Below are positions 1 through 64,000 of a stretch of DNA of 64,000 bases, in pieces; the stretch's first letter is position 1; every line of letters begins with the position of its first letter. The DNA is taken from the NCBI GenBank assembly GCA_964035545.1, contig OZ037767.1:17423781-17487780 (forward strand), in the 5' to 3' direction. Source of the DNA: Bugula neritina (taxonomy: Eukaryota > Bryozoa > Gymnolaemata > Cheilostomatida > Bugulidae). The translations under genes and the position numbers were made by a program. The notes beneath the pieces were generated by a model that saw only the letters and a list, made by a program, of their open reading frames with translations, was not told the origin of the DNA and did not search any database.

Positions 1-317
1 TAAAGCAACTATATTAGCATATAATCTCATCCTAGTGACAATTTTATTGATTCTATTACTTCTGAATGAAACAGTTAAGTACATTGCTTTGTTTTCAATT
101 CATAGCAAGTTTATGATTATTAATTATAATAATTATAATCATAATATTAATAAGAAATAATATTAATTAACAGCTTTTAATCATTTTTTTATTAAAACAT
201 TAAATTAACATTCTATACACTTTAAATTTGAACTTTTACAAAGTCATCATATAAAATTATCAGGTTATTGACTATACCATACTGATAGTGATAGGTATAC
301 ACCTATGCCTATGGCTT

Positions 318-450
318 AGAGGCACTACTAATAGTAGTACTAGTAGAAATACTAATAGTATTACTAGTGCTAGTAGTATTATACTTAGTGCTAGTAAGTA
401 CTAGTACAGTAGTATTACTAGTACTACTAGTAGTATTACTCAATATACTC
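318..450. repeat. CTAGTA-type microsatellite
   Basis: Imperfect runs of actagtagt and related triplet-rich sequence. No coding signal was seen between 1 and 1300, which otherwise reads as AT-rich spacer or 3' flank of the minus-strand gene that ends at 1302. Confidence 0.6.
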
Positions 451-1301
451 ATAGTATCATACTTATAGTTATTAGGATGACTATTGTGACATTGAAGATC
501 TGATATTCAGGTGGTGAAAACCATTTGCTTTATTATATCCCATTTAGACTATAAGCCTAAAGTCTTGGGCCGGGCTGGAAAATCAAATCTAAACCTGAAT
601 ACATTCCATTTGATTCCAATGCTGACTTTACTGATGCAAGCTGCTGCAGCTAAATATAGACCTATATGTAACTGAAAACACCATTTAATTGTGTATTAAA
701 ACGGCATATCATATCTTCTTTTTATAATTATACTCATGAATTCCAATCTGCAAGATGATTTAGTGCTTTAGTCTTGTTAAGTTTTATTTTTTCTTACATA
801 GCAATTATCTAAAGTCTAGATTTCATTACTTTAAAGCCAAAACTGACTTTTTTATAACTGTTTAATGAAATAGCTTATTTAATACATTGAAAAGTTTTTT
901 TAGTGTCTGCTTTAAGATTATATAGATATTGTATAAATGTTTATACAAAACCGGCATTAATTTAATGTGTTAACACTGTACAGGTAAACTTATTGTAAAC
1001 ATAATCAAATCGCTGCAACGCTTTTAATTCATATATGTAGGGTTTTGCTTTATTGATTCGATTTTTCAAAAAAGTTACAAACTAAAAATATCTTTGTTTC
1101 AAGTTGTCAAAATACTTGTAAAATGGTAAAATATAGTGATGTGTGTACTAAAACCCAATTTTGTCCTGTAGTTAAAGCAAATTAACATTTAGTTTCAAAT
1201 AAATTGCTGTTCAAGTTTAAAAAGCATATCATGATAACATAATGACAGTTTGAATTGCTCTATATTCTGTTGTTAACTTGATATAATGTTCAGACAGCCT
1301 T

Positions 1302-3416
1302 CTAATCTGTACTTTGCTCTGTATTGACAAAGTCCACAGTATTTTGAGGTGGCCACTTTTTCCAACACTCCACGCAGTAAATCTGTAAAATCACATCTTT
1401 TATTATAATAATTATATGCTATTGATCGTATTAATACTTCAATATTTTTTAGAACTTGCAAAGATTAAATAACTTATATACTTTAGTGATTTCCACAGCT
1501 GAAGTAAAAAAAACAAATATTATTGTACTTTTTTCTAGCCCAAAATACTTTACCAATTGATATATATTTGTCTTACCAGTCCAACGTTCTCAATTAAATC
1601 ACAACAGCTTGGGGTTGGTGGGGTGGCCAAAGGTTGGTCTGTGAGTAGAGGACTCAACTTTATATTTGTAAAAATAGAGAGTCCCCTAAAGTCTTGACTA
1701 GAAGAAGTTTTAGGTTCAGTGAAGCCTGTGGTAGCATTGTTCGTTGCATCATCTCTCAAAGTTTCACAGCTGTAGTCGTCATTCAAACTTCTGACATCAC
1801 GTGCCCCCTTATTAGTTTGTGGACAAGCTTCTGTTGATTCAAAGCTACCACTGAGTTCTGGAATGCTATCCAAGTCTGAATATTCTCCAATTTCTGAGCC
1901 CTCCCAAATTTCTGATATCTGCTCCACTCCTGAAATGCTCTGAAATTCTGAAATACTGTTACATTCTGAATCACTTCCCACTTCTGAACTGCCTTTTACT
2001 CCAGAATCATCTTCTGAGCTTCTGCTGTTTGGAAGTGTTGGGTTAGGGCTAAAGGCTTTGTTTTTATCTTCAGGTGTTCTACTAAACTTACAGTTGTCAT
2101 CCATTTCCAAACTATCTCCATCTCTATAACTGAAAAACCATGACACGTTTTTCAGTTATCTATGCTAAACCAGCAGTAAAGATTCAAAATGAGTAATCAA
2201 AACTTATAAATTTTGAGTTGGCAACCAAAATAATGTTTATGAAATTGCTGACCAAAGAATTACAAGAGCATAACCACAAGTTTAGTACTTACTGGGAAGG
2301 CTCATCATCTTTGAGTAAATCTTCTAGAGCTGACTTCACTTGCTTGAAAAACTCCTCATTTAAGCAGCAGTTATCATCCAAACCATGCAGACCTTTTTAT
2401 AACGTAAAATAAATGTTTAATATTTAAGTTGTCCTCTATTAAACTTTGAAACTCACTTTTGTGTTTATTCAACAAAATACTCTTCACCTTCAGGTTTGGA
2501 GAAAAACTAGAGATATGAATTTGGCTAGGTATAGCTTATAAGCATTAGACTATTAAGTATGAGATTTCACCTCATTTATATTACCTACTCTTTATTTCAA
2601 ATTTAGAGCTTTCACTTTTAGGTATATATGTACACAGTATGCCTAATAAACCTTATAATTAATTGAAAGCTATAACATTCTTGAGCATTTATGAAATTAT
2701 CACCAATTATTAGTATTATTTGTGCTAACATTTGACTTTCACTCTGTACAATATAAAATATAATAGCAATACTCATACATATAAATATAAAATGGGAGAA
2801 TAAATTATGCTGCATGAATTCATAATATTTTATATTATAAGGAACCTGAATACATTTTTTTTTTTAAATAAAAGTTTTAAAGTAAGATATTATTTGTTGG
2901 TTCTCAAAGCCCAACCATTGTAAGTAAGTACATTAACGCTCCAACTAAAAATATTACAACTACATAAATTTTAAGGAAAAAAATCCACTTACATCTTTCT
3001 TCCATTCTTGAAAGCCAAGACTTATACTGGAGCTGATGGTACAAAGTACTGTTGGCTCTAACTGGACCTAACTCAGATACTTGAGTTGAAAGTATTAAAC
3101 CATGTTGATTGGAGAGATGTGGAGAGAAGAGTCACCCTACCTAGTGTTGGTGGATGTGCTTTGTGCCAGCTTTTAAACAACACAGCTTTCAAATCAATGA
3201 AGTGCCACACAAAGGCCATTGTGCCAATAGCCCTATTTTCAGCTTGTTTCTGTATAATTATACAGCTTTGAATGCAGCTGTGCTTTTCGCTGGAAGCTGA
3301 TTTATCCAAGAAACTGTGCTTTGGTTTTGGGGGTCCTTTTGTATGAATTTTTCGGGCTGGCCTTGCAGAGTAGACAATTTGTCATTGTACTCGAGTTGCA
3401 AGAAATCATATTCCAT
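1302..3416 (-). CDS. Unrecognised Ser-rich protein, at least four exons
   Basis: I do not recognise this protein. Four minus-strand segments join in phase. One ends at 2993 (donor AGAT|GTAAGT) and includes a stretch beginning NSTLYHQLQYKSW. Next come 2293-2392 (acidic, FFKQVKSALEDLL), 1577-2129 (184 codons, very rich in Ser, Glu and Asp; donor CTG|GTAAGA) and a probable last exon 1302-1382 ending in TAG. Junction phases 1, 2 and 0 agree. The Ser/Glu/Asp-rich exon looks disordered and phosphorylatable. The 5' part is unresolved: an ATG at 3416 opens 51 codons, but its link to the 2993 exon is uncertain because the available donor (AAAGCT|GTATAA) and acceptors are weak. The last exon is also uncertain. 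An overlapping frame at 1273-1461 gives a different C-terminus that does not fit the upstream phase. The gene would diverge from the carrier gene at 9895. Confidence 0.55.
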
Positions 3417-4614
3417 AATTTAACAGTTTCTGGTGGTAGAAGAGAAATAAATAATCATACACATTTTCTTAAACAACAGAGATAGCTTCTTGCGACATCT
3501 TGTTGTGAATACTTTAAATGAGCTTCTATTTTAAATAGTCCAACAGACTTTTGACTTTTTTCTATCATTTTTGTTCATGCCTACTTATATTATAGCCAGT
3601 ATTTACACTGAATTTTGCAACGTGTTGTCATTTCTGTTATATGGCAATAAATCAATCAATCAACAATTTCCAGGCTCAAAAAAATTTAACAAAAATATTA
3701 CGAATAGCAGTGTTTTTGTCAATGAAACTATTTTTATTTGCACTGCACATATTTTTGATAGCTTATAATCATATTGATGCTGTAGATGATAATAATTAAA
3801 AAAATTCTCATCGATAATACAACATTTTTCTCATTGTGGTGATAAAAGCAATAGCAGTTGCAATAGCAAAAGCAATATTTAGCCATTATGACAGTTTCTA
3901 GTATCTAAAAGCATTACCGAATTTAAAAATAGAATGATACTTATATATAGTTCATTGAAAGATACCGAGAAATAATTTTTTCAAGAAAATATAAGGTCAA
4001 CTGGAAAAGTTGCACCAAAAAATAATTTCATTTATAAAGGGTTGTAGGAATTTTTCAGATTATTATTAACTACAGTCTGTTAGTACAGCTTGTGTCATTA
4101 TACGTGGTAATAAAATCAGCCTCACTTGAGAAATTACCATCTTACTGTAAGAATTACTTTTCATAGAGCATAATTAGTTTTTCTAAAACCGCTGCACCCC
4201 AGTTCATTTAATAATGCTATCAATTCTGAAAGTTCGCCAACTAAAAATCGTTTTATCTCCCAATAACCTTTCCTTATAGCTGTATTGAAACCTTTGTGAG
4301 CTATCCTTAAATTAGATATAATTTCAGATGCTAATTACTGTCATTAGAAAGCCAGAACTTGCAGTATTTCTATGGTATGTTATAGTTCTATTGTCTGTAT
4401 AAAACCCCTCATTTTAGACATTAATATTTACACCTGACTTTGTACGATGAATGAAAACTCAGTAAATATATGAAATTAAAATCCTATAAATAGACATTTT
4501 TAGGGAAAGTGGAATGCTTATAACGTTATAGTGCTATAAGTACAAAAATCACCATGTCTTAGCATTATCCTACATGCTAACTGAATGACTTTAGCTTCAT
4601 ATATTATAGTGGCC
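3417..4614. other. Intergenic AT-rich spacer
   Basis: No coding exon with good splice sites was seen. By position this should hold the promoter of the minus-strand gene ending at 1302 and, if the satellite lies in a 5'-UTR intron, the promoter of the plus-strand carrier gene. No clear core promoter motif could be assigned. Confidence 0.4.
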
Positions 4615-7600
4615 TATACATTCTCTACTCACTCTATCTCTATATTATAGTATATATTCTCTACTCACTCTATCTCTATATTATATAGTATATATTCACT
4701 ACTCACTCTATCTCTATATTATATAGTATATATTCTCTACTCACTCTATCTCTATATTATATAGTATATATTCACTACTCACTCTATCTCTATATTATAT
4801 AGTATATATTCACTACTCACTCTATCTCTATATTATATAGTATATATTCACTACTCACTCTATCTCTATATTATAGTATATATTCACTACTCACTCTATC
4901 TCTATATTATATAGTATATATTCACTACTCACTCTATCTCTATATTATATAGTATATATTCACTACTCACTATATCTCTATATTATATAGTATATATTCA
5001 CTACTCACTATATCTCTATATTATAGTATATATTCACTACTCACTCTATCTCTATATTATAGTATATATTCACTACTCACTCTATCTCTATATTATAGTA
5101 TATATTCACTACTCACTATATCTCTATATTATAGTATATATTCACTACTCACTCTATCTCTATATTATAGTATATATTCACTACTCACTCTATCTCTATA
5201 TTATATAGTATATATTCACTACTCACTCTATCTCTATATTATATAGTATATATTCTCTACTCACTCTATCTCTATATTATATAGTATATATTCACTACTC
5301 ACTCTATCTCTATATTATATAGTATATATTCACTACTCACTCTATCTCTATATTATAGTATATATTCACTACTCACTCTATCTCTATATTATATAGTATA
5401 TATTCACTACTCACTCTATCTCTATATTATAGTATATATTCACTACTCACTCTATCTCTATATTATATAGTATATATTCACTACTCACTCTATCTCTATA
5501 TTATATAGTATATATTCACTACTCACTATATCTCTATATTATATAGTATATATTCACTACTCACTCTATCTCTATATTATATAGTATATATTCACTACTC
5601 ACTATCTCTATATTATATAGTATATATTCACTACTCACTCTATATTATATAGTATATATTCATTACTCACTCTATCTCTATATTATAGTATATATTCACT
5701 ACTCACTCTATCTTTATATTATATAGTATATATTCACTACTCACACTATCTCTATATTATATAGTATATATTCACTACTCACTCTATCTCTATATTATAT
5801 AGTATATATTCATTACTCACTCTATCTCTATATTATATAGTATATATTCACTACTCACTCTATCTCTATATTATAGTATATATTCACTACTCACTCTATC
5901 TCTATATTATAGTATATATTCTCTACTCACTCTATCTCTATATTATAGTATATATTCACTACTCACTCTATCTCTATATTATATAGTATATATTCTCTAC
6001 TCACTCTATCTCTATATTATAGTATATATTCACTACTCACTCTATCTCTATATTATAGTATATATTCACTACTCACTCTATCTCTATATTATATAGTATA
6101 TATTCACTACTCACTCTATCTCTATATTATATAGTATATATTCACTACTCACTCTATCTCTATATTATAGTATATATTCACTACTCACTCTATCTCTATA
6201 TTATATAGTATATATTCACTACTCACTCTATCTTTATATTATATAGTATATATTCACTACTCACACTATCTCTATATTATATAGTATATATTCACTACTC
6301 ACTCTATCTCTATATTATATAGTATATATTCATTACTCACTCTATCTCTATATTATATAGTATATATTCACTACTCACTCTATCTTTATATTATATAGTA
6401 TATATTCACTACTCACTCTATCTCTATATTATAGTATATATTCACTACTCACTCTATCTCTATATTATAGTATATATTCACTACTCACTCTATCTCTATA
6501 TTATAGTATATATTCACTACTCACTCTATCTCTATATTATATAGTATATATTCATTACTCACTCTATCTCTATATTATAGTATATATTCACTACTCACAC
6601 TATCTCTATATTATATAGTATATATTCACTACTCACTCTATCTCTATATTATAGTATATATTCACTACTCACTCTATCTCTATATTATAGTATATATTCA
6701 CTACTCACTCTATCTCTATATTATAGTATATATTCACTACTCACTCTATCTCTATATTATAGTATATATTCACTACTCACTCTATCTCTATATTATATAG
6801 TATATATTCACTACTCACTCTATCTCTATATTATATAGTATATATTCACTACTCACTCTATCTCTATATTATAGTATATATTCACTACTCACTCTATCTC
6901 TATATTATATAGTATATATTCACTATTCACTCTATCTCTATATTATATAGTATATATTCACTACTCACTCTATCTCTATATTATAGTATATATTCACTAC
7001 TCACTCTATCTCTATATTATATAGTATATATTCACTACTCACTCTATCTCTATATTATAGTATATATTCACTACTCACTCTATCTCTATATTATATAGTA
7101 TATATTCACTACTCACTCTATCTTTATATTATATAGTATATATTCACTACTCACACTATCTCTATATTATATAGTATATATTCACTACTCACTCTATCTC
7201 TATATTATATAGTATATATTCATTACTCACTCTATCTCTATATTATATAGTATATATTCACTACTCACTCTATCTTTATATTATATAGTATATATTCACT
7301 ACTCACTCTATCTCTATATTATAGTATATATTCACTACTCACTCTATCTCTATATTATAGTATATATTCACTACTCACTCTATCTCTATATTATATAGTA
7401 TATATTCACTACTCACTCTATCTCTATATTATAGTATATATTCACTACTCACTCTATCTCTATATTATAGTATATATTCACTACTCACTCTATCTCTATA
7501 TTATAGTATATATTCACTACTCACTCTATCTCTATATTATATAGTATATATTCACTACTCACTATCTCTATATTATATAGTATATATTCACTACTCACTC

Positions 7601-9866
7601 TATCTCTATATTATATAGTATATATTCACTACTCACTATATCTCTATATTATATAGTATATATTCACTACTCACTCTATCTCTATATTATAGTATATATT
7701 CACTACTCACTCTATCTCTATATTATATAGTATATATTCACTACTCACTCTATCTCTATATTATAGTATATATTCACTACTCACTCTATCTCTATATTAT
7801 AGTATATATTCACTACTCACTATATCTCTATATTATATAGTATATATTCACTACTCACTCTATCTCTATATTATAGTATATATTCACTACTCACTCTATC
7901 TCTATATTATAGTATATATTCACTACACACTATCTCTATATTATATAGTATATATTCACTACTCACTCTATCTCTATATTATATAGTATATATTCTCTAC
8001 TCACTCTATCTCTATATTATATAGTATATATTCACTACTCACTCTATCTCTATATTATAGTATATATTCACTACTCACTCTATCTCTATATTATAGTATA
8101 TATTCACTACTCACACTATCTCTATATTATATAGTATATATTCACTACTCACTCTATCTCTATATTATATAGTATATATTCACTACTCACTCTATCTCTA
8201 TATTATATACTATATATTCACTACTCACTCTATCTCTATATTATATAGTATATATTCACTACTCACTCTATCTCTATATTATATAGTATATATTCACTAC
8301 TCACTCTATCTCTATATTATATAGTATATATTCACTACTCACTCTACCTCTATATTATAGTATATATTCACTACTCACTCTATCTCTATATAATATAGTA
8401 TATATTCACTACTCACTCTATCTCTATATTATAGTATATATTCACTACTCACTCTATCTCTATATTATATAGTATATATTCACTACTCACTCTATCTCTA
8501 TATTATATAGTATATATTCACTACTCACTATATCTCTATATTATATAGTATATATTCACTACTCACTCTATCTCTATATTATATAGTATATATTCACTAC
8601 TCACTATATCTCTATATTATAGTATATATTCACTACTCACTCTATCTCTATATTATATAGTATATATTCACTACTCACTCTATCTCTATATTATATAGTA
8701 TATATTCACTACTCACTCTATCTCTATATTATAGTATATATTCACTACTCACTATATCTCTATATTATATAGTATATATTCACTACTCACACTATCTCTA
8801 TATTATATAGTATATATTCACTACTCACTATATCTCTATATTATATAGTATATATTCACTACTCACTCTATCTCTATATTATATAGTATATATTCACTAC
8901 TCACTCTATCTCTATATTATATAGTATATATTCTCTACTCACTCTATCTCTATATTATATAGTATATATTCACTACTCACACTATCTCTATATTATATAG
9001 TATATATTCACTACTCACTATATCTCTATATTATATAGTATATATTCACTACTCACTCTATCTCTATATTATATAGTATATATTCACTACTCACTCTATC
9101 TCTATATTATATAGTATATATTCACTACTCACTATATCTCTATATTATAGTATATATTCACTACTCACTCTATCTCTATATTATATAGTATATATTCTCT
9201 ACTCACTCTATCTCTATATTATATAGTATATATTCACTACTCACTCTATCTCTATATTATATAGTATATATTCACTACTCACTCTATCTCTATATTATAT
9301 AGTATATATTCACTACTCACTATATCTCTATATTATAGTATATATTCACTACTCACTCTATCTCTATATTATATAGTATATATTCACTACTCACTCTATC
9401 TCTATATTATATAGTATATATTCACTACTCACTCTATCTCTATATTATATAGTATATATTCACTACTCACTCTATCTCTATATTATAGTATATATTCACT
9501 ACTCACTCTATCTCTATATTATATAGTATATATTCACTACTCACTCTATCTCTATATTATAGTATATATTCACTACTCACTATCTCTATATTATAGTATA
9601 TATTCACTACTCACTCTATCTCTATATTATATAGTATATATTCACTACTCACTATATCTCTATATTATATAGTATATATTCACTACTCACTATCTCTATA
9701 TTATATAGTATATATTCACTACTCACACTATCTCTATATTATATAGTATATATTCACTACTCACTCTATCTCTATATTATAGTATATATTCTCTACTCAC
9801 TCTATCTCTATATTATAGTATATATTCACTACTCACTCTATCTCTATATTATAGTATATATTCTCT
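4615..9866. repeat. 5.2 kb satellite array, 34/38-bp unit, about 145 copies
   Basis: Head-to-tail units of the type cactactcactctatctct followed by tatattatatagtatatatt, alternating between a 38-bp form (ttatatag) and a 34-bp form (ttatag). Rare variants (ctttata for ctctata, cacact for cactct, cattact for cactact) recur in the same order near 5711-5830, 6231-6390 and 7121-7280. This shows amplification of multi-unit blocks, with an offset of about 890 bp between the last two. The array ends 28 bp before the ATG of the carrier gene at 9895. Confidence 0.95.
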
Positions 9867-9894
9867 GTAGACTTGAGTTACCAGAAGCTAACTT

Positions 9895-12029
9895 ATGGAA
9901 GATTTTAGAGACTTCTTTGCTGGGTGTCTGGGAGGTGAGTTTATATAATACTTCATAATATATTGCAGTACAATATATTATACATAATGTATTATGATAT
10001 ATTGCACTGTGCTATAATAATATACCGTAATATATTTTATGCTGCAATAAACATTATATGAAAATATACTGCAATATATAATATTATAATACATAATATA
10101 ATTATATAATCTACTGTAATATATCGTATAATGTACTATAATATAGCATATAATGTACTGTAATATAGCATATAATGTACTGTAATATAGCATGTAATAT
10201 ACTGTAATATAGCATATAATGTACTGTAATATAGCATATAATGTACTGTAATATATCATATAATGTACTGTAATATAGCATATAATGTACTGTAATATAG
10301 CATATAATGTACTGTAATATATGAAGCTATACTTTGTCCTGACAGGTTGTGCAGGTGTGATGGTTGGACATCCCTTTGACACTGTGAAGGTATGCAACAG
10401 TTGACTACTTTAAGCTTATACAGCGTAATGAATTGAGAGTTCTCTCTCTATGTTAGAGTTATCCCCCTTCTATATTAGAGTTCTCTATCTGTGTTAGAGT
10501 TATCCCCTTCCTATGTTAGAGTTATCCCCCTCCTATATTAGAGTTATCCCCCTCCTATATGAAAGTTATCCCCCTCCTGTATTAGAGTTATTCCCCTCCT
10601 ATATTAGAGTTATCCCCCTCCTGTATTAGAGTTATTCCCCTCCTATATTAGAGTTATTCCCCTCCTATATTAGAGTTATCCCCCTCCTATATTAGATTTA
10701 TATTCCTTATATTAAAGTTATCTCCCTCCTGTAATATACAGGTGCGTCTGCAGCTACAGACATGCAGGGTGAGTCATGGCAATGGAATGCTGGGTTGTTT
10801 CACCTCCATTGTGCAGAAGGAAGGAATGCGAGGGCTGTACAAGGGAGTTAGCTCCCCTCTGCTCTCTCTCGCCTTTATCAATGCCATAGTGTTCGGAGTG
10901 GAGGGCGGAGTTTTACGCAGGATGGAGAACCCTCATGACCTTGGCTCCGTGTTTGTAGCTGGCTCCATTGCAGGTTGGTAGGTGGAGTAGGGAGCCTCAC
11001 TCTGAGAGTGAGGAAAGCGATTCCCATCAAACAGCTTTAAGTATAGATTACATGCAATAATAAATTGTGTTTCTTGTATAACGAAAGATAAGAGCATTAT
11101 CTGCTATTTCAGTATAGCAAGGTCACTCTTGCTCTCAAGTCTCAACTCTTTGCTATGTATTAACTTTACTAATATGTGTTCAAACATCAATTCTGCATTT
11201 GTGTTTCAAAGTTGTCTTCTCTCCATCATACCTTGTGCTTCACAATCGTAAATATATTACAAAAGGGCCTGTGTTATTTACCTGAGTGTAGTAATATATA
11301 CCTGCGTGTAGGTCTAGTACAGAGTGTAGTAATACATACCTGCGTGTAGGTCTAGTACAGAGTGTAGTAATATATACCTGCGTGTAGGTCTAGTACAGAG
11401 TGTAGTAATACATACCTGTGTGTAGGTCTAGTACAGAGTGTAGTAATACATACCTGTGTGTAGGTCTAGTACAGAGTGTGATTGCCTGTCCCATGGAGCT
11501 GGTGAAGACTCAGATGCAGATGCAAGGAGTTGGTGAGACGTCGTACAGGAAGAGGAAGTACTCGAGTAGTTACGACACTCTGAAACAGCTGTACAGAGCG
11601 AAAGGGGCGAGGGCCATGTATCGGGGTATGAGCATCACCGCTGCCAGAGAGTTGCCGTCTTTCGGCGTCTACTTTGTGACGTACGAGTACCTGTGTAGAC
11701 AGTTCAGGAGGGAGGGAGAGGGGTTCTGTCCCACGTGGGCGCTGCTGACTGCCGGGGGGTTGGCAGGGTGCGCGTCATGGCTGAACTGCTACCCTCTAGA
11801 CGTGGTGAAGTCGAGGTACCAGGCAGACGGCCAGTGGCGGAAGGGCCAGCTGGTCTACAGTTACTCAGGATATAGAGACTGTCTCAGGCGGCTGATTGCG
11901 GAGAATGGGTATGCCGGACTGTTCAGAGGCTTCTTTACAACGCTGGTACGGGCCTTCCCGACTAACGGAGCCACGTTCGCCGTTGTGTCTCTCAGTCTAC
12001 GCTATTTCCGACCAGTCACTGCTAGGTGA
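9895..12029 (+). CDS. SLC25 mitochondrial carrier, SLC25A45/47/48-like
   Basis: Predicted 293-aa inner-membrane carrier, exons 9895-9934, 10346-10389, 10742-10973 and 11464-12029, phases 1, 0 and 1 all consistent. The three tandem carrier modules are visible through their signature Px[DE]xx[KR] motifs: PFDTVK at residues 23-28, PMELVK at 115-120 and PLDVVK at 216-221. The ending FPTNGATFAVVS is typical of the acylcarnitine/amino-acid-like SLC25A29/45/47/48 group, and human SLC25A45 is of similar length. The substrate cannot be read from the sequence; the family transports metabolites between cytosol and matrix. The TGA stop at 12027 overlaps a GTGAGT sequence, so an additional exon is formally possible, but the length argues that this is the end. 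A likely acceptor, ttctctgtag, at 9861-9870 implies a 5'-UTR intron filled by the satellite. Confidence 0.88.
10118..10325. repeat. 22-bp minisatellite in carrier intron 1
   Basis: About nine copies of gtactgtaatatagcatata plus two bases, between exon 1 and exon 2, ending about 20 bp before the exon 2 acceptor at 10345. It shows as a false ORF on the minus strand. Confidence 0.85.
10440..10736. repeat. 21-22-bp pyrimidine-rich minisatellite before carrier exon 3
   Basis: About thirteen copies of tatccccctcctatattag plus agt. Each unit is a pyrimidine tract followed by AG. The array runs directly into the true acceptor of exon 3, which reads cctcctgtaatatacag, so units resemble tandem copies of that 3' splice region. 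Confidence 0.85.
11275..11480. repeat. 38-bp minisatellite spanning the carrier exon 4 acceptor
   Basis: About five units containing gtgtaggtctagtacaga. The last unit is the real junction gtgtag|gtctagtacagag, whose right part codes for the first residues of exon 4. Upstream copies therefore carry both the acceptor and the start of the exon. Confidence 0.85.
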
Positions 12030-12808
12030 GTCATTATCATCTCAAACTGTGTAGAGTGGAACTAGTTCTTAGCAGTTAGTCACTGTTAGTTGTATCATCT
12101 CCCAGTCAACTATGGGAACTCAAGTCTGTGTGGATCAATTCATTTCACTGTATTATTTTGTAGCTGATGGCTTTTCCACTACTCAGCAATGTTCTAGTCT
12201 ATTCAAGATTAGCTTCTCTCAATTCCCTTATCAATGCCTAAAGATTCTCTCAACTTCAACCCTTAACAAGATCTCTACTTTGAAATATCTCTCTCTATAT
12301 ATTATGTTATATAATTATACATGTATTTGTTACAAGGTGCCAAACATGAATTAACTGCATTATTCCTGCCACAATGATACTTTTTAAATTTATTTATCTA
12401 TTTAGAACAACTTTCATCAAATTATTTATTTATAATATAATATTTTATTGCAGTGTACTGCTCATGCTGTTATGTTTTTGTTTGCTTGTTTCTATATGAA
12501 CTGCTTTTAGTTATAGACTACAATTATGCAATCCATCCTAGTCATGATATCCCTTGTAAAAATCAAAAGCCTTAAATAAATTTTATGCAAGATATTACAA
12601 TCATGTGTTGTGTTTGTAGTATCAAGTATAGAATATATAATAGAACACTGAATACATCTATGTTATTGAGTACAATGTATTGTGTTTTATATAAACAACT
12701 CTTCCAATAATAATAATTTCATAATAGCATTTATGTACAAAATCTCCTTAATTTCTCCATCACAGCCGGACCATCTCCCTGTCCAATCACATGAGACTGC
12801 CAGCGAGT
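12030..12808. other. Convergent 3' flanks of carrier and radial spoke genes
   Basis: About 780 bp of AT-rich sequence holding the 3' UTRs of two convergent genes. An AATAAA at about 12575 on the plus strand is a possible polyadenylation signal for the carrier. No other coding signal is supported. Confidence 0.5.
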
Positions 12809-15800
12809 CTAACCATCGTCCTCCTCTTCTTCTTCGCCTTCCTCCTCGATCTCTTCGGCCAGCTCGGCAGCCTCCATCTGAGCAGCTCTCAGAGCAGCTT
12901 CCTCTTCCGGTGTCGGGTCTTCTATCTCTGTGATCTCGGGGCCGCTGGGGAACTCCTCCATGATTGGTGGAACTGGAGTCGGGTTGTAGTTCTCAGCTGA
13001 GTACTTGTGTCCCCACCCGATGTACATGTTCTCAAACTTCCTGTAACGACGAGTAACAAGTGTTATTAATCAGCAAGAGAGCACAACTACTAAAATAGCC
13101 TCAGGATTACGCTCATGAGAAGTTATACATAAAACATCTACTCTGAGTCGGTAAACAAATCGGAATTGAATAAAGTTGCGAGAGCTATTCGTCACTTACT
13201 TTTCGAAACAGAAAGCAAAAGCGCCTGGCCACAGGTTGCTCTTGAGAACTGCGATGGCGTACTGAGGGATGATGTTAGTTGAGGGTTTGGGTGTCCACGG
13301 AGGCATGCTGTCAATCTCGGCATCCTCGCTGAGAGGAGTGAGTAGCGGGGGACCGACTTCTGGTTCGGGCTCATCTACTTCCTCTTTCTCTTCTTCCTCG
13401 TCTTCCTCCTCGAAATCATCTTCATTCTTCTGTACCGGATTCCACCAAGTACATCGGCCCTGTAACCATAGCATATGACATGAAACTACAGCTACCTGTG
13501 TGCTGTAACAATACAGTGCGGCCATGTTGCTAAACAGAGTATGATGGAGTACAGCTATACCTGGGGTAAGATATGTTGAACGTGGTGAACCCAATTCTGC
13601 AGTGATGAGTCACAGAGATCTCTAACTGGGATTCCCTCATAGTCGAGGTTCTCTACGAAGTTGTCTCTCTGTGCCTCTTCTTCGTCATCTTCCTCCTCGG
13701 CGTCAAATTGATAGTAGTCGTGAGGGGAGACATGCGTACCCGCACTGCAATGTGCAAACTTAGGATAGCAGGCTAAGAATTAAACTTGCATTACATACTT
13801 GCTACAGTCAGTAACTGTTGTATTGGTTTACTGAAACTTGTTCAAAATCTGCAAGTTTAAGATATACCTGATTCGGGCTATTTGTGCTCTGAGGTAATTT
13901 GATTCATTTCCCGGGAAGGGAGGATAACTGACTACAGGAGCGTCTAATCTGCCAGTGAAAAATTTCTTTATTTTTCTGGCAACTGTGATTTGCTGAGGAG
14001 TTACGTTGGGAAGCTTTTTCCAGGGTTTGCCCGCTGTAAACACAACACAAAAATATATACAATGAATTTTATAATAAAACATTCTAGTCTAACACAGCTC
14101 TTGAAAACATAAACTATTATCATATATTATTAAAACTTCGATTCTTCTAAAATATATTAAGAAAATATTAATTTCCAGAAACAAAAGTTTTTGTTTAATA
14201 AATTAAAAATATAGTTTGAATGACATTGAATTTATATTTTCCAACAAGTTTGTTCACATAATAAATTTATAGAAGACCAACTGATTGCTCTAAGCCTGAA
14301 GCTCATTCATGTGTTATCTCATTTAAATGATCACTTACGCTCGTTGCATACGAAGTATGTCTTCTTATTGACACCAGTTCTGGCCTCTTCTTTTGGGGTG
14401 ACTGGCGGAGGTTTCCACGCCGGTTTTGGTGTGTCGTCTTCTTCCTGTTCCTCATCTTCGTCTCCTTCCTCCTTCTCCGTCGCGTCTTCTTCGGCCTCTG
14501 GTTCAGCCTGTAGCATTACGTAATATGTATACTCTTTGGTGTGTATATATAATATGTACTAAGTGATATGTATACTCTCTGGTGTATATATAATATATAC
14601 TAAGTAATATGTATACTCTTTGGTGTATATATATATATAACATACTAAGTAATATGTATACTCTTTGGTGTATATATATAATATATACTAAGTAATATAT
14701 ATGCTCTTTGGTATTACAATACAACAACATATTATGTGCAGTTCTGTATGACAATGTATCTCCCTGGTGATAACAGAGTTTGGGGCATGCAGTGGAATAA
14801 CTCATAGTCATACATGATATAGGAGAGGGTATTAAATGAATGAAGGATAAAGTATAACTTTACCTCTAGATGTAGTAAGAGAATTAGCTGTAAGCATAGA
14901 GGAACTTACTTGATACAATATTTACAGCCATATGTTGTGAGTTTCTACTTATAATATCGTGGATGTAGGGGTGGGGTTTAAACCCCCTTCCTTAGCATTT
15001 ACTACTCCGCTAGGCAATACTTTCTACACCTTATTAGTTTAAGTGACTTTACTTCTCTATATATGTCTCTCTAGACTGATTCACTTGACAACCTATTTGC
15101 TACAGTTAAAGTATTTTCTACTTGCTTTAGGTTGTTTAAAACGTGGGAATCATGCATTAGTGTGACTATAAGTAATTAGCCCAACTGTTTTCAAATTTAG
15201 TTAGACGGATGTGTTTATTTACTACGGAGTTTATTTCGTTTCTATGAGAAGTTGTCTCACCTCTTCCTCTTCCTCTTCCTCTTCCTCCTCCCCTTCCCGG
15301 TACTCTACCTCCGCCACGTAGTAGTTCTGCTCTGTGCCCAGCACTTTACCCCATAGTCTAAAATGTAATTCATATAACAGGGTTTTTTCTTAGCTTTTAT
15401 CGACCAAAACATAGTAAAGCAAAGGGTGTATTATATAATTTATAAAATTACTGTTACATGGATGGTAATAGTACCTGACATGTTGGAGCAAGTGGTTATC
15501 TACTAGACTCTTCAGTCCCAGCCACATTCTGTAGCATTCCTCTCTGTTCATTCCAATACCTGCTTGTTCAAAATAGAAGGCGAGTTCCATAAGGTTGGGA
15601 AGGGGCGTGTCAACATCCTCTTCTGTAGCCTCAGCTTCTTCTTCTCCATCTCCCTTCTACAAACAACGTTGATCTATGAATCATTCAACTGATAAAGAGC
15701 TGTAATACCCTCATGACAAATAATACGCCCCAAATACAACTCTAACACCATACTTACAAATATAACACCCCAACTACAATTGTAATGCTATTAGATGTAA

Positions 15801-16455
15801 CTGCTGCATCATAAAATGCGAACAATATGATCTATATCAATGAGATTTACCTTGAATAATTTTTCTTGGATTTGGCAGAGTGCTACTTCGGTTGATCTGT
15901 CTATTTTGTCTTGAACTGTGTCAACATCGGATTTGAACTGAGAGCGTTTAGTCTCTTTGCTAATGTCTTCGAATATATCTATTACATCATTTGGTCGCTC
16001 ATCTAACACTTTAGTTAACACTTTACTCAAATGGTCATATCTGTAAAAATATAAAATGACTGATGAAATATTTATGTATTTAGTATTTAAGTTGTGAATT
16101 ATTCTTATAACAGAATTTCATTACTTGAACTGATCAAGCATAGTTTGAGTTTCTGACCAGTCAAGTTAGTAGAGCAAAATTACAGATACTTTTAGCAAAA
16201 CAATAATGGCTAACATGGTTATTGGCTTAAATAGTTCTGTGTTTTTTTTAATAATAATTGTAATTCAACATTAAACAAAATTTAAATATTGCATTTACTT
16301 TTAGACTTTAGTGATTCAAGTTTGGATATAAATTTTAAATTTTATGTCAGCACTTACAAGTTTCCTCCAGTTTTAGCACTTCTTGTTAGAAGATATGATT
16401 TGGCATTCATAAATTCAATTTCTTTAGACAGAGGCTCGGCAGGATTGTCTGCCAT
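12809..16455 (-). CDS. RSPH4A: Radial spoke head protein 4/6 homologue
   Basis: Predicted 525-aa axonemal protein of the radial spoke head, which relays signals between the central pair and dynein arms in motile cilia and flagella. Nine exons: 16358-16455, 15851-16040, 15475-15656, 15261-15357, 14339-14507, 13868-14033, 13561-13744, 13200-13459, 12809-13040. All phases agree. Family landmarks: AKSYLLTRS and [12 protein letters not shown] near the N-terminus, [15 protein letters not shown], a YFVCNEPGKPW segment, [32 protein letters not shown], and [13 protein letters not shown] near the C-terminus. Several Glu-rich linkers and an acidic tail ([12 protein letters not shown]) are typical. The length is like invertebrate and algal RSP4/6 and shorter than the roughly 717-aa human RSPH4A/RSPH6A, so the gene could be the single ancestor of both. 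It is divergent from the CoA-transferase at 17821. Confidence 0.95.
14516..14715. repeat. About 40-bp AT-rich minisatellite in radial spoke intron 4
   Basis: Five imperfect copies containing gtaatatgtatactctttgg followed by tgtatatata runs, starting about 10 bp upstream (minus sense) of the acceptor of the exon 14339-14507. Confidence 0.75.
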
Positions 16456-17820
16456 AATGAATGCGTTAGTTAAATATTTTTGCCAACAGCTTGAACGCCG
16501 ACTTTGTAAATAACTAAACTCTCAGCGTTCAGCTTCCTTTTGTTTATAGACTTTCCATAGCAACATAGCAACGCCTCGCTTTCAAGCATGTTTTTTACCG
16601 CTGTTTGTTATTCGTTATTCCGTCGTTTTTCTATCATGTACGCAAAGTAAAGATTTTTAAGCTTAGCGATCCAATCGTTTCGTTTAATTACGTAGTTCCG
16701 CTTTTGACTTTTAATTTCCGTGCAGTATCGAACTTAAATAGTTAGTACCTATAGCATTTAGTCTGAACTTTACAGTTTGCTTAAAGTTAATGTTGACTCG
16801 AATGCTGTCGTTTAATTATTACCTTCAGTTGATTTATAAGGTTTTAAACTCTGTTATTAGAGACTTGATGCACGTTCATATTTTTGTTGCGAATGATAAT
16901 CTATTTTAATTTAAACATTAATTGAGTTCAACATTAAATTTATTTTTAAGGATTATTGTTATGATTATCAATGTGACCATGAATATGAAATTAAATATTT
17001 AAATTGTAATAATTTAAAATTTACCAAATCTCTATACTCATAGTCATATTGATGTTAAATTTCATACTCATAGGGAATGAGTAAATCAAATACAAATGTT
17101 TAATTTTGATAATATTAATATTATTATTTATTATAAAATCAAATTCATTATTGAAACCATTGGTATTACCAAATTCAATAGTTATAGTAATATTAACAGT
17201 AACTCTTAGTTGGCGTGATGATCATAATTTGAATCATTGTCATGACGACATTATTAATAACATTTGTAGTGGTAAAACTAAAAGTACATTGTATATGTTA
17301 ATTATTGATATAAAAATAAAATATGATTTTAGAATACCTTGATTTTTACAGATGATTTTTTTGAAACACATATAGACATTTAATACTATAGTTATTGTTG
17401 TTATGGCTTATACTTTCAGTTGGTCAGTTATTGTTAGTAGATTACTTATAGTGATTTGTCATTGTCATTGTGATTTTTATTGTTAGTGTTAGATGTTTAC
17501 ATTCGAGCTACCAATAGATGCTAACTGAGTTGTTCAGTGTTATGGATAGAGAATAATATCGATTAAAATTATTAGAATATATTTGCCAATATGATATTTA
17601 TGGTGTGAATGAATCAATATAAAAAAAATTTCTGCAAAATTAAATACTAATGAGATACTTTCGAGAAAAATGAACTATATTGAGAAATATTAAAATATGT
17701 GTACGCTTGTGCATGCGTGTGTGTATTTGCGTGCAGGTCTGTATGAAGGATAGCTTGCTGGTAACCTTGGTAATATGCTTTGTTGTTAAAATATTCATGT
17801 TGTTTAGTGAAAGTTCTAAC
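16456..17820. other. Divergent promoter region, radial spoke and CoA-transferase
   Basis: AT-rich spacer between two divergently transcribed genes. Apart from the X-box-like site near 16550, no coding exon or distinct element was seen. Confidence 0.5.
16550..16564. promoter_or_regulatory. Candidate RFX X-box upstream of radial spoke gene
   Basis: ACTTTC-CAT-AGCAAC matches the RYYNYY-N(1-3)-RRNRAC consensus for RFX factors, about 95-110 bp upstream of the start codon at 16455. A second AGCAAC half-site follows immediately. RFX factors control ciliary genes in animals, so position and target fit. One degenerate motif can occur by chance. Confidence 0.5.
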
Positions 17821-20800
17821 ATGCTGCGATTGGTTTGCGGGCCCAAAGGCCCCTCCACCCACTCATGCAATATGATGAAGCAGTTCAACAGGGCTATCTA
17901 CATATCCCAAGAACCATTTCATCCGATTCCTGGAAAGAAACCCGAATGGACAACTGCAGATAAGGCCGTCTCTCTGATTCGCTCGAGTAAGTTGCTGTCA
18001 GCTTCAGACGTTTGTCATTTTCTTCTATTTTCATGTACCACCATTAGGAATTCTCTAAAATTTTATATATCAATAAATACATATTCAGTATGTGCTATGT
18101 ATAATTAATAATATTACATATATTTAGTATGTAATGTATTATGTAATATATAATATATTGATGTTTACAGACCATAAAGTGTTTGTCCACGGGACGTCCG
18201 GCACTCCATTTGCTCTGCTCAAAGCTCTGGTTGATCACAGCAAGCAGGCTGGTCTCTCCAACGTTGAGTTGTACCACATCCATGTAGAGGGGCCCGCGGA
18301 GTGGACCCAGCCTGAGTTTGAAGGTGATATATGCAGCACTCTTTAGGGGTTATATGCAGCACTATAAGGTGTTATATGCAGCACTATTTAGGGGTTATAT
18401 GCAGCACTATAAGGTGTTATATATAGCACTATAAGATGTTATATACAGCACTATAAGGTGTTATATACAGTACTATAAGGTGTTATATACAGCACTATAA
18501 GGTGTTATATACAGCACTATAAGGTGTTATATACAGCACTATAAGGTGTTATATACAGTACTATAAGGTGCTATATACAGCACTATAAGGTGTTATATAC
18601 AGTACTATAAGGTGTTATATGCAGCACTATAAGGTGTTATATACAGCACTATAAGGTGTTATATACAGCACTATAAGGTGTTATATACAGTACTATAAGG
18701 TGCTATATACAGCACTATAAGGTGTTATATACAGTACTATAAGGTGTTATCTGCAGCTCTTCCTATGAATTCAGGTATAATCAGAAGCAACAACATGTTT
18801 ATTGGTGCCAACTGCCGACAAGCTGTGAATGAGGGACGCGGAGACTACCTCCCCATCTTTCTCTCTGATATCCCACTGCTATTTAGGAGGAATATTGTCC
18901 AATTAGATGCGGCGTTAGTGCAAGTCACGCCCCCTAACAAGCATGGGTTCTGTTCATTGGGCGGAGCTGTGGATTGTGTTAGATCAGCTTTGCAGAACGC
19001 TAAATATATCATTGGTCAGTAAACTACAGTATAAATATATGATTAGTTAGTATATAATTACAGTATAAATATATGATTAGTTAGTATATTACAGTATAAA
19101 TATATGATTAGTTAGTATATTACAGTATAAATATATGATTAGTCAGTATATTACAGTATAAATATATCATTAGTTAGTATATTACAGTATAAATATATGA
19201 TTAGTTAGTATATTACAGTATAAATATATGATTAGTCAGTATATTACAGTATAAATATATGATTAGTGTACCTGTAACAGGTCTGGTAAACCCGAACGTG
19301 CCGCGCACCTACGGAGACGGCATCATCCACCAGAGTCACTTTGATGCCATGGTGGAGACAAATGACCCGCTGCCGCAGAGACCTCCCAGTAAACCCACAG
19401 ACGTAGAGAAAGCTATCGGAGAGATAATTGCTGCCAATCTGGTGGAGGATGGAGCCACCATTCAGATGGGTGAGTCACGTCTTATGGTTATGTAATATAA
19501 TATGATACAATATAATATATAGTGATATAATATAATATAATAACATATCTAGATACTAGCTAGTACACAGTACACACCTCTGTATATCCCTCAGGTATTG
19601 GAAACATACCAGATCAGGTTCTCTCTAGCCTCTGGGGTCACCGAGACATCGGCGTCCACTCCGAGATGTTCTCAGACGGCCTGGTAGATCTCGTTGAGAG
19701 GGGAGTCATCACTAATTCCCAGAAAAAGGTGATGCAGGGAAAGATAGTCGGGGGGTTCTGTCTCGGCTCTCAGAGACTCTACGACTTTATAGATGATAAT
19801 CCCTCTCTAGGTTAGTCTGTTGCTATTATTTCTCTGTATTCTCTCTATATGTCCTCTATATTTCTTCTGTATTCTCTCTATATGTCCTCTATATTTCTCC
19901 TGTATTCTCTCTATATGTCCTCTATATCCCTTCTATATTACTTCTATGTTCTTTCAATCTTCCTTCCATAGCCCTTCTATCTTCCTTCTATGTTTCTTCA
20001 ATTATGTAACTATAAGTGTGACTAGGCGCGGGATTACATTCAGCCTGATTTTCAAGCTGTTCTATAATTTCTCTAAAATCCTAAATATACTGACTCTGTT
20101 TTCAGCCTTCCTGGACATTGCATACGTGAACAACCCGGCTACTATATGCAGGAACCCGAAGGTCACGGCCATAAACTCCTGTCTAGAAGTTGACATCACT
20201 GGGCAGGTGGTTGCAGACTCTCTCGGACACAAGTTCTTCTCTGGTGAGTCATATGTTGATACTTGTTTAACATCAACTGTCACATGACTCACCACCTGCT
20301 ACTAGTTGTCAACTGTCACATGACTCACCACCTGCTACTAGTTGTCAACTGTCACATTACTCACCACCTGCTACTAGTTGTCAACTGTCACATTACTCAC
20401 CACCTGCTACTAGATGTCAACTGTCACATGACTCACCACCTGCTACTAGTTGTTAACTGCCACATTACTCACCACCTGCTACTAGTTGTCAACTGTCACA
20501 TTACTCACCACCTGCTACTAGATGTCAACTGTCACATTACTCACCACCTGCTACTAGATGTCAACTGTCACATTACTCACCATGTATCACTCATGTAGTA
20601 TTTGATCTCTGTTCTCTAACAATGTCTTTCATACTGCTAGGTGTTGGAGGTCAAATTGATTTCCTGCGTGGAGCGGCTCTCAGTTCTGATGGTCGAGGGA
20701 AACCAATCTTAGCCATGCCCAGCGTTACCAAGAAGGGGGAGTCTAAGATCGTCCCTTTCATCAAAGAAGGTGAAGTATCACTATAAGGCTAGCCGTGTTG

Positions 20801-21076
20801 TCACATTATTAATCTACTTATTACTGAATAAATGAATATAATAGTCCTTAATCTACTGCTGCCGCTGACTCTCATATTTTAACTGCCTCAGGTTCCGGAG
20901 TTGTCACCACGCGAGCTCACCTTCATTATCTGGTCACTGAGTACGGCATCGCTAATCTGTTCGGCAAGAACGTACGACAGCGGGCCTACGAGTTGATAAA
21001 GATTTCTCACCCTGACCACAGAGAGGCGTTGGAGAGAGCGACGTATGACAGACTGAACTGTATGCCTTCACCTTAG
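17821..21076 (+). CDS. 4-hydroxybutyrate/acetyl-CoA-type CoA-transferase
   Basis: Predicted 471-aa class I CoA-transferase (acetyl-CoA hydrolase/transferase family), which moves CoA between acyl-CoA and a carboxylate through a glutamyl-CoA intermediate. Eight exons: 17821-17986, 18171-18323, 18775-19014, 19281-19469, 19595-19810, 20106-20243, 20641-20769, 20892-21076; all seven introns are phase 1. Visible landmarks: HKVFVHGTSGTP near the N-terminus, TPPNKHGFCSLG, GDGIIHQSHF, GIGNIPDQVL, then IGVHSEMFSDG with the expected catalytic Glu near residue 273, GVGGQIDFLRGA near 368-379 and TTRAHLHYLVTEYGIANL near the C-terminus. The first 30 residues are basic with few acidic residues, which fits mitochondrial import. 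Choice of substrate (4-hydroxybutyrate, acetate, succinate or propionate) cannot be settled from sequence alone. Minisatellites fill most of its introns. Confidence 0.92.
18324..18762. repeat. 21-22-bp minisatellite at CoA-transferase exon 2 donor
   Basis: About twenty copies of gtgttatatacagcactata plus ag. The true junction is GAAG|GTGATATATGCAGCACT and the repeated unit reads TAAG|GTGTTATATACAGCACT, so the array is built from the first 20 bases of the intron, including its GT. It fills nearly the whole intron. Confidence 0.9.
19000..19270. repeat. About 29-bp minisatellite at CoA-transferase exon 3 donor
   Basis: Eight or nine units containing taaatatatgattagtcagt. The end of exon 3 plus its donor reads taaatatatcattg|gtcagt, so units include about 14 bases of exon and the donor. 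The array occupies the intron up to the exon 4 acceptor at 19280. Confidence 0.9.
19830..19995. repeat. Pyrimidine-rich TCTATATGTCC/TTCTTC repeat in CoA-transferase intron 5
   Basis: Short imperfect repeats of tctctatatgtcctctatat and ttcttctgtat, starting about 20 bp after the exon 5 donor. Less regular than the neighbouring arrays. Confidence 0.65.
20258..20590. repeat. 36-bp minisatellite in CoA-transferase intron 6, inverted copy of the donor
   Basis: About nine copies of a 36-bp unit containing catgactcaccacctgctac. The core tgactcacc is the reverse complement of the exon 6 donor ggtgagtca at 20242-20250, so each unit could pair with the donor in the pre-mRNA. Confidence 0.85.
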
Positions 21077-21079
21077 ACA

Positions 21080-21320
21080 TGGATTGCAACTTTAGACATC
21101 AGTGTATAACTCGTAACTTTAGACTTCAGTGTATAACTCGTAACTTTAAAGATCAGTGCATGACTCGTAACTCTAGACATCAGTGCATTATGTCTACTAG
21201 ACTACTGTGTATTGGCCAGATGTCTGTTACTTCTGATATATTTCCTGCTGTCGTTATCTATGCTGCCGGTATCTATGCTGCCGTTATCTATGCTGCCGGT
21301 ATCTATGCTGCTCTCTAGTC
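21080..21320. repeat. Short tandem repeats in CoA-transferase 3' flank
   Basis: Imperfect 30-bp repeat of tcagtgtataactcgtaact type (21080-21190), then four copies of a 15-bp unit tatctatgctgccgt (21255-21315). They probably lie in the 3' UTR or just beyond. Confidence 0.7.
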
Positions 21321-21539
21321 AACTACTAATTGCGAGTTTCCTGCTGACCTATATTAGCATAGAAATGTTTAAATACTTATGTTATGTTATATATTTTTAT
21401 TATGATATTCTATTATGTTTTTGTATTTATTGCATTGCAATCACCGGTTATACTGTTTTAGTCAAATCTTTTTACTGCAAATTGTTTTGCAAACTAATTG
21501 CCTCTTCAATATAACGATACTGTGCAACATAACCAGAAT

Positions 21540-21812
21540 ATTTCATAGTACACAGTCTATACTCTGCTCCTGGTACACAGTCTATACTCTACTCCTGGTA
21601 CACAGTCTATACTCTGCTCCTGATACACAGTCTATGCTCTGCTCCTGGTACACAGTCTATACTCTGCTCCTGGTACACAGTCTATGCTCTGCTCCTGGTA
21701 CACAGTCTATACTCTGCTCCTGGTACACAGTCTATGCTCTGCTCCTGGTACACAGTCTATGCTCTGCTCCTGGTACACAGTCTATGCTCTGCTCCTGGTA
21801 CACAGTCTACTG
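21540..21812. repeat. 24-bp minisatellite, about 11 copies
   Basis: Unit ctcctggtacacagtctata plus ctctg, with tatact/tatgct variants, downstream of the CoA-transferase. It creates a false ORF on the plus strand. Confidence 0.9.
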
Positions 21813-22195
21813 GCTCGTAAAACTAGTGTGAGTTCTGAAGTTTTCCTCTCTTGTTATCCAAAGCCTTGCATTTGATAGAAAGAAGTGAGTGGTTAACGCT
21901 ACCAAAATCACACAACTCTAGCCATATTGCTTCATCTCAGTGGGAAAACTATGCGTTATGAGGGAAGATAACTCTTGAATATGAACTTTAGCCCAGGATC
22001 TTAATAAGCCGTATTGATGGGTTACTTCCAACAGCTGCTAATAAACACCTCATTCATGATTTGACTTATTGCCAAGTTAAGTTGCTAATAATGATCACTT
22101 TGAGAAAGTATAATATTATTAAAATAAGTCATCGCTCTGGACGCTGACCTACACATCAATATTTCTGCATCGGCTCGCTGCCAGCTACAAGTGTT

Positions 22196-22245
22196 TGAAT
22201 ATATAATATATCGGCAGCACTCAGTTGCAGTCTACAGCAGCAGCA
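22196..22245 (+). promoter_or_regulatory. Candidate promoter and 5'-UTR exon of the GPCR gene
   Basis: A TATA-like run atatataatatat at about 22199-22211, then tcagttg resembling an initiator (about 22221), then cagcagcagcag|gtgagg, a strong splice donor after position 22245. This arrangement fits a short non-coding first exon spliced to the GPCR exon at about 23400. It is position-based inference. Confidence 0.35.
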
Positions 22246-23415
22246 GGTGAGGAAATATCAGCCTGTTTATTGTATGGGTAATTATGATAGTGTAATGTTA
22301 GTGTTACTTACTTTATAGAGTAGTAGCTGTTTATAGTTATGTAATGTTTATAGCTGATACAATATATTTATCTATTACTGTATACTCAGCTGTGAAATCA
22401 TGCTGGACAAAAGGTATTTGTTCTCAGTCTATACATTATTTTATCTATCGCTAAACTGCTGTGTGTATAATAACTATTGAACACTGAGTCTATAGAGCAA
22501 CTGCTTACGTCTAGAAATGGCTTATAAAATCAGCTCATGTATTGCTGATTGTTGATTGGTTGCTTTCTGATTTTTAGTTACAGATTCTTAGAGACATTAG
22601 AGAGTTAAATTCATCACCTGAAGAGTTAGAAGTTACTAACGAGTTGGTAGGTGAGACTGTAGTTGTGTTGGGGTCAACCAGTACGTTGTCGACTCTGTGT
22701 CCTGGCAAAACATGTTTAGTTAGTTTTTTGGTCATAGGGAACTGCTTCTGTAAACTAATGTGTTACTAACACATTAAGTTTGATTTATTTATACTAATAA
22801 TTTAGTCTAAAGTTTCAAATTAGGACACCGAAAGAGGGGCTATATTGGAGTTCAGTCTGTTAGTGAGCAACTGTTTTAACTACAGATAATATTTGTGCAG
22901 CTGCAATACCGTTGCTATCACCAACTGTGATATAAATAGATGGAACCTGCATTAATTGGTGATTTTTAATAAAACTGGAATATCAAAGCACATGTTAAAG
23001 TGTGGAAAGCGTTTGCTCTTTTCAAAAATTTTCTTTAAAATTGAAAAATGCAAACTTTAAGATAAAATAAAACATTTAACAAAAGAAAATGCTTTGTATG
23101 TTTACATTATTTTCTATTTAAAAGATTTTGGTTGCAACATATAGAGAGGGTGTTGAATAAACAACAGAAGGCTTCCAACAGAGTCCTGGATCTGTTTCCC
23201 AGTGCCATATGGTGCTATGGTGTATCTAATCATGTGCTAAATGCTTTATTATATAATAAACTGCATTTTCTAATTACTTTGGGGTGCAATGAACTGCAAT
23301 CAATATAAGTGTATTACTGCTAAGAGGTGATGATTGCTTTATGAAATTGCATCACCTAGTGTTATGTAATAATGACATATTGTTTCACCTTTTAACGGAG
23401 TTGATTCACACCAGA

Positions 23416-25716
23416 ATGGATGGGACAGGACATTTGGACCACCAGGAATCCTCCTTTCTATTGGAGATGAGAGACAGGTACTTACCTGTGCACGGCTACC
23501 TTTCCCTTGTCGTCTGCATCGTGGGAATTCTCCTCAACATCATTATTATTGACATTCTGTCTCAGAAGGAGATGCTATCTGCAGTCAACAGACTTCTGCA
23601 AGCTATTGGTAATTATCTTCTCTCTGTAACTCTATGCTCTGGGGAAGACAACTTTTCTTTTATACAATATTGTGATGGTTTCCCAGAGAGGAAGCAACTC
23701 CTAGTCATAGTCAGGAGTGTTTAGTATACTCACATGTCATACGATCTCGAACATACCACACACTATTTCTTTTCGTTATTCTTTTTTTTATATGTAAAAA
23801 TTCCAAATCCTACAATATTTATTCATGAAACTATTACTGATAGCAGCAACTTCTATGTCAGGTATCAGTTATACAGCATAAGGCACAGATAGTCTGACTG
23901 TATGATACTGCAGGTTGTGTTATTCTACAGAATACACTTAGTAAAGTGTTGTCACATGACCACAATATGGCTCTTATTAACGCAACGTATAGTTTATAGA
24001 ATACCTGAAAAACATTGTCAACCAGGATGCTGTTATAATGTGTTTTCTAGTCGGTAAATGGAGTGTGCAGTTTTATGTAGGTGTCTTGACTTTTAAATTA
24101 CCACAAAATAGACTAGTGTGAAAACATCATGAAATATTTTTATAATGCCTGGATGTAAACCAAGTTGGTGTAAAACTGAAGTGTTTCACATGTTCATATA
24201 CACAGCTACTTCTATGAAGACTAAAATAATGGAAGCATTTGAGTTTTGTTAAAGTATATAAATATAGTCAGCATATGTGCTGTTAGCAACCTGTGCACGG
24301 TTAATTTGTATACAATGTGTATAGAGTGTGTAAAGTAGTTGCATTTTTTATATAATGCATTTCTAAGGATTCAGATTTGCTCATAAGGATTTTATTTCAT
24401 ACTTCCCAACTTTTTACTGGATATCGCTGAAGTTAGCAACCAACCATGCCCCACATTGTTTCGAAATTCTTTGCTTTATTCTCATGCACTTCAAATTATG
24501 AAAATGTAAAGAAATGAAACAAACTTCTTTTTTAAATAAATCAAATCAAAATAATATATGTTTCTGTAAACTCAAAAACTCACAACTCATGCAAAAGTTG
24601 AACAGGAACTAAGGCTATTGGGTTTATCATCTATAAATTAGATGATAGCCTTAGTGTCGTTATAAGAGCAAGTCGGGTGGTTAGTGAGGAATCCTTACAT
24701 GCATTGTGTTTCTAACATAAATCTATGACCACATTGTGAGAAGTGTGTTTGTCTTTACTGTTACAGCTGTGGCAGACATATCAACTATGATGACCTATAT
24801 CCCATATTCCTTCTTCTACTACATCATGCACGGCACGGAGGAGAGTGAGAAGAGGAACACACGCAGCGCCACCTGTTATCTCGTCTTCCACGTCATTTTC
24901 AGTCTGATGAGTCATACCATCAGTATCTGGCTAACTGTCACCGTAACTCTGTTTCGGTACCTACACATCGGTACGCTGAGAGGCAAGAAGTGGTGTACCG
25001 TACAAGCTGCAAACCTATGTATAGGCATCATTTGTATACTCAGTCTAGTTTTATATGTGCCGCACATGTTGGTTATAAATATCAAGCAACACACGGATAA
25101 CTCTACTAATCTCACCTGGTATCACATCGATAACGATGGCAGTCATTATGGAAACTATAAGCACCTCAATATGACTCAGTATGTTCTATTAGCCATATTT
25201 GTGAAGATAACTCCTTCCTTGCTGCTGATTGGTCTGTCAGGGTTGATCATAAATTTTATAGTCGCTGCTCATAAAAAGTACAAAGCCATGCACAGGAACT
25301 CTGCTGCAGGGAGTGAGTTACTGAGTCTTTCGAAGAATTCTACTTTCTCAACTTGTAGCCACCAACTCTCATTACAATCGGTCAAGACAAGAAAGAAAAG
25401 AAAGTTAATGAAGTCTTTGAACCAAAGGCATAGAGATAAGAGAGCGCATCAAATCACCAAAATGATTCTGGCGGTGGCCATAATTTTCACAGCTGTGGAG
25501 TTACCGCAGGGCTTGATCTCCGTGCTCTGCTTGTTGGTGAGACAGTTTTTTGAGAAAGTGTACTGGCCACTGGGCAACTTCCTCGATTTAATTACCATCT
25601 TAAGTTGTTGGGTGAACTTTATAATTTTATGTGGAATGAGTTCACAGTTCTGGCAACTGCTAGCTGCCAGGTTTAAATGTCTAAGTTGCAGCAAACGAAG
25701 TTCCAGTGAAAAGTAA
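23416..25716 (+). CDS. Peptide GPCR, myosuppressin/sex-peptide receptor-like (dmsr group)
   Basis: Predicted 380-aa seven-transmembrane receptor from exons 23416-23608 and 24767-25716, joined in phase 1. The first exon gives the N-terminus and TM1 (VHGYLSLVVCIVGILLN) and the second gives the rest. Diagnostic features: AVADISTMMTYIPYSFFYY (TM2), FRY in place of DRY at about residues 127-129, HQITKMILAVAIIFTAVELP then QGL (TM6), and LSCWVNFIILCGMSSQFW in place of a classic NPxxY segment (TM7). This combination is typical of the FMRFamide-like, dromyosuppressin and sex peptide/myoinhibitory peptide receptors. A basic third intracellular loop (RKKRKLMKSLNQRHRDKR) is present. NxS/T sequons NSTNLT and NMTQY lie in the second extracellular loop. 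An in-frame ATG at 23341 would add 25 residues; 23416 is preferred because TM1 follows at the usual distance. The ligand is unknown. Confidence 0.9.
24609..24653. other. Imperfect inverted repeat in GPCR intron
   Basis: ctaaggctat and atcatcta are separated by a short insertion and face tagatgatagccttag. Folding gives a 16-bp stem with one 9-nt bulge and a short AT loop. It lies about 110 bp upstream of the exon 2 acceptor. Confidence 0.6.
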
Positions 25717-26231
25717 ATAGTTTCAATAGTTCAAAGATATCATGTTAGTCCATCATTGACTATAATCTTAGGTCATGTGAAAAAATATTATTAGTCAATA
25801 GGTTTATGATATTATAATTTGTGATTTATTGAATCTCAAAACCATTTTTATTAATTGTTGAATTGCTTCGAGAATCTAATGTAGAGAATTTGGTGAATGT
25901 TGGAGGTAGCAGTTGATGACTGTGAATCGCATTATTTCTAGTAAAAAATATTTTTCAGGCCTTATTTGTTGTTTTATAGTAATTATATTATGACCTTTGC
26001 TTATACGCATAGAAATATAAAAATATAGAAATATAGAAATTATATTTAGAAATAAGAACCTTTGAGAATTTTATTGAGCATCATTTGAATTTTATTGAAA
26101 AACTTTGAGTTCACCATAAAATTTAGTAAAAATATGTTTTACATCCTCAGTTTTTAGTCATCCGTTATAACAATGATAAAAGATTTGCTAACATAAAAGT
26201 GTAATAAAAATAAGTACAATAAATAAGTTTG

Positions 26232-28364
26232 TTAAACTGGACAGTATAAGGTGAATGCACAGGCACAAACTCTAGGGTCAAACCTGGTACCATCAGCACA
26301 CTTTCTATCGTATCTTCTATGACTACCCACAATCCCTTGAGTGAACTTTTTACAGTTCGTGTCTGGTACGATGGAGTATACATTGCCATGCTCTACACAT
26401 TCTGTATCAGAGGTTGTTTCGTGCTTTAAATCAGCTTTTCCTACATAATCGACGTATCCATCAAACTGGCCATGGCTTTTTCCTGTATTCATATGAGGAG
26501 CTGACTTAGTTGGTGGATATTTAATTTGCTTTGGTGTCGTTGTTGGGCGATAGGTGTTGGGGTACCTTGTAGTTGGTGGGTAGGTGGTTGGTGGGTATCT
26601 TGTAGTTGGTGCATACCTTGTGGTTGGTGCATACCTTGTAGTTGGTGCATACCTTGTAGTTGGTGGGTAGGTGGTTGGTGGGTATCTTGTAGTTGGTGCG
26701 TACCTTGTAGTTGGTGCATACCTTGTAGTTGGTGCATACCTTGTAGTTGGTGGGTATCTTGTAGTTGGTGGGTATCTTGTAGTTGGTGCGTACCTTGTGG
26801 TTGGTGCGTACCTTGTAGTTGGTGCGTACCTTGTAGTTGGTGGGTATCTTGTAGTTGGTGCATACCTTGTAGTTGGTGCATACCTTGTAGTTGGTGGGTA
26901 GGTAGTTGGTGCATACTTTGTAGTTGGTGGGTAGGTAGTTGGTGGACGTCTTGTAGTTGGTGGGTAAGTAGTTGGTGGGTAGGTAGTTGGTGGACGTCTT
27001 GTAGTTGGCGGGTAGGTAGTTCCTCTAGCTGTTGTGGTTGGGTAGGTAGTAGGAGTGGTGCTGACTCCACTCAGAGTTGAGGAGAAAGTTGAAGAAGATG
27101 AAGTTGTGGAAGATGCTTGTCCATCACCCGTCCTCCGTGAACGTGTCCCCTCAGTCGTAGAAGTTGAAGATGACGATGTTGAGGTTGATTCTGTTGGAGA
27201 ATCTGGATTGACTTCCAGACTCTTCAAATTGGCAACGTTGCAGTCAACCCAAAATGTTGTCTGATTCACCACAATTGTCAGTCTACAACAAAAGTGTTAC
27301 ACATGACAAATTGTTGTCTGACTATAAGATAAAAGAACCCGCAGCTCAGGATCATATAAATAGTGTATTCTGCAGGCTTGCAAAATTTTAGCATAAGTTT
27401 GATCTATACAAAATAATGGAGAAAAATTAGAAATAAAGTATTCAAAAATTTATGCTAGCTTGTTTGATTGAAAAAAGCTTTTTCCATTTATTTTATGTTG
27501 CAGTAATATGTCTTGGCAATTCTGTTCCATGCTCTACCATCTTCGAGGTTTCTAATGTTATGGTAAATTGCTAAACTTACTTCAACTCCACCTCATCGGT
27601 TGGTTGTAGCGTAGCTGGGGCTTTCCATTCAAAGAAGATCTCATCCTTATCCTGGTTGCTGCTATGAGTAATAGAAGATTTGCCGTTGCAAGCCGTTTTA
27701 ACTAGATTTTGGTTAGAAGTTCCGGGTCTCATTTCTCCAATCGGTTCGCCATCTTTGTACACACTAGCAAGAAACCCTCTGAACTTGAGAGAAGATCCAA
27801 CCGCCGTAGGAAATATTCCCACTGCAATCACAAATTATCACATTAGTGCAGAACAAGTATACAGAAAATAGTGGCTAGCAGTGCCCAAGCTTTTCCTTGG
27901 TACTGGAATATTTTAAAAAGCCATTCTTTTTTATAGCTTCATTTAAAAATTTTTGAAGTCTTTGGAAGATTTGATGACTAACGATTTCATTTACTATGCT
28001 ATCTAGGTTAAAAGCTTTCTTTTTGCGAGAGCATATACAAAACAGAATTAGTATTTATATTTGCCTGAATACATCACTATGATTAAAATAGGTTATTTTG
28101 ATGACTCTGAATTGAGAAAATACTTTCACATGCTTACAAATTATACTAATTTTTGACTTTTAAGAAATTGCAGATCAACTTACTGCTAGTAAACTGTCCA
28201 GGAATCCATCCCAGACCTACAAAATCAAATGGGCAAGTGGAGGTTTGGGCAGGTACTCCATGGGAAGGAGTCCTCGTTCTACAAGCCTCAGCAGGTGCTC
28301 CACTTGGCCAAGCTGATGCTGTTGATATCAAAACACTAAGAGCTAGTATACTCCTTAAGTCCAT
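26232..28364 (-). CDS. Secreted reeler-domain protein with Thr/Pro repeat and C-terminal chitin-binding domain
   Basis: Predicted 490-aa extracellular protein, exons 28184-28364, 27581-27821 and 26232-27282, phases 1 and 2. A signal peptide (about residues 1-18, ending STASAW) is followed by a reeler/reelin domain of about 140 residues, with PSGAPAEAC at its start, FRGFLASVYKDGE in the middle and FFEWKAPATLQPTDEVEL near its end. A Ser/Thr linker leads to a long repeat (about residues 215-395) of TTRYAP/TTRYPP 6-mers and TTYPP 5-mers, probably O-glycosylated like a mucin. The last 55 residues have six cysteines spaced as in a peritrophin-A/CBM14 chitin-binding domain (CVEHGNVYSIVPDTNCKKF, then C, CAC, C). 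A role in cuticle, tube, shell matrix or immune defence is plausible but inferred. A TATA-like tatataatatat lies near 28452-28463 on this strand, about 95 bp upstream of the ATG. Confidence 0.88.
26555..27030. repeat. Coding minisatellite (15/18-bp units) in reeler gene 1
   Basis: Plus-strand units ccttgtagttggtgcata (18 bp) and gtaggtagttggtgg-type (15 bp) encode, on the minus strand, TTRYAP/TTRYPP and TTYPP. All unit lengths are multiples of three, so the frame is kept; both strands stay open as a by-product. Copy number is likely to vary between individuals. Confidence 0.92.
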
Positions 28365-30583
28365 GGTTCTTTTCCTCTCCAGCTCAAAAATTCCAGTCCT
28401 ACCACTTCTGTTCTCTAACCAACTATGACCTTCTCACCCAGCACAACATCCAATATATTATATAGTTGAGCTGTAATATCTCATGTCATCATTTCAGTTA
28501 AATTAGGCTTCTAACAGAGCATAGAAGTGACGCCCACTTTAAGATTAGTTAAGAAAGTTTCAAGCACATCTCTATGTGTCGCCATGGCAACTAGTGCCTA
28601 GCAACAAGATAACGCCTGCAACATTAACTAGATTAGGTTTACAGTTAATCTGCTGAGTACTGTGAAGGTTAGTTAAGTTGATTATGCAGAGATTATGATA
28701 ATAAGAAGGGGTTTGCCTTCAACTCAGTGGTCATTGTCATCGAGAGACAACTTTGCCAGAGTTTCTCTCTCTATATTTCCCGTCATGTGAATAATCAAAC
28801 TCCTATCAACTTCTTTGGCTAAGGAAAATTGAACTTAATTCATAGGTTTTGATAGTTATTAAACGTTGGGGTGACACAGGTTTAGTCCACTTTGAGCAAG
28901 TTTGGCTGGTAAATTCTGATGACTAAATAAGACTGGATTGAGATCTTGATAGCACATCTGGTAATAACAGAGTTATTGAAGCCAAATTCTCAAGTAGCAT
29001 TATTCAAGATTATTATTTTAACTAAAATGTATAGAAATGTCCTTTTTTGTAAATTAAGCAAGTTAGTGATTGCAACATAAAGACTTTACAATACTGTGAG
29101 AAGTTTTAAATGTCACAGGCTTCACCTCGCCTTGACATGAACAAAAAAATTGTCTAGCTGTGAAGTTTAAACAACCACTAACAGTCCATCTCACCTGCTA
29201 TAATCTGATTGGTTTATCAGATTATGATGTCACAAAGTGGTTTATTTGTTTGGTAACTTATTAAATATTGTGTTTTGAACAAAGATTTAAGGTTTTCAGC
29301 CAAATGTATGTCACGTATCAGCTATAAAGTGTGGCTGAGACTTCTAGAAGATATAATACCCTATTTAAGGGATGCTGAAATTACTCCCTCTTTGAACAAA
29401 GTATTTTGAGGCTATATGATTTACTACTAATACATGTGGCTGTATTAAGACGATTAAATACTAAAATACTAAAAATGGGGCTTTATCAGGCAGCTGTCAT
29501 CATTTCACCTGATAATTATGTTTAATATATTTATTAAAAAACAATTTTTGCCGATGCAAAGGTTGTTCACTGCGGCTGTTGACAGTGAAAAACACCTTGT
29601 CATGTTTTAAACTTAAAGTCTGACCTCAATTGCCAGCTGGTCCCTTTAACACACCTTGGTGACATGACACAGCTTCAAAACATCCAATCTATTTTATTTA
29701 TAAATTTATTATTAATTATAAGTTCATGAGCCGTACCACGTTAATGTCCGACACATTAGGTGGGCTCCAAGTTAAATTTAGATCCAAAGTGAATCAGGCC
29801 TCACATTCCAAAATGTTTTCAGTTAATCATAATAGCAATTCATAGAGGAAAAGTTGAGATAGTCTCAGCTCTTTAAATTTATTTATAATTCTTGCTAGAA
29901 CATATCTTGTTATGCTACATTTCTAATCTAGAACACAAAATTTTCTCAATTTCTTCATTACTGTATACATACCTCATCCATAGATGCTAGCAGTTTTCCT
30001 GGATATACAATGCATGTAAACATATTATATGCAGGTAAAGTCATGGACATGCACAGTGTGGCATCCACAAATAATCATAACTATGTTATCCTATATCATC
30101 ATATTATACTATTGTCATCTGCTACCACACATTGCCAGATAGAAGCAATATATTATAACATATAATATATGATCATATATACTTATATATGGTAATAATA
30201 TATACGTACTTATATATATATCAGACACCATCAGATATTATCTTATATTATCCTGTAACATATCATATTATGGTATAAATCAGGTTAAGATGATGAGATT
30301 GTAAGGTTAACATGGCACTAAATCTAAAGTTGAAATAAGCAATTGATATATCAGGGTTTGGTAGTTTGAAGGGTATACGTACTTTATTTCATAAAATAAT
30401 ATTGACAATAATAAATATATTATAAGCATGCAGTTATAAAACATCACTATAAAGCACAGTAAAGAACAATAACATGATTAAATCACAGATCACCCAGAAT
30501 ATTGTTGAAAAGTTGCTTCTTTCTTTTCAGCACCCATTAGGTTTCGATGAATATTATATCGTCACTTCGATGGTGTGATCGAT
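28365..30583. other. Intergenic spacer between the two reeler genes
   Basis: AT-rich sequence without a supported exon. It includes the presumed promoter of reeler gene 1 (TATA-like site near 28452) and AT dinucleotide-rich stretches near 30150-30260. Confidence 0.5.
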
Positions 30584-32477
30584 TCAGAGGTCACACTCCT
30601 GAGTAAAGGAGCAGACGCAGTGCCGGGTGTCAAACCTCAGACCAGCTGGACACTTGAAGATGAACTCCTGAGAGCCGGCCGTCTGCTTGAACTCCTTACA
30701 GTCTGTGTTGGGGATCACAGAGTATGTGTTCCCGTATTGCTGACAAGACAACGGTCTGCTGCTAGTTGTAGTCTCAGCGCTAGAGATGGAAGGGCTACTT
30801 GTGGAAGTGTTTCCAGAGCTGCTGGAATTCATTGTCGTGGAAATGCCATTAGAGTCAACGCTATCCGGTGGAGCGATACGGGGGTTGGTGGTAGTCTCTT
30901 CGTCCACCTTTTTGTCTAGATAAAAGACTTCACAGCCTTTCCAGTAGGTATCTTCAGTACCAATTGACAACCTACGTATACAAGGTCATAAATGTAAAAA
31001 ATTGTGATGCAATGAGTTATTAATTTCCTTATCAACAAAAAACGACATTGTATTAGGTACTTTATTCCAAGTAAAAAAGCTTATCTGGGATTAATGTTGG
31101 TCTAGCTTTAGCTGACGTACTCTTTGTAACTAATGCGAACCTAGATGGAATTGCAAAACAATTTATATTTTTGTCAACACTGCAGTTATTCAAAAATGAG
31201 AAATAGTTCTATTTTAGATTTCAACTATAAATAGCTATTTTTGTCAAGTTTAAAAACCAATATTGGTCAAGCAGCTAGTAACTGCTCAAAGATTTGATTT
31301 AAAAAACTGCGCATGATGAGAAGTAAAATCAAGAAATTAGAAACCAACACTTCAAGAAAACACTAATAGGCATGTGACTAAGTTTTGAATGAATAAACAT
31401 TTCTTGCCCAATGCTGTTGTGGAAGGATTCCATTTACTTCACAACTACAGTTATACCGGAGACAATTGGATAATTTGCATACAATACAGTTAAGTAGTCC
31501 ATGAACTGGCCATTTTATAATATTTAACATTTATTAGAGATTACACTTTGAATGTGGGCGACTAATGATCAGGATTACCAATAAGCCATACACTCTTGAA
31601 CTAATGACCCTCGACATAGAATTATAGCAGACGCCCACCTGACGAAAGGTAAATCATCTGCAGCCAGATTGAGAGGTGCTGTCCAAGTTAGGGTCACCGC
31701 TGTCTTGTTAACTAGGTCAATATGCTTCAGACTGCTATTTGCACACGTTGGTTCGGCTGTCATGTCATTGGACGACATCTCACCAATCAGAGAGTTGCCT
31801 AACTGAACGGAGACTATGAACAGCTGGAAGGGTTTGCCTTCCTCCTGGCTTATAGTCACTGGAAAAGCAAACACACAGTAACATGTAACTGACACGTATC
31901 AAAGTGGTTAGCATATACAAGGATGAAGCCCAGGAAGTCATGTTTCAGCTGATCTAAATCAAGTGAACTTTTTGCATGTGGGGAAATTTTAGACTGAACA
32001 CAAATTTAAAATTGATTATATATGAATCATTTTGATATAAAAATCAAAGAAAGCACCTCTTTCAGCTGATAACTTTTTAATGCTTCTCTAAATTATTAGT
32101 CGGGCTCTATCTAAATTTCTAGATTATAATATGTGGGTTTTCTAGCAGCGTAGACTTATTATAGCATTCTAATATAGCCAATTCTACAGTAGACATACCA
32201 AAAGATAAACTCTAAAGTAACGGACACTATCAAACTCTCTCAAGGTGACTTAGTAAACTCTCTCAAGGTGACTTAGTAAACTCTTACTTTTTGTAGGCAT
32301 ACCAGGAGCCCACTCCTGTGACTCTAGAAAGTACGGGCAGCCAGTCTCCTCATTCAGTACTGTCCCATTGTATCCGGCAAAGACTCGAGATGAGCAGAAC
32401 TGGACATTTCCAGAAACTTCTGCCGTAGAGAAAGCAGCTACAAACAGTACCACAGCACAAGTCACTCTCTCCAGCAT
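30584..32477 (-). CDS. Secreted reeler-domain protein with C-terminal chitin-binding domain, short paralogue
   Basis: Predicted 265-aa secreted protein, exons 32288-32477, 31639-31858 and 30584-30971. Intron positions and phases (1, then 2) equal those of the neighbour at 26232-28364, showing tandem duplication. It has a signal peptide (about residues 1-22), a diverged reeler domain (FCSSRVFAGYNGT at the start, VTLTWTAPLNLAADDLPF near the end), a short Ser/Thr linker rich in SSS/TTT with no long repeat, and a six-cysteine CBM14-like end (CQQYGNTYSVIPNTDCKEF, then C, CVC, C). The reeler half lacks the usual FRGF core and is less conserved than in the neighbour. The function would be similar: binding a chitinous or glycan matrix, possibly immune. 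Confidence 0.85.
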
Positions 32478-35400
32478 GTTGAGGTTAGTTGAGTTGTGAG
32501 ATTAGAGTTGTGACTGAACAAACAAGGAGCTGCATCTACCACAAAGACATGAATGAGTGAAACCTTTTCACTGCTAAACTTATACTTCATGGACCATTTA
32601 CTAGAGTTGAATCAGCAGGAAATACTAATCATTGTTTCCCTGCAGAAGAATGTGAGTTTGACATCAACTGTGGTCATGTATTGATATTTTGAATCTCACT
32701 TGACATATCTTTGATAGATTTACCAAAATATACAGTCACTAGACAAACAAGTTAGGAAGATATTTGAAACAAACAATGTAAATAACATCTGGTGCCAAGA
32801 GCAAACAAAAGCAAGTAATGATAGCTATGAAAACAATTTTTTAGAAATGTATTGAGAAAAGACAGTGGCATAAACTACTCTACTAATCTCTGTTGGTAAA
32901 ACAATGTATCTCTTTTGTCTTTTGCCTGCCCATTAAGTGGACTGTAGCATTTGCATGTTTATGCTCATCATAATATATTGTGATTGTTTACCCTCCACTG
33001 AATCAGTTCCAGCTACTTTACCAGCGGAACTGGTTCCAGGTCTCCCTCAATGCTTCTACTTATACAGGCGGATACTAACAGCTGATGGCCTGCTGCCTCC
33101 GTGCTACTATTACAGCATTTTCTAATAGGTTCAATCTTCCTTAACAAAGAGTATACAGAAAGCAGCTCAGAAGGTGAAGATTAAAAGCTTAAAAACAGGA
33201 TCTGTATTGTGGTGCAATAGTGCCATTATAATAATCATAATAGTAATAATAATTATGCTAATGGTAAGACTGATGAGAAAACATTAGGTAATAAGTTAAC
33301 AGCATATAGCTAAAGCATATAGCATAATATATTGTTAGCAAGCTATGTGTGACATGTGTATATGTATCAGCTATAATGTGAGCTAGCAAAGTATACGTGG
33401 AAGCTAGTATTATTTGTATATATCTACAAACAAACAATTAGTAGCTATTTTGGATTTTAATTCACAAAATTATAAATGCAATGCACTTAATGTACAATTT
33501 AGTTGAACATAGATTTTTCCCCATCATTATATTGAAATGGCAGTATAACAAGTTAAAATTATTACTGTATAATATAAATGTCTTTATTCTGCTGCATTAT
33601 ATTGCAATTAAATTACGTACTCTGTGATCACTGGGTATTCCAGCCATTGCCATATTAATGGCTAATGTTGATATTCCACTTCATGTTATTGCAATAAGTG
33701 TTTTTATTATTCAATATTATTCCACAAACTCAAAACTCTGTTGATTTGATTGACACCAGTGACTCTTATGCTATACAGTGACACAAGAGGTGTCGAAGGT
33801 AACCCCCTCCACATATCTCTATGTTGGGTAAATTTAGTCGATATTATAACAGGTGTGAAATGTAAAAGTTTAATCTAGCATAGCGAGTAAGTAGATTTCC
33901 CCTACTTTTGAGAGTAATTGCTACCAACAAGGACTCATGAACATCTGTAAGAAAGCCAACTCGTGTCAGTAAGATGCAAGAACTTGGGAGACCTGCCAAG
34001 GTGACTCATGCCAACTAGTGCAGTGGTTGAGTGCACGTGTAGCTAGTGTCAATGTGTCACAGCTTGACGTCATTAGTCGTGATAACATGCGTTGAGAAAG
34101 AGAATGATTGCCCCGAAGAGGCTGTGGCAATAAGATGATTCTACTGTATTGTGGTTACTTGAAAATATATTGGTGGGTGATTTGGTGATGACTGACTAAC
34201 TATTTGAATCTGACAAAGAAACTGGCTTGTATCAAATTAATCTTACTTCTTTGACAGCTTTACAAGGTTGTTGGCAAAATGGTGGCAAGAGGTTTTTGAA
34301 GATAACCTGCAGTAATGTAATAGTTATCACCAGTGTCCAGAGATAAGCTGTCATCTGTAGATACTTCTAGAAATCAATTAGTTTAGGCCATAAAGCAAAA
34401 TTACTTTTGAAGAAAGTTAATGTTTATTAATTATTGCCCTAACTTTAAACAATAAATTATCTGATTTGCAAGCTACAAATACATTATGCTCAGTCATTGA
34501 ATTGTGAATCACTTATAGCATTGGCAACATACCACTTGCGAGAAACTTATAGAAAATATTCAACATAAACATAATAATTACATGTGGACAGTAAACTATC
34601 ATATATTATAGACTATTTATAACATAATACTATTTATAGTGCATAGCATTTCATGTATCACAGGGGAGACAGCTTGATATATTTATATTTCCTAGAATAT
34701 CAACACATGAAGCAGCTAAGAGTTCACATAAGATAGCTTTGTGCAGCAGTAGCCTTGGTTACATGTGGCCACAGATTCATGGGTATGATAAGTTTGTAGT
34801 TTTAGAACCTAAGCTAACCATGTTCTCATCTGTTCTGCCAAAACATCAATAGATGTACCGACAGGCAGATACCGAGTCTCCAAGATCTCATTTTATATAA
34901 ATTCAACTTCCCAGTTTACTCTCTGAAGTTTCTTAAAATTTAAATGCATTTTTTGAGTTAGTTGATTGCCGGTTTGATGTAACACCTACAGTGATCAGCA
35001 CCATGTCTAGATGCATTTATCTGCTCCAAGACATGTATGATTGTTACCCCAACCTCTTAGCTATAAGACCATGTTACTAGGAATTTAAGATGGCTATATA
35101 TCAAATGTTTAAAAGTTGGATGAGAAAATGTTGACAGGAAGTGGGCAGAGTGTCAACCTCATACGTCTGTGTAAAAAGTGTTATGTTAGACACGAAGAGA
35201 CGGTTTCAGTTTGACAAGCTCTATTTACAATAAACAGAAACATCAACAATTATACATACACTTCTACAGACAGGATTGTATTTCAGACTATCTTTATGGA
35301 TGAGAACCCTCTACTAGAGAGCAGACGATTCCAGCTAGTTAGCAGCAGTGGGAAGATTTCAACAGTATGTACACAGTGGTAAGACCGGCATTGCCTGGTC

Positions 35401-35816
35401 ACACAGTAAGTAGAGTAAATATTGCACCGCCACACGGTGTGAAAAAACTAATGCTAGATAACATCGATAAAACAAAGTGACAATTGTAAATGACAATAAC
35501 GTAGTGTTACAGTTGCTAAGCAACATGGTAATAGACTTGGTGCTACTTGGTTACACCTACTTAGTGGATGTATAATGGTTCAGATTAAGTAATTTAAAGA
35601 GTTACAAAAATATTGAATCAAGTAATTTGAGCAACATTATCACAAACTATCATCCTACTGAGTCTAGAAAATTCCATCAGACCAAAACTAAAAACTGGAA
35701 GAAACAATGAATAGAAAAATATGGCCAACAGCAGAAATTTAAATAAATAGGTTTTGGATAAAAGAGACCAGAAAAGCATGTGATCTAAAAATGGAAGATT
35801 TAAAGGAGGAGGGGTG
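32478..35816. other. Long intergenic spacer
   Basis: About 3.3 kb of AT-rich DNA between reeler gene 2 and the 3' end of PPP4R4, both on the minus strand. Short ORFs such as 32937-33125 have no splice or family support. No tandem array or RNA gene was recognised. Confidence 0.5.
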
Positions 35817-38800
35817 TCAGTGGGAGCCTTTCCGGTTGATAGTCTCTCCGCTGGCCTTTCGTAGAGTAGTTATAGTCGGTATGCTATCTCTCTTCTTACC
35901 GTCTACAACACAGTCTAAACTCTAATACTTTCTACAACAACACAGTCTAATACAACGTGGTATCATATATGTAGACCTATTGTAGAATGGACACACAGAC
36001 AGATCACCAGCTCAGTAACAAATAACAAATACAGTAAATGTGGGTCATCAGATTATAAATACTGAGTTAATAGAAAAAGATAAAACATATAAAATAATAA
36101 TCTAATGCCAACTGGCCTCGCTGGGTTTATGACCGGTTCCTTTGAAGTGAACAGAGCTGATGGGTGTAGCTGGGACATTAGCCCAGATAATGTACACACA
36201 GTAATGTATTTACCATATTAATTTACTTTTAATTATATATGAGAAACATGACTGGGAAAGCACATTAAACAAATGTAATATTTATTATTACTGTAAACAC
36301 AATATAATGGTCTCTATAATTTGCTTGTAAAGCTCATTGCCAGACTATTAATGGTGCATGGAAAAATCATTAGGACCATATTTATAGCGTCTCTAAGCAA
36401 CTAATTTCAATTTTATTATCAAAGCCCTTTGAAATGGCAGTTTACATGCACTGGTCTGAAGGAAACAGGATGGACAGCTGTGAAGGAGGCTGTCATTGGC
36501 TATCGCCTGGAAACAAAGTTAAGATGGAGGAAGTTCACCAGGAAATATTAGTCTGCATCGTGGGTGGTCTGGGGTGAGTCACCAATCCAAATATTTAGAC
36601 ATAAAAATACTAAACTACTACTCAATAAAATTAACTTTTAATGTTTTTCAAATGATTTTTAGAGATTAAATTTCCAGTTCCAGCAACAGCAATAGAAATA
36701 TAAGTTCACTAGAGAAAGGCCATAACCCCAGCAGCACACACCTCAGAATAAAAAAGTTTTATTTGAAAAATATATATTATTAGAGAGGAACAGGAAATGA
36801 AAGGTGAAGGTCGTACCATTAGAAAGTTCTACCCGCCTTCTAGTGGTGGAGCTGCCAGCAGAGCTGAGGGGGGAGCCCCCTGTCGTACCTCTAGAAATAA
36901 GAGTATTGCAAAGATAGAAGGAAATCACGGAGAAATAGAAAGCAAATTATTAGAGCAGCTGTAGAAACAGAAACTGGCTAATCGCAGCCAAGGTTAGATA
37001 AATTACGAAATCGTACCTGGGCGTGGTTCTACCTTTGCTAAATATAGTATATTATATATAGTATATTATATATAGGTATAGTATATTATATAATATAATA
37101 AATATAGTATATTATATATAATAAATTAGTATACTATACATATTATATCCCAACATAACGGAAAGGGTAGAGCACATCGTCACACAAGTAAAACACACAT
37201 TTAATAACCAAAATAATATTGAATATAATTGGTCACAATGCTCAACATAGTTTGTGTAAACTGGTTAGATTTTATTCTAATATAAAGAGAGAAATTCGTA
37301 CCCAGTACTTCTGGTAGAGCCGGCGCTGTTTATACTCGCACTGCTTCCTGTGGAGTTAGGACTGCCTACATTACGACTAGATGAGGCGTGTTTCACACCT
37401 CTTCCCGGCATAAAACTGCGTGCTGCAAACAGAACCAGGTGATTGTGATACAGTACTGAGAGGTGATATTAAAGTACTGAGATGTGATATTAAAGTACTG
37501 AGAGGTGATATTAAAGTACTGAGATGTGATATTAAAGTACTGAGAGGTGATATTAAAGTACTGAGATGTGATATTAAAGTACTGAGAGGTGATATTAAAG
37601 TACTGAGATGTGATATTAAAGTACTGAGATGTGATATTAAAGTACTGAGATGTGATATTAAAGTACTGAGAGGTGATATTAAAGTACTGAGATGTGATAT
37701 TAAAGTACTGAGAGGTGATATTAAAGTACTGAGATGTGATATTAAAGTACTGAGATGTGATATTAAAGTACTGAGAGGTGATATTAAAGTACTGAGATGT
37801 GATATTAAAGTACTGAGAGGTGATATTAAAGTACTGAGAGGTGATATTAAAGTACTGAGAGGTGATATTAAAGTACTGAGAGGTGATATTAAAGTACTGA
37901 GATGTGATATTAAAGTACTGAGAGGTGATATTAAAGTACTGAGAGGTGATATTAAAGTACTGAGAGGTGATATTAAAGTACTGAGATGTGATATTAAAGT
38001 ACTGAGAGGTGATATTAAAGTACTGAGATGTGATATTAAAGTACTGATAGGTGATATTAAAGTACTGAGATGTGATATTAAAGTACTGAGATGTGATATT
38101 AAAGTACTGAGAGGTGATATTAAAGTACTGAGATGTGATATTAAAGTACTGAGATGTGATATTAAAGTACTGAGATGTGATATTAAAGTACTGAGAGGTG
38201 ATATTAAAGTACTGAGAGGTGATATTAAAGTACTGAGAGGTGATATTAAAGTACTGAGATGTGATATTAAAGTACTGAGAGGTGATATTAAAGTACTGAG
38301 ATGTGATATTAAAGTACTGAGATGTGATATTAAAGTACTGAGATGTGATATTAAAGTACTGAGATGTGATATTAAAGTACTGAGAGGTGATATTAAAGTA
38401 CTGAGAGGTGATATTAAAGTACTGAGAGGTGATATTAAAGTACTGAGAGGTGATATTAAAGTACTGAGATGTGATATTAAAGTATGAGATGTAAACTCAT
38501 TGAGCTGCTGAAATACCGACCTGTGCCAGCAGAAGACGGCCCCGCGACGCCGTTCACTGCGGGAGGAGTGGATGACTTGAGGGTGTGCTGCGAGTGGCGG
38601 CGGGGTTCCTTGCCACCAGGGGGCAGCGGGATCTTAGATGCTGTTGAATAGGAAACTGGAGATTAGTGTATGACTAACACAAGAGATTACAGGTGCTACG
38701 ATACAAAGCAAACATTGAAAAATATGTTTATTTGATAAGATGATAATCTGGTGGTCACATGGCAGGTGTGCGTTACGCTTGTGTGGTGACACAGTGCTAT

Positions 38801-41800
38801 TTCTAGATAAACTAACACGATATTAGCATTTCTGTTGGGTGTTGAGTGAAATGGATTAAAGGAATTGAATTTTATAGGATAAGTAAGTTGACTGAAGATG
38901 ATAAGGCAGTTTAGCGGAGAGGATAATGCCCAGCTTATCTCCTCACTAAAGTCACTACAAGATCAATAAATCCTCGGATAATCTTTCTAACAGCAGCTCA
39001 GAGCGAATCTCTCCAACCAGATTTACAAAAAGTCATGTAAGAACAATCTAATTACTTTACTTGTTGGTTTTATTACTACGAGCTGTGCACCTGCCCGTCT
39101 CTGTCACACTCATTGAATATCTCGTACGTCTGCTACTGAGTAAAGAGAGAACGTTAAGGCTACACCTACCCTTGCCGCTGTTGGCAGCTTTCTTTTCTAA
39201 AGTCTGCTTAGATGACGCTGACTTTGTGGAAACTCCAGAAGAACTGTTGCTGGACTTTTTCTCTCCCTTCTTCTTGGCGCCTCCAGCAGCGGCCTGCTCT
39301 GCTTCCTCTTCGCGCTTCTCTCTTTCTTCCTGTGAAATACAGCATCTCACATGAAGCAAACAGCACCTGGGGAGTGGGAGACACTAATTCTAATCTTAAA
39401 CCGAGCTAATGCGTGACCAGGCATTGGAGTGGAGGTCTTAGCGTTCCTTAGCAGTCAATTAGTACAGGCAGAGCACACTTTCACTGATTTGCATCAGGAA
39501 TTTCAGGAAATTCATCAGATTTGATGAAAAATTAAAGAGCAGCCACTGAAGGAATTGGGAATAAATTAGTCAAATGAATGAAGATGTGGGGATAATGATT
39601 CTAGGAATTGCAAATGAGGCAGTAATTACTGCTATCACTATTTTATTCTCATATTTTCACACATGAGTTTCTGTCAACAAGCAATAACTGGTCAATAACT
39701 TAGCCCACCATATCACTTATCCCACCATATCACTTAGCCCACCATATCACTTAGCCCACCATATCACTTATCCCACCATATCACTTAGCCCACCATATCA
39801 CTTAGCCCACCATATCACTTAGCCCACCATATCACTTAGCCCACCATATCACTTAGCCCACCATATCACTTAGCCCACCATATTAATAAACTCACCATCT
39901 CAATAAGCAGACGTTCTTCAGCCTCTCTCTGCTGATCCACCAGGTTGTCTTCTGTGATGTTACGTCTTGACAACATGGACTCGTGAATTATCCTGCAGGT
40001 AAATGAATACGACATGAAATACACCTGCAGACTCACAATATAGATGATAATGTGCTGACAGTAAGGAGGTACACACTTGATATCAAAATATATAAGAGAA
40101 AACAGGAAATAACCCACAATGCTGTGATGCAGTCTTTGGCTGGAAGGCGTGTGAGATACGCTGGTATATGTTTCTTAAGAGAAAATCTGATAAAACATAT
40201 CCTACCCGCCATGTTCCACCAGCCAAAACCTACCCACCATAGACACTAGCTACATAGAACTACTCTGATTGGTCAACAGAAGTATCTCACCGATCTAATT
40301 GGTCGACAGTGACCTTGAGCTGGGCAAGTACGTCTCGATCCCGCTCGTTGATGAGTAACTTCCGGACGTGAGATTCAAGGAGTTGGAGGAGATTTCTATC
40401 GGCTGGCAGACGTATCGTGTTCTTTAAACTCGGCATTATCTGACACAACCTTGACATACCCACAATGCACTGTTAGTGTTTGATGAGAATGAGGGGAATA
40501 TTTTAATTCATAAAACATGTCACAATATAGTTCTGTTAGTTGTTTAATCTCTGTGCAAACGTCAATATCAGTATGATAGGAAATGGTTAGGATTCTGCAT
40601 AGATTAAAGATTGTATAATTTACAAAATAAATTATGATGAATTGTTGGGTGAACTGTATTTGGAACAGGAATAGAGAAATTTCAACAGTCCTAGGTTTTC
40701 ACTGTTTAAATAAAGTTTGGTTTGGGGCATGGAACATAACGATGTTATTTTCTCTTTTTATCCAATACCTGCACGAAAAGCTAACTGAGTCAGTCATGTG
40801 ACTACTGAGTCAGTCATGTGACTACTGAGTCAGTCATGTGACTACTGAGTATGTCATGTGACCACTGAGTATGTCATGTGACTACTGAGTATGTCATGTG
40901 ACTACTGAGTATGTCATGTGACCACTGAGTATGTCATGTGACTACTGAGTCAGTCATGTGACTACTGAGTATGTCATGTGACTACTGAGTATGTCATGTG
41001 ACTACTGAGTATGTCATGTAAGAACAGGCTGAGTTAGTTGTACAGGTAGAAGAACAGACTGAGTTAGTTGTACAGGTAGAAGAACAGACTGAGTTAGTTG
41101 TACAGGTAGAAGAACAGGCTGAGTTAGTTGTACAGGTAGAAGAACAGGCTGAGTTAGTTGTACAGGTAGAAGAACAGACTGAGTTAGTTGTACAGGTAGA
41201 AGAACAGGCTGAGTTAGTTGTACAGGTAGAAGAACAGGCTGAGTTAGTTGTACAGGTAGAAGAACAGACTGAGTTAGTTGTACAGGTAGAAGAACAGACT
41301 GAGTTAGTTGTACAGGTAGAAGAACAGACTGAGTTAGTTGTACAGGTAGAAGAACAGACTGAGTTAGTTGTACAGGTAGAAGAACAGACTGAGTTAGTTG
41401 TACAGGTAGAAGAACAGACTGAGTTAGTTGTACAGGTAGAAGAACAAGCTGAGTTAGTTGTACAGGTAGAAGAACAAGATAAGAGGGTCAACACTTGAGA
41501 TAGAGTGTGACTAGAATGACTAGAATAATATTATTCTAATGACATAATCACACAATTACTGTGGGATTAGAGAGCAGGAGATGGGATAATGAGTCATTAA
41601 TTTGCTAATGCCACTTTGTAAGCTAAGCTGTTGAGTGTGTGCATAGCATACACCTAGCAATGGGGGGATTAGACAGTCTATGTCAGTGGATTGGTTACTG
41701 GGCCGTCTCACCACCGGCTGAGGAAATCGTTAGCACTTGGCAGGTTGTTTTGACACACTTGAAGTGATTCCACCCTTTTAACATTTGGCAGGTGATTTCA

Positions 41801-44800
41801 CCATCACTGCCAGGGAATGTGAGTCACGCCAACAGTTCTGGTGTCGGAGTGAAGTCCAGCAGCGAATGCCGCTCAGTTCTCACCTCAGACGGATATTCGG
41901 TACAGGGTCGGAGGACAACTCCAAGATGGCTTCATAAAAGTGCTGCCGGAAGAAGGAGCTGGAGAAGGTGGCAAGAACCTGCTGACAGATGTCAATAAAC
42001 AGCGTCCTGTCTCTGTAGCTCCGGGCTTCAGCAAAATCTACAGTCACATGACTCAATACAGTCACATGACTCAATACAGTCACATGACTCAATGCAGTCA
42101 CATGACTCAATACAGTCACATGACTCAATGCAGTCACATAACACTAATATGACACAGCTAATTAAATATAATTTCTACTAAATTATTTACTGCTAGTTTA
42201 GTTTTCAGCAAGACTTCAGATAACATTTGTTGAATCCTTAAAATTTGATGTTCGAATGAAAATCTCAGCAAGGTCACATGACTAACCTACTACTAGGTCA
42301 CATGACTAACCTACTACTAGGTCACATGACTAACCTACTACTAGGTCACATGACTAACCTACTACAAGGTCACATGACTAACCTGTTATCAACTGCTGAC
42401 AGATTTCTGTTCTCTGTTCAAGTTTCCGATTACATCTGAGATACCTGAGGAGTGCTCTGGTGGCTGCCAGTCGGACAGGAAGTGCTTTCTATAGAGACAA
42501 ACATGAATAGCTGTGAGACAAACATGAATAGCTGTGAGACAAACATGAATAGCTGTGAGACAAACATGAATATCTGTGAGTGATACTATTACTAGAGGTA
42601 CACTATAAGTTATCTCAAAGAGTTTCACACTCTATCAATACACGTTTGATTGTTCCAGCAAGAAAGTGGAACATAGAGTAGAGTTTGAGATTAATTCAGA
42701 GTTACTCTCTCCTTGATGTGAACAGAATCTAAATACAGTATTCAACTTACAGTGAGTGTGTGTGACACACTTACAGAGTACGTGACACACTTACAGAGTA
42801 CGTGACACACTTACAGAGTACGTGACGCACTTACAGAGTACGTGACACACTTACAGAGTACGTGACACACTTACAGAGTACGTGACACACTTACAGAGTG
42901 TGTGTAACACACTTACAGAGTATGTGACGCACTTACAGAGTACGTGACGCACTTACAGAGTACGTGACCCACTTACAGAGTACGTGACATACTTACAGAG
43001 TACGTGACACACTTACAGAGTACGTGACACACTTACAGAGTACGTGACATACTTACAGAGTATGTGACACACTTACAGAGTACGTGACACTTACAGAGTA
43101 CGTGACATACTTACAGAGTACGTGACATACTTACAGCATTATGCAACTTGTCGAGAGTCCTGGGCACCAGTTTGCTGTAGATCTGGTCACTGGACAGAAC
43201 GAGGGTGACGACGGACATGTTGTCTAGAAACTTCTCCTGCAGCCGCCAGTCGTTGGAAGAGAAGATCACCTGCTCACAGGAGAGCAGCGCCGACAGCAGA
43301 TCGGCAGCGTGTGTCTGTTTGTCCGGATTGATGAGTTTGCTGAAAGTGGTGAGGGTGTGGGACATGTTGGAGACGAGGCCGTTGAGAACCTGACAGTATT
43401 CGTCCTTGAAAAGTATAACCAGGTCCTTGAGGAGGAGGGAGAGGTGGGAGCCGATGGTGCGCGACACCTGCAGAGTCAGTATATACTAGTTACTCTACTG
43501 ACTGTATACTAGTTACTCTACTGACTGTATACTAGTTACTCTACTGACTATATACTAGTTACTCTACTGACTATATACTAGTTACTCTACTGACTATATA
43601 CTAGTTACTCTACTGACTATATACTAGTTACTCTACTGACTATATACTAGTTACTCTACTGACTATATACTAGTTACTCTACTGACTATATACTAGTTAC
43701 TCTACTGACTGTATACTAGTTACTCTACTGACTATATACTAGTTACTCTACTGACTGTATACTAGTTACTCTACTGACTATATACTAGTTACTCTACTGA
43801 CTGTATACTAGTTACTCTACTGACTATATACTAGTTACTCTACTGACTGTATACTAGTTACTCTACTGACTATATACTAGTTACTCTACTGACTATATAC
43901 TAGTTACTATACTGACTATAATATACTAGTTACTCTACTGACTGTATACTAGTTACTCTACTGACTATATACTAGTTACTCTACTGACTATATACTAGTT
44001 ACTCTACTGACTATATACTAGTTACTCTACTGACTATATACTAGTTACTCTACTGACTATATACTAGTTACTCTACTGACTATATACTAGTTACTCTACT
44101 GACTATATACTAGTTACTCTACTGACTATATACTAGTTACTCTACTGACTATATACTAGTTACTCTACTGACTGTATACTAGTTACTCTACTGACTATAT
44201 ACTAGTTACTCTACTGACTGTATACTAGTTACTCTACTGACTATATACTAGTTACTCTACTGACTGTATACTAGTTACTCTACTGACTATATACTAGTTA
44301 CTCTACTGACTGTATACTAGTTACTCTACTGACTATATACTAGTTACTCTACTGACTATATACTAGTTACTATACTGACTATAATATACTAGTTACTCTA
44401 CTGACTGTATACTAGTTACTCTACTGACTATATACTAGTTACTCTACTGACTATATACTAGTTACTCTACTGACTATATACTAGTTACTCTACTGACTAT
44501 ATACTAGTTACTCTACTGACTATATACTAGTTACTCTACTGACTGTATACTAGTTACTCTACTGACTATATACTAGTTACTCTACTGACTGTATACTAGT
44601 TACTCTACTGACTATATACTAGTTACTCTACTGACTGTATACTAGTTACTATACTGACTATAATATACTAGTTACTCTACTGACTGTATACTAGTTACTC
44701 TACTGACTATATACTAGTTACTCTACTGACTATATACTAGTTACTCTACTGTATTATATACTAGTTACTCTACTGACTATATACTAGTTACTCTACTGAC

Positions 44801-47800
44801 TATATACTAGTTACTCTACTGACTGTATACTAGTTACTCTACTGACTATATACTAGTTACTCTACTGACTATATACTAGTTACTCTACTGACTATATACT
44901 AGTTACTATACTGACTATATACTAGTTACTCTACTGACTGTATACTAGTTACTCTACTGACTGTATACTAGTTACTCTACTGACTGTATACTAGTTACTC
45001 TACTGACTATATACTAGTTACTCTACTGACTGTATACTAGTTACTCTACTGACTATAATATACTAGTTACTCTACTGACTGTATACTAGTTACTCTACTG
45101 ACTATATACTAGTTACTCTACTGACTATATACTAGTTACTCTACTGTATTATATACTAGTTACTCTACTGACTATATACTAGTTACTCTACTGACTATAT
45201 ACTAGTTACTCTACTGACTGTATACTAGTTACTCTACTGACTGTATACTAGTTACTCTACTGACTGTATACTAGTTACTCTACTGACTGTATACTAGCTA
45301 CTCTACTGACTATATACTAGTTACTCTACTGACTATATACTAGTTACTCTACTGACTATATACTAGCTACTCTACTGACTGTATACTAGTTACTCTACTG
45401 ACTATATACTAGTTACTCTACTGACTATATACTAGTTACTATACTGACTATATACTAGCTACTCTACTGACTGTATACTAGTTACTCTACTGACTATATA
45501 CTAGTTACTCTACTGACTATATACTAGTTACTATACTGACTATATACTAGCTACTCTACTGACTGTATACTAGTTACTCTACTGACTATATACTAGTTAC
45601 TCTACTGACTATATACTAGTTACTCTACTGACTATATACTAGTTACTCTACTGACTGTATACTAGTTACTCTACTGACTGTATACTAGTTACTCTACTGA
45701 CTATATACTAGTTACTATACTGACTATATACTAGTTACTCTACTGACTGTATACTAGTTACTCTACTGACTGTATACTAGTTACTCTACTGACTGTATAC
45801 TAGTTACTCTACTGACTGTATACTAGTTACTCTACTGACTGTATACTAGTTACTCTACTGACTATATACTAGTTACTCTACTGACTGTATACTAGTTACT
45901 CTACTGACTATATACTAGTTACTCTACTGACTATATACTAGTTACTCTACTGACTGTATACTAGTTACTCTACTGACTATATACTAGTTACTCTACTGAC
46001 TATATACTAGTTACTATACTGACTATATACTAGTTACTCTACTGACTGTATACTAGTTACTCTACTGACTGTATACTAGTTACTCTACTGACTGTATACT
46101 AGTTACTCTACTGACTATATACTAGTTACTCTACTGACTATATACTAGTTACTCTACTGACTATATACTAGTTACTCTACTGACTATATACTAGTTACTC
46201 TACTGACTATATACTAGTTACTCTACTGACTCATCACCTCATGGAAGCCGTGGGCCATCGTCTTCCTAACCGGGACACTCGGGTCTCGACACAATCGAGA
46301 GAAACTGCTGGAAAGCTCCGTGTCAAACTTTCCGGGACTTCCAGAGAACAACGTCATTGCCTGGTAACAAGAATAGTATTGCTGAGTTACAGAGATTCAA
46401 AACATGTCATACACCGATATGCGGATATCTGGCAGAGGAAAAGTTCAATAATTTGTTATGGAGTCAAGAAAAGAAAGTCATAAAGGAAGGAGAACTGTTT
46501 CAACACTTGCAATATAATAATAACATATTTTTATTACGTATGTTGTAATAAATTGCGCAGAAACATGCATTATGGAGTTGTCTTCCTTAACTTTCCAAAC
46601 AGAAAAGAGGACAATTCCTAGTTTGAACATTGAGTTAGTAGAGCAAATAACTTTACAGTTTCTAAGCCCTAAGGAATATAAAATACCAGACTAGAACACA
46701 CAGAGTGGAGGCTGTTACATCCACTATTTATCAGTTTAGACTGAAAAGGTCAAGGTGACATAGTTTAGAGTGAGAAGGTCAAGGTGACATAGTTTAGAGT
46801 GGAAAGGTCAAGGTGAAACCCTGCTTACCGGGAAGTTGTAGGCTGCGTTGACTCTACACTCCACAGGCCGGTCATCATCTTGAGCAGCCAATCCTAAAGT
46901 CTGTAACAGAGAGAGCTCAAGTAGAGGGAACACAGGCTTAGCGCATAGCCTGAGTACTGTTACACAGGGACAGACAACTCTGAATACAGCACCATGAAAC
47001 ACTAGCATATAATGTACTGCGTACGCAACTAATACATTGCCCTTAGAACACTGGTCAGGTCTACCGTATAAGGAACAGAAGGAGTGCAAGACACGAGGGG
47101 GTACCTTAGGGGAGGTCCTGTTGTCATTGATGTCGCTCTTAGAGTCAGCATTGCCGACATCAGCCCTGCCCATGCAGCACAGCTTCTTGTAGTAGTCGAG
47201 GAACCACGTCTTCTGAGCGGCGGTCATATTGGGGGAGAGACCGTGGCAGAGCTTGCCGAGGTGCCGCGAGACGACGGGGAGGGTGGAGTCAGCTTCTTGA
47301 AGCGCTGACTGACAGAACTTGACTACCAGGGGGATGATAGTGCTGCCGCAAGTCTCTATAACAGTGAGTACAGAGTAGTTAGAGTGAGTACAGAGTAGTT
47401 AGAGTGAATACAGAGTAGTTAGAGTGAGTACAGAGTGGTTAGAGTGAGTACAGAGTGGTTAGAGTGAGTAGAGAGTAGTTACAGTGAATACAGAGTGGTA
47501 GAAGTTCTGAATGGAACTACAGGAATGTTGGCAGCTAACCAAAGCCAGTCACCAAAATAGAACTGACATCACGTCTTCCTATTCATCAGTGGAAATCATT
47601 CATCATTCTAACCACAGCTGATTCAGTGCCAGAGATAAACACAACCAAATAAACAATAGCATGACTTTCACAACTACTTATAATATAATACAGAGTAGTA
47701 ATATAATACAGAGTAGTAATATAGTACAGAGCAGTAATATAGTACAGAGTAGTAATATAATACAGAGTAGTAATATAGTACAGAGTAGTAATATAATACA

Positions 47801-50800
47801 GAGTAGTAATATAATACAGAGTAGTAATATAATACAGAGTAATATAATACAGAGTAGTAATATAATACAGAGTAGTAATATAATACAGAGTAGTAATATA
47901 ATACTGAGTAGTAATATAATACAGAGTAGTAATATAATACAGAGTAGTAATATAATACAGAGTAGTAATATAATACAGAGTAGTAATATAATACAGAGTA
48001 GTAATATAATACAGAGTAGTAATATAATACTGAGTAGTAATATAATACAGAGTAGTAATATAATACAGAGTAGTAATATAGTACAGAGTAGTAATATAAT
48101 ACAGAGTAGTAATATAATACAGAGGAGTAATATAATACAGAGTAGTAATATAATACAGAGTAGTAATATAATACAGAGTAGTAATATAATACAGAGTAGT
48201 AATATAATACAGAGAGAGTAATATAATACAGAGTAGTAATATAATACAGCTCACCGTCGTCGAGCAGAGAGAGGATGTTGACGACGGTGTCAAGGCCAGC
48301 TAGTCTGACGGAACACTCCTCATCGTGAGCGAGCTCCACTAGTTCGGGAAGTATTGCACTTTTGGTGGACTCCAGACTGTAGAGACACATATGTACAATA
48401 TAATGAATATATAATATATATAGCATACATATATTATATATATATACTATATAGTAGATATATATAATATACTCTATATCACGCCATATATTACAGAGTA
48501 TATGAGGGTCGGGAGAAAGACAAAACATCACAAATAAACTTTAACTTCTATTGAATCCTCTTCTTTCAATTCAAACATTTAATTACAAGGAAGTTGCAGA
48601 CACTTTAGTAATTATCCCCCTGACCACAGCACGAGTCTCAGTCTACAGTATAACTGGAGTGATTGAGGGCGGGCAGACCCCCCCCCCCCCCCGACTAGAC
48701 AAACAGTGAACTCACCCGAGACCCTTGGCTATGAGGTCAAGTTGCCGGCACATGCAGGCTCGCACTTCGTACTCCACGTCCTGGCAGAGTGACTGAACTA
48801 TCGGCAGGATTTCCTTCTTTATTCTACCAACAGAGAGAAGACAACAGCTCACAGAGCGGCGCTACATACAGGTGGCGGTTGTGAGAGGGCAACTTCGCAT
48901 TAGAAGGGAATATAAAAACTCACACAAAACTCTCCAGGCAGATGGAGATCTTGCCGAGGATACGGCAGCTCATGAGACGTGACTGGATGTTCTGAGACAG
49001 CTGCCCTTTCTGTATGGCCTTCGTCATTACCTGGTAACACCAACAAGTGTCATATATATTATACATCTTCAATGGGGAGACAATCCCAAGTACTGTGTGA
49101 TAACTATACGTTACAGAACGTATGACTGGCAATACAAGTGCTTCAGCTTGACTTCTACACCAGAGTACACATTTCATTCTCTGTAAACTAAGTTGTGAGC
49201 AGTACTTCAAGTAATACTTGCCTCTCTCCTGAGTACGTCTTTAGTTAGCAGAGGAATGACTTGAAGAAGGGTGTCTAGCCACGCCTCTCCCACGTCTGCG
49301 TCTTTGTAGTCGAGAGCGTTTAATATGATTGGAAGAAACTGTTGAGCAAAGGTGGCACCCGACACCACTTCGGATTGAAATATTTGTAGGAACACGGAGC
49401 TGGCGGCCATTTGCATATCTGCTTGAGCGATCGGCAGGAACTCCTACAAGGCATTGTGGGAGTTTTACTGTTAGGAGGTGTATAACACAGCTAGGTGGTG
49501 CATATCCCAGCTAGGTGGTGTATAACCCAGCTAGGTGGTGTATAACCCAGCTAGCTAAACAAAGTAAAAGTAAAATTTCACCCAAAGCTATAGCAAGGGT
49601 TGTAAATTAAGTTTTCAAGTATAGAGTAGTAGTTGAGAGGTTAGAGGAAGTGTGGAGTATAACAATTTGCATAATATTTCTGCCAAATTCAAGAGATAAA
49701 AACTGTTTCAACAGAATATTAATGATTTCCAGAATGAAGGATGACCTCATCACATGGTATGATGGGCTGTTGCCTGCTGTACTGGAGGCAGCGGCAGCAG
49801 AGTATGGTGGGCCACAATCTGTACATATACTCTAAATTGGCTGTAAAGGCAGCTTATATTGATTAACAACAGGGCTGGAAATACACACTTTTTATTACTT
49901 GTTATAACAAGTTGTGATGGAGTATTTAGCAAGATAACCACTTGAGTTATGCTAATAGCTTGCACTGAGAATTACATAAGGATGTAATATTAGTTGATAT
50001 GATATCTGCATTAGATCAATACACAGAGTCAGTTCATATCAAATAATCAATACAAAAACTTACTGAATATTGAACACTAAATAGATACATGCAATTCACT
50101 CAAACACTCATTTATTATTCATTTTTAATTTAGACAAATGGAATGTTGATCAAACTTATATCTGCATCAGTTTGAACTAATTTGGTAGCAAATATTTATG
50201 CTGGTTGCACTTACAGTGTTGCCAGCATAAAGTAAATATTACATCAGTCACCATGTGTACAGAACTGTAAGTACTATTATATCGCAAGTCTCAAAGATAG
50301 CCAGAGTTCTTATCTGGCTACAGTGAAGGGAGACAACCCTAACATCACACAGCTTACAGGTATAATGGTAGGGTCTAGCCTCACTTACTCTGATTTTAGG
50401 GATGACTTTGCGGAGGCACTCATCTTTGTTGTCTTTGAGGAGGTGGGGGAGGCTGGTGACTACACTCAGTCTCTGTATGTCCTGACCACAGCTACCAGCA
50501 GAATAGTTGAATACATGACAGTGTGGAGAGAGTACTACATGTTACTATACCATACTATGACAGTGTGGAGAGAGTACTACATGTTACTATATGAGGGGCT
50601 CACCCGTTATGTAATGGAATGTAACACACCTGCAGCTATAACTACTCTAGAAATGAGATGTAACAGAATATTCTCGGAGCACTTAGTCTGAGCAGTGAAC
50701 AGAGTCACTGAGACTAGTCCAAGTGCTACCAGCTTCTACCAGGAGAAGTCATGTGGGCGGGGCTTACAGAACATGTAAGTGTATAGCACAAATTCAAAAG

Positions 50801-53800
50801 AAACTGGGGGTTAGTTTCAGAAACATTCCTCACTAGCTGTGAGTTGGCTTTACAGAGTCACTTATATGATAAGATACTGAAAGTTATCAAGTGTTGACAT
50901 AAGTGTTGACAATTGAGTAAGTGTTGATAATTGAGCAAGTGTTGATAATTGAGCAGACACCCAGGTGGATTGACAGAACTTTCTAGAAAGCCGGTTCAGT
51001 GAGAAAACATTGCATCCTCCACACAGCAAAGAACTGTTGCACTGTTTAATTATTACCACTCCTAGTAGAAATAGTTCTCCTCTAACAACTAGCAGATGAG
51101 TGACGTATACAGAGTAGTTGCTGTATGCTAACTGTACACAGGTGTGTATGTATTGTATTAGGAGAAATATTCTGCTGTAGGCAAAGTTGCAGAGACTTGT
51201 AAAGATCACTGAAAATTGATAGATAGAGGTTGACAATACCTACATATCCATAAGTGTAATATTATGTTACGAGGACATATTATATTGGGACAGCTAGGGT
51301 GGGACGAACAGACAGACAGAGGTGGTGATATAGGTTAATGAGATGATGAGAGTTGCATTGCATATTGTAGATGATAGTGTATACATGGTTAGTTAGTTAC
51401 ATCATAGGTTAGTATACACTGTTCAACTGACTGGTTAGTGATACCAGTGACTGCTTGACCCCTCTCCCCCCTAATACAGAGAGCAGTAACCCTCCCCCCC
51501 TCACTATTACAGAGAGCAGTAACCCCTGCTGGTCCCTAGATATCACCTCAACCTCTAAATATAATACCATCCTCTAGACTCTAGAGTCTAGATATAATAT
51601 CAACACTTCACTTTGATATACTTGTAGCAGAGCGTACTGTTTGCCATAGCCTGATATCCTATGACCTAGACACATGCAGGGAGTTATCTTAACATAGAAC
51701 ACAGGCTAAACCTCACACGAGTACAGATTAGAGAGAGTGACAGTCCCTCAATTAAAGCAAGTTGGACTGAAACTTCAAGATATACGAATAGAAAAATCAA
51801 ACAATGAGTTGAAAGCAAGCAGCGTTTTTGCAGCGAAAATTAATTGTTAATCAAATGTTATCAATATAACAGAGATGCACTTTCAACAGCCATTGGAATA
51901 GCTAGTCACAGTAACAAAGACCTTACAATAAAACAAGGTTGTTACAAAGATGGAATTGAATTATGGGCTGGAACCCAGAGCAAAGCACAATCCTAGTATT
52001 CTGCAGCTAGCAAAAGATTGTCAGGTGCTTGGTACAGGTCGACAGCTATAGCAAGAGATGTCCAGAGTAGGTTCTACCTCTCCTACTAACTTAGCTAATA
52101 TTTCTGGGTTGTTGTTTGAAAATACTGACAGCAAACAACAGGATGAGTCATTGAGTGCAGTGAACACTTTTGATTGAATTACCAATACAAGGAATATTAG
52201 ATAGTGACAAATGACATAAATAAAATATGATAATTAAATGAAATCCCTCCACTAACCGCTCTAGTATAAAACTATAACATATGGCCTAATGTTGGGAGTT
52301 GTGGATATTCAATATGAATATCAGCAAAGTAGAACAAGTGATGTCGTAGTTGTAGTAACTGAATACAACTCAAGTGCGTACACCAATGCTTACCGCTGCC
52401 TGAAGTGAAAGGGAATGTAGTTGTCACCAAGGTCACGATACACAGGGGCGTGATGGTGATGCCCCAATAATATATCCGGTGGGTAGTTGTTTTCCAGAAC
52501 TATATGGTGAGCCAGGTTTGATGAGCTTAAATCCAACTCAGATTGAGTTTCTGGCGAGAAAGAGTCGACAAAGCCAACCATGTCTGGGATGTTACCATCC
52601 CCATCTGACTCTTTATTCCACTGCAGCAGATCCACTGACAGTTTTTCAGTTGCTTGTGAGTCAGAGTGACTCTCACAGCTTGCATCATTTTGATTATCAC
52701 TCTTTTCAGTGTGCTCACTTTGAGTTTCACTATGACTATGAAGAGAGTCTTTAAGTCCGACTCTAGCCAGATGAGGTGTCATTACTCCGGATTCTATCAG
52801 CAAATCCATTGACTTCCAAACAGTTGTTAGAGATCTGTTTAACCCATTCAAACTCCAGCAGTATCACTGATGAGCACAATCGCGGAACCGAAGACGTTAC
52901 GACGGGAACTTGAGTGCAGGCTGTGCAGTACTGCAGTAATCCGATCCTCTAGTTACACATGAATGCACCTATTATTTCACTGACAATACGCACTGAAAGT
53001 TGCAATACAAATGACAAGCAACACTCGATGTAACTAAACTTGGCGATAGCCAATACAAAAGCCTCTATCAGTCCAACAGTGAATCATAGCAAATCAAAAG
53101 AACATCAAAGGCAGCTAAAACGATTTCGATACTAGAGGATGGCTTCGCTGCGGATAGCAGACGAACGATGAGTAATCAAGGTGTCGTACAGTGTTTGTAT
53201 TGATAACACGTGTTATGATTCAACTCGTCCAAAGACCAACTCTCTCTATGCCAGATTATTAAATACAGCAGTTATAAAATTAGCTGTTAGTGAATTCGGC
53301 TATTATTGGCAAGCTCTCGCCGGAATATGTGACTGATTTATATTACACAGGCATGTAATTGTTGTATACTAGGTAGGAAGCTGCGAACTAATCTACTGAT
53401 TGTGTAAATCATTGTTTATGGCAGCATCTACTTTGATGATAGCTGTTTGAAGGCTGCAAAATTAATTAGGCTCAAAAAGCTCATTAGAGGCTGTAAAACA
53501 ATGCTAGCACTACCAGTTGATGGGAAGGAAGACTTTTTGTAAGGTCTTGAAAGACAAATAATTTAGAAACATGCAGATTGCTCTTTCAGAATGCAAAGCT
53601 GATCAAATACCATAAAGATGGTCTCAATCAGATATAATGGTTGGGTTGGATCTAATAAAGGAAGTCAGTTCTTAGAAGGGCCAACAGTTTTCAATTGAAT
53701 CAAATGGAATAAGTCAGCATAGTTGGTAAGACAGCAGAGTCAGTGAGAGACAACTCTTATAATTTCTTATATAATTATTTAACAATAACATACCAACATA

Positions 53801-56800
53801 ATATGATTACTGTGTTGTATAGTATTACTTAGTTATTATGTACCTATATAACAGATGTAAATTCAGGGGAAAACAACTTCCAAATTATTCGTTAACCTTA
53901 GATTGAAAGTGGATATTACCAGATTATGTCCAACAGCTTTACTGTGTCTATACCATAGAGTGTAGATATACTATACAGTGTAGATATACAATACAGTGTA
54001 GATATACTATACAGTGTAGATATAGTATACAGTGTAGATATACTATACAGTGTAGATATACTATACAGTGTAGATATACTATACAGTGTAGATATACTAT
54101 ACAGTGTAGATATACTATACAGTGTAGATATACTATACAGTGTAGATATAGTATACAGTGTAGATATACCATACAGTGTAAATATACTATACAGTGTAGA
54201 TATACTATACAGTGTAGATATAGTATACAGTGTAGATATACTATACAGTGTAGATATACTATACAGTGTACATATAATATACAGTGTAGATATACTATAC
54301 AGTGTAGATATATAATAGTATAAAGCAAATATTTTGGAGTTGTCTTTCGCACAAAACTTCAGATATTTTTAAGAGTTGCCCGTTCTCATCAAATATAAGT
54401 GAATACAATGATTTAACTGTTAGTATATAGTATAACTGAGAGTTAACTGTTAGTATATAGTATAACTGAGAGAGAGTTAACTGTTAGTATATAGTATAAC
54501 CGAGAGAGAGTTAACTGTTAGTATATAGTATAACTGAGAGAGAGTTAACTGTTAGTATATAGTATCACTGAGAGTTGACTGATATTTATACAGTTTCTCA
54601 ATTACCAAAGTACAGAGTTAAAGTTGTTCACATAGCCCTAGCGCTAGTAGATATTTGTTGCATGAGAAGTTGTCTTCTTACAAAATAAAGCAACTAAGCT
54701 CCAAACCATAATGTCAAGAACTAAAGCTAAGCTAATAACAGCTTCATATCTAATGTTAATCGTATACCAAGTTTTTCTTAACAATCACTATGTTTGGGGA
54801 AAAGAAAACTGAATTTCTATTTGCAAACATATTATAGAATTCTGGTGACCTTGACTTTTAGCCGCAGCTCCTAGCCTACACTTAGCCTGGGCTCACGTAA
54901 ACTCAGCAACTTGAATCAGGAACTGATACCAACACCACACAAGTTGATAGAAAGAATTCTACTACATTATACTAATAATTAGAATATATTATACTAGTAA
55001 TGAGGTAACTCTATATACTATAACCACCCACGTGCAGGTAACATTGTGTGCAGTACTAGAATACGTTTACCTATTTGTATATGCATTTACACAGTATTGG
55101 AACCTCATTATCATTCCGCATATCAATTATAGCAACTAGTAAACACCAGTATGAAGTTATTACAGGTATAATGCAGTATAAATGTCAGAGTGATGAAAAC
55201 ACACCACAGCATATAGAATATATAAACCCAATGGTACCCTGGGCAGTAAAACAGCCCTTATGTAACTCGGCCTACCTTAGAACTGCTGCGATCTGGTCCC
55301 AATCAATCTGTCTAGGCGTTGGAGCACGAACATTTGACCAATCAATTTCGTCGTTAAATATGATTTCCCGACATCTCTCGGGCATTGGAGACGGAGACCG
55401 AAATCTCCCATTCTTGTCTCTTCCTCTACTGGAAGATCTTGATGCCCTTTGTCGGCCTCTTTCTCTGTTAGCTTTCCGTCTAGATGGGGACGGTGAACGT
55501 ACCTCCCTTAAATATGTCTGTAAATAGCCGCTGGGAGATTTCTCAGCTGGAGGTTGGTCACTGTTCTCTAGTCTGACGGCTGGTTGAGTCTCAGCACGTC
55601 TCGTATTACGTTGTGATTTACGGCGTGTGTCTTTTGAAGAGTTACGTTTCCCTGCCAGTTTGGTTGAGTGAAGCACATTAGGGTGTGTTTCGCTGGTCTT
55701 AAGGTGAGTGGTACCTTCATCATAGTCACCTGTGGCAGGAAAAGGAGAGTTGGCAGCTGAACTAGCACTGCTGGGAGAGTTGGCAGCTGAACTAGCACTG
55801 CTGGGAGAGTTAGCAGCTGAACTAGCACTGCTGAGAGAGTTTGTAGATATCTTAAACACTGGCACATCATCCGCTTCTTTGTCTATCCTTTGTATGTTAA
55901 CAGAAGTTACGGGCTCTTGTCTGTTAGCAGCTTTACGGGAAGGCAGCGTATTGAAAGTGTTTTTTGGACTAGAAGATGGAACCAGGGCTTTAGTCTGCCC
56001 AGCAGCTGGCACCTGCTTCACATCAATGGCAGCAGGAGCGTTTATCTTCACACCTCGCTGTCGCAGTGATGACACGTCTAGACCAGTTGGCCAGACAGGT
56101 TGGGGGGAGCTATGGTACCGACCCACCCACTCTGATTCACTAGGCGCACCTGAGGCTAGTCTAGACTTGGAAGGCAGCGTCAGGGACCAGCTGTCTGTAA
56201 CCGGTCTCGCTGACTCAGGCTGACCTCCACTTCTCACCTTTGACCTGCGAGGAGGCAGAGCCGGGGGCTCTGGGAGACTCACCGCCGATCTCACTGGGAC
56301 AGCCTCGTTGCCGATTATCTTGTAGACAGGAATGTCAACGTTCTCAGCTGCCTCAACTCTCGGGAAAGTGTTCTGGTGCTGACTTACACTCACAGGAAGT
56401 AACTCCGAATCTTGAGGAGGTGTCCACGGCACTTTTTGGTGAGGGAGAGTATTGCTGAGCCACGGTGTGGACAGCATATTGATCCTAGGTAGGCCGCCCT
56501 CCGACATGGCTACCATGAACGGCTGACCACCAAACGGCTGGCTACCAGAAGCTCCAGCGTAGGACTGAGTCCAGTGAGGAGCCACATTAGGAGGATATAA
56601 CCTCTGCTGCCGAGACAGCTGCTGAGACTGTGGTGCTCTTACCCTCTGGTCCTTCATTTGCTGGTGTAGGATGGCTGGACTGATACCCGTATCCTCTACT
56701 GTCAGGATGAACTGATCATCTCCCACTGGCTGCACCTTCATTCTCCGCCCTGTGTTTGTGTTGTATCCATTTCCATGTGATGTCATCTTCTTATCTCTCT

Positions 56801-59800
56801 TGTGAGTCAGCGCAGATCTGCTGCTGTTGCTGCCACTACTGTTAGATATTCGTGTATTACTGCTGCCACTACTGTTAGATATTCGTGTATTACTGACTGC
56901 ACCTGTATTGCCTCTATTACACGCCTTACTGCTCTCAGTGATGTAATAATTGTTAACATTATTGCATTTCAAATCATTTCCCGTAGTCAAGGCGTTATCA
57001 TTCACGTGCTCCAGAATGTTGCATTGCAACTGGTTACCTTGCCAATTTGACTTGGCGTCTGCATGATTGCTATTGTTGTTGAAGTTGTATACAGTCACCG
57101 GAGTAATGACTGCTCTGCCCAGTGGTGTAGCGCTCCCCCTATTCAGCTGTGTAATCCTTCCCTCATGACCCCCCTTTCTTCTTACAGGAAACGCAGCACT
57201 CCTGTCTCTACTTCTAGCAGACTGGTTGAAACTTCTACCTGCTGGTGATGAATTCATTTGCTAAGACTAGCAAATAGTTTGAATGGTTACCTCACTGTTG
57301 AAAGGCAGACGATCAAATGCTTACGTTACTCCAACTGTGCAAAGCCCAAACAGTTTGGGTATAACAAGATGAATTAGCTAGAGTATGCTCCCTGAAGCTC
57401 CAGAGGGCTGTACACTTACAGCAGAAACTAAATAGCAACTTGTACAGGGGGTGAAACCATTTGAGTAATCCACTCCTTGTCAAAACACGCTGTGACTACA
57501 TTATACTGTGAGTCAAGACCGTCTGCACTTCTATACGTCTGCACGGCTCCTGTACGACACGGAGCTCAACTGATGGTTACTTCTGATTGTTACGAAGCAT
57601 TAGCTAATAGCAATGAACTGTATACTAGAAACACTAGAATACTGTTACAATAAACATCCCATCACTGTCTATTATATTATAATGTATGCTGTAATTTACT
57701 CTGTGCTCTGTAGATATGCTATGGTGATGAGGGTTTATGGAGAAGTACCTAAACCCTCATTTACAGGGCAGTGAACCCTTTTATATCCATGTGTGTATCC
57801 TATTGCAGGAGATGAGACTGTAGTATTTACTGCAATATATTACAATATATACTGTATTATATATACTGTAATATACTGTATTATGCTGTATTAAACTGTA
57901 TTATACTGTAATATACTGCATGTAATATAGTATAATATACTGTAATATAGTATATTATACTGTAATATATTATACTGTAAAATACTGTAATATAGTGCCA
58001 TATACTGTATTAAACTGTATTATACTATATCATACTGTGATATACTTAATGCATGTGATATACTATATAATATACTGCACTACACAGCAATATACTGTAG
58101 TATAATGTAATATACTGTAGTATATAATGTAATATGCTGTAATATACTGTGACACACTGTAGGACACTGTACAGACTACACAATACATAACAACTCTAAA
58201 CCAAGTTTCCACCCACCAGCTAACACTGCTGTGTTAGCAGGTAAACAAAGAAACACGAGCAACAAGTATTTCCTGTCATGCAGGACTTGGGCTGTGACAG
58301 TGGTGATTCACCCATCTATTATAACTTTAATATGTCCATCACATGTACAGTGCATACAAGTAGAGAACACCCACAATGCCCTGGTGATGCAACACTGGGG
58401 ACAGACAACTTCCAGCCTACACCCACATACTAGCTAGTAGCTGTGATGAAAGTACTGCTATTCTATCAACCATAACAATAACAGACAACAGCTTGTACAA
58501 AATCTAGATTCTAGACAACAGGGAAAAGTATATTAGTATGTGTGTCATGTAATATATTATAAGTATATTATTCTATGTCCCTTTTATTTGTAATGGCTTC
58601 AAAATTGGGATTTAGGGGCCTAAAATATGAAATAATGAAATATAAGCCCAAATAATACTTTATATAATATACAGTGAAAATATAACAATAGACAGAAGTT
58701 TTAGTAACATAATCTCTACTATTCATAACTGTAGAGATGGGACGCTAAATAAAGAGAGGGCAACTTTGATTGACAAGCATAGTTACTGGTAGGCCAATAC
58801 TTATATTGTTTAGCACAGAAGAAGTGAGTAGAACAGACAACTCCCAAACTATCTAAATCACTAATTTATTAAACATGTGACATTCTTTATACTAGAGCAC
58901 AAGGAGGTGGGTGTGTTTTGTCACGGAGATATTTTGTGTTTTATAAGCTAAGGCTGTAGACAAAATTCGATAAAGCTTCCAATTTGGTGCTATGTTTTAT
59001 GGCTATATCAAACTGAAGGCACATTAATACCATTTAAAGAACATTCCAGAAGGTAACACTGAGTGTGCATTGTTGATGCAGGGAGAGCTGGCGGCATAAT
59101 TAGAGAAACTGCTTCAGTTAGCAAGATTAACTTACTTTAATATGTAGATACACACCTCAAGATTAACTTACTTTAATATGTAAATACATCTCTCAAGAGT
59201 AACTTACTTTAATATGTAGATACATCTCTCAAGATTAACTTACTTTAACATGTAAATACATCTCTCAAGATTAACTTACTTTAATATGTAAATACATCTC
59301 TCAAGATTAACTTACTTTAACATGTAAATACATATCTCAAGATTAACTTACTTTAATATGTAAATACACCTCTCAAGATTAACTTACTTTAATATGTAGA
59401 TACACACCTCAAGATTAACTTACTTTAATATGTAAATACACCTCTCAAGAGTAACTTATTTTAATATGTAGATACGCCTCAAGAGTAACTTACTTTAATA
59501 TGTAAATACATCTCTCAAGAGTAACTTACTTTAATATGTAAATACATCTCTCAAGATTAACTTACTTTAACATGTAAATACATATCTCAAGATTAACTTA
59601 CTTTAATATGTAAATACATCTCTCAAGATTAACTTACTTTAATATGTAGATACATCTCTCAAGAGTGACTTACTTTAATATGTAGATACATCTCTCAAGA
59701 GTAACTTACTTTAATATGTAAATACATCTCTCAAGAGTAACTTACTTTAATATGTAGATACACCTCTCGAGGTCTCCCAACTTCTCATCTACTGTCAGCT

Positions 59801-61339
59801 GTTCTAATTCCTCAGCAGACTACAAAAGTAGCAGACGACATGACATCATCCCCTTATCAGCATAGTACAAACACAATAACATTTACTATGTTTGAAGAGG
59901 ATGGTAACTTTACTATAAATAGTATATAAATATGTGGGCGTCAAATGCAGAGAAAATTTAATAAATAGCAAGGACAATACAAAACTGAAGGGTCAAATTT
60001 AAGCTAAATTCTAGATTCTATTAGGTAGTAGAAAATTATTTATAGTAACTCTCTAGTTTGGAAGAAAATTAAAAACAAACATACTACAACATTGTTGCTT
60101 ACTTTATTCTAAATACAGTTTTTATAACAAAGTGACGTCAGATTAAGGCGAATCCATATTTCTTATGCATATTGTGTTTATAGCAGTGCTTAGAAAAAGT
60201 AAATTAGTTTGTTGAGAAAAGCTATGCTCAGTAATCTAGGGAATGACTGGCTAGCATTGAACTTTATACAGAGCAACAATTGCTTTTAGCTTGGTGCTAA
60301 CTATTCAGCAACTTTGCTTACATTTTATGTAGAAGAGAGAAAAATACATTGATTGCATGAGCTTCATATTAATATTTCTAATTACTATCTTGAAAGCATC
60401 CGAGTTAAAACAATGATATTTTATAAAAATATACTTGCAACAAAAAGAATATGCAGGTATGTGTTTTATGCTTTTTATACTCTAAAATTTGGCTATTTAT
60501 AAGATTACTAAGTTTTAGAATTAAACTTCTTTAAAAAAAAATAAAAAAGTGATCATGAAACAGATTCTAAACTCATTCAGTAATATCTATACATTTTTTT
60601 GTTTAATAGCATCGCGGCCTACATAAAATATAGAATTGTTATAGTTATAATGCTAGTACAAAGAGAAAATATTTTAAAGATATATTAACATTTGCATTCG
60701 TAATGATTATCATAACAATATAACAAAAAACCTACAAATGCATTACTACTTATTGTTAACAATTATCATGAATTTAAAACTTAGGTACTGAATTCAACTT
60801 TTGCAATTGAACAATTACAATATGAATATGAATTTTATCACGGTGGTAAAAATGAGTGTTGCGTTGTATTTGTTTCTAAATCACGTTTACGTTGACTAGA
60901 ATTAAAATTATCATCAAAAAATAATAATAATATCGAGGTTGCAAAACATACCATTAATTTTTAATTTATTATTTAATAACTTGAACTCCTAGAGCTAACA
61001 AAATGACTTTAATTTTAAATAAACAAAAATTTATTTCTACTTCATGCCTGAAGAACAAACTTTGAATTCGAGAAGTTGAAATAAAAAATTAAAACTTGAT
61101 AGTAAAAAAAATTCATGACGATTGTAAATGTAACACTATTAGTATTAGTGTTAGTATTACTATTAGTATTTAACTATTACTATTACTATAGTATTTGACT
61201 ATTATTATTAGTATTAGTATTAGTATTACTATTACTATTAGTATTTCACTATTTGACTATTCTGAAAATCTACCTTTTGAGTAATTGGTGGTCTTTCAAG
61301 ACGAAGTTCTTGAATGTCATCAGAAAGAGTAAGATCCAT
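35817..61339 (-). CDS. PPP4R4: Protein phosphatase 4 regulatory subunit 4
   Basis: HEAT-repeat regulatory subunit that binds the PP4 catalytic subunit. Twenty-one exons can be joined with every phase correct, giving 892 aa (human about 873): 61274-61339, 59746-59819, 50389-50491, 49222-49443, 48924-49030, 48716-48823, 48255-48376, 47105-47355, 46829-46900, 46238-46360, 43135-43467, 42383-42488, 41884-42037, 40291-40449, 39896-39992, 39170-39329, 38521-38640, 37302-37422, 37017-37037, 36817-36890, 35817-35902. Landmarks: [11 protein letters not shown] and [14 protein letters not shown] (N-terminus), [75 protein letters not shown], a charged coiled-coil-like [19 protein letters not shown], then a Ser/Pro/Lys-rich tail ending NRKGSH. 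The least certain parts are the 21-bp microexon, the last two exons, and whether exon 1 contains the only start. Intron 2 (about 9.3 kb) holds two other coding exons. Nearly every intron carries a minisatellite. Confidence 0.93.
37042..37142. repeat. AT-rich tatatagtatat repeat next to PPP4R4 microexon
   Basis: Repeats of atatagtatattatatatag just upstream (minus sense) of the acceptor of the 21-bp exon 37017-37037. Confidence 0.7.
37445..38485. repeat. 21-bp minisatellite, about 49 copies, two alternating variants
   Basis: Unit gtgatattaaagtactgaga plus g or t, in PPP4R4 intron 17. Almost all units belong to one of two types differing at one base (gaggtgat versus gatgtgat), mixed in irregular order. 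Since 21 is a multiple of three, one plus-strand frame stays open throughout, giving a meaningless 355-aa ORF. Confidence 0.95.
39695..39895. repeat. 17-bp minisatellite at PPP4R4 exon 15 donor
   Basis: About eleven copies of cttagcccaccatatca; minus sense tgatatg|gtgggctaag. The real junction reads ttgagatg|gtgagttta, so units copy the exon tail ATG and the GTG of the donor. Confidence 0.88.
40783..41030. repeat. 20-bp minisatellite, about 12 copies
   Basis: Unit actgagtcagtcatgtgact (variant gagtatgtcatgtgac) in PPP4R4 intron 13, directly joined to a second unrelated array at 41025. Confidence 0.9.
41025..41482. repeat. 30-bp minisatellite, about 15 copies
   Basis: Unit gttagttgtacaggtagaag plus aacagactga, in PPP4R4 intron 13. 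Open on the minus strand as a Cys/Ser/Thr false ORF. Confidence 0.92.
42038..42137. repeat. 18-bp minisatellite at PPP4R4 exon 13 acceptor
   Basis: Five to six copies of tcacatgactcaatacag. In minus sense the last copy runs into the true acceptor gtcatgtgactgtag|att, with unit gtcatgtgactgtat differing by one base from an AG acceptor. Confidence 0.85.
42268..42385. repeat. 24-bp minisatellite at PPP4R4 exon 12 donor
   Basis: Five copies; minus sense tag|gttagtcatgtgacct plus agtag. The true donor reads cag|gttagtcatgtgacc, so each unit repeats the donor and the following 10 bases exactly. Confidence 0.9.
42489..42576. repeat. 21-bp minisatellite at PPP4R4 exon 12 acceptor
   Basis: Four copies; minus sense attcatgtttgtctcacag. 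The true acceptor is catgtttgtctctatag|aaagc. Every upstream unit ends in a good 3' splice site-like tttgtctcacag. Confidence 0.85.
42750..43138. repeat. 20-bp minisatellite at PPP4R4 exon 11 donor
   Basis: About nineteen copies of cacttacagagtacgtgaca; minus sense ct|gtaagtgtgtcacgtact. The true junction is GCT|GTAAGTATGTCACGTACTCT, so each unit holds a full consensus donor GTAAGT. Confidence 0.93.
43470..46232. repeat. 23-bp satellite filling PPP4R4 intron 10, about 119 copies
   Basis: Unit tatactagttactctactga plus cta or ctg, with tgact(a/g)ta variants and rare atactgactataata units. It fills the whole 2.77 kb intron between exons 10 and 11. The first intron bases after exon 10, gtgatgagtcagtagagtaa in minus sense, resemble the unit gtatatagtcagtagagtaa. 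Confidence 0.95.
46742..46816. repeat. 27-29-bp repeat, three copies
   Basis: Copies of aaggtcaaggtgacatagtt plus tagagtg, ending about 12 bp from the exon 9 donor of PPP4R4 (46829). Confidence 0.75.
47366..47502. repeat. 20-bp repeat at PPP4R4 exon 8 acceptor
   Basis: Six to seven copies of gtgagtacagagtagttaga immediately outside the acceptor of exon 8 (exon starts at 47355). Confidence 0.8.
47678..48250. repeat. 18-bp minisatellite at PPP4R4 exon 7 donor, about 32 copies
   Basis: Unit taatataatacagagtag. In minus sense the intron starts gtgagctgtattatattact and the units read tctgtattatattactac, so the array starts about four bases into the intron and does not repeat the GT itself. Confidence 0.92.
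48400..48482. repeat. AT dinucleotide-rich low-complexity stretch
   Basis: Palindromic tatataatatatatagcata-like sequence in PPP4R4 intron 6. Confidence 0.6.
48678..48692. repeat. 15-base poly-C run (G15 in the transcript)
   Basis: An uninterrupted run of 15 C on the plus strand lies 24-38 bases past the exon 6 donor of PPP4R4 (48716) in transcript sense, i.e. G15. Intronic G-runs near donors often promote splicing; here this is inference. Confidence 0.7.
49475..49558. repeat. 20-bp repeat upstream of PPP4R4 exon 4
   Basis: Four copies of gtggtgtataacccagctag about 30 bp upstream of the acceptor of exon 4 (49443). Confidence 0.75.
50517..50591. repeat. Direct duplication of about 37 bp
   Basis: Two copies of gacagtgtggagagagtact plus acatgttacta, starting about 26 bp upstream of the exon 3 acceptor of PPP4R4. 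Confidence 0.8.
52394..52834 (-). CDS. Unrecognised coding exon inside PPP4R4 intron 2 (exon B)
   Basis: An open frame of about 147 codons, Ser/Glu/Asp/His-rich, ending [20 protein letters not shown] then RQ at donor CAGCG|GTAAGC, phase 2. The apparent stop TAA right after the exon is simply the donor read through. Possible starts: an in-frame ATG at 52809 ([10 protein letters not shown]), or an acceptor ttaaacag before 52834 that accepts phase 2. It could be (a) an alternative first exon of PPP4R4, since its end phase matches exon 3 (50491), or (b) the second exon of a nested gene beginning with exon A at 57257, since exon A also ends in phase 2. No family was recognised. Confidence 0.55.
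53950..54312. repeat. 18-bp minisatellite, about 20 copies
   Basis: Unit agtgtagatatactatac in PPP4R4 intron 2 between exons A and B. Variants gatatagtatac, gatataccatac and catataatatac are scattered. Open in minus frame as a Tyr/Leu/His/Cys/Ile false ORF. Confidence 0.92.
54420..54580. repeat. 30-34-bp repeat, five copies
   Basis: Copies of gttagtatatagtataactg plus agagagagttaact, in PPP4R4 intron 2. Confidence 0.8.
55276..57257 (-). CDS. Unrecognised 660-codon coding exon inside PPP4R4 intron 2 (exon A)
   Basis: A long open frame from an ATG at 57257 ([20 protein letters not shown]) to donor CTAAG|GTAGGC at 55276, phase 2; if not spliced, the donor itself supplies a TAG stop. The predicted protein is mostly disordered: Asn/Ser-rich N-terminus with repeated [10 protein letters not shown], Gln/Pro-rich middle, three 10-residue [10 protein letters not shown] repeats, and a basic RS-like C-terminus ([20 protein letters not shown]) followed by a conserved-looking end, [20 protein letters not shown] then [10 protein letters not shown] do not recognise the family. 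It may be a nested gene with exon B, or a large alternative 5' exon of PPP4R4. The coding length without stops, use of all codon types and the clean donor make it very likely real. Confidence 0.7.
55745..55840. repeat. 30-bp coding repeat in exon A
   Basis: Three tandem copies, plus sense ggcagctgaactagcactgc plus tgggagagtt, encode [10 protein letters not shown] on the minus strand. Being a multiple of three, it keeps the frame. Confidence 0.88.
57840..58165. repeat. Irregular atactgtaat-type AT repeat
   Basis: Degenerate repeats of tatactgtaatatactgta in PPP4R4 intron 2, upstream of exon A in transcript sense. Confidence 0.75.
59140..59790. repeat. 36-bp minisatellite carrying the PPP4R4 exon 2 donor, about 17 copies
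   Basis: Plus-sense unit taacttactttaatatgta plus aatacatctctcaaga. In minus sense each unit reads tacatattaaa|gtaagtta, the same as the real end of exon 2 (tacatattaa|agtaagtta with the GT at 59744-59745). About 20 bases of exon 2 and its full consensus donor are therefore present in every unit. Confidence 0.95.
60100..61273. other. PPP4R4 intron 1, AT-rich
   Basis: No coding exon is supported here. An attagtatt trinucleotide-like repeat lies at 61140-61260, immediately next to the donor of exon 1 (61274). Confidence 0.5.
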
Positions 61340-61783
61340 AGTTTGAAAACCAAAGCAAATGTGCTTCAAAATCTAACAACATGCAACTTACATGCTGCAG
61401 CATACAGGCGACAAAAGATCAATATTATAACTTACAAGTGATACACTGGGATTTTTAGCTTGTTATCGCCATAACTGCACTATACGTCATATCCGGAATG
61501 TAAGTTTGGTCTTCTAAACAAATAAATGTAGTTACTAAAAATAATATATATTATGATGTCCATCAATTGTTATTATTTAAAAAAATCAATATTCACATAA
61601 ATGCATATTATTGAAAAAATTTAGCTATGGTTTTCATTACATAAATTTTATGTCAAGGTCAACCTCATCGCGTTGCGTTGCTACGGTCCCGGTCTTCTGA
61701 GCCAATTTTCACTCATGCTGCTTTAATTTCAGTAATTTTAGCATCATTATGACCATTTTGAGCCTCTTTGACTAGCAGATGAA
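61340..61783. promoter_or_regulatory. Divergent promoter region, PPP4R4 and secreted peptide gene
   Basis: Only 444 bp separate the PPP4R4 start codon (minus, 61339) from the start of the secreted cysteine-rich peptide (plus, 61784). A short less AT-rich patch, tcatcgcgttgcgttgctac, at about 61667 is the best candidate for a shared promoter core. This is inference from position. Confidence 0.4.
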
Positions 61784-63547
61784 ATGAAAGTTCTGTTTGC
61801 TGTTTTGTGTTTTTTGTTTTGCTTTAGTAAGTTCTTGGCCCAAGATACCCAAGGTAAGATACATCTCTGTTGGAAAATGCATAATCATCAATTTCGGTGT
61901 TGTATTCAATTTTATTTAAAATTAAATTATTATAGTTTAAATTAATATAAATGATTAATATTATTTTACCAAATAGTTATAAATAATAATTTAATTATAA
62001 ATGTGGTAATTATTATTTCAATTTATTATTTTATGTTTTTATTTACTTATTATTTAGTAGAAAGTAATAATAATATTAAATTTAATAACATGAATTTTTT
62101 TTCTGAATTTAATTATGTTACATTAGAGTTACCTTCCACTAGTATTAATATTAGTATTACTATTATTAAATTATTAATATTACTATAAAATAACTAACAC
62201 TAACAGTAATGCTTTTATTAATAGTCATAGTATTACTAATAATTATAATAATAATACAAATGTTGTAAAATTATTATATTTAATTTATAATTATTGTATA
62301 TTGTACTTGTAGTTGTTGTAATTTAAATTAATGCTAATTTTAATACTATGATAGTTATTCATTTGTTATAATTAAATACTAAACTAGCGACAGGTTTTTC
62401 CCTGGAAGCAGTAGTCATAGATATTGGGGAATACTCATAATAAAGTCAGCTTAGCTATTTCACTGTGCTGAAATCCTATACATTGCAGTTAGAAGCTTAC
62501 AATTTAGCTTAACTGCATGCTAAAAGTAGAATAAATTAAGATTTATTCTAGCATAGTCATATAAAAAATTCAAACAAATGGGGTATTCATGAATTTTGTG
62601 ACACTAAATTTGCTTATGTTACCAGATTGTTTCTAATTTTAGGAGGTGAGTAACAGTTGAACAAATATTTAAAAATAATTATGGATTAAAACATAGTTGA
62701 GATTAAATTTGTCATAAAATTCAACATGTAAAACTGTGCAATTTTCATTTATTAGTAAATTATAAATTGTGTGAGTACAACTTTCTTTTTTCAAATGGAT
62801 TAAAATGATTTAAATATTGATTTACTAATGATATTATATATAAAAATATTATTGAAATATTTTAGTTATTTAAATAAAAATATTGTCATTTTCAAGTTCT
62901 TACTTGATTCTATTTGATTTTGAATTTGGAGCTCTATCCTGATTTACATTTATTTTAGTTTATAATTAATAACTCTCCGTTTATAATTCATTGACTAATT
63001 TTATGTGAATATTCTGGTCATGATCAACTAATGAAAAAATTGATACCAATTCAGACAAATAATTTCAAGCCAAGTTCATGTCAAGTTAGTTAATAATCTG
63101 AGTTGAATTGGTCGATTTGAATTGACTTACAAACATTGAAGGAAGTCAACTTATCAACTGCATACATTGTAGATAACTGCCATTGTCATAGCAAGCCATG
63201 TGGACTTGATAACAATCAGTGGGTGTGTGAAAGCTGGACATGTGCCAGTGGATGGAAGAACCAGCCATTCTGCAATGAAAGTATGTCCCGCAGATCTATG
63301 TCTTGACATAAGGACTATTTTATTATCTGTGTTTGAACTGTGTTCTTACTACAGTTAAATTTTCAAGTTCAAAGTCTCTTTATTTGCAATAAATTTTATG
63401 AATTTTTTTAGAATTGTGTTTAGGAATCATGATAAAATGTAAATCTGTAGGCATCAACAAGTATAAACTAATTGGTGGTGAAATTATACTTTATTATAAT
63501 GTAAACATTTAATCTCGTACTATTTCTTATATCCAGGTTGTAAGTAA
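61784..63547 (+). CDS. Small secreted cysteine-rich (EGF-like) peptide
   Basis: Exon 1, 61784-61853, encodes a clear signal peptide: MKVLF then a hydrophobic core rich in Leu, Phe and Cys, ending FLAQDTQ, donor CAAG|GTAAGA, phase 1. Exon 2, 63173-63280, joins in phase 1 and encodes DNCHCHSKPCG, WVCESWTC and ASGWKNQPFCNE, with six cysteines and a WTCxxGWxxxxFC pattern like the C-terminal half of an EGF module. It also ends in phase 1 (GAAA|GTATGT). After a strong acceptor (tatttcttatatccag) at 63536 an in-phase short exon 63537-63547 gives SCK and a TAA stop, for about 62 aa in total. If that acceptor is not used, the protein continues beyond the window. Receptor-type or adhesive proteins with more EGF modules are an alternative. 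No specific family was recognised. Confidence 0.65.
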
Positions 63548-64000
63548 GCAACTTAGTCTTCTATCTATTAGTTGTTCTACTAGTTGCTGCTTGTACTTTA
63601 TCATCTCTGCTCACTTCATCTCCACTGCAAAGAGTGTTTGCTATATCTTTTTGCAGCTCTTTATTTGTTATAATTATCATGCTAAACTATGATTAGAAGC
63701 TGCTAGTATTTTGCAGTGTAAATACTTGGAGTATCTAAGCTGTTTACTTGTTTTAAGTCAGCACTTACTCCACATCCAAGTTGTTGATTGTATGCTAAAT
63801 GACCCAGTATTCTGTATCTATGTAATGTACACTCAGAGTCTTAGCATGGGAGTTGTTAGTTAGCTTATTTGATCAAGTTGTAAGCCAAGTGACTTCTGAA
63901 CTGAAAGCTGCTGACGCTAGACATACTTTTAGAAGTTGGATTTGTACTCTCATTTTACTGAGGTGTAAATTACTACGCACTGTTGGTTTATGGTAACTTT
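63548..64000. other. 3' flank or next intron of the secreted peptide gene
   Basis: No further exon is supported up to the window end. Confidence 0.4.

What the first reader, a model, noticed from the sequence alone, without database searches (positions are those of the whole stretch)
18324..59790. Minisatellites seeded at splice junctions: arrays are tandem copies of the neighbouring exon-intron boundary
Across at least two unrelated genes (CoA-transferase on plus, PPP4R4 on minus), arrays begin at a donor and the unit contains that donor, often with exon bases. Best cases: PPP4R4 exons 2, 11, 12 and 15, and CoA-transferase exons 2 and 3. Each array has a different sequence, so this is not one dispersed element but a repeated process acting on splice junctions. 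It is known that tandem duplication of AGGT-containing segments can create introns. Here the same process seems to have run on to produce long trains of pseudo-splice sites. I know of no description of such a genome-wide pattern.
Basis: seen in the sequence. Interest (0 to 1): 0.9.

Follow-up and report, generated by a model that had tools for sequence, protein, structure and literature searches.

The report
Minisatellites grown from exon-intron borders
In this genome, which matches the moss animal Bugula neritina, many short repeat arrays sit at the ends of introns and a few were copied from the exon-intron border itself, a pattern known from single genes of lancelets but here seen at many places.

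Summary
The observation largely holds. In four genes identified by homology, 23 of 35 introns hold tandem arrays. 17 of 35 arrays lie within 12 bp of a splice site, against 6.6 expected when intron length is allowed for (P 3e-7). Three arrays (PPP4R4 intron 1, CoA-transferase intron 3, mitochondrial-carrier intron 3) clearly copy exon bases: 21/23, 12/14, 16/16.

Trains of pseudo-donors as strong as the real one occur in two arrays. Genome-wide, triple donor words exceed reversed controls: 317 vs 0, 69 vs 1, and concentrate near chromosome ends. The window lies in a mid-chromosome hot domain: 2 of 35 predicted CCT introns hold arrays, and a random-sample test is not significant.

"No description" is wrong: such arrays are lancelet "mirages" (PMC3087553). 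Best reading: recurrent short tandem duplication at exon borders, expanded in end-like domains, mostly neutral because the exon-proximal site is spliced. Splicing is inferred from protein homology; no RNA was available.

The parts
17821..21077 (+). CoA-transferase / acetyl-CoA hydrolase gene, 8 exons
   Evidence: intact spliced frame; Pfam PF13336, PF02550; no gap at the seven junctions against a solved 4-hydroxybutyrate CoA-transferase
18321..18757 (+). CoA intron 2 array, 22 bp x 19.8, starts 3 bp inside the exon, ends 17 bp before the acceptor; collapsed intron 36 bp
19001..19267 (+). CoA intron 3 array, 31 bp x 8.5; first 14 bases are exon 3 (12 of 14 match the unit); collapsed intron 31 bp
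36817..59819 (-). PPP4R4 gene, 19 exons modelled (first coding exon not found), 18 introns; the last four introns lie in a poorly conserved tail
   Evidence: best relative Watersipora subatra PPP4R4-like; alignment A1
59122..59768 (-). PPP4R4 intron 1 donor array, 36 bp x 18; 23 exon bases inside, 21 match the unit; 18 pseudo-donors at least as strong as the real donor
42762..43136 (-). PPP4R4 intron 10 donor array, 20 bp x 18.8, 2 exon bases; 18 pseudo-donors at least as strong as the real one
42494..42580 (-). PPP4R4 intron 10 acceptor-end array, 21 bp x 4.1, 5 bp from the acceptor
42271..42384 (-). PPP4R4 intron 11 donor array, 24 bp x 4.8, 2 exon bases
42039..42139 (-). PPP4R4 intron 11 acceptor-end array, 18 bp x 5.6, 1 bp from the acceptor; shares AGTCATGTGAC with the donor array
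47681..48249 (-). PPP4R4 intron 6 donor-end array, 18 bp x 31.7, 5 bp after the donor
47363..47496 (-). PPP4R4 intron 6 acceptor-end array, 20 bp x 6.7, 7 bp from the acceptor; shares ACTACTCTGTA with the donor array
43480..46231 (-). PPP4R4 intron 9 array, 23 bp x 119, fills the intron (6 bp from donor, 12 bp from acceptor; collapsed length 41 bp); 224 sites within 2 bits of its weak donor
46733..46816 (-). PPP4R4 intron 8 array, 29 bp x 2.9, 12 bp after the donor
39698..39883 (-). PPP4R4 intron 14 array, 17 bp x 10.9, 12 bp after the donor; no donor within 2 bits of the real one
37452..38489 (-). PPP4R4 intron 16 array, 21 bp x 49.5, 31 and 29 bp from the two splice sites
40784..41476 (-). 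PPP4R4 intron 12, two adjacent mid-intron arrays (counter-examples)
9871..12028 (+). mitochondrial carrier gene, 4 exons
11284..11479 (+). carrier intron 3 array spanning the acceptor at 11463/11464, 38 bp x 5.2, 16 exon bases, all matching the unit
   Evidence: no gap at the junction in the printed alignment
14520..14712 (-). radial spoke gene intron 3 array, about 43 bp x 4.5, 12 bp from the acceptor; this acceptor rests on the gene finder and reading frame, not on homology
   Evidence: the gene is named by Pfam on its exons 5-7

Best explanation
Short stretches (about 15-45 bp) at exon-intron borders, donor or acceptor, are tandemly duplicated again and again, and the copies expand into minisatellites on the intron side. 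When the first duplication covers the junction, the unit carries exon bases and a copy of the splice site; more often it starts a few bases inside the intron. The arrays are mostly neutral: the exon-proximal copy of the site is the one spliced (inferred from protein homology), so the rest stays intronic. The process is strongest near chromosome ends and in a mid-C3 domain holding this window, which fits a recombination- or break-linked duplication mechanism (inferred). Shown: array positions, exon-derived units, genome-wide donor-word trains and their end bias. Inferred: which copy is spliced, neutrality, and the duplication mechanism. In structure these are the lancelet 'mirages', in another phylum and in larger numbers.
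For: 17 of 35 intron arrays lie within 12 bp of a splice site vs 6.64 expected under an intron-length-aware null; 11 of 18 vs 1.93 in introns of at least 150 bp collapsed length, PPP_i1 left out. Exon bases inside the unit: 21/23, 12/14, 16/16; these exon stretches align to other proteins, so the exon is the source. Own junction window (better of two) outscored all 68 other windows for 17 of 28 arrays (the own window often holds array DNA, so this partly restates adjacency). Donor-word triples genome-wide: 2457 vs 66, 317 vs 0, 69 vs 1, with the single 7-mer no commoner than its reverse in 240 kb (30 vs 42). End bias, cut-offs chosen after seeing the places: 9 of 10 listed C1+C2 arrays within 2.1 Mb of an end, expected 1.2; 10 of 19 within 2 Mb, expected 3.4. 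Tandem repeats with units divisible by three lie in open frames of the window, so such duplications also arise in exons.
Against: In 262 kb of other sequence the link to predicted splice sites was not significant: 3 of 50 arrays, 1.96 expected at 12 bp; 4 against 2.6 at 30 bp. Within 326 kb held, trains of GTAAGT (3, mean of permutations 2.2) and GTGAGT (3, mean 1.7) were not exceptional and GGTAAGT had none (mean 0.47). Two other 7-mers of the same letters give 849 and 995 matches genome-wide, so the 37-fold ratio overstates the case; match counts are swayed by a few large arrays. Two arrays in PPP_i12 are mid-intron. Only 2 of 35 predicted CCT introns hold arrays. Control-word arrays are also somewhat end-biased (5 of 15, P 0.03). 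No RNA, no second haplotype and no relative's genome could be read.
Confidence: 0.6

Rival explanations
1. Ordinary minisatellites in short introns. Arrays start anywhere; because many introns are only about 100-400 bp without the arrays, an array is bound to lie near a splice site. The window is just an unusually repeat-rich stretch.
For: Several array-bearing introns collapse to 31-150 bp once extra copies are removed; the random-sample test is not significant; density is local.
Against: The null already allows for intron length, and the excess is strongest in introns of at least 150 bp (11 of 18 vs 1.93). It does not predict exon bases inside units or trains of donor words.
Confidence: 0.22
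2. Intron birth. Some of these introns were made by the arrays: a duplicated segment carrying AG|GT supplied both donor and acceptor and the copies between became the intron.
For: CoA introns 2 and 3 and PPP4R4 intron 9 collapse to 36, 31 and 41 bp, below the shortest intron in my models (81 bp in predicted CCT genes; 100 bp in the window), so they are practically all array. In PPP4R4 introns 6 and 11 the donor-end and acceptor-end arrays share an 11-base word in the same orientation, reached by 1 of 359 different-intron pairs. Published models propose this route (Rogers model and lancelet mirages as told in PMC3087553; Zhuo 2007 seen only as a cited title).
Against: The array may equally have replaced older intron sequence. 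The two ends of PPP_i10 share only 4 bases and those of PPP_i1 at most 8. Intron positions in relatives could not be checked (one search was uninformative).
Confidence: 0.1
3. The arrays are kept by selection because extra splice-site copies help splicing.
For: PPP_i1 and PPP_i10 hold 18 pseudo-donors each at least as strong as the real donor.
Against: Of 25 arrays examined, 20 hold no site at least as strong as the real one; CCT genes mostly manage without arrays.
Confidence: 0.04
4. Assembly or sequencing artefact.
For: Long arrays are hard to assemble; copy numbers may be off.
Against: Long-read assembly with reported quality value 53.7; copies differ by point changes; many independent arrays.
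Confidence: 0.02

Closest known systems
Lancelet 'mirages' (Adh3, globins BflGb6 and BflGb9; also told for troponin C and PGBD5)
   Same: Minisatellite-like tandem copies spanning an exon-intron boundary, at 5' or 3' boundaries, in unrelated genes, reported not to disturb splicing (PMC3087553 passages; PMC3902484 passage)
   Different: Another phylum; 23 of 35 introns in four neighbouring genes; most arrays abut rather than span the junction; donor-word arrays on all nine chromosomes (19) with an end bias. Length instability shown in lancelets was not tested here.
Human introns from tandem arrays (Zhuo et al. 2007) and repeats altering human gene structure (PMC2812944)
   Same: Minisatellites at exon-intron boundaries said to be able to form new introns through cryptic splice sites (PMC2812944 passages)
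   Different: There the claim is new introns; here intron gain is untested. Zhuo 2007 seen only as a citation.
Subtelomeric minisatellites of vertebrates (recalled, not looked up)
   Same: Tandem arrays of short units concentrated toward chromosome ends
   Different: Here many lie at splice junctions and some carry donor words.

Membership tests
Mirage (lancelet boundary minisatellite) | Tandem units span an exon-intron boundary and contain exon bases | tested here: met
   Clearly met by 3 of 35 arrays: exon bases matching 21/23, 12/14, 16/16; 3 more hold only 2-3 exon bases; the others do not span
Mirage (lancelet boundary minisatellite) | Both 5' and 3' boundaries can be affected | tested here: met
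   9 donor-end and 9 acceptor-end arrays within 12 bp, one array counted in both; acceptor-spanning array 11284-11479
Mirage (lancelet boundary minisatellite) | Regular splicing is kept | tested here: inconclusive
   Protein homology shows no gap at the spanned junctions; no RNA data
Mirage (lancelet boundary minisatellite) | Length differs between haplotypes or cells | not testable with these tools
   Only one haplotype held; the alternate haplotype exists (GCA_964035465.1)
Intron gain by tandem duplication | The intron is absent at that position in relatives | not testable with these tools
   No eukaryote relative's genome held; isoform comparison of relatives uninformative
Intron gain by tandem duplication | Donor and acceptor ends come from copies of one segment | tested here: inconclusive
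   11-base shared words in PPP_i6 and PPP_i11, not in PPP_i10 or PPP_i1
Subtelomeric minisatellite | Enriched near chromosome ends | tested here: met
   9 of 10 (P 5e-8) and 10 of 19 (P 7e-4 at 2 Mb; 3 of 19, P 0.24 at 1 Mb); control-word arrays 5 of 15. The window itself is mid-chromosome.
Dispersed mobile element or introner | Copies at different sites share sequence | tested here: not met
   1 of 359 different-intron unit pairs share 11 bases

The most novel reading that the evidence does not exclude
Bugula neritina has an ongoing, chromosome-end-biased process that turns exon-intron borders, donors and acceptors alike, into minisatellites over the whole genome, and some of these arrays have become whole introns, so that intron birth by tandem duplication can be watched in a living lineage.
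Probability: 0.15. Interest if true: 0.82.

Novelty: new member of a known kind. Interest (0 to 1): 0.52.

Why it matters
Intron gain by tandem duplication is an old idea with few natural examples. A genome with many border-derived arrays of graded size (two copies to more than a hundred), an available alternate haplotype and sequenced cheilostome relatives would let birth, spread and effect on splicing be measured directly. It also suggests that lancelet mirages are not a lancelet peculiarity, and adds a regional clue (chromosome ends and a mid-C3 domain) to their cause.

Tried and rejected
A dispersed repeat as the source of the arrays: rejected, units are unrelated. 'Trains of pseudo-splice sites' as the general form: rejected. 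Uniform genome-wide density: rejected. Match counts of one 7-mer triple as proof: weakened by two other 7-mers of the same letters, so longer donor words were used. A junction test on the random sample: low power, not significant; three arrays there look donor- or acceptor-anchored by eye (L018 3396, L037 2600, L015 1824), of which only L037 2600 counted in the automatic test. Intron ages from protein isoforms: uninformative. Telomere repeats in the window as a fusion mark: no tandem pair of TTAGGG. Trains of GGTGAGT and of an acceptor word: not completed.

Rows dropped before counts: TRF periods under 10 and overlapping rows; seven arrays deep inside PPP_i1; ten of 35 arrays further than 31 bp from both sites; units under 14 bp or score under 100; periods under 14, scores under 60 and arrays of 3 kb or more; C3 rows in the end test, because the list is cut inside C3; the 28.75-29.08 Mb rows of C2 counted as one array. 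In one search a pyrimidine-rich array (L037 1900-2061) lay in a falsely predicted exon and was not counted; with it the CCT figure would be 3.
Full report
What the window is. The window is C3:17423781-17487780 of a 215.8-Mb assembly. Contig lengths of C1, C2, C4, C5, C6 and C7 equal those in Table 3 of the Bugula neritina genome note (PMC11480708, passages seen), and the PPP4R4 protein is closest to the bryozoan Watersipora subatra (68% identity; the other 119 listed of 700 hits 53% or less). I therefore take it as B. neritina tzBugNeri2.1. It lies mid-chromosome on C3 (32.42 Mb in that table).

Genes. CoA-transferase: 8 exons, intact frame, Pfam acetyl-CoA hydrolase/transferase domains, no gap at its seven junctions against a solved 4-hydroxybutyrate CoA-transferase. 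PPP4R4: 19 exons modelled, first coding exon not found; aligned with four relatives, junction 1 without a gap against Owenia, Mytilus and Branchiostoma, the Watersipora model differing there; junction 7 (no array) and the last four junctions lie in variable stretches. Two more genes were added: a mitochondrial carrier (9871-12028, + strand) and a radial spoke protein (minus), whose introns 1-4 rest on the gene finder and reading frames only. In all 35 introns.

Position of arrays. 23 of 35 introns hold at least one array, 35 arrays in all, 9 of them in the 9.25-kb PPP4R4 intron 1, of which three lie in a long open frame. 17 of 35 lie within 12 bp of a splice site. Placing each unit at random in its intron after removal of extra copies gives 6.64 (P 2.9e-7). 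In introns of at least 150 bp collapsed length without PPP_i1 it is 11 of 18 against 1.93 (P 1.7e-7). Donor and acceptor ends are hit equally: 9 each, one array touching both. Three introns (PPP_i6, i10, i11) carry one array at each end. Two PPP_i12 arrays are mid-intron.

What the units contain. Exon bases inside the array that match the unit: PPP_i1 21 of 23, CoA_i3 12 of 14, carrier intron 3 (acceptor) 16 of 16; CoA_i2 3 of 3, PPP_i10 2 of 2, PPP_i11 2 of 2. Since these exon stretches align to other proteins, the exon is the source. For 17 of 28 arrays tested the own junction window scored above all 68 other windows, but the own window often contains array DNA. Among 25 arrays within 31 bp of a site, pseudo-donors at least as strong as the real one: 18 in PPP_i1, 18 in PPP_i10; pseudo-acceptors at least as strong: 3 in carrier intron 3, 2 in CoA_i2, 2 in PPP_i2; none in the other 20. 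Weaker trains within 2 bits of a weak real site also occur, as in PPP_i9 (224 donors), CoA_i2 (13 acceptors), CoA_i3 (7 acceptors) and PPP_i11 (4 donors, 5 acceptors). So strong trains are a minority form.

Genome-wide. Three copies of GGTAAGT spaced by 8-36 bp: 2457 matches against 66 for the reversed word. Two other arrangements of the same letters gave 849 and 995, so this ratio alone proves little; by distinct arrays GGTAAGT had 14 in the first 8.55 Mb of C1 (where the list ends), GATGGTA one there and 5 on all of C1. Longer donor words: AGGTAAGTATA 317 vs 0, CAGGTAAGTA 69 vs 1. Shuffled forms of these longer words were not tested. In 326 kb held, GTAAGT and GTGAGT trains were not exceptional among permutations.

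Regional bias. Cut-offs were chosen after seeing the places. Of the 14 GGTAAGT arrays listed, 12 lie in the first 2.6 Mb of C1 (P 3e-5). Listed arrays on C1 and C2: 9 of 10 within 2.1 Mb of an end, 1.2 expected, P 5e-8; C3 rows left out because the list is cut there. All 19 arrays: 10 within 2 Mb, 3.4 expected, P 7e-4; at 1 Mb 3 vs 1.7, P 0.24. Arrays of the control word: 5 of 15 within 2.1 Mb (P 0.03; Fisher against the donor word 0.012), so part of the bias is shared by minisatellites in general. The window has neighbours at 17.25 Mb and 17.74 Mb, so mid-C3 looks like a hot domain. C1-C3 are about twice C5-C7 in length, so an old fusion of end regions is a possible cause; untested, and no tandem telomere repeat is in the window.

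Results against. Random loci (240 kb) plus five CCT genes (22 kb): 3 of 50 arrays near predicted splice sites, 1.96 expected, P 0.32, with few exons (93) and a home-made gene finder that gave 24 of 27 known window exons exactly, exons it was trained on. CCT genes: arrays in 2 of 35 predicted introns (3 if a mispredicted exon is read as intron) against 23 of 35 in the window (Fisher 1.6e-7 for 2).

Mechanism. Best supported: recurrent short tandem duplication at exon borders, then expansion by slippage or unequal exchange, tolerated because the exon-proximal site is used. Exon borders may be favoured because breaks or accessible DNA flank exon nucleosomes (inference, no data here), and only the intron side can grow freely. 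Intron birth is a live minority reading: three introns are practically all array (collapsed 31-41 bp; shortest intron in my models 81 bp), and the two ends of PPP_i6 and PPP_i11 share 11-base words, though those of PPP_i10 and PPP_i1 do not.

Prior work. Tandem repeats spanning exon-intron boundaries are the "mirages" of lancelets (Adh3, globins; both boundaries; length instability; normal splicing; proposed for intron gain): PMC3087553 passages, PMC3902484 passage. The Adh3 paper itself was not held. Searches for mirages gave only lancelet papers on the subject; searches for minisatellites, tandem arrays or duplications at splice junctions gave no genome-wide description in the listings; the library lacks most subscription papers. 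The bryozoan papers were seen in passages only.

Verdict. Real, above chance in the window, partly misread, already known in kind, and apparently widespread and end-biased in this genome.

Noticed in passing
small contigs of G000 (e.g. C139, C186, C195, C90, C213, C52): Chaperonin and kinesin matches with many in-frame TAA and TAG but few or no TGA, as in ciliates that read these as glutamine (recalled): the unplaced contigs seem to hold a ciliate associate.
   Followed up: no
window 4615-9863: 5.2-kb array of a 38-bp unit (141 copies) ending 7 bp before the acceptor of the first carrier exon at 9871.
   Followed up: partly
window 32232-32284, minus strand: A 23-bp unit in 2.3 identical copies starting about 3 bases inside a likely donor of a secreted-type gene: a very young duplication at a junction; the gene model was not checked by homology.
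   Followed up: partly
window 26560-27014, 55744-55841, 56828-56900: Tandem repeats inside open frames with unit lengths divisible by three (18, 30, 33 bp), as expected if frame-keeping duplications survive in exons.
   Followed up: no
window 57258-55275 and 52806-52394, minus: Two long open frames inside PPP4R4 intron 1 on the same strand, of unknown identity.
   Followed up: no
C3 about 17.25-17.74 Mb: Local cluster of donor-word arrays round the window in the middle of C3; C1-C3 are about twice the length of C5-C7, so an old end-to-end fusion is possible.
   Followed up: partly
L008 1-7867; L011 1-6095: Very long arrays in random samples: a 20-bp unit over 7.9 kb and an 18-bp unit, probably coding, over 6 kb.
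   Followed up: no
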